Part shown: piece after piece, positions 1-64,000 of the stretch | Numbering within the stretch: the first letter of the stretch is position 1 | Layout: every line of letters starts with the position of its first letter | Assembly: GCF_037975245.1 (NCBI RefSeq) | Contig: NC_092572.1 | Span: forward strand, 14,328,269 to 14,392,268 | Length of the DNA: 64,000 nucleotides | Direction: 5' to 3' | Source: Apostichopus japonicus | Taxonomy: Eukaryota > Echinodermata > Holothuroidea > Aspidochirotida > Stichopodidae | Made by a program: the position numbers and the translations under genes | The notes under the pieces: model-generated | Seen by the model: only the letters and a program-made list of their open reading frames with translations | What the model was told of the DNA's origin: nothing | Database searches by the model: none

Positions 1-816
1 TGTATAATTGTTTTGTATTTTCTTTCAGATACAGCGGTATTCCAAAAAATAATTTCCATAATAGTAGTGCAGCTGTCTCAGTTAAATAACCAATCACAGG
101 GACTGTTGTTTTTAGGGTTAGAGTTTAAATCCTTATATAGTAGCACGTGTAACGATATTCTAGGTTTAAATACGTCCGTTTTGCGTTATTTACGCAGTGT
201 GTCCGTTTTGCGACATTGACGCAGTGCGTACAAACTGCTATGTACTAGTATGTGTATATAACTTAGTCTGTCATAAATTTTGTGTCTATGATTCTGTACT
301 TTGATTGTTATAATTTGTGAGGAGAGTTGTATGGAAAATCAGATGGAAAGTATAACCGAATAAACCTATAACCCTGTCTACATCTCTGTCTGTACTTCCT
401 GGTGTTTTCTAGGGAAATTATCAAGTACGGGCAAGGGAGACGTCTTAGGTGCGTCCAGCGTTACAAAATTACGTACATATCGTGAATGTACGTATCCTTC
501 CTACTGTACCCAGTTGGTACGTACATAGCGTTGCACATAATACAATCACACACTCAAACCATAGTTCATAAACCGTTCTTCATGCCGAAAAAAATCAAGG
601 AACAACTTTACAGTAAAAGAAAGCTTGAAAGAGCAGGATGTAGTACTGAGAAGCTTAGGCTTCGTAGAACTGTCCGATTGAAAATGTTAGATTGGCCTAT
701 TTTATATGCGAACATTCTGAGTATTGGAGCTCGGGATAGCGCAAGGTGTAAACAACAAAGAGTCTGATGTTCAAACTTATCTTGTGTTTTGTAAAAACGA
801 AATCACCGATATATTA
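1..816. other. no gene recognised
   Basis: No exon or repeat can be supported here. An open frame at 486-767 (plus) contains a lysine/arginine-rich stretch after an internal Met near 582 (KKIKEQLYSKRKLERAG), but I see no splice sites, domain or homologous copy in the window, so I leave it uncalled. Confidence 0.4.
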
Positions 817-1776
817 CATATATATAATAATAATATAATAAATAAGTTCTTAATATAGCGCCAAATACCAAAAGGCCTCTAGGCGCTTAACAAAACCTAA
901 AACAAAAATAAACATAAAAGGACAGAGAAATAAAAAATAAAAAGTCTAATAAACACATGAACGAAAATTAAATAGTATGTAAAATACGAACACAAAATCT
1001 TAAAACACGAGAAAATTTTAAAACGGACCAAAACCTATAAAAAAAAACAAAGGATAAGCACATAAAATATGGTCATACAAAAGTAAAAGTCTTAATAAGA
1101 ACACGATTATATAAAAGTGACAAAATCACGTTGAGAAACTAAAAATATGTGTTAAATATGGCGAGAGATTTGGCAGTCTTTGTGTCATGTGGTAGGTCGT
1201 TCCAAAGCTTTGGTGATAGCACGATCTCCGTAGTTCTTGATTGAGACGGTTTTCGGGACCACGAAGAGTGCCTGCGATGCTGAACGGAGCGAGCGTCCCG
1301 GGGTGTAAACAGCGAGAAGATCTCTGATGTAAGCAGGAGAAAGACCGTTGAGTGACTTGTAAGTAAGCAATACAATTTTATACACAATACGGTCTTTCAC
1401 TGGAAGCCAATGGAGCTCGTTCTTTGGCAAGGCATTTATGTTAACATCCCTACCACTTACACCCAGGACACCTCGAGCGGCACTATTCTGCACACGTTGT
1501 ATCATGGCAATGGCAGAATTTGGTAGGCCATAGAGAAGACTGGTATTGGCATCGAGATGAGTTGTAACGAAGGCGTGTACAAGTCGTTAAGCAGTCCGCC
1601 GATCTATATATTTCCTTATACGACCAATCTTTGATATCCGAGATTCTGTGCTTTCGGAGCAACAGCAACTTCGTGACACCAACTTGAATAGCGGAGATTG
1701 GAGACGGATTCTTTATAAAACGCGAGGAAAAGTGAAGGCCTAACGATTTTTGTGAAACATTTATAAGAAAGTTCAC
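817..1776 (-). mobile_element. LINE 3' fragment (CR1/L2-like), frameshifted
   Basis: On the minus strand the translation in two frames gives the end of a non-LTR reverse transcriptase. One frame (1505-1185) has RVQNSAARGVLGVSG then LHWLPVKDRIVYKIVLLTYK and LNGLSPAYIRDLL. The other (about 1320-1139) has RTTEIVLSPKLWNDLP followed by AKSLAIFNTYF. Both are characteristic of the C-terminal tail of CR1/Jockey/L2-type LINE ORF2, so a frameshift lies between them. The 3' UTR ends at about 817-870 with a GC hairpin (GGCGC...GCGCC around AGGCCTCTAGGC) and then an ATT-rich microsatellite tail, the usual 3' end of this LINE type. It is 5' truncated with no RT catalytic core, hence dead. Confidence 0.75.
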
Positions 1777-1912
1777 CGAAAATTAAGAAGAAATGAATTT
1801 GTATTCAAACTCGTTTTTTTGTGTGTGATTATTGTAGGAACTGTAGGGAGCATGTGTTATGTCGCAATCTGCATTTGCGAAGATGTGTTCAAAGTATATT
1901 TGAAATATATAT

Positions 1913-3013
1913 TGTTACGAGGGCCCATTGTAGCCTAACGCTAGTCACTGCTAGTTAGGAACCTAATGTTATAATATAGAAAGTATTTGAAATTGCCTAC
2001 GTTATAAATCATTATTTGAGAAATTAGGTCGGGTTACCGTGTCAGAATATTATAATACACGATTGTTCTGGTATATTCCTTATGATGACACGCTGGTCTC
2101 GGGTTAGCGTCGGTTTACGTGAAATCGCGTGTTAGCCGTGCACACATTTTCGTGGATTCTCTGGAATGTTCGCGAGATATGCAAAGGACTTCCAAGAATG
2201 GAGAAACTGGGTCGAGTTGTTACTTAGGTGTATCAAGAAAGATGTAGATGATTCTTGACCTGGCGAATCGTATGAAAACCCGCCCAGACCGGAGAGTTTC
2301 TCAGTTTCTGTACGAATACAAGCGACGACAAATATTATACCATTCTACCATATATCGTCAGTGCTTAACTGCCAGTAGTTTCTGAAGGGATTGAGATATC
2401 GATACCAAGATTGATTCTACACTTCCATTCAGAAGTTTGAAGAGGACTTTGCTGTGAAACTACAGTTTTCCAGTCGTTATTTCGGAGAAGGTGAAGCATT
2501 TCTGTCTCCGTTGAGGAAGTTCGTTACGCCAGGAGTTGGTGGCTATAAAGCTGATTTTGGACTGACTCTGGTAATATTTAGTCGGCGAGACGTTCGACTT
2601 GTGCTTCACTCTATTGTGGCTGGAAGTCCGTCTTCTATTTTGGAGCATCGCCAGAAAGAAGGTGACTGCTGTTTCTGGGATCGCGAGAAACTTCGTCGAG
2701 GACTAGTGAATTTCGCGGTACAACGGACAGAGAATCGTCGTCATCAAGGTCGTGGCCGCTGAGGGATATCGCCGTTGGAAGAGACCAGCGTGTTTTAAAG
2801 TGTATCCTATCTTGTTAAGTTTGTGAGTACTTTTCTATATATTTGTAATTACCACTTGTTGTTGTTGGTTCAAACTCCATTGTTCAATATAGTTTACGTT
2901 CTCATTCAAATTCTCTAGACTCGTCAATTTGTCTGTGTTCCTCTCAAAAACGAACCCAGGCTTGTGTCTCGTTAAAAATTAATTATCGAGACCTCTCGCA
3001 TTCCAACGTAACA
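1913..3013 (+). mobile_element. possible solo LTR
   Basis: A 1.1-kb block starts TGTTACGAGGG and ends CCAACGTAACA, so it has 5'-TG...CA-3' ends with a 7-bp inverted TGTTACG/CGTAACA, and no internal gene. Open frames inside it (such as 2454-2762) resemble nothing I know. No convincing 5-bp target duplication is visible (flanks TATAT and CTATC), so either the edges are slightly wrong or the element is old. The alternative is chance short inverted ends. Confidence 0.35.
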
Positions 3014-5262
3014 CTATCCTAAATGATTAAAATCGTTTCTCTGTGAAACTCAACAATAGCGATCTCATATTGCGAAAACATGTTTGGAAAATTATTTACC
3101 TTTTATTATGGTAACTTCTAAGGGCTACCAGACAACTCTTTTAAGAGCGACTGCGGCAACTGACCGACCAACGTCTTAAAAATAAAACAAAATTAAACCA
3201 AGTATTTTTTCGTAGACATCTGAGAGACCCAGTGGGTCCATGTCAAGAAACCTCCGAGCGCTACAGCGTTTCAGTGATTTCTTCTTCGTGGTGATTTCTC
3301 GATTTAGTATTTTCTTTTATTCATAGAAGATTTATCTTTCATTGGAATGTTTTTGCATATGCATTTTGAGTTTTTTTGTCTCTTTCTTGTGCCCTTCCTT
3401 GCCACACTCATCATGTATCTTGGACGCCAACGCATATTCCTCTTGTTTAAGAAAAACCATATTTTTTCTTTTACGTCATTGTTGGTTTGCGTGGAAGAAG
3501 TTTATGCTAACACCTTGTCTTAACTCTTCTACTTCCCCAAAACAGGCATTTTAAACTGTTATGTTGACGCTTTCTACAGTTGTTTGTAATATTGTCTATT
3601 TTTGTACATCGTTTATAAAACCGAAATGTGATACCAAAATGTCGTTTAATAGTTATAAAGCTCAGCAATATTTTGCTCTAGTTTCCGATCATTATGAGAT
3701 CAGAATAGACACCCTCCAGGATATGACTGAAAACTAAGAACAACATTAAATTGTTGTTTTGATAACAGTAACATTTTCTCTGGTGGGACTATTTGTTGGA
3801 TCGTGATATTTAGACAGTTCCAGGTACTATTCGTTGTTTTAGTCTGCAAGTAATTGATGAATATTCCACTGAGTCCGTCAAGTTTTGTGAACTACCGACG
3901 AAGCACAGTAACGAGCAGTTTTGTTGTGCCACGATGTATTTCTGACAATGTAACTTGTAACTTTATCCGTACGAGGGAGCACGCAAGGTCTGCTGCTTCA
4001 CCGGGCCTACACCGCCAATGTAAATAACGAATGATCATGCTTTGTTTAGTTAGTCGTCTGCTAGTTTGCACATTACTATATTTGCATGGGCTAGACAATA
4101 ATGAATACATTTTCAGCTCTCTTCAAATATATACATGCAGCTAACCGTAACATGTTTCATCGCAGTACGGTTCATGTCAAAAATAAATACTAACAAGAGT
4201 TAGCTTTCTCCAGGATGAGATATTGTCACGAATTCAATCTCAATTTACACAGAACATCGTATTCATTGCACAATATAGTTATCTGAGTATGAACATTCGG
4301 GTCCAACGTTATCATACATTGTTTCATTGTCTGTCTCTCACAATTTCGGGTTAATTTCAGTGAGCTTTAATTCCCATGCACTGGTAATCCGATGAATACC
4401 CACAGTTTGCTTGCCATATTGAAAGTAATTATGGTGGTGACCAATAAGTGTGGTTGGCCCTGTGGTGGGATGCAAATGCGCAAACAAACTGTCGCTGTTG
4501 CACCGGTGGGACATCAACGTCGGCATGCCGCCTGCAACACACCGTTCATACGAACAGGGAACCCTCTAGTGCAACGGGGGTAAAACAGTGTTTGCGACTG
4601 TCAAGGCACCATTATTTGCCCGCCGATTGCCCAAATGTTACTTGCTACCCGTCAGAATAACCTACTTAGACCTAAAGAAAAAATTTGAAAAAGGTTGTCG
4701 TATCTCTGTCACTGATTCATACATATTGTTAACACTTTGTTTGTAAACTATTCATTATGTCGATAAAAAATTAGCATGATGAGCAATTCAATTATTTCAC
4801 TAATAACTGAGCAAAGACAACGAAATAACTTGCCTACGATGATATTATGATTTACGTATCATAAATAAATCAGCATTTTTACGTCAGCCATAGACACATT
4901 GACCGTGAAGGTGATATGGTATCACAACGTTTCTCTGCAACACATATTTTGAAGATTTTTGCAACAATTAAGTATTTGGAACCGATCGTAACTGTTTGAC
5001 TTTCGTGCGATAATACTTCAGCCTAAACGTTTAATTACAGCTATTATATGGTGGCCTCTGTCACATTTGCGTGTTAGTAAAATGCGATATTCCGAAATAT
5101 TGTATACGTATGTGGAGTTGACGTATTGCTGGACAGTATGATAATGTCGAGTTGCTGTGTGGCACTAATTATGACAACACGTCAAAATGTAACCATTGCT
5201 GAATTGACAAGTTACGCTAACGTGGCAAGGAGACAAAAGCTGTATAATTATTGAGTTACTAA
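3014..5262. other. no gene recognised
   Basis: AT-rich DNA with only short frames and no protein similarity that I recognise; nothing repeated elsewhere in the window was seen. Confidence 0.4.
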
Positions 5263-5429
5263 TACACTCTAAAAACACCCTGGTGAAATTTCACCAGTTC
5301 CTGGTGAAATTTTCACCAGGAGTTGCGTTTATATGCTACCCTATATATCCTGGTGGTTTTCACCAAATTGCCTGGTGAATGAGATTTTAACAAAATCCCG
5401 GTAGATATAACCAGGAAAGCCTGGTTAAA

Positions 5430-6010
5430 TTTCGTGGTGAAATTTTACACTGTCCTGGTTAATATCAAGGGGTATTTCACCTCATTCCTGGTGATATTAA
5501 CCAACATTTCCTGGTTGATGCTAATACTGTCCTGGTTAATATCAATGGATATTCACCTCATTCCTGGTGATATTAACCAACATTTCCTGGTTGATGCTAA
5601 AACTATCCTGGTTAATATCATGAAATATTTCACCTTTTTCCTGGTCAAATTAACCAACATTTCCTGGTTGATGCTAATACTATCCTGGTTAATATCATGA
5701 AATATTTCACCTCTTTTCTGGTCAAATTTACCACTTTTCCTGGTTGGTGCTAATACTATCCTGGTTAATATCACAGAATGTTCCAACCCTTTCTGGTTAA
5801 ATTAAACAACATTTGCTGGTTGATGCTGATACTATCCTGGTTAATAACATGAAATATTTCACCTCTTTCCTGGTCAAATTTACAACTTTTCCTGGTTGGT
5901 GCTAGTACTATCCTGTTTAATATCACATAATGTTCCAACCCTTTCTGGTTAAATTAAACAACATTTCCTGGTTGATGTCACCATTATCCTGGTTAATATT
6001 AAACTGATTT
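5430..6010 (+). repeat. 76-bp subterminal tandem array of CCTGGT motifs
   Basis: The phrase TCCTGGTTGATGCTAATACT and variants recurs at about 5517, 5593, 5670, 5746, 5822, 5898 and 5973, a period of 75-77 bp. Each unit holds three CCTGGT boxes, so a box falls about every 25 bp. Copies are diverged by substitutions (TTGATG versus TTGGTG) but not in spacing. It lies immediately inside the left terminus of the large TIR element. Confidence 0.85.
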
Positions 6011-7296
6011 TCCGCCTCATTCCTGGTTAAATCACCCCTTTCCTTGTTAATACTATTGGGTATGCCACCTTATTCTCCATTTAAGTTGCAATGCATTCAA
6101 ATTGAGAAAAAGCAAACATAAATTATAAAACAACATCATCAATGTTACTGATAGCTAACTTTATTTGCAACTCCATTACTTTTGAATTTTGAGTACTAAG
6201 TGAACTTTCTCAATTTAGTTTAATTAAATCCCTCAAATATTTATACAATGAATTAATATAAGAAATGCAATACTGAAATCAAAATTTTGAGGACATATTT
6301 ACAGCATAACCATTGTCACATGCTGAAGCTCTGATTGCTCGAAATCAACTGTGAAATGTTCCACCTCTTACCAAGACCTTTGATCAGCACTTTTGCACAA
6401 GGATACAACTTGAAAATCACTTGAACAGTTCCAGTATAGAACAAGAAATGGACCCTATACCTGTCTCTTGAAAAACTTGATCAAAGCCTCTCTCCCTATA
6501 ACCTTTGTTACGACAAAATTCAGCCCTGTGTCATTAGCTTCTTTTCTTTTAAGGTATGCTGTATTAGCCCCAAATATGCTAGATATTCAAATGTCGTCAC
6601 CTCTGGTCAGAATTCTTAAACTGTTTTTTTTTTTACAACCTATGAGGAAATTTTCCCATTCAGTCATCTTGTGGGTTCCTTAAAAATGTCTGAGAACAAT
6701 TGGAGAGTAAAGACCTCTAGGAAGGTACTTTTTGAATTTAATTATTTACTTATTGGTAATTAATTAATATTTTTAATTTAATTACAATTATATTTTACCA
6801 CTTTGCACAGGCAAACCGAACATCTGCAAGACAATAAGAAGGCTTCCAACGATATCATTAATGTTTTAGTCATAAGCTCATTTTTGGACCTCACATACTT
6901 GTGCAAATTATTTTAACTCCAATAGAAATTGGTAAGTTAAGCTTATTATAATCACAAGAAAGATTAATTTGAAAAGCTTTTGATCTAACAGTTAAAGCAG
7001 CATTTTGCGTTGATTCTCGAGATTTTACAATACTAGGATACTATACCAATGACGTAAACTAAGCTAACTGTAAAGTTTCAACTCAAACTATTCCCGAAAA
7101 CTGCAAAAAATATGACATTTTCTGGCTCGTATTTTGAATCTTTGACTTCGATAGACTCCTCCCACTAAAAGGAACCTTGTGAATATGTATAACGGACAAG
7201 GTACTTTGAATAGCAAGGTAAACAGTAAACAAAAATCAGCTGAGGAGATGTACGTACCGCGCGAAGGGACAGTTACAGCATATCTCATTGCATACG

Positions 7297-8308
7297 ATGC
7301 CCCAAAAACCCAAGAAAATTCGTCGCTCCGCGGAAATAAAACCTGCTTTGCAGCAAGGATACACAAGAGAGAAAGTCATTGAACCAGCAAGAACTCGATC
7401 GGTACGTAACATTCTCTAGAACGATATTGTATCACTCTACTCGGTGTTACATAGGCTAGTTACTGTAGTACAACCAGACCTATTAGTGTGTGACTTACAT
7501 TGGTTAGGCCTGAATAACGTTATGTACACGCTGTGAATTGTGCACTAAAAGCAATGTAGCTATGAGTGTAGCGCAATGGGGGCCGTTAGTTCCGGATCCG
7601 TTAGTTCCCTCTCTTGAAAAACTTTAGTTTCCTCCTCTAACAACATGGGAGAAAATAACGTTTTTCAGGAGAGGAAAGTAACGTTTCTAATAAGGGAATG
7701 CAATGAGGCACACTGGCTAGGCCATGTGGAGATTAAGTAGTGCTTTGTAGCAAGTGCTTTGCAAAACTGAAGTAATTGTAATTGATTATTTAGGCGATTT
7801 TTATGATTATGTGTGAGTGTAGTAAGTAACCCCTTTTTTAGTTTCATTCAACAAGCATGTTAGTTTCCTAACCTGAATGCGATAGCTTACTACCTTGATG
7901 TAGGGGAGGAAAGTAACGTTTTTAGGAGAGGAAACTAGCATTTTCAGGGTAGGAAACTAACAGGTCGGGAAACTGAAACCTGGGGCAACATGCAATGTCT
8001 GCTGTTCTATAAATGTTATAGTAAAGTGTACAACCATTCCATGAAAGTGATAAATAGCATTTAGTCATATGTCACCAGTAAATGAGAGCAATACATTTTA
8101 GCAGCTGATCCCAAGACACGTTTATAATTTGTAACCTTTTGCTATCTTCTTAGCAACCATCTGGTGATGAAACACCAAGGAGGGCTGGCAGAAGTAGAGG
8201 TTGGATAGGCCTCAGGTAACACCAGACAATGGGACAACCCGGCTAACAGCAGCTGCAGCTAGGAGGCGGGTAGAAGAACGTCAGCAGGAGCGAATGGGAA
8301 AAATAAGG
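7297..8308 (+). pseudogene. left-end gene of nested Kolobok-like element, basic N-terminus
   Basis: Exon 1 is 7,297-7,401: 35 codons from ATG (MPQKPKKIRRSAEIKPALQQ, then REKVIEPARTRS) ending exactly at a GTACGT donor. Exon 2 is 8,154-8,308, preceded by a pyrimidine-rich stretch and TTAG and ending at GTACGT. It begins QPSGDETPRRAGRSRGW, meets a stop, and resumes in a shifted frame as TRLTAAAARRRVEERQQERM. Basic and arginine-rich, so plausibly nuclear or DNA-binding, but I do not recognise the family. The frameshift marks it as a relic. Later exons were not found. Confidence 0.45.
7577..7965. repeat. MITE-like inverted repeat, GTTAGTT(T/C)CC ends
   Basis: The start GTTAGTTCCCTCTCTTGAAA is an imperfect inverted copy of the end (reverse complement GTTAGTTTCCTACCCTGAAA). 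Both sides carry repeated GGAGAGGAAAGTAACGTTTTT-type boxes. A related block lies at 10,440-10,855 and ends in the same way. Non-coding. Confidence 0.5.
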
Positions 8309-8829
8309 GTACGTTTCAAAATGCATAATTGTGGGATTTGGTGCAAAGTAACAGCTGGTAATTCTTTAAACAGTTAAACTCAGTGTAATAACAGGATGGC
8401 TTTCTCAATTAAAGAATACTAGCAACATAAGTAGCTGGCTAGATTGTGATACTGAAAATAGTTATTTTACAGTGACATCAATTATCAAAGGGTTATATTT
8501 GCTAAACCATTTTGGAAGCAAAATACAGTTTGTCTGAAAGCAAGTTTTGAAAAACAGAGCACTTCGTAGTACTTGGTGTAGTGTTCAAACAATATATTTT
8601 ATGTCTATCTTCAAATATCACATGTATATTAAACACCCAAAGCAACACAATCAATCAGTGCTGTATATCATCAAAGCAATGATATATGTTACTTAGGCAA
8701 AGTAAATGATACTCTTTTTTCTTCACTTTTCTTCTTAGGCAATGGTTGGTAATGTAGATGTTCAACAGCCTCGACAACTGGTAATGCAAAGTGATTGAAA
8801 CCCATCCGGCACTCTTTTTTGATATATGT

Positions 8830-9420
8830 ACACTCAACATCTCAAGAAGTAAAAGTTGCTTGAATTCAAACTTGGTATATAGGTAGTCTTTGAAGAGTAG
8901 ATGATCCTTATTGTTTTGCATCGAGTTTAAAGGTCATTTGAGGTCAACATTTGAAATCTGTGTAAAAACAGTATCTCAAGAAGTGCTAGTTGGTTTGACA
9001 TCCAACTTGCTATGTAGATAGCACTTGGTAAGTAGATGAACTCTATTGTTTTTTCATGGAGGTTAAAGTCATTTTAGGTCAAGAGATGTCAACTCTTGAA
9101 AACTTATGAACAATATCAAGAAGTGAAAGTTGGTTGAACTTCATACTAGCTATATAGGTGTATTTGTTAACCATGAAGGTCATTTTGAGGACAATAGTTC
9201 ATATCCCAAGAAGTGAAAGTTGGTTTCAGGGCAAATGTTGATAACACTCGGTGGGTAGATAATCCCATTGTTATGCTTACGGCCATTAGTGCTAATGCCA
9301 TATCTCAAAAAGCGAAGTTGGTTAACTGTTACATTTTAATATGTAGCCCCTGGAGAGTAATTGATTGCTATTGTTTTTCATAGGTCAAAGTGATCTTGGG
9401 TCAAATATATTCTCTATTTC
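8830..9420 (+). repeat. imperfect minisatellite, about 100-140 bp units
   Basis: The phrase ATCTCAAGAAGTGAAAGTTG recurs with changes near 8838, 8973, 9112, 9193 and 9300. Each is followed by a 'stepping' text (TATGTAGATAG..., AGTAGATGA, ATTGTTTTTCATGG, AGGTCA). A single reverse-complement unit of the same family lies at about 38,560-38,670 inside another transposon. Confidence 0.7.
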
Positions 9421-10189
9421 CTTAACTTAATCATTCACTTGTATTCAGTTCTTTATTTCTTGATCAGTTGTATTCCTTGCCAAGTATAGACTTGTTTTCA
9501 CTATGATCTAAGATTATATACATGTTATTAGTATTACATTTTCTTTTTGTGAAAGACGTGATCATGGTTTTTCTCTATTTTTCTGTGTTACTTAACTTTA
9601 CCATTCAGGGTTTGAATAAACACAAAGTTTCTTTCACTGCTGTTCTTACTTCAATCTGAAAAATCTTCCAATTTAATGTGCTAATTTATTCTGAATATGG
9701 ACAGCTTCAATACACATAACAAGTTCAATTAAGTGCTCCTTTTTTATTGATGAATGTGCTTAGAATAAGTCTGCTGATCTTTACAACAACAAAAATTTAA
9801 AAAAAGGAATAGTTCTTCAAGTCCAAACCTGATTCCAAACTAGTACATGCATTATGTTTTATATCAATTGGCATGACTGATGACTATGAGAAAAGAAGCC
9901 CCCACCCCTACCACTTTAAATTACTTCAAAGTTGTAGGAGAGATGCAGGTTGCAATCACTCCAACCTCCCGCACCCCCAAATAATATTACTTGCTGAAGC
10001 GAGGAAGATTAATAGATTTGACTAATTACAAAGTAGAACTATGCCCCATGCTGCTCTGATGGCTTGCAACAAGCTGTGCAACAACTCCATCCCACCCCCA
10101 CTAAAAAAATAATTGATATCACTTGCTGATACAATGAAGACTTATATATTTGACTCATTACAACAGTAGAACTTGGTCCCATCCTGCTA

Positions 10190-11421
10190 TGATGGCTTGC
10201 AAGAAGCTGTAAAACTGATGGAGGTTGGCTCGGGCGAATTGTACCAGAGATGTGCCTTGGGTCATCCTCGCCAAGAACAACACGTCCTAGTTGAGAATTG
10301 TAATCATCTAGCCTCCGTCTAAATATGTCTTTCATCAGTTGCGGAATGTATTGCAACTATTCTTTTCCATAACAGGAACACAGGTCTATCTGCCTGCAGA
10401 CTGAGAAATTTCTTGTAAACCTGAAAGTAGAATCACAAAAATAAACTATCACTCAGGGAGGAAAGTACTGTTTCTCAGGGGAGGAATTCAAGCATCAAGA
10501 CATTTGGCTAGGCTACGTAGAAAGAGTTAGGTACTGAAGTAACTATAATTTTTGATTTACGAGAGAAAATAACGATTTCAATCAAAGAAACATTTTTCAA
10601 GGCAGGCAAATAGGCTAGGCTATATGGGAAGAGATATTTGTAGCAAAGGTAGAAAGGAAAAGAAATTCCTACAGTTATTCCACTTAGGCCCTAGGCCTAC
10701 TAAATTGATTCTTTCCACATAGCCTAGCCAATATGCTTTCATCAGCTTCCTCCCTGGAAAAACGATAATTTTCTCCCCATGATTGAGGAGGTACAGAGGT
10801 AAGAAACGTTTTTAGGGGAGGAAACAAACATTATTTAGGGCATGAAACTAACGGGAACCACCAGAACGCAGGCCTCATAATTTCGGCTACTGCATACGAA
10901 ACCACTGCCATCATAGCCCATGCCTTGTAAAGTCTAGTGTAAAGTATCTATGCGTCGGCGTGAACGTTAGTTAGCACTGTATCAAGAACAAAAACTTGTT
11001 GCAATTTGATAAGACTATGACTGTGAAGAAAGAGTAAGAAAAGTAAGAGCGTTTAGCCTAACTGGCCTTGGTTGTGCTAGTAAATAGTAGGCTAAGTACA
11101 CTATACTACTAGTACTAGTAGTACTATAGGCTTAGTATAGGCCCCTATACTGGCCTAGGCTAAACTAGATACTGTAGTAATAATAGTGAAGGCAGAGGTT
11201 CGGTCTCAGTTTCTCTCACCGATAATGAGAAGTAACGTTAAATCATGTAAACAAAAAATGTAACGAACAATTATATCCTTTGCTTACTTGTCGAGTAGAA
11301 GTCGAGCGACTTCTGAATCACTCTTCAGAAGTAAATTCCTCTTCACTTCGCTCCATCTTTCCCATTGATTCCCGAGAGGGACACGGTGTTGTGGTACCTT
11401 TTCTTCTGGGCTTTCCGCCAT
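10190..11421 (-). pseudogene. right-end gene of nested Kolobok-like element
   Basis: Exon 1 (11,421-11,288) starts with an ATG in good context and runs 44 codons: MAESPEEKVPQHRVPL, NQWERWSEVKRNLLLK, SDSEVARLLLD, ending at a GTAAGC donor in phase 2. Exon 2 starts at 10,420 after TTCTACTTTCAG. Joined in phase 2 it reads through one stop (TAG) into QYIPQLMKDIFRRRLDDYN, VVLGEDDPRHISGTIRPSQP and PPSVLQLLAS. The N-terminal 'WSEVKRNLLLKSDSEVARLLLD' type is one I associate with transposon-borne proteins in invertebrates, but I cannot name the family. The in-frame stop suggests a relic. Confidence 0.45.
11040..11240. promoter_or_regulatory. TAGGCCTA-rich block upstream of the 11,421 start
   Basis: Dense TAGGC/GCCTA words, many part of the palindrome TAGGCCTA. 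Similar blocks lie at 16.56-17.30, 19.77-20.23 and 39.47-39.62 kb, each near the first exon of a transposon gene. Here the block is in the first intron. Regulatory role is inference. Confidence 0.3.
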
Positions 11422-12229
11422 TTTCTCTTTTCAGGTGAAGTTAGGTTCTTCAAATTTTTTTTTTACCTTTTGAGCGCTTCTCCATTGTTTTATTATTTAG
11501 TCACTTCGTCACCAGGTTATAGTATTGTGTGTATGTAGCAATTAAACGACACAAAATACTTTGCTACTACGTACAGTAGGCTTACGTGCGTGTACACTTT
11601 ACTCACGGTAAAGACGCTGAGGGATTACCATGCCAATGACTGAGTCTATTTTAAGCTCCAAGTCATACATAAACATCTCTTCACTGATTGGTTGAATTTG
11701 AATAGGCGGTTTGTAGAGCTGCATGTGATAAATACTAATGTCGATTGTGTCAGGGAGACACAATTCTTAGAATCATGTAATATCCTTAAGTACTTGCTAA
11801 TTAACGTTCGATGTGGGGAAAAAAGTATGAGAAAGTCTTAGTTTTGTCTTTTGTGATCGTATTATGATAAAAACTCGATAGACACGAAAAAATTCTGGAC
11901 AAACGCAAAATGCTGCTTTAAGTAGTTAAAGAATATACCAAAGTGTCCTTGATCACGTTTTGCATACATCCACATGTCCGTCCGTGGACTCAGGAAGAAG
12001 CTTTTCCAAACAATTAACTAAACCGACCCCTAAATGACCTTTGACATAAAATTCCTGAGCACTTCCACATGTCTCTTCATCCCAGGCCATCTATGCAAGC
12101 TTCATTGAAGTTGTACCAACATGCATTATCAATTATGGAGAGAGATGAATTGAAATGCAAAACATCAGATTGTTTCTCATAAAAACAGCTACAATCACAT
12201 TGTTGATCATCCAAGCCGAAGACATCCTT

Positions 12230-12320
12230 CTACTACTGCAAAGCTGTGTTACTTGGTAGCCTCCCTCAATTTCTCATTTTTCACCTCTTCCAGTTTGCAC
12301 AAATCTAGGAAAGATATGAA
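12230..12320 (-). other. possible terminal exon remnant
   Basis: Minus-strand text FLDLCKLEEVKNEKLREATK followed by a stop, in the body of the large TIR element between its SAM exon and the nested element. It could be the end of the SAM gene or chance; no domain is recognised. Confidence 0.2.
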
Positions 12321-13459
12321 ACAATAAAAGTATTAATTGGTGTGTTAACGAACTAGAATGAAAAAGAAGATTAATTGCTTTCTTCAGTCTGCTTTTTTGT
12401 GCCAAACTTTTTGAAAACCTTATTTTTTATCAGTTTCAGTTGTAAAAAAGGAATAAATTGCATTAGCCTGTCTTTTATAGCAAGTGCAGTAACAGACTGT
12501 ATTGGCAGACAATAAAAGATTCTTCACGGTCGTTTCCTCGGATCCTTTTTGACAAACAAGAAAATGGAGATTTAAGTACACACAGACTGTGTTGGTGAAC
12601 TTGACTTACCAAATGCATAATAGGCGAAGGTCAAATGTGTAAATGTGCATTACTCGATAGTCGCTTGGAGCAAAAAGAGTCAATAGTGTTATTTACAGCA
12701 CATAGCCTAAAGTCAAACCAAAGGATGTGATACTGGTTCAACATTGTTTCTGTTGCACTTGTATGGTAGATGAAGGTAGGAGCACTGCCAGCTCTCTATC
12801 AAGCAATTTTCTCTTCGCTTTAGACAAATTTGTTGCCATGCTTTGCAAAGTCCTGTTGCTTCTGGCTGACATCTCAGTAAACAAATTGTTCAATTTCCTT
12901 AATTTCCTTACAGATCTAAACTGGTTCCACTATACCAATAATCAGTGGGCTATCAGCTAGCACAATTCCATGTAGATTAAACATAAATCTAAAAATAAAA
13001 CTCACTTGTTTTACATGTAGGAATGATTGCAAGGATGCACCCTTGCACCTTTCGGTGTTGATATTCCCCAAAACAACAGAGTGACAAGAGAAAATGCCAA
13101 GTTCATCTGCAACAAAAGATTTGTGAAATTGTTTAAATTTGATACAGTAAAATACCATTCACTGAAAGATTACATCTTCTCCCAACCCCCCCCCCCCCTC
13201 CCCATTTCCAAGATAGCCAAGGTATCTCACTGCTCTATTATAACAATTTTAACCAGAATGCAGAATGCATTGAGGTTTCGATGACTTCAATGCACTACAC
13301 TTCTGCTTGTTAGTATAACCAAAAGTAGCTGTTACAATAACACTATGGCATGCTAACACAGGTCAATCTACTGTACGTGGTTATACACACCTCCATCAAA
13401 AACAGTAGGTTTCTTGTACTCAATGTTATGAATCCACACACCAAGTATTACAAAACCAA

Positions 13460-14850
13460 ACCAAATCTCTAATAACTTCGCACATTAAGGTTGCAGAGGA
13501 GTCCAATGAACAACTTTGATTGCAATATGCCCACGAAACTTCAAAGAATCAACTTGCAAGAAGCTAATACAGGTCACTGGAGGTTAACCTGAGATCAAAG
13601 GTCACCCAAATGCAGGTCGACTTTTGTATTACAATAGCGTAACTCCCAACCTTGATGGTTTTGGTTCTTAAGTTATTGCAAAAATACTAGTTTTTGACCC
13701 ATAATTGACCTTTGTTGACCTTGGATCACATGATTGTTATGTTTTGAAACGATCCCTTACCCCATTCACAACTAGTCCACAAATATCAACCATGTCGGAC
13801 CCTGTCAATGGTAGTTTCACAAGTTATTGCCAAAAAACACATTTTGACCCATAATTGACCTTTGGTGACCTTGGATCACATCACGGTTATTTTAGAAAAT
13901 GTGCCCCTCCTTCATTCACAACTTGTCCTAATATACCAGCCATGTCAGACTTGGTGACTAGAAGTTGTTGCAAAAATTAGCATAAGCTGACAGTTTTTTG
14001 CACATAATCAACCTTGAATGACCTTTGATGACCTGATGGTTTGTATCAAAAATGTTTCTCTTGATGAGGTGCACTCTGTCGTAAAATTTGATTGGCCTAC
14101 AATGTACGCACATAATTTTAGTGCTAGAAAGGTATCAAAATTACCCTTTGGCCACTCATAACTTGAGAACTGGGTGTCCGATTGAAGCGGGAGTCGGTTT
14201 GCTATATAAAGCACAAAGAGCTCTATCATATATCAACAAATTGACACACTTTTTTTTTTTTTTTGATTTGTTTTGCCCCGTATCTCCTTAAATGCTCATA
14301 TTTTTCAAAATTTGACCTTTGACCTTGCGGTCAGATGTAGTTTGACACGCTGATTCAAAAAAGCAACATGACAAGCCTGTGCGACCATCCTAACTGTACT
14401 TATCAAAAAAAAAAATGACCTCTGATAACTTCGCACACGAAGGTCGCACAGGGGTCAACTATGGACCATTGTGATCGGAAGGTACCTTTGAGATCCGATT
14501 TTGGCCACGAAAATTCAAATAACCCAAAAAACTGATAAAGGTCACCAGAGGTCAACCTGAGGTCAAAGGTCACCTAGATGCGGGTCGATTACAATAGCGT
14601 AACTCCCAACCTTGACGGACATTTGGTTCTCAAGTTATTGCAAAAATACTACTTTTTACCCCTGATTGACCTTTGTTGACCTTGGATCACATGACCGTTA
14701 TGTTTTGAAATGACCCCTTACCCCATTCACAACTAGTCCCAAAATATCAACCATGTCGGACTCTGTCAATGGGAGTTATTGCTAGTTTTACTATTTTGGT
14801 TTTTGGCCTCTAACTGATCTTTGGTGACCTTCACAGGCACCCCAAAAAAT
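13460..14850. repeat. TGACC-rich dispersed repeat, two direct copies
   Basis: About 400 bp starting at 13,463 recur at about 14,420 with good similarity (for example AACTTCGCACA..., TACAATAGCGTAACTCCCAA, CCCCATTCACAACTAGTCC). Both are packed with TGACCTTTG(T/G)TGACC words. Two exact direct-repeat-1 nuclear-receptor consensus sites lie at 14,313-14,325 (TGACCTTTGACCT) and 14,560-14,572 (AGGTCAAAGGTCA). A similar text recurs near 18.1-18.3 kb. Confidence 0.7.
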
Positions 14851-14939
14851 CGGACACATCTGCTCAGTGTGGCACACATATACACCAAATATTAGATTGG
14901 TCCAAGCTTCCCTACTTGAGATACCGTGTTTACAAGCCA

Positions 14940-15185
14940 GGCGTCACACACGCACACACGCACACGCATGTTTGTATTACATTCAGACAGAGGACCACAT
15001 TGTATTTCCCATTGTTCAAATCCACGTACCCTAACCTTAACAATACCCCATACAATAGAATTCTTCCGAGGACGAGGTGATTCTTTAGAAATCACAACCG
15101 AGGACCTGAAATTCTTTTGTTCAAGTCCTCGGTCAGAATACAAAACAAACGCACACACACATACACACACGCACATATACACAGT
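14940..15185. repeat. CA microsatellites
   Basis: ACAC/GCAC runs at 14,945-14,970 and 15,152-15,182 generate spurious open frames on both strands. Confidence 0.8.
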
Positions 15186-16141
15186 GTCCGTCTGCATGAA
15201 TGCATAGGTTACGATTTCATCGAAACCAAAAAGGGCTGACACTTACTGAAGGCCACGCTCACACTTTCTGTTTATACCATGGAGAAATAAAACTACAAGT
15301 CAGAGACTTGCCATCTGCAATACAGAATGTAGGGATACGGTTTAGAAAATGGTACAATTATATGTTGTACAGTCCTGATTTGGCCTTTCTGTTTTGAAAT
15401 TTTTTGAAAAGATACATGCACTTTAATTTAACTGAATTTCACTATCACCAGAAAATTCATCTAATATATAATTGATGACTTCGCAGTGGCTTCAAGTTAT
15501 GCTGCCACAATTTGCGGAGAGTAAGAGATCAATCTTGTGCAAAGATAACTCGATATCATTTAACACTTTAATAGGAGGAGGTGTATGGAAGTATGATCGA
15601 GATAATGGTATATTGCAATGATAGCAGTGACCTCAATTGACCTCTACATGCATAACTTGTACATGGTATCAATCACCTTGCAACTCATTTTTGTGTTGGA
15701 CTTTTGACTTGATGGTATGAGTTGTAGTTGCTCAACTTGTGTATAGAGATATTTTACTTAATAGTAATACTCAACATTATTCAGTTGCAATTACATGGAA
15801 CAACACTTACCATCATAGGGCTAAGTAAACTGCAGCCTACAGATTTTTCATGTAGTTTGCAAGTACGGTAATGGAAGGCTCAAGGGTGTGTGTTTCTTGT
15901 ACTCTGTCATGGCTGTTAGCTCCTCTTGGGACAAATCTTCCATTTCTGCCAAACAAATTAACACATAACAGCAGAAAGAGTTATTTATTTCTGCACCTAA
16001 CAGAAGCCGGTCACCTTTGTTAGAAAATAGTTTCAAAGTAAAACAAAATCAATAACATTTTAACGGTCTTTGAGTTTTGTACCATCTTTAAATACTTATC
16101 AGTTTGTATCTATACTAAATTCTCTCCCATGAAAACTGTAT

Positions 16142-16385
16142 ATGTGTCCCTCTTTGAATGTTCAGAAAATCAATGCCATAAGGAAAACTGTTATGGGCAG
16201 TTCGGTTTATTGAGATTTACACCAATTTCATGATCTGCTGTGATATATAAGAAAACATAATATACCTTACTGTAAATGTGTCCCTTTTTTAATGTTTCAG
16301 AAAATCAATGTTATAAGGAGTCCCTGCTATGGGCAGTTCAGTTTATTGAGATTTACACCAATTCATGATCTGCTGTGCATATTAT
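16142..16385. repeat. 135-bp tandem duplication
   Basis: The phrase CAGAAAATCAATG...TATGGGCAGTTC, TTTATTGAGATTTACACCAA and CATGATCTGCTGTG occurs starting at 16,163 and again at 16,298, with a few substitutions. Confidence 0.85.
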
Positions 16386-17388
16386 GGAAATATAATCTGC
16401 CTAACTGACAGTGCTTCAAAACCTACCTCTGGGGAGTATAATTGTAGAATAAGAACAACATGAGATGTAATAAAACTCATTTCTGTTTTATAGTGTGAGG
16501 CTTATAACATTAGGAGGGCAAAGCTGTGACCTAGATAATGTGGTGTTTCATTTTTACATTTCTCATGTGTATAAAACTTATTTGTGACTAGGCCTAGGCT
16601 ATACCTATATCATTGCATGGGTAGGCTTAGCCTAATTTATTTCAGCCAAAATTTGTTTGAGTTTGACAAACAAGTACCCCCACCCCTAATTTATACATTG
16701 AAGTATAGTCTATATTGAGATTAACCATACACAAGTTTCTTGGTTTTTATAAATGTAAAGTACAAATTATCATTTTATAAATTAAATTTCACATTATCAA
16801 TTCATATAACCTAAATTTACTAATATAGCTTAACTGGTTATAGCCTAGCCTTGGTAAGTTTTTCACTCAGTGGTTAATCTAGGTCACTACAATAAATGCA
16901 GCACTTGCAATTTTAGGCAATCTCTTCTTTCACTGTCGGCAATCACTAATAGTCATTTCCCGAACATGTATACCACTAGTAGTATAGCCTAGGCCTAGTC
17001 TTTAATAGGGAAGGCAAGCTAGGCCTACAGGGTCTAAGACTAAAGTGTATTGACCCAAGAGCACAATTGTCTATGGATAATTTGACTAAAAATGTGTGGC
17101 TTTGATAAGGTGTGCCCTCAGAAGCTACCGTACACTACAATTACTCGAATTTGGTAGTAGTCACTAAAAGCGGCCGTTAATAAGGGAAGGTCTTGCTTTG
17201 AATATGACACAAATACGAGCCTATACTATCTCGTAGCCAGTACAGTGTATTTACTACATCAGGGAATCAATCTGGCCTAGCCTAACATCGTAAGCCTGAG
17301 TGCTAACATTAGGTTATATCAATATCGCGCGTACTGACTGTATCACAGAAATGACAAAATCGACATGATCCCGGTATTTCACTTTTAC

Positions 17389-17451
17389 ATTTAAACACTG
17401 ATTTAAGGTTACTCATACCCCATTGATATAGCAAGAATTTGACTTCGTCAT
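17389..17451 (-). pseudogene. SAM-domain exon of the CCTGGT-family element
   Basis: A 63-nt minus-strand exon lies between ATTATTGCAG and a GTAAAA donor, phase 1 at both ends. It reads DDEVKFLLYQWGMSNLKSVF then K. The pattern acidic-acidic-x-[VF]-x-x-[FV]-L-x-x-W-x-[ML]-x-x-[LM] is the first helix of a sterile alpha motif (SAM). It matches the equivalent exons at 20.40 kb and 39.80 kb, also about 0.3 kb inside the right terminus and on the minus strand. Downstream exons of this copy were not recovered, though a fragment EDLSQEELTAMTEYKKH lies at about 15.9 kb (minus). Function of the protein is unknown. Confidence 0.55.
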
Positions 17452-18407
17452 CTGCAATAATTAGATGGTTATTTGCACATTTCTTCGTTGTATTTGAAAG
17501 ATTATCCTGCTTGCGATTGTCGTCGTAGCCTCGTAGGAAGCTGCTAGATCGAACGTTTTGAGTCGCGATTACCAACCAATCAGGGGCGAGGATTGCAACA
17601 TGCAAATAATCTATTTTCACCAGGGTCATGTTAACGATCAAGTTTACGCCAGGACGGATGGAGCGTAACCAGGATGATGTTAACTCACGTAGCCAATAAC
17701 CAAGATAATGTTAGCAAGTTGTTAACCAGGAAATTTTCACCAGGTTGTTTTTAGAGTTAAAGTTAAAGAAAATAAACTCCTCGAGTTGCAAATAAAATGT
17801 AACAAAAACAGGTGGATAGACAGAGTTTTAAGACTTCTGCACAATGCTATGATACTGTGGACCAGTACAATTAAAAGAAAAAACAGGTCAGGAGAGTCAA
17901 CATAGTTATCTTGACAAGGTTTTCAAAGTGTAACGCCCACCCCATTAATGTCAAATGACCTTTCCCTTGCACTATCAAGTACCGGATCACTTCATTATTA
18001 TGACCAGGGTTTACATACCGACGATGAAAGTTATTGAACCTTCCCCCATTTCATCACTAGTGTAGTTAAAAAAAAATGCCCTGGTGGCTTCTAATGACCT
18101 CTGACCTCTACTATAATCAATGGGATTCATGTACTCATGTTGGCAAACCTATATGCATCACATATGAGATCCATCTAACTTTCACTCTTTAAGTTAGCAT
18201 ATTTACAAGGTTTAAGTGTTTGGCCCTTGTTAACCTTAAATGACCTTTGACCACTAGCACAATAAGTAGCATTCTTCTGCTCACTATAAACAACAACACA
18301 CCAAGTTTATGAGGTTAAACAAACTTTCAGCTGAGCTGGTATGAACCAAAAGGTGTACCACCAAAAGAATACAAAAAAAAAAATATATAATTAATGATTT
18401 TGCTTAC

Positions 18408-20403
18408 TGGCTGATCGTCTATGAATGCTTGAAGGCAACTAGTCACCGTAGTAGATCCGCTTTTCTTTGCCCGTCCTCGAAAAAGCAATGGCAACAGAAA
18501 GAAAGCTAAGTTCTTCTTTTCATCTGTAAAAGAGATTAAGGCTCTTGCAGGTGTAAACGACAAAAACTTTAATAAGGCACACTATAGTCTGACCGTATGA
18601 AACTTCAAGGACTGAGGATAAAATTCAAGGGATCTACACCGTCCTAAATGTGCTCCACAACTTTATGCTCATACACATTAATAACAGCAGCATGAAAGTT
18701 AATGTGGCATGTGTACTCATAAGGGACCTACACATTTGTATTAGTAGACTTAATTACCTACCCTACACACTAATTTCAAGCCAAATTTTATAACATTTTG
18801 AAGGAAAAAAAATGAAAAAGCCCATAGTATGTGCTAACCTTTCATTGACACAGTCGTACTAAAATCTGAATACAATTGTCCAAAGACTTCTAGACGTTTT
18901 AACATGTTTAATCTTCCTGCTCATGAAACATCTTGAAAAGAGTACACAACACAACAAGCTAATTTCTTTTCCTCAGCATTGGAAAAGTATACACATAAGG
19001 AATCCATCTCATTGGCCATTTTCAAGTTTGTGCTTATCGACAGTAGAATTAATCCAAATATTATATTCAATTGAGCATTAATGAGTAAACAAGGCTAGTA
19101 ATGAGGTTTTCAGTCATTACTCCTGCTGACAAAAAAAACATTTCACTTGTTGAGAAATCAACAGGAATAATTCAAACCCTATGTGGAACCTTCAAACAAC
19201 ACTGATACATGTCCAAGTGACTGTCATTGAGTTAATATTATACCAGGGCTGGGTCTCACTTCAACCACACACAAACCCGAATGCGACTACATATAAAATA
19301 GTAGCCAATTAATCATATTGAGTGCAATGTTTGGAGAAAGTTTGCAGAAAGGTTCAGAAGCCACCATTGACATTAACCTGATTTGGTCCATTCAGATCAG
19401 TTGATTTTGATAGATTTTTAAAAAGTAACAAACCACCAAAAACATATTTTGAAGGTTAATCCAAATATTGACCCATCTTTACAGACATACTGGAAAGAGA
19501 AACTATATTGTCATGGCATAAGCTCTGAATGAAGCTAGCTATGAATTCACAGGCCATGACTATACAATAAATTTGGCTTACCATCAGTCAGTGTATCCAA
19601 CGTCTTCTCTAAATGCAAAAAGTTCGGCCAGTTTGGGATGATCGTCTGTATAGCACAAAATGTCCATTGTCAAATATCCCACTCTGTTGTATAATTTGTT
19701 GGCAGTTGGTTTTCGTAATAATTCGAAGTCCTGTTCTACCTGTAGGAAAGAGAAAAATATGCAAACAGCATTATAGGCCTATAACATTACTAGCGCTGAT
19801 GTTCTATGCTATGCTAATATTATTATAGCCTAGAACTCATTAAATGCCAGGCCTAAGTTATGACAGGCTAGGTCTAACGTTAAGCTAATATTCATGTGGT
19901 CATTTGCCGTATAAAACTTAAAAGAAAAAAAAAGAGTACAATTTATGATTTACAACGAAAATGTGCTACAATGAAACCTTGTCTAGCCAAGATATAGGCT
20001 AGAGAGACCTGGTGCATACGCAGAGGTTACCGTAAGTTGACAAGGATCTGCATTACACAGGCGTTCGCAACGTTAATACAATGTGAGTAACTTAGGCCTA
20101 GTTACACACTTGCGGGCGCGCCTGTGGCGCCTGTCAATCGCTTCACTACAAGCTAGCCTAACGTAATACAACTATGCTGGAATACAATTAGTATTAGTAG
20201 CCTTTACGTATGCCTGGCATAGCCTAAATGTAGCACCGAGAGAACGAACGATCATTCGATACCACTGATATGCAGAGATCGCAGTGTTCGATGCACACAC
20301 CAAGCAGAGGATTGTTTTTCTTTACGCTCACCTTTAAATGTAGCACATAACTCTGGCATTTCCCACCTCTTGAGTACTGAGCTAACAAATTCGTCAGCCC
20401 TTG
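18408..20403 (-). pseudogene. SAM-domain (SAMD3-like) gene of the TTGGGCAA element, partial
   Basis: Exon at about 20,403-20,332 (minus) reads ADEFVSSVLKRWEMPELCAT then FK and ends at a GTGAGC donor, phase 1. It is the start of a SAM domain, close in sequence to MDTFVSSILDDWGLP at 39.8 kb. A second clear exon is 18,523-18,408: acceptor CTTTTACAG, donor GTAAGC, reading DEKKNLAFFLLPLLFRGRAK then SGSTTVTSCLQAFIDDQP. Its phase-0 end fits the phase-0 start of the last exon in the 38.4-kb gene. I see no ATG in frame upstream of the first exon, and the C-terminal exon is missing, so this is a partial or dead copy. Confidence 0.5.
19766..20230. promoter_or_regulatory. TAGGCCTA-rich block near the SAM exon
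   Basis: Repeated AGGCCTA/TAGCCTA words just downstream (gene sense) of the SAM exon. The parallel with the other two elements suggests a shared promoter or first-intron feature; unproven. Confidence 0.25.
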
Positions 20404-20499
20404 TGTAAGTTATAACACGTTCACTATATACGATCTACTCATGATGCATGCACATCGCGCAGAGTACCAGTATAGTAATGGCGCAAAAATGCTGTTTTT

Positions 20500-20685
20500 T
20501 GCACAACATTGGGCAAATCAAGCTTGTTTGCCCAACAGAAAGTAACAATAAACTACATCTTAATTTTTGCACAACAAAGTTTACCCATATCAGTTGTGTA
20601 ATTTCTTTTACTCAGTTGTTGGTTAATATTTACTCATATTGGGCAATGCTTTGTTTGCCCAACCAGTTTTGCCCAACAGTTTTTA
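20500..20685. repeat. TTGGGCAA subterminal motif cluster
   Basis: TTGGGCAAA, TTTGCCCAAC, TTGGGCAAT, TTTGCCCAACC and TTTTGCCCAAC occur in both orientations next to the element terminus, in the place occupied by CCTGGT or TGGGTCA boxes in the sister elements. Confidence 0.75.
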
Positions 20686-21829
20686 GAGTGTACCTAACAC
20701 CCAGGTTTTGAAGCTGTGTGCCTGAACCCATGGGTGCTACAGACAGCCTACTACGTGTACCGTCAACAGTATGGTGGACGTGCACAGGAAAACAGCATCC
20801 AAGAGTTAGTAGAGAATACATTATTTTTGTTGTATACCTTTATTCATTGCTCTGACCTGCTGTTGAAAGATGTAACAATACAGAGGGTGTATTCATAGTT
20901 TAGTTTTGTTTCGTTGTGAAAGGAATAACATTAACATATAGATTTGATCAAGACAATTTGTGCACCATGTTCAAAACCTGCTTCTGATTAGGACATTTTG
21001 TCCAAAAACTGGTGTAATGTCCTTGAGGTTAACCCTTATCATGCTGACTGACATAGTAGTCATTTACACTGAGCCATGGAACCAAATGCCACACAAAAAT
21101 GTCCACCATGCTTGTGCATGATCCATTTACAAATTTTAGTCCCCGAGATACAATGATCAGTTTGTATAAATGGCAAAGGTAGGCTAACTTTAGGGGCCAA
21201 GCAAATTCTGGATATCATATAGAGATTTATTTTAAAATTGACGCCCCCAGATGGCTACCAAGCTTTGTGTGTCTTCATCTTTCATAGCTGGTTTTCATAT
21301 GATTATTTAACAGGAAATACAGACACACAACATACAGACAACTTGTACGTATGTGCTGGCAGTTTTTAGGGAATGAGGTTTGTGCTGTTCTCCCATCCTA
21401 TGCAGTAAGGAGGATTAGAGAAGCTTTACCATCTGAACAGTATGAAGGATTTAAATTATCAAGACTGTGAGAATGTGGACTGTTTATGCCAAGTCATAGT
21501 ATCATTTCTGCAAAGTTTTATAGAAACAGGGTTCAGTCATGTCTGTTTTGTGGCTGAATGGTGAACATTTTGGAATTCAAGCATACATTTTTCTGATTCA
21601 TGGTATTAACTACAATCTTGGATGAAATTTTACATTGTACGATTGACCTCGATGGTTATACAATATCTGTTCAGAATTTTTCAAAAGCCTTCAGTACCCC
21701 TTCAAGTTTGGGAAGTACATAACAGTAATAAATAATAAAAACTCAAGTTAATTGATCCTCTCTCCAGAAAGTGATAGCACCAATTGATTTTCCAGACTAA
21801 TCTACTACCAATCTTGAAAATTACCTTGA

Positions 21830-22090
21830 AGCGTCATCTTTGTCATGTTCAGATTCATCAGATGAGTGAACTAATGGAGTGTAGCCCGGACTACCTGGCG
21901 GTTTTCGGTGTATCCCGATGAGGATGCCACAGCAGCAGACGGACCATCATCGCCACTGTGAGATGGCCCTGGTTGCTTTTATGGTGTTCTTGTCTCTGTT
22001 GGTCCAGTCAGCAACTTCAATGGTGGTAGGGGGACCAGTGAACACTGGACTTCTACATGTGTTTCATTCACTGAAAATTAGAATAAACGC
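21830..22090 (-). pseudogene. possible exon of the THAP-bearing relic
   Basis: After TTCTAATTTTCAG, minus-strand frames give SPVFTGPPTTIEVADWTN and, after a frame change, PGSPGYTPLVHSSDESEHD ending near a GTAATT donor. The acidic/serine text and its position downstream of the THAP relic at 23.4 kb suggest the same gene. No domain is recognised. Confidence 0.25.
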
Positions 22091-23342
22091 TTATTATACC
22101 ACACACATACAGTAGGCTGCCTAGATGGTTCACTTATCTTTTCTCAAGGAGAGCATATCCTCCTACTTTATGTGGCTGCAAAAATATGGGCCACTCACAC
22201 CATGAGCATTGCAAATGACTTCAGCGTGGTTTCATATAGTGTAACTACAATGTTTTCTCCCTTCTCTCAGTAACTATAGATGTGGCCTATATATTTTCCT
22301 GTGAAGCCATCAGGTATAGCCTCCTCAACCGCTCTCGTCAGGCAGGCGGATATGATGGATAAAATACAATGTATGTTATCCCCTAGTCAGCCTGCCCCGA
22401 TGTGCAGTTGTAATTGCTACTTTGCTTTCAACGAGTACTGTTTTTAAAATTTTGGCCACTGTACTCACTTCGGCTATAGAAACTCTATAGATGTATGAAA
22501 GTTTTCCATTCTTCCTTGTATTACCCTAGCTTACACTTCTCCACCACATTTCCTCACCCCACCCCCCCCCCCCTCATCTATCACTCTATTTATGCCTATT
22601 TATGGGGACATTTCGGGCGTCATACTGCTGCCCCCCTTTTGTCTGGTAGCTTGCCCCCTCCATATATATATGCCTGGATGTTTTACTGGTGGAGGTTCCT
22701 TGTATCCCGTTCAAAACTGACTACTTAAATCTTTAATGCCTGTCACCACCCCCCCCCCCCCCCCATTTCCCAACTGTTTTTCGGTAATTACCAGCACATG
22801 TATATAAGATCATGCTACCTTTAGATGGAGATGTACATTCTGCAGAATCCTGCCTTTGTATTTTCACTGCAGTTGGTTGGGGACCAGCTTCTAGATTAAT
22901 CTAAGTAGTGAAAATTGGGAAAGAAAATAACAAGGAAGTTATGAAAGTTCATTTAAGAAAGCAGCTTGATTTGTTTGAAAGCACCTGTCACAAGTGTTTT
23001 CTCTTGTAACAAAAAATGCAGCCCTACCACCAAAAATGGCAAAATATAAGGATGTCATTTACTGTGCAACATATGAGCTATGCGTCTGAGTATGAAGATA
23101 GGTGGGAGCACATTATTGGGCAAAATGACATGTAAACATCTGATGCTTGTTATTCTGGATTTTTTATGATGTACCAGTGATCAAATGCTTTAGTTAGCCC
23201 CAGCCTACGCCTAACTTTATCGTCGCCATACCTAATTTAGGGCCTAATTAACTGAACGAAATTATAAGAATTAGCCTACTGTAAGTTAGTAATACTACTA
23301 AGTAAGTCCTTGTAGTAGGCCTAGGCCAGAAAATACACTTAC

Positions 23343-23573
23343 TCTTTTCCGATCCAACAATTCGCAACTACTGGTCTACTTGTTTCTATATCTCCTCGAG
23401 ATTTGAAGATACTTTCTCCAAATAGAGAAGGAACGGCATTGTCTTGTAGACGGCGAGCTGTTGGTGCTCCAAGTCCAAGTTGCGCGGATAGGCGATAGGA
23501 AACGAAACTTTAACTAGTGAAGTGCGCACTGCACACATAAGATTCGCTCGAAGGTGCAAGCCAATCTTTACTT
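23343..23573 (-). pseudogene. THAP zinc-finger relic (C-terminal half)
   Basis: Minus-strand reading SKDWLAPSSESYVCSAHFTS, one stop (TAA), then SYRLSAQLGLGAPTARRLQD and NAVPSLFGESIFKSRGD, ending at a GTAAGT donor. VCSAHF supplies the Cys and His of the C2CH THAP finger, and 'RRL...AVPSLF' is the usual text after the domain (THAP AVPTIF box). The N-terminal CxxxxC half would lie upstream at 23.6-23.8 kb but is not legible. THAP domains are DNA-binding modules of P, Kolobok and related transposases. The internal stop marks a dead copy. Confidence 0.6.
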
Positions 23574-23799
23574 AGGCAGCTAGGCTGGCTGAGTGCACTG
23601 GTACTATGCTATCGCTGATACAGTGTTTGACGAACACGAAACTTTCTTGTACTGTTGTGCACCCATTCTCATATGACATTTTGTTTACTGTCCGTGACGT
23701 ATTGTTTACGTCTTTGATCTCGGTTAGCATATTAGGCCTATTTAGTTTTGGTAACATTGGCAGTTCCCCCGTGACGTCATTATCTTATTTGCCATAATT

Positions 23800-24880
23800 A
23801 TTATCCAATTTGCCATAATTTACATTGGGGCCGTCGGTCTAACTAAAACGGCAAGAACAAAGCAGGATCAATAACATAAAATTAAAATTTGAGCGTTGAA
23901 TGTTTTTCGCAGTGATTCAAATCTCCTCACTGCTCTTCCAATGTCATGTGGACGTTTGGTTAAAAATCGATGACAGGTTATTGTCCCATTTCCGGCTTAG
24001 ACCAGCGTTGTTACATCATTAATGCTGACTTTATCGCAAGAGTTTCAAAGTCGGACTCAAATTTTAAGGATAAATTGACGCTCATTAAAGTAGACTCACT
24101 ATGCTAAACATGGCCATCGGAATCCGAGGTTGAAATCGAAGAAGAACCAGCTGTAGGCTACATTAAATTGGATTGTGCAGATTCACCCTTCAGCAAATCT
24201 TCATCATTTTCAGATCACGGAGCAGAAAACAAAAATGATGACTTAATTTGAACTTGACCGAGTTGGAGACGATGCAGACGAAACTCATGTGCCTCGTATC
24301 GGAGCAAATCCATATTTATTTGAGCCATTACTCCAGAAGGAGTTCCTCCCAGAAACAAACCAGTTGTAGTTAATCCGGCAATCCAAGACCGTCTCCAAGT
24401 TATTGATTGGTTTGTTTCAATTTTACATTTTCCGGTCGTAAATTTAACCATTGTAGAATGAATTCAGTAGCTTGAATCCTCTATATCATTTTACCTTTAG
24501 GTTTAGGTGGTCTGTCGCGTCAATATAGTGTACGTTGGAACTGAATTAACACACTGAGTCAACGCAGCTGAAGTACAGTCAACGCTGAGCTTACATTTGT
24601 ATCATTATAATGACGTCACTTGTCACTGTGGATCACGTGTACATTATACCGCTTTTCTCGAAAAGCCCAAATTGTTATTAAAGAATCCACATATTAAGGA
24701 TTTTTTCAGACTTTCACAACATCGGTTTGATTTCATTTTTCATATATGTGGAAAGGAATCCAACTGGAATAACCAAGTAGAATAACGTAAATTAAACCTT
24801 TTTTCGTCAATGCTGAATATCATTTATAAGCAATTGATGTTTGAGCGTGGATGATTTGTAAAGCAAGCTTTGGTATTTTG
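23800..24880. other. no gene recognised
   Basis: A minus-strand open frame (24,451-24,215; WRRSWIAGLTTTGLFLGG) resembles nothing I know. The stretch may belong to the same transposon as the THAP relic, but no termini are visible. Confidence 0.3.
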
Positions 24881-25874
24881 CTTCTAAAACCGACTATGTG
24901 GACGTGTGCCAGCTAAATGTTATTCAGAAGGTTTTGTTTGAGACATCGGTGACTAGATTGTCCTAAAGAATCGTGATTCTTCAACTGTATATTCACTGTA
25001 CATAACGTCAGACCTCGTGACATATAGTGGGGAACTCAGAGGGACATCTTCGGCGTACATTAATACACAAAATGTATCACTTACGTCTCCCTATCTTTAT
25101 AATAGCGTTTTCCGAAGTAGAGCAAGCCGTTCGAAAAAGAAAACATCCAGATATTTATTCCTTTGCTATGCAATTGAATTCATGACTTAGTTCTGGTAAA
25201 TTATTTACCACGCTGTAGTGTCAATACGACGACAGGGTTAGGGGTCAGTTAGATTGTGTTTAAAAAGAAACACAAAATACAGATATGTTGCCACGATGGC
25301 TTACAATTCTTTGCATATCTGCAAACACGTGATTGTTTATTTTGGTTTGGTTCTCTGGTACTAGACGGTGTCACAAACGGAAATCTTTCATTAACTTGAC
25401 AGTGGTCTGTACAACTTCATATTATTTTAATTGTTACAAATTGCACGATTTTCATGAATGTTTGCAGAGTTGGGCACTTCGTTGTCGGTGTACAGAATAA
25501 ACTTCATTGTTTTTAATATTAAAGAGGCCATGACACGAAAAATCCAACTCATCGAGAGTAACTTCCTCTGAATCTATGAGAAAATCTATGTTCAAAACTA
25601 TCCTCAACACCTTGAAAACCTCAAGGACTTATTAGTAATTAACGTTTTAATATTCGCATCCGAAAATAGATATCTGAGAATGCGATTTCACAACAAGACA
25701 ATGATGACGTCATGTTAGGAACACAAGTGCAAAGCTCAGGCATGTACCGGATGCGCGACGATCATACCGTTCCATATACACGCACATTTACACTGAGAGA
25801 ACAACCACTGTATTACGCTATAACGTTAGAAATTTCAAGTTTGTTTTACAACTGTTGTAAACTATCCGAGAGAA

Positions 25875-26087
25875 ATGCCGGTCCGTTGTGTTGTTGGGGG
25901 CTGCATAAATATCATAACCCATGCAATTAGCCTTCATCCATGGCAGAAGGACGAAAAAAACACGGTGATTATGACCAAGTTAGTGCACAACACCAGCGCC
26001 GATTTCACTGGGCCAAGCCAGTATGCAGCTCCGTATGAAGCGAACACTTCACGGAAGCATAATTACGATCCCTCCTTTTTGTTATGA
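25875..26087 (+). pseudogene. THAP-domain exon of a transposase, decayed
   Basis: Starts MPVRCVVGGCINII, then THAISLHPWQKDE, KLVHNTSADFTGPSQY and ends YDPSFLL. This is the THAP layout: CxxxxC zinc ligands at residues 5 and 10, the SLHxWxKD box, then DFTGPS. The second ligand pair (normally C-S-x-H-F) is lost: the text reads AAPYEANTS, and an inserted base near 26,040 would account for it. Expected role: sequence-specific binding of the element termini by the transposase. No downstream catalytic exons were identified, so non-functional here. Confidence 0.65.
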
Positions 26088-27446
26088 AATAAAACAAATG
26101 GACTTTAACGGTTCGACATAAAAGAGTCATTCTTCTGTCAAGTAATCCACAAAAAAACTACTCCGAAGACCAGATCGGGGAACAGGAAACCTCCAATGGG
26201 GCAAGTGGCGATCCTTAGGAGGCAGCGCACCGAGCACTAGTAGTACTAGTATTAGCGTTACTACACTGAAGTCGCAATGTACGAAGAGATTTTACTGTAT
26301 CATCTAAATTAACATCCCCTTCATTGCTCTATTGTATACTAATAAGCTATGAGGTTAGCTTCAGAAGTGATGGGTTACATCTTCTTGTGAACAAATCTCA
26401 GTGCCCCAATTTATTTATGCTGGATCAGTTAGTTATAGCAATAATTTCTTATTCCTATTCCAGGAAAACCATTTTTTATGTTGTGGAGAGAGTGGGGGTA
26501 ATGGGGATGGGTCAAAATAGGTAGGTAAAAAGATTTTATTCCAAAGGGTGTTTAAATAAATCTCAAAGCGATTTATTTTAAAGTCACAGAGCCAAAAATT
26601 CACACAACGTAGTTCAAGTGTTAAATTATTGAACAAAATTTATTCAATATCAGTTCTAGACAGTCATTCTGGACAATCTGAACAAGCCTGTGACTAAACT
26701 AACATTAACAACAATCATTGTATTATATGACATAAAAGTAAAACTGTACTTTCCATAAACATTATCATCTTAAATTACACTAATGTAATTTGTTACATCA
26801 AAGGAGGTTTAAAGAAAACAACTTACATGAAATTGTTTGCTTTAAGCCTACAAAGCAGTTGCATGTCCATCGCTATCAATCATTGTTGTGACAAATTAAT
26901 TAGAATAATCCAGAAGCAAAAACAATAAAGGGTTATTTAAACCAAGAAACACTGCACGAAGTAACTAACGTACAACACTGATGGGCAATGTGAAACACAG
27001 CATCACGCGCATTAAAACAATCGAAGACCATTAACAGGGTGTACTGCTGAGTTTCTGAAGAAAGACTGTAAAACAAACCAACTGCTGCTGATGAAACAAC
27101 GTCTCAACATTCAAGGGTTCTGCTGCCTCCATTGGTCTTTATAATGACTTTTCTGTCAAATATCATTGGTGATATGGATACTTTGGCTTCCAGATTAAAG
27201 GTACGAAGCAAACGTCTAGGAGGTAAATGCCCCCAAAAAAGTCAATGCCCGTCCCCTTATGCACATATTATATGACATCACGGTCACGCCAATACTTGTG
27301 GCCAAATGCTTCAAAACATGCGTTTTCTTTCATTGTTGATGTTGGGTCTGGAAAATAACCTTTTCATCCTGAATTAAAAGTCTTGAATTTCAATATATCA
27401 ACACTGAGGGAACCCTGACGGATTGATAATCCAACACAATCGTAGT

Positions 27447-28388
27447 TTAGAAAAGGTGTTTCTGGAGGAACCAAGGCTTCCTATACAATGAGTTTTCTGC
27501 TGGCAACTTGAATCCAGTGTAATGACCATTGGCTGGAAACTCACTTCTGATCCTTTGGACTGAACATGATGGTAGCACAACCCTGACGTGTCTTGCTAGG
27601 AACCCCGAGTACCATTGAACCTGTTGACCGTAGGCTATGTATCTGTACTGCATGGGGAAAAATTTACGAAAGTTCAAAATGTAATAATGTTGGCCCATGA
27701 TGTCCACAATAACAAGCAGGCATACAATGTACAGTTATGGTTACATTTGTTGTGATTTTACACCTTCCATGTATCATGAAACATTCTTTTGTTTCAGAAA
27801 ATTGATTTGCAAAACTCCAGGCTAAAGTACTAGCCAAGTATTAATGAGTATGAAATAACACATATGCCTACCTACCTAGCATGACTGCATAATGCAACTT
27901 ACATCCCAGAGCCAAACTTTCAGTATGCAACCAACCCTACTAATACTATGAAGGATATGTACATGTATGAATACATAGCACAACTGTACATGTGGGTTGT
28001 AAGTTACCGTAACACAACGCACAATACGGTTTAGGGAGTTCCGCGAATTCCAACAACACATGCACAAAATGGACTGGATTTTGTTTTTAAATGCTTCGTT
28101 AATAAATTCTTACCACGTTGTATGTTCCTTGCAATCGTTTTGAACGCATTTCTTCTTCGATATGTTGTGGAGCTTCAATTTCGGCTCGTCTAACAGGCTC
28201 GAACTGATACGGTTCTAACACCTCCGGTCCATCATCAACGTTCGGTTCAATATTGGCTGTATCATCGCCTTCACTCTCTGCTTCGAATATGAGAAAGGGC
28301 ACTCTAATTATAGCCCAATTTCACTGCCTGGTGAAGAACCACTATCACTTTGAACTTCGGTTACCGTAGTTGGTTCTGGATCCGCCAT
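27447..28388 (-). pseudogene. P2X7 C-terminal-domain-like gene carried by the transposon
   Basis: First exon from ATG at 28,388: MADPEPTTVTEVQSDSGSSP, a frameshift near 28,330, then FEAESEGDDTANIEPNV, PYQFEPVRRAEIEAP, KRLQGTYNVV with a GTAAGA donor at 28,113. A possible middle piece near 28,060-28,000 reads CMCCWNSRNSLNRIVRC. The last exon starts at 27,647 after TTTTTCCCCATGCAG: YRYIAYGQQVQWYSGFLARH, VRVVLPSCSVQRIRSEFP, YTGFKLPAE, stop at 27,447. 'PYxFEP' and 'R.GRxVRxVIPSC...IR..FP...YTGF' are hallmarks of stand-alone proteins related to the cytosolic C-terminal domain of P2X7 receptors, which are multicopy in many invertebrates. The channel part is absent. Frameshift and a missing Cys-rich centre argue for decay. 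Confidence 0.6.
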
Positions 28389-31300
28389 TTCACAGGAAAT
28401 TTTGATTTGATATCGTACTTGTGATCGGTGTTTTGTTTAGCAACTACTAGTGGTATGTGTACTTGTCTACTGTGTACGTGAATGGTTGGTATGTTCGGAG
28501 GATCGTAAGCAGCGACAACAAATGTGTTCATAACATGCGAATAGGAAAATTTTCGAATAAACAAAGTTTCAAACGCCAAAAAGGGTAAATTCATTCTCAA
28601 TTTTCGACTTGAAAAATCAAGTTTTAAACTGGCAGATTGGTTGATACATGTTCTAGAGAACATTCTTTGATGGATCCCAAAATTATAGGACTTTGAAATT
28701 TTCGTGTCACGGCCACTTTAACGAAATTTTAACCTGTTTATTTAGCGATGTAACACAGCGGATTGCAATTTATTCTTCTTTTTTTTTAAATTAAGCTTTG
28801 GATATTATTGGAACTCAACCGCTGGAACACAACAAGTGATTACTCCAAGAAGACCATAATCACCTTAGTGTGAAATATTTGTATTCCCGGTCCTCTTTTT
28901 CTTATTCCAATACATCATGAAAACGGCTCCAGGGCATGCTCGTATGATAAAAAACTGTTGTTTTCCCTATCCCATCAGCATATTGTTAATGGACAAAGGG
29001 AGTTCCTTTATATTTTTGTCATTTTCGGCTCTGGTTAGGCTACGGGAGATAATTTACTAACAAAATGGCTCCTTCAAAAACCATCATGAATGACGGATTG
29101 TAAAAACTTAGAAGTTTAACGATGATGCAATACGGAGAACTATTTTCGAAAACGAAAGAATGTACTTCCGCTCAAAAATCACGACCTAAAAGTAACAGGT
29201 GTGTTATTACCTTGTCACATATCTGAATGAAAATCTCTAGAGATATCTAGCAACTTATCTGGTGATGGTCTCAATGTTCTTGATGGTATATTGGTAAGAA
29301 AGTCAATGTTGGTAGTTACTAGTTGCAATGGTTAAAAAAGAACCATTATGAATACCGCCACCACATTTAAGTATATACAATTTTCGAAGCGCTTGATGTA
29401 CACGTGTCTGATTAAAACAACAGTATCACACCAGAACTGCTGTATTCAATATGAAATGATTCACCATGTGCCTATATTAATCGTTTTTGCATAACAGTAG
29501 TATTACACTAGAATTGATGTATTCAAGATGGACTGTATCACTATGTGCATATATTATACGTTGTTTTATAAAACAGTTTGAACATTTACATTTGATTTCT
29601 CATGATATATATTTCATGCAAAAGCGAACATGACATATCATAAATCTCAGATTGTTACTGGTTATGCAATAAATCATATATATTTAAGCAGTCATTCTCT
29701 TAAAATGTGTGCTTAATTTATGCAATGCAATGTGTGTAAAATATGCAATTCTTATGACTTTAGAACTCACGACGTTAACACTAACATTTCGATTACGGCA
29801 GAAAACTGTTACTTGTCCATATTTAACAAATGATAAAAGGGTAAGTTTAACGTTACAGGTTTTCATTGGCAATCAATGTAACATGTTACTACGTACACGC
29901 ACCTGAGATATAATTATCTGATTAGGGATATGGCGTATAATTTATTGTGCCGTGATGGTAAACATGAACTAATAAACATGTTCAGAACTACTGGTTTAAC
30001 ATTTTTTCTTCGTTTGTTTAAAGCTTAAAGCTAACCGATATTGTGAAGAACAAAAGCATAATACAAATAAATCAAGTTAACTATGATAATTTTAATAGCT
30101 TCTCTTGTGTACAAGAAAAAAATCTCTTAAGTTTTCAACTGGGATTACAATTCGTACAGATCAGTAGCTAACACATTTATAGGGACACATTCTCATCATA
30201 TCATATAAACAATTATTTATACTATAAATATCTTAACAACATGTTCTTTCTTTGAATATATGATATTTTGTACAACTTTGAAGAAAATTAGCTACGCATT
30301 GACAAATATTCGGCAACCCTTCTTGCCCCTGCCACCCTACCAACACACAACCTCCCACCTATCCCACCCTTCCACCGCTCCTACCATATGAAACCCTTCT
30401 AACCACTCCATAAATGAAATATTTAATTTAAATATTTAATTTTTCATTTATATGACGCATTTGCTATACACTGTGTATTTTCTAATACTCAACATGTCTT
30501 TAATCTGGGAAAATTTAAGGAAAAACCCATCAGTTAAAACAACAGGAAGTAGAGCCAGATATCGACAGCCCTTCATGAAACTAACGATGTACTAAATACA
30601 TGAGTGCCTGCTATAATGTCATAAACGCACTCAGTTAGTGTTTATTATAAATGTTATTAAAGCTACTAGCAATATAAAATTAAAAAAAAATATTGTTGCT
30701 TGACTAACGCATGAAACTTAAAACAAATTACTCAGTAACTTTAATATAAATAAACATTTTTTTAATTAAAAATATATATATACGTTTTTCATGTAATAAC
30801 CATACCATGTTGTAAATTAATCGTTTATGAAAACGATCTCACCCTTTAAAATATGATTTGCAATGATAAACAACAGCTATTATTTGAATGAATGATTCCA
30901 GAGAAGCAGTTTAACACTTTTAATAGACGGTAGCTTTATGACTCAATGTTACGGGCATACTTGTCGGGCCTTCACGGCATTACAGCAGTAAATAAAGATA
31001 TACTAGTTTAAAAGAATATTTTACTTCTTGCTGTTAAAAATTCAATGCCTTTAGCAATCCTGCAGACATTTTAGTTGATAAATCATATCCTCAGCAAGCA
31101 TTTGACACGTTTGTAAAAGATCGTAATTAGGTATCGGAACAAACTGGAATCAAATCAAGCAATTTCGTGTTTTATCAGATTATTTTTTTTCATTCTTTTA
31201 AATAGACGACCTTCAGTGTCTAGTAGTTGTGGTATCTACGCCTAACATACCCTCCTCTAATGTTCAATAAAGATCAAGTACAATCCACCTATCTATACGT

Positions 31301-32251
31301 GAATTGAAAAAAATAATAATATTAAGCCTAACACGTCGTATTTGGTTATGTCAATTTTGAGATGCCAGAGTGTTATAGTACCATGTTAATAGTCTCATTA
31401 ATTACATAGGAAGGAGATTGCAATCGAATATAGTAACAGAAACAATGATTAGATCCACTTTTAATAAATGTATATGGTTATTTGTTGAGTCTATTTTCAA
31501 TATTCGAACTGTATAGCCTTACTAATACAAATTGTCCAGAACAGTTATGATGGCCATTCCCATAAAATACGTGTGTTCCAGTCTTTTCTAAAGTCTTCCT
31601 CTAGAGTCTGTAGGTATAATGCGACTGTAAATATCACCTTTGTGTAATCCCTTCTAATCTAACAAATGTTAACGTGATTCTATACATCACATTGTGGACC
31701 TATGATCAAGTTAAGGATGCCTGAACCTTTATAGTTTACACCAGTGTGTATGCTACTTACTATAATTACCGATATTGTACAAAGAACAACACATATACAC
31801 AAACTAGTATACAGTACGATCACTGACTGAAAATAACAGTTTGAAAGGGAAATCCTTGACCTGACTTTTTAGCAATGTGAAACAGCTTTTGTGGCCAACA
31901 TTCAGTCTATAGTGAAAGATTGTGTGTTTATAAGCATCTAGTGAAACTTGTGACAAACCCATATCATATCAAAGTACAGATTTAATGATGTATTTATGAA
32001 TAATAGTCAAACAATTCCTTCAGACTGCACTTATTAACGAAACTAATTGAATGTTTTTTTTTTGGCTTTTTTTTTTTGTAAGGAACACCTACGTAAAAAT
32101 AATTACAATTCGACCCTGTGCCGGTAATAACTTCAGAAAGCAACAACTAAAATCCGTTAAAGTAATATACGTTTGGTGTGAAATGTTTTATTGTTCTTTG
32201 GTAATCAGACTTATTTTCTTTCTGATAAAACACAGTTTAAACACTTATTAA

Positions 32252-32310
32252 ATGGAGATACACATGTTTGTCTTACTACTTATGATTCACTTTGTATATT
32301 GTTTATATCA
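32252..32310 (+). pseudogene. leader (signal-peptide) exon, copy A
   Basis: ATG opens MEIHMFVLLLMIHFVY, a short hydrophobic signal sequence homologous to the leaders at 35,314 and 46,558. The donor region is damaged: the reading runs CLYQTG then stop, and the only nearby GT (GTAGTC) is out of the phase used by the family. No Ig exon follows before the next unit begins. Confidence 0.5.
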
Positions 32311-32449
32311 GACTGGGTAGTCAGGAAGATTGGTTTAAAGCAGTTGGCTCTGTGTTGAAGATGACATAGATCTTCCCTCATTAGAATATACAAAATTTGA
32401 ATAAGGTAAAACAGCTATTTATTGTATTTTGTCGTTCATACATTTGTTA

Positions 32450-32570
32450 GTTATAATTATAATAATTAATAATGATAAAAACAATAATAATAAAAATAAC
32501 AATAAAAATAATAATAATAAGACAGAGGATTTATGAGGCGCCAAATCAGAAACAAGAAGGTACAAAATCA
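32450..32570 (-). mobile_element. LINE 3'-tail fragment
   Basis: AAT-rich microsatellite followed by GAGGCGCCAAATCAG, the same arrangement as the LINE 3' end at 820-870 (AATAATAT... GCGCCAAATACCA). Only the 3' end is present; it sits at the junction between tandem units A and B. A further GGGCGCCAAATCAG lies at 56,180. Confidence 0.5.
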
Positions 32571-32579
32571 ATAGAAGCC

Positions 32580-35460
32580 AGACTAGTACTAGACTAGACA
32601 TGTCACAAAAGGGTAGTCTTTCATTAACATGAGAGTGGGCTGCCTCCCTGCATATTGTATTAATTGCTACAATTGATTGAGTTGTGCACTTCAGTGTCGG
32701 TGTACAGAATACAAATCTTTATTGTGAACAATAACGCAATTTGAAGTTGTTTATTTAGCGACGGAATGCAGCAGATTGCATTTTTGTTAAATGTTTAATT
32801 AAGCTTTGAGTTTTCTTGGAATCTCAAACACTGGTACACAACATGCAATTTCTCCAAGAAGAACAAAATCAACCTACTGTGAAATATTTGTCTTCCCCGT
32901 CCGCATCCGCGTACATGTCTTCCAATAAATCATCAAAACGGCTTCATGACCTGCTCATACGGTCAAAACTTTTGTTTTTCCCTATCCCATCAAAATAATG
33001 TAAATGGACAAAGATAATTCCTTGATATTTTCGCCATAACCGTATCTGGTGATGGTAAGGGAAAGTATCCCCTAACAAAGTGGTTCTTTGACAAATCATC
33101 ACGGCGGAAGAATGATAAAAACTTCAACTAAGAACTTCAACGATGTTGCAATATTGTTAATTATTTTCAATAGCAAAGAATGTACTTCCCATTTGGTTGA
33201 AATGTGTTTAGAATATCATTGGAAAAGAAATTGTTCTAAATGCTTTTCCTAGTACAGCTAACCGATTTCACATCATGCTTCTAACAGAGATTGATTTAAA
33301 GTATGTTACTTTTCATCTGAAAGCTAGGTTGGTGTATTGAATCGAAGCCAAGTTACACGTTTTTTTTCGAATATTAACGGTGGATAGTTGCATGAGCATG
33401 ACATAATTGTAACAGGTGTGTTGTAACCTTGTCAAATTACTAAAATAAAAACTGTGAAATATTGTCTTCCCCGTCCGCATCCGCGTACATGTCTTCCAAT
33501 AAATCATGACAGCTCTTCAGAAGAGATATATCGTGTCACACATCTAGTAATGGTCTAAATGGTCTTGATGATCTAATGGTAACAACGTCAATGTTGTTAA
33601 GTACTCGTTGTAATGGTGCTTTCTAAAACAAACAATATGAATACCGCCACCGTTTTTAAGGATATATAATTTTTAAATGCGCTAGATGTACACGTTACTG
33701 GTTAACTCCACAATATTACACCAGAACTGATGTATTCAAGATAGAATGATTCACTATGTGCATATATTATTCGTTGTTGCATAACTGTTGTATTCAATAT
33801 AGACCGTATCACTACGTGCATATACGTTGTTTATAACCTAGTTGGAAACTTTATATTTGATATTTCATGATAAATATTTCATGCAAAAGAGAACATGACA
33901 TAAAATAAATATCAGATTGTTACTAGTTACGAAATTGAACATACGATTTAAGCAAACATTTTCTTAAAATGTTTGTTTAAGTTTGTAAAATATGCAATTC
34001 TCATTACTTTAGAACTCACAACGTTAACACTTACATGTTAATTACGGCAGAAAACTGTTACTTGTCCATATTTAACAAATGTCAATCGGATAAGTTTAAC
34101 GTTACAGGTTATAATTACAATCAATATAACATGTTACTACGTACACGTACCTGAGATATAATTCTCTGATAGGATATGTCGTATAATATGTTGTTCAGAA
34201 CTACTGGTTTAACATTTTTGCGTCGCCTGTTTAATAGCTTAAAACTAACCGATATTGTAAAGTACAAAAGCATTATACAAATTAATCAAGTTAGCTATGA
34301 TTTTAGTAGCTTCTCTTATGTACAAAAAAAGAAATCTCTTCAGTTTAAAGTGGAATTACATTTCTTACAGATGAGTTTAGCAATACATTTATAGGGACAC
34401 ATTCTCATCATATGAAAAAAAAATTAATTATAAATATCTTAACAACATGTCTCTCTTTGAAGATATGATATTATGTACAACTTTTAAGAAAAGTAACTAC
34501 GCATTGACAAATATTTGGCAACCCGTCTACCTCTTCCCATCCTACCAACCCATACACCTTCCCATCTATCCCACCCTTCCACCACTCCTACCAAATAAAA
34601 CCCTTCTTACCCCTGAATAAATTTTTTATGTCAACACATTTTGTCATTTAGCTGACACATTATCGATACACTGTGTATTTTCTAGTACTCAACATGTCTG
34701 TAATCTGGAAAAAAATGTAAGGAAAATCCGTCAGTTAAAACAACAGGAAGTAGATCAAGATATCGACAGTACTTCCTGAAACTGACGATGTACTTAATAC
34801 ATGAGTGCCTGCCATAATGTCATAAACGCACTCAGTTAGTGGTTATTATTAAGGTTATTAAAGCTACTAGCAATATAAAAACAAAAAAAAATGTTGCTGC
34901 TTCACTAATGCATGAAACTGAAAACCAATTACTCAGTAACCTGAATATAATTAAACAATTGGCTCGTTACGATCCATATTAACTTTAAATAGAATATTTC
35001 CCAATGTAATACCCATATTATATGCTAATTAATCGTTTATGAAAACGATCTCACCCTATTAAAAATGATTTGTGATGATAAACAACAGCTATTATTGGAA
35101 TGAATGATTCCAGAGAAAAGGTTTGGCACTATAAATAGATGGTATCTTATGACTCAACGTAATGGGCATACTTGTTGGGCCTATCGCGGCATTACAGCAG
35201 TAAACTGAACAAATACTAGTATAGAAGAAAAATTCACTTGCTTTCAGCAATCGTGCAGACATTATAGTTGATAAATAATCACCTCAGCCAGCAATTCACA
35301 CGTTTGTAATAGAATGGAGATATACATGATTTTCTTACTACTTATGATTCCCTTTGTATATTCTAAATCTGGTATGAGTACAACATGTGATGTATGAGCT
35401 TACGTTTTCTCAAGAATATAGTTAGCTTTGAATAAATGTCAAATCGATAAAAGCTTATCG
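32580..35460 (+). repeat. tandem unit copy B
   Basis: Begins with the same block as copy A (CTTTCATTAAC, CACTTC.GTGTCGGTGTACAGAATA, GTTTATTTAGCGACGGAATG) and continues collinearly to its leader at 35,314. Relative to copies A and C it lacks about 1.1 kb directly upstream of the leader: CACACGTTTGTAATAGA joins straight to ATGGAG. An internal 40-bp phrase (33,461-33,507) repeats 32,886-32,930. Confidence 0.8.
35314..35371 (+). CDS. leader (signal-peptide) exon, copy B
   Basis: A 58-nt exon: ATG then MEIYMIFLLLMIPFVYSKS and one extra base, ending at a clean GTATGAGT donor in phase 1, the phase used by every leader and Ig exon in this window. A hydrophobic core of about 12 residues with small residues after it fits a secretory signal. 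The promoter-proximal 1.1 kb present in other copies is deleted. A good acceptor (TTTTTTCTGTTGCAG) occurs at 35,926, but its exon soon stops. It may be a relic or an alternative first exon for the Ig gene at 49.99 kb. Confidence 0.5.
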
Positions 35461-36462
35461 TCTTGTCAAGACTTTATTATGATACTAATGCAATAGAATG
35501 AGAAATGCTATGCATATTTCAATGACGATAAAAATAATTTCCTCACATAGCCTACTCAAACAATTATCGAAGCTTATCATTTTTTTTAATATAACTAAGG
35601 CATTTTATTTTAAATCAAGCACATGCATTAAATAATTTTAAAGGTTTCCAACTGGAACGGTGAAATCACATTTTGTAACATTAAGTACAAACTATGCTCC
35701 AGTTTATAAATTATCGATGAGTTATATGCTTAAACTACCACTGCCAAATGCCACGGCGACCCTTGGAACGTTATGGTGTATCGCAGAAATAGAATAATAA
35801 AGAATGCATTGTGTGTAGTATTTACAAAATGTAAATCCTTAAGGCCTTCAAATAATTTGTTCTTGCTATTTTGTTGATTGACTTCTTATTCTCCAATCAT
35901 TTCGTTATCCCTTTTTTCTGTTGCAGGGAAGTGGGTCTATTTGGTTTACCAATATAGAGTATAGAACTGTTACCGGCATCCTAAATTTATATCAAGAAAC
36001 GTTAATATCCGTCATAGTACAACGTAGTCCTACAAAAATGTTGAATCGCTTGCATCATTTTGAGCAACTGGAACTTATCTTCCGTATTTATCAGGTATAA
36101 TTTAATACATACATTGTTTAAAGATATCAGCCTTGCTCAATAAACAAATGGAAGCTCTATGATACTAGCATTTGTTTTATATCTTGAAGTTTGATATGAT
36201 ATGAAACTACCGTTGTCTCAAGTTACACACGCACTTATATTGCTCAAATGTTAGTTATACGTTTTTCAAATGAAATCATTGTTAATTGTCTCCAGAGGTG
36301 TCTGTTTAAATTATTAGACTACAGCGGCTTTGAAGCAGAATGACACCGTGTTAGCCAGATGGTTCAACAAATACCAGAAAACGAAAATGTTGTTACATAT
36401 CTGGGACTTTGCAAGAAGTAATGTGGGATATATCAACTTACTTCCTTACACTGTAAAAACAC

Positions 36463-36710
36463 TTGGGTCATTTTTTGACCCAAATTTGACCCAGCAACTT
36501 AGTGGAATCTCCACCAGCCCAGGTTTGGGTCAATTTGACCAAGGATCTGTGTCATTTGACATCTGACCTAAAACTGGGTTATTTTGACCCATACGCTACT
36601 TTGACCCATATGCTACTTTGACCCAGCTTTTGACCCAGTGGTTAGTGCAATCTCCACCAGCCCAGCAGATTGGGTCAAGAAAATTGACCACGTGAATGGG
36701 TCAAAGCTGA
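36463..36710. repeat. TGGGTCA/TGACCCA subterminal motif array
   Basis: Heptamer boxes in both orientations, some in near-palindromic pairs (TTGGGTCATTTTTTGACCCAA). The phrase AATCTCCACCAGCCCAG occurs twice between them (36,507 and 36,648). Confidence 0.85.
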
Positions 36711-38559
36711 ATTTACATTTGCAGTTGCAGGAAGTCTATAAAAGAAATGACATAAGACTTTGATTCCTAATGATAAATTAATTTATTCAAGTCACAAAGT
36801 GGTGTTACAATAAAGCATGCAATTTCTTCTATTTCACATATAATTATCGATATTCATTTTGTTTTATTCCAACTAGAACATCATAGTAACAGTAAAAATC
36901 AGAGTAATGTGATACCCATAAAACTAAACAAACAATGAACACAAGAACATAGGCTAAGGCTAATGTACCAACTGAGAATCATTGGAAACTAAGCAATGTT
37001 CCTTAAAATCCTGACATACTTAACTAACACAACTGATCATTTATTCATGTGCACAAACTTTAGTTCACTGAGGAATATGTTCTGCGCTACTTGAAAGACT
37101 TTAATTGTTGATCACACAGCTAGGTTTGCTGCAGTGTTCGTAATATTAAGTTAATCAAGACTGGAGCATGCACTCACTCTCTACTTGTATCCTTAGTCAC
37201 TGTAGTAATTTGATTATTAGCTAGCATTTCTAATTGTTTTTAAAGAATATAAATAAACAACATTCCATAGTTATCAATTGTATAAATGTTAGGTATACAA
37301 AGAAGACATGTAGTACATCAATGGTGGCTGTAAGAAATCAAATATTTTGGAAAGCTCAATGTTTGGTGGGGGCTTTGTCATGGTCAAAAGTCAAAGACAA
37401 TATCAAACATATTTTGCAGTGGGTTGGTGGGGCAAGACAAACCCTATGGCCAGCTGCCAATTAATAAAATCTTGCAAGCATATCCGAAAGGTGATAATTT
37501 CCTCAGTAGTTCTTGTACCAAAACAGCATTAGATTTGAATGAGGAAAAGCTGTTTATAACATACAGTACAAGACTTATAATCACTGAAAAGTCATCAATA
37601 AATGGAAACACTGTGAATAAATATTTTTGCACCACCAATATGTTACAATATGTTTAAATTTTCAGTTGCTTAGGCAAAAAATGTACATCAGTCATGCTTT
37701 TGGCTAGTTGTGCATGTATGATGTATGGTGGAACACTAGTTTTGCCCCATTGTTTGTGAGGCAGTTCTGCTTCTTTAGTCACTCTAAACTTAACAATAAC
37801 AAATACCAATGAAACTTAAAACTTGTTCAAGGTAATATAACATGCAAACATAAATAGCAAACAACTTTGTCACATTATGTAAATTAAAAAACCTCATGTA
37901 ATCATCCCATCATGTTAATGACCATGAACTAAGTGTTAACCTAATGTTGCACTGCCCAAGGTTTACAGGAGATATGTTCATATCCCTTATATGTGTTTTG
38001 AGAAAATTATACGATAAAAGGTTACAATGTATAAAAAACCAAATAAATCATATTAAACACTACTTTTGACAAAGTTGTTTACATACCTTTTTTTTCTCTT
38101 ACTGACTACTTAAAAAAGCATGTAGGCTTCTTACTGAAGGGGATGTCGAAACCTTTCCTTTCCCTTCACTAACCTTAATGAGGAATTTGTGTATAAATTC
38201 CCAGGTTGTTTGACACTGGCAGGGGTAGGCTATGTCAAACAAGTACAATGATTTGAAAGAAATATCAAAAGCTGCAATCAAATATGTTGCTGGCAGAGCA
38301 ACCCCTTCGATGATCACAAATGACTGAGTCGGATACCTTCTATCACCAAATGCAAGGACGAATGGCTGCTTCCGGGTTCTATCTTGCTTAAGCTCATCTT
38401 CCATGAATTGAGGAAGATTGGTCCCAACCTTTGGAAGAAAGAAAATAAATTGCTGCTTTCAATGTACACTTAATTCTGTTGTCACTAATTTAAATAATTA
38501 GCAAATCCTTTTCACTTGAATCATTACCATAGCAGATTTAAGATTCTGTTGACCTCAAA

Positions 38560-38670
38560 TGATCTTGGACCTCCATGAAAAAATAGAGGGATCATCTACT
38601 CACAGAGGGCTACCTACATACTAAGTTTAAGGTTCAAGCAACTTAACTTGGCACCTGACTGTTATAAGTG
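38560..38670 (-). repeat. single minisatellite unit (shared with 8.8-9.4 kb)
   Basis: The reverse complement reads AAGTTGCTTGAACCTTAAAC, then TATGTAGGTAGCCCTCTG.GAGTAGATGATCCC and TTTTTTCATGGAGGTCCAAG, matching the array unit inside the nested Kolobok-like element. Confidence 0.65.
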
Positions 38671-39469
38671 AAAAATCATCATGACATTTTATGCGATTTA
38701 ATTATATACCAGTAGGAATGACTGAGGATGTAGAAATATCAGTTACTTAGCCTACACAGTTAAAAGAAATTGACCTATATCCCTTACTGAGTATATTGTA
38801 TGTAGACTGTTCAAGATAATGGTATTAGTACCTTTTGGATCTGTTTTTATGTTGAACTTTACAGGTGTAGGCTTCTTTACTTCTTTCGGTGTTGCTTCTT
38901 GTTTCTTAAAGGCATGGGATCGTTTTCGGGCAATCTTTCCTCAAGATAGTCTGTTGCATAGCCTGTAGCAGGATGTTTCCCATGGGCTTTTGGGTACCAT
39001 GCTACCTATAGTCCACAGATAAAAATAGGACATATATAGTTAACTTCAATTGTTCAATTACACCGACTATAGTCTTGGCAAAGACTGTTTGTTGGAGTAT
39101 ATCATATTTTACTGCAGTGGCATAACCAGTAGGGGAAAAGCCCCCAATTGGTCACCCCCATCCACCCAAATCGACATACAAGTAAATTAGTAAGACAGAA
39201 ATGATGAACCATTTTACATCTTGTCCACCCTTAAATACAGGAATTTTATCCCTCCCCTTACACCCCTTCCCCATATCTTGTCCCCCTCCCATTGCACAGA
39301 CTCCTTGCTACCCTTCAGCTCTCCCCCACCCCCACTAAAAAGTCTGATTATACTACTGTTTTACTACATTTAACAGCACACTGTTAACTCTCTGTTCAGC
39401 AAGATAACTATTAACAAGTAACATTATACTAGTCTTAGCCTCTAACGTTATATTTAGTTAAACTTACGT

Positions 39470-39720
39470 AGTGAGGTTAGGCCTATGCTTTATCAAAGAC
39501 CAAACGTTAGGTCTAACATTACAGCTATCTATGTATCAGTATCACTATCACTGTATCAGGGTATTTATGGGCTTGTCTGAACCACGGCGCTCGCAGCACT
39601 AATAACATGTTACTTAGGCCTAGCCTATCATCATATCTACAATGGCATACTATAATATAGTATTTAACTAATTAACGTTGCGAGCGCCTGTGGCCTGAAC
39701 TAGTCAGCATACTTTGGCGT
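39470..39720. promoter_or_regulatory. TAGGCCTA-rich block near the SAM exon
   Basis: GTTAGGCCTATG, GTTAGGTCTAAC and TTAGGCCTAGCCTA within 150 bp, just downstream (gene sense) of the first exon, as in the two sister elements. Function inferred only from recurrence. Confidence 0.25.
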
Positions 39721-40125
39721 ATATTTACCTTTGAATATTGGTATTTACATTGGCAAACCCCAGTCATCAAGGATGGAACTAACAAACGTGTCCATTTTCA
39801 GAGCCCATCAAAGTTTTTGATTCAACTAAGACTGCCTTCTTGGTCCTGAATTTACGTATGGTTTGTAGATTTGTGTGACGGTGTTCAGCTGTTGTCTACG
39901 AAAGGCGTCATGCAAAAACGCTGATAGTGGTCACATGACATAACTTATCCAATGAGAAAAGTCTTTGAGAATGACCCAGTGCAAAAAGTCAAACTTTCAT
40001 CGAGCTATTTCACAATTTCAAACAATCTTGCGTAATAACTCAACCAATACGACCCATTTCTGGGTACAGTATGGCTGACTCAGCAGATGGGTCACACAAA
40101 ATGACCCAGGTGTTTTTACAGTGTA

Positions 40126-41452
40126 CAGGTGTTGTAAATTTTCTTTCAAAAAATAACGGATGCGACTCTAGGTGCAATCTGTTGCTCAACCATATACAGC
40201 GTTTGACAGAGATATTTTATTGCCAACTTTACACTTTGGTCATATACACAAACACTTTCAAATGAAAGCACTCATGCATTATTAAAGGTGTTTCATGATA
40301 AATTGCCCCGTCTCAGAGTTCACACAACTTGCAGAGAGAATGCTTACTTTTATAAAAACTTTGTTAAGTTAAGTTCTTAACAGCATGCAGCGCATCTGAA
40401 GCCGATATTATATTTGATCACCGTAGTAGGAATGACATCAGTCCAAAAGATTTGAAAATATTTGGCTACTGAGGAAACTACTTCAAATGCGTCTATCAGA
40501 TTGGGAGACATTTCTCCAACCAATGTTATTTCTATGTTCCAGAATTTTTCCCAATCATAAGGAGGGGGACATGATGGTTTGGTTTCACACTAAGTAAACG
40601 ATTTTTCAGATGGAAGTCCTTTGGTCTCCTGATTGGGCTTATCTCTAATTACTCTCTTGTTTTCAAACCAGCCTTATGTTGAATTACGATAGAAAAAAAT
40701 ATTACAACCTTTTCATACAAATGAATAGTCACATTATTGAAATCTGATCATTCGTTTAGAAGGTAGGACCATCTGATCTTGTAATCATGAACCTTCTAAA
40801 TCCACCAATATTGCCTAGACCCTTCTACTCCTTTCCACCGTCAAATGAGTCACCTGCTTTTAAATTCAATACACTAATCTAACGAATTAGCAACGCATTG
40901 TATATTTTCTAGAATTCGAGGTCGTTGTGTTGAAAGTGAAGGGAAAACCCGTCGATAAGAGCAACAGAAAGTAAACTAATATTTAACATCCACTGAACAA
41001 AGGGAGACTGAGAACACTTCATGGAAAGAACAATGCATTAATAAATAATTGACCGTTACGATGTCGTTAACGTATGCAAGTAAGATAAAATCAGCAATTG
41101 TTTCCGGATAGCTGTTAGCCATGGATAAGGAAAGAAAGATCTTTACTTGAAAATGTATTCAAATGATCAATCATGTTTAAATATGTGACAATCATATTTT
41201 AAACTAAATTCATCGCATATTAAAGAATAACTCGTCTTGTTTTCATATACCCTTAAAACTACGACTTCTTAGATCTTTAGCTGACGACAGCCCCATTAAA
41301 ACGTGACTGCAAGCACAAAGCCATAGTTTTATGATGGTGCGGCAGTGCGACCCAGAATGAACTTTAGAAATTTGATTGACAAGGATATTAACGCTTTTTG
41401 TTTCATAACAACGAGGAAGTGTGGCAAAATATACAATCACGGCAAGTATAAT
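40126..41452 (+). repeat. tandem unit copy B' (partial)
   Basis: Clear match at about 40,780-41,040 to copies A (30.3-30.6), B (34.5-34.8) and C (45.0-45.3): pyrimidine-rich CCCTTC... text, then TGTATATTTTCTAGAATTCG, GGGAAAACCCGTC and the ACAGAAAGTA phrase. No leader exon is seen; the LINE is inserted downstream. Confidence 0.6.
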
Positions 41453-43540
41453 TTTGATTTGATTTGATTTGATTTATTTTGTTTTTTCACGTGCAAATAT
41501 ACAAGGTGAAAGGAAGTCTTTCTATAAAGCATACAATAGCTTAACAATGTAGAAGACTCCCTGAAGAAAGAAAAGAGAAGAAAAAGATTAAAGATCAAAT
41601 TAAGCGTTTCGACAATAAATCAATTATATGATATTTTAATTAATACGATGCAATTATTTCTTTAATATAACATTTTCTAAATGTCCTACACGATAATTTA
41701 TTTTTAATAATGTCAGTAATAGAAATAATAGAATAATGTCAGTAATAGAATTCCAGGTTTTTATTGCTCGATTTCTGAGGCTTAACATTCCTGTTGAGGT
41801 ATTCGTGTTGTGATAATGCGCATGATTTGCATGTCTTGTGTTGTGGTGATGTATATCCGAATTACTGATTAAATAATTATGAAATGCATTAGGTAGGAGT
41901 CCATTCCAAGCCTTATAAGTGAAGGTGGCAAGATTTACACGTATTATGTCATTAATTTTCAATACATTCAGATCCTTGAATAGAAGGTTGGTGTGATCAC
42001 GTGGTGCAGCATGTGATATGTGGCGGACAGCTTTCTTTTGTAATATAATAAGTGGCTTAAGATTAGTATCACGTGTACCAGACCAAATTATCGAGCAATA
42101 AGAAAAATGTGGGACCACTAAAGTTTGATAAAGTGTCTTTAATATGTGTTGTGGCAGGTAGTGTTTCAATTTCGATAATATTCCTATATTCTTTGCAACT
42201 TTCTTGCATACTATGGAAATATGATCACCCCATGAAAGTTTATGATCAATATGTACACCTAAGAATTTATTAGAAAATACCTCTTTGAGAATTTTACCTC
42301 CCATAAAAATATCTTTATCCCAGCTAAAATTTCGGGATGTATTAAAAACGATATAATTCGTTTTGCCAATGTTAAGCGATAGCTTATTAGAGGCAAACCA
42401 GTCGTTAAATTTATTCAATTCAGAAGACACTTTAATATGAAATAAATTTTCATTTTCATTTGATTCGAAACAAATATTTGTGTCGTCGGCAAATAACGTA
42501 ATGTTTGCGATTTCTGATACGTGGCAGATGTCATTGACATATATAATAAACAGTAAAGGGCCTAGAATTGAGCCTTGTGGAACACCACATTGAATTTCTG
42601 CAAGATGAGAATGAGTGTTTTTGTAAGAGATATATTGATACCGATTAGATATATAACTATCGATCCAGTTCAGCGTTGTTCCTCTGATGCCATAATGTTG
42701 TAATTTACTAAGTAGAATGGTATGATCAATAGTGTCGAATGCTTTGGAAAGATCTAGGAATACACCCAAGCAAGATCTATTATTATCAAGACTGCTGTAC
42801 AATTTGTCAACGGCATCTGCCAGTGCAAGTTCAGTAGAATGATGTGGTCGAAAGCCATATTGTTGGTTGCATAGAATGTCATATTTGTTAAGAAAATTAA
42901 AAATTCGATTAAACATAAGTCTTTCAATGATTTTCGAGAAACATGAAAGCAATGAAATGGGTCTATAATTTTTGTATAAATCTGCTTCGCCCTTTTTAAA
43001 AATCGGTATAACCTTTGCAATTTTCAACGAATCTGGAAATGTTCCAGTATTAAAAGATAAGTTACAAATATGAGTCAAAGGCTTAGTAATTAAAGGAATA
43101 ATGTGTTTAATGATACCTGGCTTAAAATCATCATATCCTGCTGCTTTATTAGGTTTTAGACAAGCAGTCGCAACGTTAAGGAGTTCCTCCTCACATACAG
43201 GAAATGTAAAAATCGAATTGTTGTGACTAGTTTTATGCATAAACTCGTTATGCGTCCCTTTGCTCGTAATCTTGTCTGCCAATGAAGGACCAAGATTGAT
43301 AAAGAAGTTATTGAAGTCGTTTGCAATATCGATGTCATTGGTAATCTCTTGATCGCCATTTTTGAAAGAAGCAGGATATGTTGATTTTTTGCGGTCATTA
43401 TGAAGAATTTCATTAATGATATTCCAGGTATTCTTCGAATTATTTCTAGCATCATAAAACTTGTTATTAAAATATAATCTCTTAGAGAATCTAATAACAT
43501 GATTAAGCTTATTACGATAGGTATTATAAGAAGTCTTTTT
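41453..43540 (-). mobile_element. LINE (Jockey/CR1-like), 5' truncated
   Basis: Minus-strand non-LTR element. The 3' end is marked by CACCTTGTATATTTGCACGTG, an A-rich stretch and a TCAAA pentamer tail (41,455-41,475), followed by unit DNA. The 5' end disappears into the A/T-only tract at 43,536-43,789, so the endonuclease domain is lost. No target duplication was identified. Confidence 0.85.
41654..43535 (-). CDS. LINE ORF2 reverse transcriptase (partial, open)
   Basis: The frame is open from the truncated edge at about 43,535 to the stop at 41,654; the upstream part reads RFSKRLYFNNKFYDARNNSK and NTWNIINEILHNDRKK. Numbering from residue 1 at 43,282: KNYRPISLLS at about 104-113; motif A FLDLSKAFDTIDH about 175-187; GVPQGSILGPLLF about 233-245; catalytic FADDT about 264-268; LGVHIDHKLSWGDHI and the C-terminal SLRNRAIKTWNSI tail. 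This is a full RT core with catalytic Asp residues and no stop, so a young insertion. The N-terminal endonuclease is missing. It would reverse-transcribe its own mRNA at a nick; as it stands it cannot be autonomous. Confidence 0.9.
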
Positions 43541-43789
43541 TTTAATTATAATTAATTAATTATAAATTTATTTATAATTTAAAATAATTTAATTTAATTT
43601 AATTTAATTTTTTAATTTAATTTTTTAATTAAATAAAATTAAAATAAAATAAAATAAAAAAAATAAATAAAAAAAAAATAATTTAATTTAAAATAAAATA
43701 ATTAAAAAAAAAAAAAAAAAAAAATTAATTATAAATTATAAATTAATTATAAATTATAAATAAAAAAAAATAAAAAAATAAATTATATT
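43536..43789. repeat. 254 bp without a single G or C
   Basis: Built of AATT, TTAA, TAAAA and TTAAT words with a run of more than 20 A. It follows the last C at 43,535 and ends at the first G at 43,790, exactly at the 5' edge of the LINE. Confidence 0.95.
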
Positions 43790-46700
43790 GAGAGTGAAAT
43801 CTACTTATTTTGTAATGCTCTTGTGAGTACAGTGGAAACGCATAATGAGAGAGCTTCATCTTGCTAGATGGCAATGACGATGCCAATTTTGCAACATTTT
43901 TATGTACAAACTAAATAATATGAGATGAACACGGAAATGATCAGTGAAAAGTATTTTTTTTACAGGACACAGGCTATTTTTGTATAAGTCCTGAATGTCC
44001 AGATTTCAGTAGTTGCTGTACCAGTCAGGATTCTGTTAAAAAAAATAAACTGAGTTTATAAAATCGACTGGCCAGACACCGGTTAACACACACCGCGGTC
44101 ATCAAGTATATCAGTTTTGAATTCTTCTTTTATTTCAGTTCTCCAGTCCTCTGTACGTTCGTCAACTGTTGTATTTCTAAGAAAAATGTCGTCATTAACA
44201 TAACTCTGGAGGCACTGGTCCTTTTTTTTATGTATAGTTCTAACATTCAGAAAAATTGACATAATTTTGTTGGCTTTATACTAACACATTTCCATCTTAC
44301 ACTGTGCAATTAGTTTGGTAAATCACTCGTGTTAAATCTACAACATATTTTGTGAAATCAACACCATGTGTTCTGTAGTACGTTTTTACATCATGTTTCA
44401 CACAATGTTTTTCCCCCCTTCACAACACAGGATAGGTGCACTGGTTGCACCAGCTTTCTTTGTGTAAAATGTGAACAAGTTGAGTGTTTTTTCTTCTCTA
44501 GATAAATTGTTTTAATGTTGTAAACAATAACTAAGGAACCTTTCAGCTCAATTGCCATGATAGGTTTTATTTGGTAATAAATGACACGTGTTAATACGTA
44601 CACGCACCTCAAATAGAATTGTCTCATTAGGAACGCACGCCATATTTCAATTGGTCAGTACATATTGTAGTAAATATTGTTGCGATATTTTGATTGTCGG
44701 GCGTTTGAATTAACTCTGAATAATTAACGATATTGTGAAGAATGAAAGCATCATACACAATCAATCTAGCCCCCTTTGTTCATTTCAGCGTGCGTGTCAA
44801 CAGCTTCCGCTGAGTACAATAAAGAAATATCAACTAGGTTTGCAATTGATACACATGTGTTAAACTAACACGTTTATACGGACACATTCTCTTTATATGG
44901 AATAAACAATTACTTTATTATAAAAGTGTTAACAACAGGTCCTTTCTTTAGAAGATACATTTTTTACAACCGTGAAAAATTAGCTATGTACTGGGAAAAA
45001 ATGTGTCACTCCTTCCACCCTCCCAACGACTCCCACCCATCCAACCCCATATCTCTCACCCTTCTACCGCTTTTACCACTTCAACCCATCTGACATCTCC
45101 GTCAAATGAAATGTCAATACAGTCTTGATTTATTCGACACTTTTATCAATAAACTATAAATTTTCTAGTACTCGACTTGTCTGTTCTCTGTGTAACATTA
45201 GGGAAAACCCTTCAGTAAAAGTTACAGGAAATAGATCAAGTCACTGAACACCAATAGAACTTCATTAAACATTCAATTTACGATTAAAGTTAGCGATTGA
45301 TAGAAAAAGATGGATTGATTTGAAAGTTAATTGATCAGTAACCTAAGTATATTAATTAGAATATGACTTGTTACGATCCATTTTAACTGTAAAATAAGTT
45401 AATGGGGTTCCGCGTTAATTACCCATACCTTATGATAAATTTATCGTTTCTAATAGACTACTTGCCATGCAATAAAACTCACTTACGACTGCGAGCAAAG
45501 AGAGTAGATGTGGAATCGTGACTTCACTTGTTCACGCAAACTACTTTTTTCCACTGTGTTTATTCACAATACCTTAACACATAATACACAAGAATCAGTA
45601 AAAAGACTTACATAAAGAACCTTACATAAAGAATCATTACAATCGCTAAGGTTACACAAATTGTTTTTTCGCTTAGATATAAAATAGTACAGGTCAAGTC
45701 GAAAGCGAAACTTAAAATAAAATTCGGGCACATCTGGGATTTAACCTACCGGTATAAATATATTTTTACCACGCAAAATTAAAATGTTCACAGGATTACC
45801 CATATCATCAAAATCACCAAAACAAATATTGGACAATTTTTTTCTATGAAGATACATAGGTGCATGTTTAGGTTACGTGTTTTTAAATATAATGACTGAA
45901 TAACTTTACAAATACAAATCATCCATTGTCATGTCCATAAAATAAGTGTGTTCTTCTATTCATCCCTTGTTTGTAACATGTTTAATGTAAAATAGTAATC
46001 TCAGTTATACAAATTGTTAAAATAAATACATACGTCAGATTGTGGACTTACGACAAAGTAAGGTTGTTTTCACATTTAATGTTATACAATGTGTATGTTG
46101 CTTACTATAATTACCGATATTGGATAAAACAAAACTATAATGCGATCACTGACTAAAAATAAAAATGTTGAAAGTGGAACTCAATCATCTTCCTTTCTGG
46201 CAATGTTTAACAACCTTTGTAACTACCATTCAATGCGAAGACTTATTTATATTAACTCTTTTGTGAAGCATGTAACAAACTCAAAACAAAAGGATGTTCA
46301 AAGTCAATAATGCATTGATCAAAAATCGCTAAAATGATGCTTTTAGACTTCACTTATTAACGAAACTAATATCATATTCTTTTGTAAGAAACATATGTTT
46401 AAATTAATTACCATTTATTGAACCATGTACCGTTTAATAGTTGACAAAGCGACAACTAAAGTCATTATTTACCAACCCTTGATGTTAAGTGTGTCATCAT
46501 CTGTTGGTAATCAGACTTGTTTTCTTTCTGTTAAAACACCAGTGAAACACTTGTTAAATGGAGATACAAATAATTGTCTTACTACGTATGATTCCCTACG
46601 TATATGCTAAATGCGGTTTCAGTAAAACAGAAGATGTATGAGCTTACGTTTTCTCTTTAATATATAGAGTTTAGTTAGATTCGGCTTAAATGTAAAAAAC
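43790..46700 (+). repeat. tandem unit copy C
   Basis: Matches copies A and B collinearly: ACGTACACGCACCTCAAATAGAATTGTCTCATTAGG at 44.6 kb, TATAAATTTTCTAGTACTCG at 45.17 kb, ACTTACTATAATTACCGATATTG at 46.1 kb, and the leader at 46,558. It retains the roughly 1.1-kb segment missing in copy B. Confidence 0.75.
46558..46615 (+). pseudogene. leader (signal-peptide) exon, copy C
   Basis: ATG, MEIQIIVLLRMIPYVYAKC plus one base, then GTTTCAGT where copy B has GTATGAGT, so the donor is weakened. An arginine interrupts the hydrophobic core (LLRM versus LLLM in copy B). Probably a decaying leader. Confidence 0.45.
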
Positions 46701-46839
46701 AATGTATACAATCTTTATGTAATCATAGCGTAATATTTCTATAATCTCAGCACGGAATACGTTACCCCTTGAGGTATTTGATTCTACATGAGAATGCACA
46801 ATTTTATTTTATATGAGCAGGAAAATGGATCACGTGAAG

Positions 46840-47720
46840 AAAAGGGGCTATGTATCCGAGTCTTTCTCGTTCAGAAGGTCCTGTTCGAGAAAGTAGTGAC
46901 AGAGTTACCCCTACAGAATCGTTATTCCGAAAGTATTGTGTGCTGCATAACTCACGGTGCATAGTGCTTGACTTATTTTACTATTGAAGGGAAATCAGAT
47001 GGGGATATTTGCCCAGCACCGTTGCGTAATGAATGTCACAGACTGTAGCATTTTCTCTTTATAATAACGTTTCAGTAACAGAGCGAACCATCCGATGACA
47101 AAAAAAAACATATCCCAGTCATGAATTCCTTAGCTAGCAGATGAATTCATGACTATGTTCAGGTTAATTGATGACCAAGTGCCCACACGTCCCAGATAGG
47201 TCGTGTGTTATTCAGTGAAGCAAAGTTAATAATGTAAAATCACGGTTACTTTTATTTCTATCCATACGAGGTAAACCCGTCATTATTATTTTTTTTTTGT
47301 TCTCTGGGACAAAATCAAATGTTACGGACTACTAGTAGCAGAAAATGCCACAAAGTCTGAACGTTTTGCAGACTAGCCTAGTACTGTCAAGAAAAGAATC
47401 ACTTCGGTGTGTAGAATACATTTTGAAAAAAATGACAACGTTTTAATCGGTTTATTTAACAACAAAATAACGGATTGCAATTTGATTCCTCAAAATAAGC
47501 TTGACGTTATATTGACTCATTTTTTTTTTTTGTAATACGCAACATGCGATTCCTCTACTAATGTGCAAGATATGTATTTCCCATATCCATCCACATATCC
47601 TTTTGTTAAGGAATCATGAAAACCACATCGGGACAATCTCATCATAGTAAATTTATATTATTCCTGTTCCCTTAAAAAAAATGTAACTGGATAATGACAA
47701 TTCCGTAACCATTAAGCATG
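46840..47720 (+). repeat. tandem unit copy D (start only)
   Basis: Repeats the first part of the unit: CAGAATCGT.ATT, TTTATAATAACGTTT.AG, GAATTCATGACT, CTTCGGTGTGTAGAATACA, GTTTATTTAACAACAAAATAACGGATTGCAATT. It lacks the Kolobok-like insertion and so gives a second empty site. Confidence 0.6.
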
Positions 47721-49721
47721 CCATCTCCATTAGATTGCATGGTAAAACAAATGCTTGTTTAAAAATGTGATAACATCACTTCCCCGTAGCCCTGGCTGTA
47801 CCCGTAAAGAAGTAACGTGATGGGAGAAAGCAATAAAAACAATCATAAACACTTGATATTATTACTACTAGACGCTATAAAACATTAATTATTCTTCTAA
47901 AGAACACTTTCGGACACTTGAAATGTTCAATTATTAAGCACTTAGAAGGAGATGCGAACATGTCGTTGGCGGTTAACTGTGTATCCTGTGTTGACGGACT
48001 TGGAAAGGTACTTTAAGTATATACAATGCATATTAACTTGAACGAACAAAAAACAAATAACACACTTATAGAAGTAAATGTTCAATCACATTCTTGCTAT
48101 AATTGAACAATGTTAACATTAATAAATTCACACTATAACTGCTTCCTTATAAATCAATTGGTGGCGTTATTGCCCCACAAAACCATGCTTTATCCAGTAG
48201 CATATTATCTGTAATTACAGGTAGTGTTTCAGGCTTACTTGTATCATCAAACCATATAGATAATGCCCAACAAAACCATTTTTATACTCATTTTAGTTAG
48301 AGCAGTGGTGTTATTTATATGAAATTACTATTTTGCTGACTGTTAAGGCGGAATATACCTTCATTCATAACGTGTTACTCCAAGAAGTGGCAGCTCGACA
48401 CAAGAGCTATGGACTATGACCGCAGCCTACATAACAACAACAAAGAAAGATTGAATCAAAGTCGTTTCACATCAAAGTGATATTACGTAGAGTGAAACAT
48501 CATGTATTGGTAATACATGTAAGCATACAATTAAGCTCGTGACAGCATCATTTTGTCAGCAACACTGAAAAGAGAGCAAGCAAATTTGAATTATTAAAAT
48601 AAAATGATAAAGACCAGTCTAAAAAACTACTTAATTAACTCAACAACTCAACAATCAACAAAACTGAAGGAAATAGAGCATTATAACATATACCTGTGCC
48701 ATTCCCACATATACTGTACTGGAGACTAAGGGTTCACTAAATAAACAATTTTTAAACATGCTATTAAATAGCTGCTGAATCGCGCCCTAAGTGGATTTGT
48801 GTGCATAATTGGATGGTTTCATATGGCAAAAAAAAATAGCATGGGGACGACTCATTTCAAAATTCGCCCTTTGATACCACTGCCACAACAGTTTACCTGC
48901 CTCAGGCATAATCAATAGGCTCTCGCGGTAGATCAGGGGAATTTGAGCTGAGGAAGTGTATTTTCTACGCTCGTTTCTATTGGGCTTGGCGGATTGATTA
49001 CGTAACACACGCGCTAATGCTTCAGACTGATAACCTTGAAAGTTGCAGAACTGGCCAGCGGCGAAAACTTACGGCAGTCTTACTGAGGGGCAAATTTTCA
49101 AATGTTTCTCAAAGGAAGGGATATTCGTCCCCTAAGAACTATCTCCAATACCAATCCCTCCCCCTCCTCCCCCATTCAAGAAATCTGTATACATGCCTGT
49201 ATAACCGTCGCAAAATACACGAACAACATACCTAAGTTTGATGGCATACCTATCACTGCAAACTAAGGAACACAAATGAGGCATAGTCGCTTGTATCGAA
49301 TTTGTGTTAATATTTGAGAATTTGTAACTTCCGTTTTAAGATATATTCATCCAATTTATATGAACTAGCCTGCCATTATACGTATTAAACGTTTGCACTT
49401 TGTTATATGTGCACTCATTTCAAGCCGCTCCATTTTTCCTTTACTAATTATACACGTTATTCCTGTTTCGCCTGACAGTATTGTGTTGTATGTTGTGTTG
49501 TGCAATATCATCAACGCATGCGCACTATCACATGGTGGAACCTGTTGCTAATAACGTTAGCATAAGGCAACTGAATTATTTGTGTAAAGTTCCGTACAAG
49601 TTACAACACACTTCATTTGACTACCAATGTATTTTCAGTTCCTATTCATAGATTGAACAGAGGGCTAGCAGAAACTCAGGCCACAACAACTGCTGAACCG
49701 AGAAGCTGATTTCTCTTTAAA
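47721..49721. other. no gene recognised
   Basis: 5' flank of the Ig gene. Short frames only; no repeat copy or domain recognised. Confidence 0.4.
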
Positions 49722-52700
49722 ATGTCTTTAAAGTGGAGAAGATTAGTTTTACTGCGCTTTGTTTTCATAATAGCAATTGTTTCTAGGCTAACGTTAGTTG
49801 GTAAGGAAACGAAAGTCATTAATAGTTTTCACAGTGCTTCGTCTCACATTCTTCTTTTAAAATTAGGGATGAAAAGGACACAATCTAATCAAAATACAGA
49901 ATGAAAACCTAGCTTTGATAAAATATCACCAAACTTTGCGTGTCTTATGATATGGTGAGATTATTCCATTCTAGCATTTTTATTTCAGATTCTTCAAAAA
50001 ACAAGATTACAGGAGAATACAAGAGATTAAAACTGGCTAATATTGGTTCCTCGGCAACGATTAGATGCTCCTTCGAAACATTTCGTGATCAAGATGCAGT
50101 ACAGTGGTCACACGGAGAGAAAGTAGTAATAGTTGACCTACCATTTAAGAATGAGGAGGACAATAATTATGCAACGGAAAGAATTGACACCACCGCGTCA
50201 CTTATAATTAAGAATACTACCTATCATTACGCAGGAAATTACACGTGTACACAAATTACAAGCGCAGGAGGAAAATGGGTGGACCAGAACTGGCTGTTAA
50301 TAGTACAAGGTGAGATATGTTGCATTATGCGTCATGTATATTTTTTCATCAAAACTAAACCTCCTAAAGGTGCTTACAATATTTCAGGAAACAGTTTACC
50401 ATGTAATTTCAAGTTTCAATTAAACTGAAAATATATCACATACACTGAACCACTTCGAGTGATGTTTTTCGAAGCTATTCCAGTTTATAATTTACCAATT
50501 ATATAGCAGTTTCATTTTTTGTTTTCAGATGGACCATATTTGGAATCAATTACAACGGTTATGCAAACTAAATCCATTCCGGCGACATGTTGTGTGGAAT
50601 TTTCACACGCCGTTTATCACGTAAAATATCTTTGGTCGATTGATATTCCAATATTCATAACAGACAAAAGCAGCGACACATTTGCACCCAGAGTTCCTAT
50701 TTGCAGCAATGTGTCAATCACAGCAAAACGAAGCTATCACAACAAGATGTTGAAATGTGCTATAACAAATGGACTCAATATCTCCAGCTACAGGCGTGTA
50801 CAAGTTATGTGTAAGTACAAATAAACTGTGAAAACTGTATTTTCATTAAAAAATGGGAAATAGTTTACCGACCATGTTGTCTTGATCTATTAAGTTTTAA
50901 ATATTCATGAAGTGTTTCTCCTTAAATTCAACTATTCTGCCATTGCTTTCTCATTTTCTTGGTTCCCATTACAACTTACAGACCCCGCCACTGCAGTATG
51001 GGAGTCTCCAGAAGAGTCAACGACTCCATTAATTGTTGAAAATAACACTTACATCAATATAACATGCGTATATGATGGATTTCCGCCTCCTAATATTACA
51101 TTGCAAAAGTACAATGCTGATTTAGAAATGCGATGGACCAACACGAACTCCTTTCCTGAACCTGTTAGACGAAATGAAACACATATCACAGTAACATTTC
51201 TGTACTACTTCGCAAGTGAGAAATCAAGTGAGAGGTTAAGATGCTTTGCTTCAAACAACTTGTCAGACATTCAAGGCGACCATGGAGTTCTCGTGGAAGC
51301 ATTCAGTAAGGATGTTATTCGTTTCGTAAATATGTGTCCTTGGAAATTGTTAAAATGGAATGTTAGGTTAAGATGCACTTGATAACAAGTTTGCATAGAC
51401 ATGTGTAGCTAATTAAGGTATATTTATCATGTGGTAACTTAAAGGAAAATGCAAAGCATTACCATTGTCTGAACGTTGTCTTAATCTGACATTATTGTAA
51501 TAATGTGGGTAGTGTTAGCTCAGTGGAGTGTTAGCTCAGCGGAGAGTTATCTCAGTGGTTAACGCCGGTGCCTTTCAATCATAAAGGTCCCCGGTTCGAG
51601 CCACTCCCAGATTAATGTATGTCATCCAGTTACAGAGTTGTTGACAATTAACAATTCATAATCATGGACGTTAAAAATGAATGTAAGAGACTGACTTCGG
51701 TCAGCTTGCGGCTTTGATAAGCCAATGAGGCTCCTTCGCGAGTTCCTACTTGCAGGAGGATCTGATATACAGTGTGGAAGAAGAGGTTTTTGGTCGTAAC
51801 GTTACTAAGAGTTATACATAGGGTTTGTATATATACATATGTCGTGAGCAAGTTCCGAACAAAACCATGACTTTTGTTGAAGAGTCCAAACCGCCACAAT
51901 TAGGACAGAGAGAAGTGACAGTGTAACACCACACTGGAAAATGCATACCCGAAACGAGTTTTATACTCTGACACCCCCCCCCCCCCCCTCTCTCCCTCTT
52001 TCCTTCTCTCTCTCTCGAAGTATAAATATAATTTTGAGAAGTTGCAGACTATCATGACTATCATATTAATCAAATATGTTAGCTAGGGGTTTCAACTCCT
52101 GTAAAATTAAACAAACATTAGGCAAGAAATAATTACGAATAACATCACAGCATGCATATATCTAGCTTAGCATGTGTTCAACAAGTCAAATTAATGTATA
52201 AACAGCCAATTCCTTTGTGTCACTGACACTTTACAACAGTAATAAGTTCTATTTACTACCGTATTTAAGCCTGGCTTTTCTTAACATTATCCAGTCCCAG
52301 CAACGGTAGTGATATTGTCCGGGCCACGGTACAGCCATATGGGTGATGACATAACGATAACGTGTGCTAGCTATGGACGTCCAACGCCAGACGTTTCCTT
52401 ACAAAAGAATGTTGTTGGCCAATGGGAAACAGTGAATGAAGTGTCACCTACTATAAAGAATGCTACCACCAATCCACTCCAGCTCATATGGGAATTTCGT
52501 CTGGTAGTGAACAGTGCTGATACGGGAGAGTACAGATGTCACGCCAACAATACAATAGACACTTTTGATGATAGTAGTGCTTTACCTGTAGAAATTTCAA
52601 GTAAGTAAGGTTCATTTGCACAATGGTCCTTTTCAATATATGAAGTTCATTTCTCCAATATATAATCTGTATATTAAAACATCTGTATAAATTGTCTCGT

Positions 52701-54112
52701 CAGCCAGTCCGCACAATCTCAAAAGGCTCTTCAAAGCATAACTTTGTTTATATGTTCAAATAATATCTCAAGAAGAGCTTCCTAGTAAATTCAGTAAAGG
52801 GACACACTATATGTTTAATGCTTAGAAAGAAGTATCGTTGGAATATAATATCTTCAACAGCGTATCAATACAAATTAATAACCCTGGAAATCTACATCAG
52901 CATGTTGCACGTACAGTTATTTATATTTGGTATAAACATTAATCCAATTTCGATCATCCAATTCTCATCGAAATGTACCTTTTTCCTTGCTTTCTCCGTT
53001 TGTCTCACACATAAACAAAACATACGCCTTAGTGGCATTGCATCCTCGTTCTCGCTTAAGCGTCGTAAAAATAAATGCTTGATCACTATCATTATTACTA
53101 AGCACTTGTATCATGAACTGTATTTTACATTACTCTATATAGCAAATGTGGAGTATATTATAGTACAACTTATATATTACAAATAGGGCTACTGTTACTT
53201 CTTGACCCACACAACTCTATTTAACAGATCAAATATCTCGTAAAATGATCGACGGAATGTCTAGGGACTTCTACAGTAAAATAGATACATAGCACTATGT
53301 TATTTCTTTAACATACTCCCACGACCGCCGCAACGATCGGACTGTTTATTCTGAATAATACTAGGCTGTCATTCATTATCTTGGTTGACTCGTTTGCGCA
53401 TTCGGTATTTGGTTTAAACACTAAAACTGATACCACAGAATACATACTTTCTAGTAGTATGTTACGCAAAATGTCAAATATCACGTGATCAAATTAGATA
53501 CAGCCTGTGCACTTATCAAAAGTCTGTAATTGTGTAATTGTGTAAGTTTCAAGTCAAGGAAAGTTTATTGATGAACAACATTGCTTTTGTACATAACTAA
53601 TGAGACAATAACTTAAAGTTCTGCACTCGCGAGGATGTCCTGTAGTGAGTTACATTGTTTGTATGATATTTGTTATTACCTTCACACCCTAATTCGAGGA
53701 TGAGATCTGCAATTCCATTAATTGCCTACGTGTTTTTTTTTTCTGAATGGATACAGAAATGGTCCTTCATTAAAGACACACGTGTAGGCTATATATTGCA
53801 CTTAAGTTTTAAGCAGGAAGATAAGCTCAAATTACGTAAACAGTTCAGGCAGTAAAGTATTATTTTTACCGAGACTGTTCAAATATCCCAAACCAAATAA
53901 CATCCGGACAGTTCCTATTTGGGCTGTAAGAATTATTTTATTCAAAATTTGAAGCCTGTAAGCATATATTGTATATTTAATATGCATGTTTTAATTTGTC
54001 TTTCACACAGTCAGCTTGTCCATGTTTATCCAGAAAAATATCCAAACAGCTGTCAGCCTACTCATCTGTGTACTAGTCATCATTATTGTAATAGCAGCGA
54101 CTAGTTGTCAAA
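49722..54112 (+). CDS. immunoglobulin-superfamily receptor, four Ig exons plus TM
   Basis: Exons: leader 49,722-49,800 (LLRFVFIIAIVSRL core); Ig1 49,989-50,309 (IRCSF, VQWSHGE, AGNYTC); Ig2 50,529-50,810 (PATCCVEF, YLWSID, MLKCAITNG); Ig3 50,982-51,305 (INITCVYDGFPPPNITL, LRCFASNNLS); Ig4 52,295-52,600 (ITITCASYGRPTPDVSL, DTGEYRCHANNT); TM 54,011-54,112 (SLLICVLVIIIVIAA). Every junction has GT/AG and is phase 1, so exons can be skipped without losing frame. The joined exons give about 471 residues. Ig domains are I/V-like with N-glycosylation sites (KNTT, GNYT, NNTY). Ig3 and Ig4 both open 'PAT.V' and share layout, suggesting exon duplication. No cytoplasmic exon was found after the TM donor (GTAAGAAT), so signalling motifs are unknown. 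Likely a type I cell-surface receptor; an innate immune or adhesion role is inference. Confidence 0.8.
51509..51775 (+). mobile_element. tRNA-derived SINE in the intron between Ig3 and Ig4
   Basis: Head with pol III A box (TTATCTCAGTGGTTAACGCC) and B box (GGTTCGAGCC) 35-50 bp apart, as in tRNA genes. The body ends with TCAGCTTGCGGCTTTGATAA and GCCAATGAGGCT, then TGCAGGAGGATCTG. The same tail recurs at 54,927-54,990. The A-box start occurs three times (GTTAGCTCAGTGG, GTTAGCTCAGCGG, GTTATCTCAGTGG at 16-17 bp spacing), so the head has slipped. The anticodon loop lacks a T at position 33, so it is not a functional tRNA. Confidence 0.7.
51973..52016. repeat. poly-C and CT microsatellite
   Basis: A run of about 15 C followed by TCTCTC repeats. 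Shorter C runs lie at 13,185, 22,560 and 22,748. Confidence 0.85.
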
Positions 54113-54926
54113 GTAAGAATATTCTTTTGATCGTTTTACGACTGAGTTTTGTAAGAAGAGGATAAGTTATTTTTTTTTCCAAAGCCAAGTTAGATGTTAC
54201 AGTTGGCACTCGGATACGTCATCTGCTAGTGTCACTTCGTAACCATAAAATGCGTGTTATGGCGCGTGCTTGAGAGCCCTTTACGTGCTTTATTGACTTG
54301 AAATAACCTAAGAATTTACCAGTTGGTGATATTCTGATCAAATCCATAGCAAACATATTTTGATATATAGACATAGAAATCATAACATTATTTATTATAT
54401 TATTATTTATAAATTTGCTTCATCATGATCATTCTGTTATCTTATGTTTTATGGCTGATATAATGCTGTACAACACTTCCGTTTCAAAAGATGGTTGTTA
54501 CGTTGTTATAGTGTTGTAAACTTTTGTCATGCTGTTTACATGCAACATTTTTGAAATGACTCGATAACTTAATTTAAATCTGTCTTATTAAAAAATCTTA
54601 CAAAGCATATACTCAGTTATCAGCCAAATTTTAATCGGTCCGCTATCACTTATGATGATATGAAATACACGGGGCATTTTTTATGATGCTTTGTTCACCA
54701 GAAAACCTTTAAATAATGCTATTGCAACGGCCTCACCAAATGAGTGTACACCAGTATGGCATCATATTTGTACAAAATATGCTAAATTATGCTTTTTATG
54801 CTAATTTTTAAAATTCCCAATCGAAAAAAAGGGTCCCAGTGTTATGAAGTGACTGCTGAAGAATCTTGCTCAATTTGGATATGTTTCATTCTGAAATATG
54901 AAAATGTACAACACATAAGAAACTTC

Positions 54927-55075
54927 CGTCAGCTTGCGGCTTTGATAAGCCAATGTGGCTTCTTTGTGAGTTCATGCAGGAGGATCTTTAATACATACAT
55001 ATTTACACGCATACACACACACGCATAAACACCCATACATACACACACGCGTACATACACAAATACATACATACA
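54927..55075 (+). mobile_element. SINE 3' tail plus ATAC/AC microsatellite
   Basis: 27 bases identical to the tail of the SINE at 51.70 kb (TCAGCTTGCGGCTTTGATAA, GCCAATG), then GTGAGTTCATGCAGGAGGAT, followed directly by an ATACAT/ACACAC repeat, the likely 3' end of the family. The tRNA head is missing: 5' truncated. Confidence 0.7.
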
Positions 55076-56516
55076 TGTCAAACTGTTGGTCTAGTGATTT
55101 CGAGTTGGCAGATTGTCTTTGCATAGAGTGGTCATGGGCAATGCCATTTCAATCGAACATTTCGACTCACCATTTGAGGTCAATCTTTGGAGTCTTGCGG
55201 TATTTTCTTGGTTGAGGATTCACACTTTTATGATAAACCTCTATACTTGCTTATATACGATCGGACGGTAATTATCTTTATAATAATAAGGACAATATGC
55301 TTGAGAATATGCACTGGCTTTCCAAAATTAGTCTAACGTTAGCCTTAAAGTAAAACGTGTATTTGTATCGTGTAGTCACTTTATGCGTTAGTTGCGTACA
55401 CGTGCAGACTCAGGAAAGTGTTTCAATACAAATTTAGCTTAGACTAAAGATCAGCGAATTACTTAATACTGGAATGCTTTAACGATTACACAAACTGTTG
55501 GCTGTTAACCAAGCCTACCAGTTACAAAGGATGATCTCTGAGTTCTACGAAACATGTTAGAACCAAGATGTAGCGAAAGTGAGTGAGCATTTGTAAAGAG
55601 ATATGGACAATGCGCACAGTTTAAGGGACTATGGTCTAATGACTGTGTTTTACCCCATAACGAGCCAGATTGAAACCAATACCCCAATGTAACGTAATCT
55701 TTCCCTTAACATTCCCTCGTTTACTTGAATAATTTTTAGTTTTCATAGCAAAATTATCTAGAAGGTATTTCTGCAAATATCTTATCATAATTTTTTGTCA
55801 AAAGAACACTTATTTGCCCGCTGTTAATGACTGTCAAATTATGATATAAAAAATATATATCGTTTATAAGTAACGGCTCATAGCACCCACGGATATTAGG
55901 ACTGATTTAAGTCTAGATTACAAACTGACTCCGCCACGCCATAGCGTATGGAACAAAAACATAGTACTAATATAATTATTATAATGCCAACATAACATCA
56001 GTGACAAAGGATGTGGCATCTAGTAGGTATTTAGTTTCGATTCAGGCTGGCTGTTTATTTAGTGCTGCATTAGGAACCGTTGTCCTTGTATCTGGATTAT
56101 ACATCATTATACCTTGTGTGATATTTCGTTTATTGTGATGTAGTCTATGTCTTTTATATTTTAATGACAGATATATCTTGGGCGCCAAATCAGTCTTTAT
56201 GGTTCAACAAATATTTTTTTCAACTACTTAGTGGAGTTTCACGAGAATATACTTTTGGAATAGCTTAGTCTATAGAGCTGGTTAAAATTTCGCTGTACTC
56301 AAAGTATTGTAACCAAATACAGGATGTTAAACCCGACTCTTCGTTTCATTATTTTGATAAAACCTATATTCTTAGGAAAACAGATCATATTTTCGCTATT
56401 TTGTTACCCTTGTAACCTTCAATATACTTTAAACCAATCTAAGTGAGTGGTTCATGTGAATAGGAACATTTATCGACTGAAAAAGTGTTTGTCTTTCCTG
56501 TTTAAGAGTTAAACAT

Positions 56517-56660
56517 TTTTTTAGTTACACAATTTTTAGTATCCACATGTATAAGCAAAAGAAGGTATGTAGCGTCATTATCCGGAGGTGACTTTCTTGT
56601 TGGTCATTTACATTAACGATGACATTATGTACTACAAGTGATTACTTAAATGATAATGGT
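56517..56660 (+). repeat. direct repeat, copy 1 (copy 2 at 58,573-58,700)
   Basis: TTAGTTACACA..TTTTTAGT, AAGCAA.AGAAGGTATGTAGCG, TTGG.CATTTACA, ACGAT.A.ATTATGTA.TACAAG and GTGATTACTTAAA recur 2.06 kb apart. The shared AGAAG|GTATGTAG looks like a splice donor. Confidence 0.7.
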
Positions 56661-56754
56661 GGTCTGGGATTGGAGGTGATAATTTGTGTAAAAAGTGGGG
56701 TTGAATGTGGTTTTGTAAAGTAATGAAAATGAGCTCTCAACGTGACACATTGTT

Positions 56755-57650
56755 CAAGTTGGGGAGGGGGGTAAGGGAACGGGTTGAAAACTTGGGTGAG
56801 TGATCTAATTTGTTAGTTATCTCATCAAAGTTTCGAAAAATAGTCAATACAATAAGCCACTAACTAACCTGTTATTTCTATCAGCATGTAAACCTTTTGA
56901 ACTTGAGTTTTATATGAGAGGATGGAGGGGGGGGGGGGTGGGGGTGGGAGTTGTGGTTTGTATGAGGGGCCTAATAATGGTATGGCAGGCAATCATAGTA
57001 TATTGTAGTCATACCTGTTTCATACGTAAATAGTAGCCTAAACCGTGGAACGATTCTTTTCCTTTTCTTTCTTCGTACATTATTTCTTTTGTCCAGATTT
57101 TTTGCTGTTTACTCAAATCTGGATATATAGCCGAGCTTGTTCCTTGCACCATTCATCGGATGAGCAAACAAAAACAGTTAACAGTTAGTAGGTCGGGCTT
57201 TAAATTACCCAACAGAGCGTGACAGGTTGGGTATGGGAATGGGTTTCAGTTCCCTTTAGACATTTTCAGAGTGACAAAGATTAAAAAACAAAAGAAATTT
57301 AACATCCGTGTGAAGTCGTAATGGTTTAAATACTCGAAGGGATTATAAGTTGAAAGTATGAACGTGTCCTCCATTGACGCGGGTTGAGGGTGGCCTTGGG
57401 GAATGGGGTGGGGGTGGGTAAGCATATTGGGAAATATATGTTGGTTGAGGTAGACGGAGGAGGAGGTGGTCACTTAGTATAATAAATGTTGGCTTGAATA
57501 ATAAAATAAGAACTTTCAGAGATAATGAGAAATGGCTAATTAAGTGTGGGAATTAATGGGGTGGGATGTGAGGTGGAGGAGGGGGATAGAGATAAATGGA
57601 ATCACGGTGTCATTACGACAGAGGTATGTGGGGAGGGGTGGAGGAGTGTA
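56755..57650 (+). repeat. G-run cluster (possible G-quadruplexes)
   Basis: Repeated GGGG runs on the plus strand: 56,761-56,771, a block of about 12 G at 56,928, GGGGTGGGGGTGGG at 57,403-57,417, and GGGG-rich text at 57,559-57,645. Confidence 0.7.
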
Positions 57651-60471
57651 CAACCCAAGTGGTACTAGGATTGGTTATTGACGTCGAGGAGTTGTAAGCA
57701 TAGAGATTCATACACATCACAATTTCATGGAAAATATTTCACTGGCGGGGAATGGAGGGAGTGGGGAATAGTCTCATTTCCCACATCTTTGATCAGCTTT
57801 TAAGCCAATGGTGCAAAAAAATGGTTCTAAATAACATAGAGCAATTTCTGGATCAAAGATCTTGATAAAATTTGTATCCGCATTGAAAGTAATTTGTAGT
57901 GACAAGACTGACCAATTTTTTTCATCGTCTAGCATATATCTAGCCAAAACGATTGTTCTTATAAGTATAATAAAGATAAAATACATAAAAATAATAATCG
58001 GATTAACCAAAACAATTGACAAAATAACATTTTTTTTATTCTTTTACTTGTGACTCAAGTTTCTTGATTCAATATTGAACTAAATTAATTATTATCGCGA
58101 TAACTTAACAAATACCGGAAGCGAAAATAATAGACACAAGTTGAAAACTAATACAATGAGCAAAATGTCTCTATACAATACAGATACATGTTTCACATAG
58201 CGGCCTCATTGTTTGATTTATTTTTATTCTTTAAGAAATAACTAATAAACATATAAACGATATCTTATGTCATGCAATGTCTGATAAACAAAAGGTTTTA
58301 TAACATCAGTTTTTTTTATCGGTTTCCGTCAGATCACTTCCGACCAAGATACAAAGGTGATTGAACAATAAAGTCAGTAAAGGTAAAAAAATTAAAATAA
58401 AATATATAGTGTAATAAAAGGACAACAGAAGAGTAGCATATAGTAACATGTTCGTTGTGACTATGGTAGGCTTACAATGGAGTATTGTATGAATTACAAT
58501 GAAGAAATACACTGACAAGGCATGCCATGGTTATTATGCAAGTATAATACGACGCATTGAAAGAAAAGATCAAATTTTCTTAGTTACACACTTCTTAGTG
58601 TCAAGATGTTTAAGCAACAGAAGGTATGTAGCGACTTTCGCGTTGGCCATTTACACATAACGATAAAATTATGTAGTACAAGTGATTACTTAAAGGTATT
58701 CTCTCAGCTAATCTTGTCTCCCGTATTGCCCCCGTATTCCCCGATTTAAAAATAAAAGCAATGCCGCCCTCTGTCCTAGCGATAACAGATTCATTCCTTT
58801 ATTGTGGCATTTTCATCCTTAACTATAAACAGGATATGGTTCTGGCACTGTTACCGCAAAGTTCTAAGGTGTGCGAAATTCCAATCCGTATCTCAGTTCT
58901 GCGTACCCTAAAGGCCTACTGTGTAATCGTAGTGTGCGGTATGTGCGAGCAACTACTACACGAAGGTGCTATACATGATAGTTGTACACACTTTTTCTAT
59001 TGGCTATGAAACAATGCATTTGTCAGGGTAAAACAAATCCTCCATGCGACGGGGGCAAACCCTTTAACCCGATGTTCGCTGGCATGTCGTACGACAGCTA
59101 CAGACCGAGGGATCTGCTGCACTTGAAATAATTGCATCGCCACTTTGTGATAAATTGCTCTAATCCATTACGTAACTTTTTGAGAGATAAATAGTAGTAA
59201 GCTTAGGGTACACACTTTTTTAGTTTGGTTGCTGGCAATCCACAAAAAAATAAATTAAAAAAATAGTGATACATTGCCCCAGCACAGCTTGGATAGGTCT
59301 AATTTACGGTAGCTAAATATATAGGCGCGGTATGTATTCAATTGTTTTAATGAGCAATGAAAACAACATTATTGATAGAATGATTTGCGCTAGGTAATGA
59401 ATGGGGAGGTCATCCGAGAACTTCAGGCTGTGCATTGGTATACATTTCTTCCTTTTTGAGTTAGTTGAGGCTTCATATCATGGGTTCTGTTTCTGTAGTA
59501 AGCGGTGATTAGATACGCGTAAGATCAGGGACTCCTTGTTAAATGAGGAATTCTGCGTTCTTTTCAATGGTTTTTCTCAACCTCACTGATTCCACGATGC
59601 CATTACGACACACATAACTAGCTTATCTATTCAAATCTTACTTCAAATGGTGGCATAAAAAGTCGAAAAATTTACAACTTTCAACTTTGTTTCTCTCGAA
59701 GATATTTTCCGTTGGGACCCAAATAACCTCGCCCATAATATGAATATTTTAAAGGTACGAACGTCATTTGCCAATACGTAATACAACACAATGCTTGATT
59801 TGTGTAGATTGTCTATGGCATTTGTACCAGGGAGCTGTTAGAGTCCAGCTCGCCGGTTGTACCAAGTTACCAACTCGACGTTTGAATCTATTTTTAGCAA
59901 CGGCTCATAGCTAAACCTGCATCTCTGATTGGTTAGATTCAAACTAGTGGGTTAGGGGAACTGTATGCGATTAATATGAAATGTGGAATGTGCAATATCT
60001 TAGACCGAAAGATTTTGTTTCACATCGAGAAAGCGTAGTTCCTTTGTTGTTAAATACTAGAGTAAGATTTTTGAAATGGTTCGGGGTAAGTATAAACACG
60101 TTTTTCGATTTGTACGATATTATACAGTTAAATAATGCATACAATTTATCATAAGTAAACAAGACTTTACCATCAGAGAAAGATGCGAAATCTCTCATCA
60201 ACACATGATATTATCATATATAAATGATGCATACATACATTGGTAATTACGCCATCTAATTCTTCACGATATCTTACATTCTCTACTCAGATTTCTAACT
60301 CAGACTATACATGCATTCAACTCTCAACGAAGTTGCTACTCAATCTATGCATACCTCAAACAAGGATTAATCTAATGGTTATTAAACAAACGAAGCTGTA
60401 GGCTTGGGTTGTGTTGACACCATTTTTATATTAGTATGTCACTTAATGTATCATCTGTTTCTCCGTTGCAG

Positions 60472-63400
60472 GAAGCCAACACTATGAACATTGTTGGCTT
60501 TTCTTTAATTTTGGTCAGCTGTCTTTCAAGTCTGTGTGGTAAGCTGTGAATTTCTTCAAATATAATATGAGTTAAATGTGCAAGTGTCTCGCACCTCGCT
60601 CAATAGGGTTGAATTCTTAGCATTTATTTCATTTATTTTCTTTATCCCTGTCTTATAGTTCGATAATTATTAATTTGGCCTATACGCATATTGGATAATA
60701 TCACGGATATTAATCGACTGATTGAACCGATTCACACAGAGATTAAAGTATCTGTACTATAAATCTTAAAGTTTTGTTCCACATTAAGGAAAAGATGGTG
60801 CTGATAAATCGGTAGCATGTATTATGAAGATTACAGTTATAGTGGAGAATATGTGTAGTTCCAACAAATGCATTACTTGATTGCAGTAGTTTTCGAACTA
60901 AATCTAAAATAGTATACGTAGAAAATTATTTTATCCAAGATACTCTATGCAATATATATTAGTTTAGTTCGATTTGGTAACATTCAATTAGTCTACTCTT
61001 GTTTGTAGCGTACCAGGAGCTCTTTTTAACATACTAAAAATGTGTAACCCAATAGAGATATATGCTCACCCCCGCCCCCGCCCAAAAAAAAAAATTGCTC
61101 CAACAAAGTTTATTTACTAATTTCTACTAAAATGGATAATTCTGATATATTTCCAGAACGATATCAGCATTTCTCCGTGTTATATATTTTTTTACCCAAT
61201 TTTTTAACCCAACCTTAAATATTGCTACCATTGATATCAATAAACCTGCGCATTAGTCTCTAGACTTTAGACAATAAACAAAAATATCGGCTTCTTTAGG
61301 AGATAGGGGTGTGAAGAAAAACTGCACATTTGAATGAACTTACGTTAATTCAGAGATTCTAGCATCACAAGAATGTAATTCTTATAACAATTTAGGCTCG
61401 TTTCCAACATGTTACAAACTCGTTTCGTTTATTTGTTTTACTACAAAATCAAGTAGAACACGTTGCAAAATATATGAACAGCAATACAATAGAGGGAAGT
61501 GAAACTCAAAAGAAAAAAAAAACAGAGGTCTTGTCGAAGAGTTCATACAAAAAAAGGAAAAAAAAAAATCCGAAATACATAGAAAAAACCATTGAAGGTA
61601 GTAATTCAAACTTAGGAAATAGTACGAACCCCGACAACAAGATCGCACCTACCCTCACAAACCCTACCCTTTATCAACCAGAGCACCCACTCCCCCACTA
61701 AAGATACAAACCGATAGAGGGTAGAGTAGAAGGCTATCAGAATGTGCATGTATAGTTTCATAAAACCGGTAGAGCTTAAGGTATATACAAGCAGAAATTT
61801 AGCCAAATCTGTAGATGCTACGATGGCCAAAATGAGACGATAAAAATGTCAACTTCTTTTCTCCTATTTTTTCAAGTTCGTCCATCATCCAAAAAATAAT
61901 TGGATATGCGATTTGTTAAATCGGAATGTAAACTGTTCATATCAAAACCTTCGACCTGATTCTTGAATTTGCGTCTGTCTCTCCTCCCCTTTTTACCAAC
62001 AGAAGAAATAAAATTATTTTTTTTTAGCAAACGCATGCGTTATACTAAGCTATAGAACCAAGTTATTGTTTAAAAGTGCCCCAGACAGCATAATTTCATA
62101 AGAATAATTTCCCCAGAACATCTCCTTAAAAAGGAGTTCACTGCAATAATCTAATGATCATCCAGCCTTCTTCATAAAATCATTGATCCGCCCGTGATAA
62201 TGTGTAATATAATCACCTTGTTAAATGTCCCTTTAAACTGCACTGTACCCCTCAACCCCTCCCCTCCCCGCCCAACACCCTCAATTACTGAACTCTTCAA
62301 AAAGGCTCTGCTAACTTCAATATTTCTATAGTTAATGATGAACAATTTCCAACGCCTCTAATATACACTTCATCTGAAGAGCTGTATTTTCAGCAATATA
62401 ACAATGTTGCATGTTACTTGGATTTGAGTTAAAGAATTTATTGTTTTTTATCCATGAAAGCAATGATAACTAAGAAAATATCGCATCATTTAGATTAAGC
62501 AAGGAAAATAAAACTTCTGGATCATGTATTCAAAACTCAAATAAAACTTGTACATGTATTTAATCTAGTTGAACCAGGTCTTGCAAACTGGCCAGTATTC
62601 TCCGTCGAGAAAGGTGGAACAGCAGTGGTGCCGTGTGTACCGAAAGGCGATGAGACGGCTTACTTCTGGAGTAAAGGAGAAGATTTTGCAACTAGCCAGA
62701 GGGTAGCATCAAGAGTGCTTGGCATCCCTAGCTCTGATTCGGAGAAATATTTAGTGAATGAGGATGGTAGTCTCGTCATTTACAATGTTACCCTAGCAGA
62801 AGGGGGAAGATATCATTAGAGAATTGTATCAGAAAATACCAACTGTCGCGGGGCTGTGTCGATTGAGGTCACGGTGAATGGTAAGTACCGTTGTTAATCA
62901 TGTGTATCTTGTAACATAGTACTGCAACTCTTAGGTAAATATTTGAAGCATGTTTGAAAATATCTTTCCCTGTACACAATGAACATCCTATCATATTAAT
63001 CTTGTAAACAATTCATCCCTTCTATGAACTGATTGCATGGACGATGAAAGCTCAAAAAACAATTTGCTTGGTAGTGTACATTTTTTAAAGACTGTTTTCG
63101 ACTATTTATGGGTTTAAAATCGTGGTTTTGTAAGTGTTTGTGACACATTCAGTATTAGGTATTTTCGAAAGTTGGAACAAACCTTACATCTTTGATATTC
63201 TGTGAATGAAAGGGTTAAGTTTGTAATGTTTCTTACATTCACATTCGGAATCGAACAATGTGAACTCAGTGAAAGTTGCACTCTTCAAGTGGAGCCCTCT
63301 AAGGAAACGAAATTAACTTGTACGGCAAAAGGTGGCGCATCATCGTTATCTTTGAAATGGTTTAATGGTTCAAAAGAACAATGGTTCAGTGAACATCTCT

Positions 63401-63748
63401 TGAATGAAGAATCCAGTACAATATCAGAAACAATTACGGTGCCGAATGAGTTTGGATTACCTCTGACATGTGAAGCTATTGTTCGTGAAGATGGACACGT
63501 ATGTGCAAGACTTGCCCATGTCAGACTGGACAAAAAAGATACAGCTAAAGAACAAACACTTGCAAGTAAACTAAGGGCGTATATATCAATCCGTTAATCT
63601 ATGTAATATCCTCCCTCGATCCATTCAGTCATCCGTCCGTCTGTCAGGGTGTCCGCCTGTTTGTCTGTCAGCCCAACTGTTTAACACATTCATCCAGCCA
63701 AACAAGTGACCTTCTTTACTTGTATATATTTTTAAATGTTTATATATT

Positions 63749-63815
<67 letters not shown>

Positions 63816-63979
63816 CATATGATGTCTACTTATGATTCTAAATCAAAATGGGTCGATCGAACAAAGAAAGAATTTTGTTATTTTTTCTTCAGATTAATCA
63901 TCAGCTAGATGGATCGTACAGCTCTTTCTGCTTGTAGTTGAAACCTTGTTTACTGTTTTCCTACTGATCTATATATACG
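60472..63979 (+). pseudogene. second Ig-superfamily receptor gene, first Ig exon broken, runs off the window
   Basis: 5' exon starts at 60,472 after TTTCTCCGTTGCAG; ATG at 60,484 opens MNIVGFSLILVSCLSSLCG, donor GTAAGC (60,539). Ig1 62,569-62,880: VVPCVPKGDETAYFWSKGED, then DGSLVIYNVTLAEGGRYH, stop TAG, RIVSENTNCRGAVSIEVTVN, donor GTAAGT. The stop sits where 'Y-x-C' needs its cysteine. Ig2 about 63,290-63,571: KETKLTCTAKGG, LSLKWFNGSKEQW, LPLTCEAIVREDG, LAHVRLDKK, donor GTAAAC; the acceptor is chosen by phase. TM exon 63,905-63,979: LFLLVVETLFTVFLLIY, donor GTATGT, with a glutamate inside the membrane span. All junctions fit phase 1. It is either a recent pseudogene, a gene with an alternative form skipping Ig1 (frame is kept), or a base error. 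Confidence 0.6.
63735..63813. repeat. TA and TG microsatellite
   Basis: TATATA run to about 63,782 followed by about 15 TG units; lies in the intron between Ig2 and the TM exon. Confidence 0.9.
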
Positions 63980-64000
63980 GTATGTAAAGTAAACTACCTA

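Follow-up and report, generated by a model that had tools for sequence, protein, structure and literature searches.

In the plant transposon En/Spm, the transposase ORFs lie in an intron of tnpA, and both subterminal repeats and deletion derivatives occur, as they do in the group described here. RAG is, like this group, a transposase-partner pair, and RAG and Transib elements duplicate 5 bp of target. SAMD3-like genes are annotated as host genes, and in animals they presumably combine a SAM domain with the same kind of C-terminal module as the gene considered below. According to the available parts of the published accounts, En/Spm is a single alternatively spliced unit (PMC1636069), and plant CACTA elements duplicate 3 bp of target and encode a second protein that supports excision and transposition in some families (PMC4158355). 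The CACTA/EnSpm-Mirage-Chapaev-Transib (CMCT) clade is characterized, in the available portion of its description, by a D-D-E motif with C(2)C and H(3-4)H between the second D and the E, and also by 5'-CA..TG-3' termini, target duplications of 2-5 bp and a RAG1/Transib-type fold; the same portion describes ESTA, EnSpm-like fungal transposons with TA duplications whose extra gene is a TET/JBP dioxygenase (PMC12730594).

The window analyzed here, a 64,000-nt stretch of Apostichopus japonicus DNA, holds three repeats that are, judged from their sequences, crippled or broken copies of a transposon group. The group appears to belong to the CMCT clade, a kind already known, and is almost certainly a two-gene transposon. 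The initial annotation described three families ending in CACT(C/G)TAAAAAC, and motif matches are indeed found at their ends: exact CACTSTAAAAAC ends occur at 5265 (+), 20690 (-), 36449 (+) and 40123 (-), and 17747-17758 (-) matches with one mismatch. At up to one mismatch the window has 6 matches, whereas shuffled sequences average 1.42 and only one in 100 reaches 6; genome-wide there are 950 matches (450 + 500) and 535 to the reversed pattern. The SAM start exon that was said to lie on the minus strand near each right end could be located by its exon 1 peptide in all three elements (17414-17452 and 20357-20395, the exon 1 cores of the first two, and 39754-39792 in the third). The reported TA beside the ends holds as a 2-bp duplication, which is mostly, though not invariably, TA. 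Five family A copies are flanked by TA, TA, CA, TA and CA, and the flanking duplications (TA, CA, TG) are equal in 12 of the 13 copies with both ends read, a single element (L085) having TA on one side and TG on the other. Among the 100 motif places listed, nine pairs face inward within 16 kb and none face outward. Five of these nine pairs contain the C-terminal module, one encloses a transposase and three have neither.

The first element, W1 (5265-17757, minus strand), had been taken as one continuous unit and is instead a non-autonomous member of a 5.6-kb family with two apparent inserts. Its relative on C7 is 5,631 bp long and aligns to window positions 5314-6995, 11950-13252 and 15229-17757, so that 6996-11949 and 13253-15228 look like insertions; match spacing in other copies is likewise short. 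The last terminal base of W1 is missing. The second element, W2 (17759-20690, minus strand), begins abruptly where it abuts the right end of W1 and is a truncated copy of a 4.7-5.0-kb family. Two fuller copies measure 4.7 and 5.0 kb (L081, 3094-7822; L082, 2853-7843); the window copy lacks the leftmost 1.66 kb of these. We rejected a neat insertion of W1 into W2 (which would have given an empty site) because the left part of W2 is absent from the left side of W1, and this pair of elements therefore supplies no empty-site proof. A search of window positions 1-45000 by tblastn with the family E transposase gives no match at E<=0.5, which, together with the 5.6-kb length and apparent inserts, led us to discard W1 as a 12.5-kb autonomous element. 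It also agrees with the earlier failure to recognize a transposase in any of the three elements, and the enzyme is therefore likely to be supplied in trans, as had been proposed.

The third element (36449-40123, minus strand) belongs to family A. It is flanked by TA at 36447-36448 and 40124-40125 and has 31-nt terminal inverted repeats that are 94% complementary. At 3,675 bp it is a non-autonomous, internal-deletion derivative of a 12,579-bp relative (C15:26455906-26468484; the A parent), with which it aligns in three blocks at 88-95% identity. This alignment shows that the deletion removed the predicted SAM exon 2, the transposase and some middle exons. What is left, all on the minus strand, is SAM exon 1 (39729-39795), with an in-frame stop common to all five copies read, a middle exon remnant (38880-39005) and the exon for the C-terminal module (38102-38428), which we take to be SAMD3-like. 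Given the shared stop and the deletion, the element is not complete, as it had been called; the C-terminal module attributed to it is real. All 150 of the genome matches scored, from 585 candidates, contain the module, and 50 of these 150 are at least 75% identical to the family A module of the window and are therefore probably non-autonomous A copies. Ten of the 13 TGACCCA copies in the element form a subterminal array at the 3' side of the SAM gene (36449-37048), and the remaining three fall within the last 600 bp at the other end. Among family A copies, the exon for the C-terminal module shows no sign of selection and looks neutral (pooled pN/pS 0.96, 20 copies), as passengers would be expected to. 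In the A parent the transposase is broken by an internal stop.

Longer relatives carry both genes, and many SAM-domain genes of this kind in the genome are therefore parts of transposons. Both genes lie within matched ends in families E (12,125 bp) and G (10,785 bp), in the A parent and in type J (about 13.35 kb). These four elements, read end to end, measure about 10.8-13.3 kb, and a fifth, B, is longer. The two-gene elements start with CACT(C/G)T(T)AAAA and are flanked by 2-bp duplications. In E, G and the A parent, the left end is followed by SAM exons 1 and 2, the transposase ORF, the later SAM-gene exons, the C-terminal exon and a repeat-rich right end. The transposase ORF thus sits within the second intron of the SAM gene on the same strand, its ATG 40-52 bp past the exon 2 donor, and GT donors and AG acceptors accompany this order in a predicted splicing pattern. 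Subterminal motif arrays vary by family and are much rarer in the element interior. SAM exon 2 is also upstream of the transposase in family B, for which no left end or exon 1 turned up, the left end not even in 5 kb of additional sequence; the 18 kb read for family C contain no right end. Types I and J have a SAM-like exon downstream of the transposase, so the nesting is not general. In the H stretch, and in the I stretch as far as it extends before its early end, a profile search detects no C-terminal module, and the partner therefore may not be universal. We considered a PB1/ubiquitin-type domain for the H-type ORF that follows the transposase and dropped it, since Pfam and PDB searches gave no support.

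The two genes recur together across the genome. A transposase lies upstream on the same strand within 16 kb of 59 of the 200 second-gene loci listed, compared with a mean of 0.57 and a maximum of 5 in 500 shifted sets, which makes the SAM gene a recurrent second transposon gene and upholds its assignment to a transposon group. The second-gene module was found for 59 of the 147 transposase loci listed, and 117 of the 140 C-terminal loci listed have no listed transposase within 16 kb. The initial annotation named, as a finding that would refute its reading, complete copies with a recognized transposase in which the SAM gene is only incidental. Half of this applies: the longer relatives have such an enzyme, but the SAM gene recurs downstream of it on the same strand and looks constrained.

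The transposase is a single-exon ORF with frames of about 800-950 aa. Residues D304, D398, C418, C421, H625, H629 and E649 are invariant in all 20 aligned proteins (chosen out of 22 frames examined), and this D-D-C(2)C-H(3)H-E arrangement follows the CMCT motif order in every case. The other CMCT features are also present: CA..TG termini (CACT...AGTG in A, E, G, W2, J and the A parent), a duplication in the 2-5 bp range (2 bp, the same on both sides in 12 of 13 copies) and the expected fold in the predicted model (pLDDT 85.1, pTM 0.77). All 46 Foldseek matches to this model at E<=0.001 are RAG1, BbRAGL or HzTransib (best E 4.6e-10), with Z scores of 20.5 for RAG1 over 462 residues, 17.4 for BbRAGL and 16.0 for HzTransib, followed by 11.2 for the P element. 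Identity to RAG1 is 11-13%, and a sequence profile of the transposase against the PDB returns zinc fingers first and no RAG1, so that it is the predicted fold that ties the enzyme to RAG1. Pfam Transposase_21 matches 9 of the 20 members at E<=0.1 (best 1.9e-5), the family E protein scoring 14.5 bits against a cut-off of 28.6. The N-terminus has a C2H2-type finger, and the C-terminal end of the model resembles a BAH domain (Z about 9; Foldseek E only 0.019). Viral contigs scanned with the transposase alignment yielded no relative, and NCBIfam returned nothing useful for three proteins. At the level of sequence and predicted structure, these comparisons show the anatomy, the DDE/zinc motif, the RAG1-like fold and the pairing of both genes.

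The joined SAM exons 1 and 2 score 26 bits (E) and 30 bits (G) against Pfam SAM_1 (cut-off 23). The I-type SAM-like exon reaches 15.4 bits for SAM_TNK with a cut-off of 25, the J-type exon has no Pfam SAM match and no SAM in a PDB search, and the E/G SAM profile does not match the I/J exon (probability 1.8). Across families the C-terminal module is 29-55% identical to that of B. Its codon-model omega is 0.082 (initially 0.133; 10 of 20 rows, selected by us to represent each family once), and that of the transposase is 0.086 (first estimate 0.093; 18 of 20 rows). Pairwise dN/dS has a median of 0.55 for the module (34 pairs) and 0.73 for the transposase (99 pairs), with synonymous sites nearly saturated and some close pairs at 1.6-3.0. 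The SAM gene looks constrained between families (omega 0.08), the pairwise counts being less clear.

Plant CACTA/En-Spm elements resemble this group in their CAC...GTG ends, their DDE enzyme (of Transposase_21 type in the plant elements, a profile that the family E protein here matches below the cut-off) and their second protein. However, the ends here read CACT(C/G)T, giving CACTC or CACTG in place of the CACTA pentamer, the duplication is 2 bp rather than 3, the partner is a SAM-domain protein and the predicted transposase has a terminal BAH-like domain. RAG1/RAG2, ProtoRAG (BbRAGL) and Transib share the predicted transposase fold over about 460 residues, and differ in their 5-bp duplications, in sequence and in the N-terminal finger found here; the SAM partner has no evident similarity to RAG2. 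The group has the CMCT motif, a TA-type 2-bp duplication and extra genes in common with ESTA and other CMCT lineages as far as these are described in the available text, but ESTA is fungal with a TET/JBP dioxygenase and these elements are animal with a SAM partner (PMC12730594). SmTRC1 and animal CACTA-related elements likewise are animal, with a 2-bp direct repeat and Transposase_21 (a profile matched at E<=0.1 by some of the proteins here), whereas SmTRC1 has CCC termini and alternatively spliced transcripts, and the available part of its description mentions no SAM partner (PMC1636069). Finally, SAMD3-like genes are annotated as host genes, whereas the copies here sit in transposons.

The best explanation is probably that the window copies are non-autonomous members of a CMCT two-gene cut-and-paste group in which the SAM protein is the partner of the transposase. 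The transposase would bind the ends, then cut and insert in the manner of RAG1/Transib. Its SAM partner, in a role comparable to that of plant TNPA/ORF2 or more loosely RAG2, could coat the family-specific subterminal repeats and join both element ends, its SAM domain supplying self-association, and the window copies would be mobilized in trans. By analogy, an end-binding role in which this protein helps the transposase at repeat-rich ends is quite possible, at somewhat less than an even chance. A fuller version is more doubtful: the RAG1-fold transposase with its BAH-like domain and dedicated SAM partner may have evolved independently of RAG2 and TNPA, the partner may polymerize on the subterminal arrays and zip the ends together, nesting of the transposase gene may let splicing set the protein ratio, and animal 'SAMD3-like' genes may be this partner, some possibly domesticated. 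A chromatin or anti-silencing factor that acts outside the end complex is an unlikely though serious alternative for the SAM protein. CMCT-clade transposons in fungi carry epigenetic partners (PMC12730594) and TNPA acts on a methylated promoter (PMC1636069), in the available parts of both sources, and the BAH-like end of the transposase is itself a chromatin-reader fold. However, searches with pieces of the SAM protein reveal no known enzyme family or fold, and a core role would explain its constraint, which is near that of the transposase, no less well.

The short distance from exon 2 donor to transposase ATG would also suit alternative splicing of the SAM exons onto the transposase, with SAM chiefly a transposase domain, and in E we read an in-frame AG directly before the ATG. 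This is improbable, since the acceptor-like site in G would run into a stop at once, the B transposase begins roughly 640 bp past the exon 2 stretch seen, the C-terminal exon retains its own constraint and the SAM-like exon follows the transposase in I and J. Captured host cargo with no mobility role would accord with the neutral evolution of pieces kept in non-autonomous copies and with H-type units that show no C-terminal module. It becomes very improbable given the same order and strand in 59 listed loci of several families, the low omega between families despite their divergence, and the nesting that E, G and the A parent have in common. The initial annotation entertained the SAM protein itself as the mobility enzyme, for which the only argument is that the window copies show no other recognized gene. 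This can scarcely be maintained now that longer relatives are seen to encode a recognizable DDE transposase, and we likewise rejected a nuclease, as the C-terminal module (a weak model, pLDDT 70.7) has no fold match at E<=0.001.

Judged by title and abstract start, none of the papers listed in literature searches links a SAM or SAMD3 gene to an EnSpm/CACTA transposon (an entry in Repbase Reports is possible), and the predicted SAM partner and nested layout are absent from the papers found in this way. The result traces to transposons many genes of a large multicopy family that might otherwise pass for host genes. It also supplies, in animals, an equivalent of the poorly understood second gene of CACTA elements, and adds to RAG1/RAG2 and TNPD/TNPA a third pairing of transposase and partner that can be tested. 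Copies of E are 99.8% identical and copies of B 99.9% identical over 6.5-7.4 kb, and active elements may therefore exist.

Longer relatives of the window elements, elsewhere in the same genome, carry two genes within matched ends. Family E (C8; 12,125 bp, with an 840-aa single-exon ORF), family G (C7; 10,785 bp) and the A parent (C15:26455906-26468484; 12,579 bp), a relative of window element A that has the same ends, are all flanked by TA. Each has the order SAM exon 1, SAM exon 2 with its GT donor, transposase ATG, later SAM-gene exons and C-terminal exon, and the ATG lies 40-52 bp past the exon 2 donor. The joined exons 1 and 2 pass the Pfam SAM_1 cut-off in E and G. Family C resembles a version of G that has undergone deletion. 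In family B, SAM exon 2 is ~640 bp ahead of the transposase, and a search for the left end and SAM exon 1 of this family found neither. The J type (~13.35 kb, ends CACTGTTAAAA) has a SAM-like exon downstream of its transposase that scores under the Pfam cut-offs. No C-terminal module, the last exon of the SAM gene, was found by profile at E ≤ 0.1 in an H-type unit with an 872-aa transposase (L020). In the H type, an unrelated-looking ORF follows the transposase (L020:3712-4071(+) and 7557-7916(+)) where the I and J types have the SAM-like exon.

The transposase has both a recognizable motif and a recognizable predicted fold. A search with a 213-aa core from the E ORF yielded 151 matches (best 150 of 261 candidates scored), and many of these lie in open frames 800-950 aa long. 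Twenty of 22 frames examined were aligned, leaving out a partial E frame and L033, and D304, D398, C418, C421, H625, H629 and E649 are invariant in all 20. These residues follow the order D-D-C(2)C-H(3-4)H-E that PMC12730594 gives for the CACTA/EnSpm-Mirage-Chapaev-Transib clade. Pfam Transposase_21 matches 9/20 at E ≤ 0.1. RAG1 is the top structural match of the predicted model (pLDDT 85.1, pTM 0.77), and Foldseek returned 46 matches at E ≤ 0.001, every one of them to RAG1, BbRAGL or HzTransib. VIA-align scores the model against RAG1 at Z 20.5 over 462 residues, and the best match outside this group is the P element transposase (Z 11.2). A sequence profile of the transposase searched against the PDB did not find RAG1. 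In the transposase at L017:996-3491, the predicted C-terminal domain (residues 693-825) resembles BAH domains (BAHCC1, DNMT1, ZMET2; Z ~9, Foldseek E 0.019), and a chromatin reader of this kind could steer insertion to marked chromatin.

Codon models (IQ-TREE MG+F3X4, kappa fixed at 1) give low omega values for both genes. For the C-terminal module the final estimate is 0.082 (first estimate 0.133; 100 codons in 10/20 rows, with one row chosen per family); for the transposase it is 0.086 (first estimate 0.093; 793 codons in 18/20 rows, without L022 and L038). Pairwise counts are less clear, with median dN/dS of 0.55 (34 pairs, C-terminal module) and 0.73 (99 pairs, transposase); by these counts synonymous sites are close to saturation between families, and three close pairs have dN/dS of 1.6-3.0.

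The two genes are paired far more often than in shifted sets. A same-strand transposase lies upstream within 16 kb for 20 of 140 C-terminal loci (clusters of the best 150 matches) and for 39 of 60 clusters of J-type exon matches (108 matches), a combined 59/200; the 500 shifted sets averaged 0.57 and never exceeded 5. The other C-terminal modules are upstream of a transposase (1), on the opposite strand (2) or, among matches listed, without one (117); 21 J-type loci have none. At least 59 of 147 transposase loci, from 148 listed matches, have a second-gene module, and H-type units may truly differ in their second gene.

The initial annotation assigned a shared terminus to the window elements, and these ends do carry CACTSTAAAAAC, with one mismatch at 17,758. 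This motif has 950 matches in the genome (671.6 Mb, 35 contigs) versus 535 for a reversed control pattern. It also called for a test of how many inverted pairs enclose the SAM gene. Among 100 listed motif places (contigs C1-C3 and part of C4), nine pairs within 16 kb face inward and none outward; five enclose a C-terminal module, one encloses a transposase and three enclose neither. In the same region, a properly oriented end lies within 16 kb of 10/16 C-terminal and 4/17 transposase matches versus 1.8% of random points; the six C-terminal matches without such an end should be read knowing that the scan would miss ends with an altered base. The 2-bp flanks are identical in 12 of the 13 copies with both ends read (five A, E, G, the A parent, L081, L082 and two J), L085 being the sole exception; window W1, which has lost its last base, stands outside this count, as do B and C with a single end apiece. 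The flanks of the five A copies are TA, TA, CA, TA and CA, and those of the J copies are TA/TA and TG/TG.

Element A (36,449-40,123), from a family with ~3.7-kb copies, is a deletion derivative. It aligns to the A parent in three blocks, and SAM exon 2, the transposase and a middle exon fall in the two blocks that it lacks. The transposase frame of the A parent contains a stop. SAM exon 1 is interrupted by a shared in-frame stop in all five A copies read, and the A parent does not have this stop. The A C-terminal module gave 150 genome matches (best 150 scored of 585 candidates), 50 of them at ≥75% identity. Within family A this exon appears neutral (pooled pN/pS 0.96, 20 copies), and its frame is open in 19/20 copies, a figure biased because the sampled rows were high-scoring. 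In two copies (C15:13882252-13882856 and C8:32329891-32330283), the full exon is followed downstream by partial C-terminal exons at intervals of ~210 bp, which suggests tandem duplication inside the elements.

Subterminal arrays are family-specific. Within the terminal 600 bp, TGACCCA is found in A (13/13), GGGTCA in E (11/16) and CCTGGT in G (17/24) and W1 (24/30), and GGTTCAA is found in the last 600 bp of B (11/13, left end outside the count). These motifs are denser on the 3' side. The transposase would move the element by cut-and-paste, deletion derivatives would be mobilized in trans, and the SAM protein might act as the transposase's partner at the arrays. The nesting of the transposase inside the SAM gene resembles En/Spm, where the TNPD ORFs lie within a tnpA intron. 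The sea cucumber elements most likely work like CACTA. Unlike in CACTA proper, neither the end pentamer nor a 3-bp duplication was found when tested, and we therefore do not claim membership. According to PMC4158355, plant CACTA elements encode a transposase and an ORF2 that aids excision and transposition in some families, and PMC1636069 describes En/Spm as requiring TNPA and TNPD, both from one alternatively spliced unit.

The other two window elements are W1 and W2. W1 (5,265-17,757) belongs to a 5.6-kb family, and its window copy is broken by two apparent inserts. W2 (17,759-20,690) is a truncated copy, and two fuller copies (L081 and L082) of 4.7 and 5.0 kb are flanked by TA (end queries: best 40 scored each, of 98 and 55 candidates). 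The left subterminal region of W1 is a CCTGGT-rich 76-bp tandem array (5429-6017). Within its second apparent insert (13253-15228), TTGACCTT-rich repeats of ~150 bp (13666-14831) possibly form the terminal array of a further nested element. Positions 28905-31000 and 32920-35150, which lie ~4.0-4.3 kb from each other, are 74-89% identical over several blocks (families D4, D5, D8, D14, D15, D17, D20), and the pair has the appearance of a tandemly duplicated ~4.2-kb unit.
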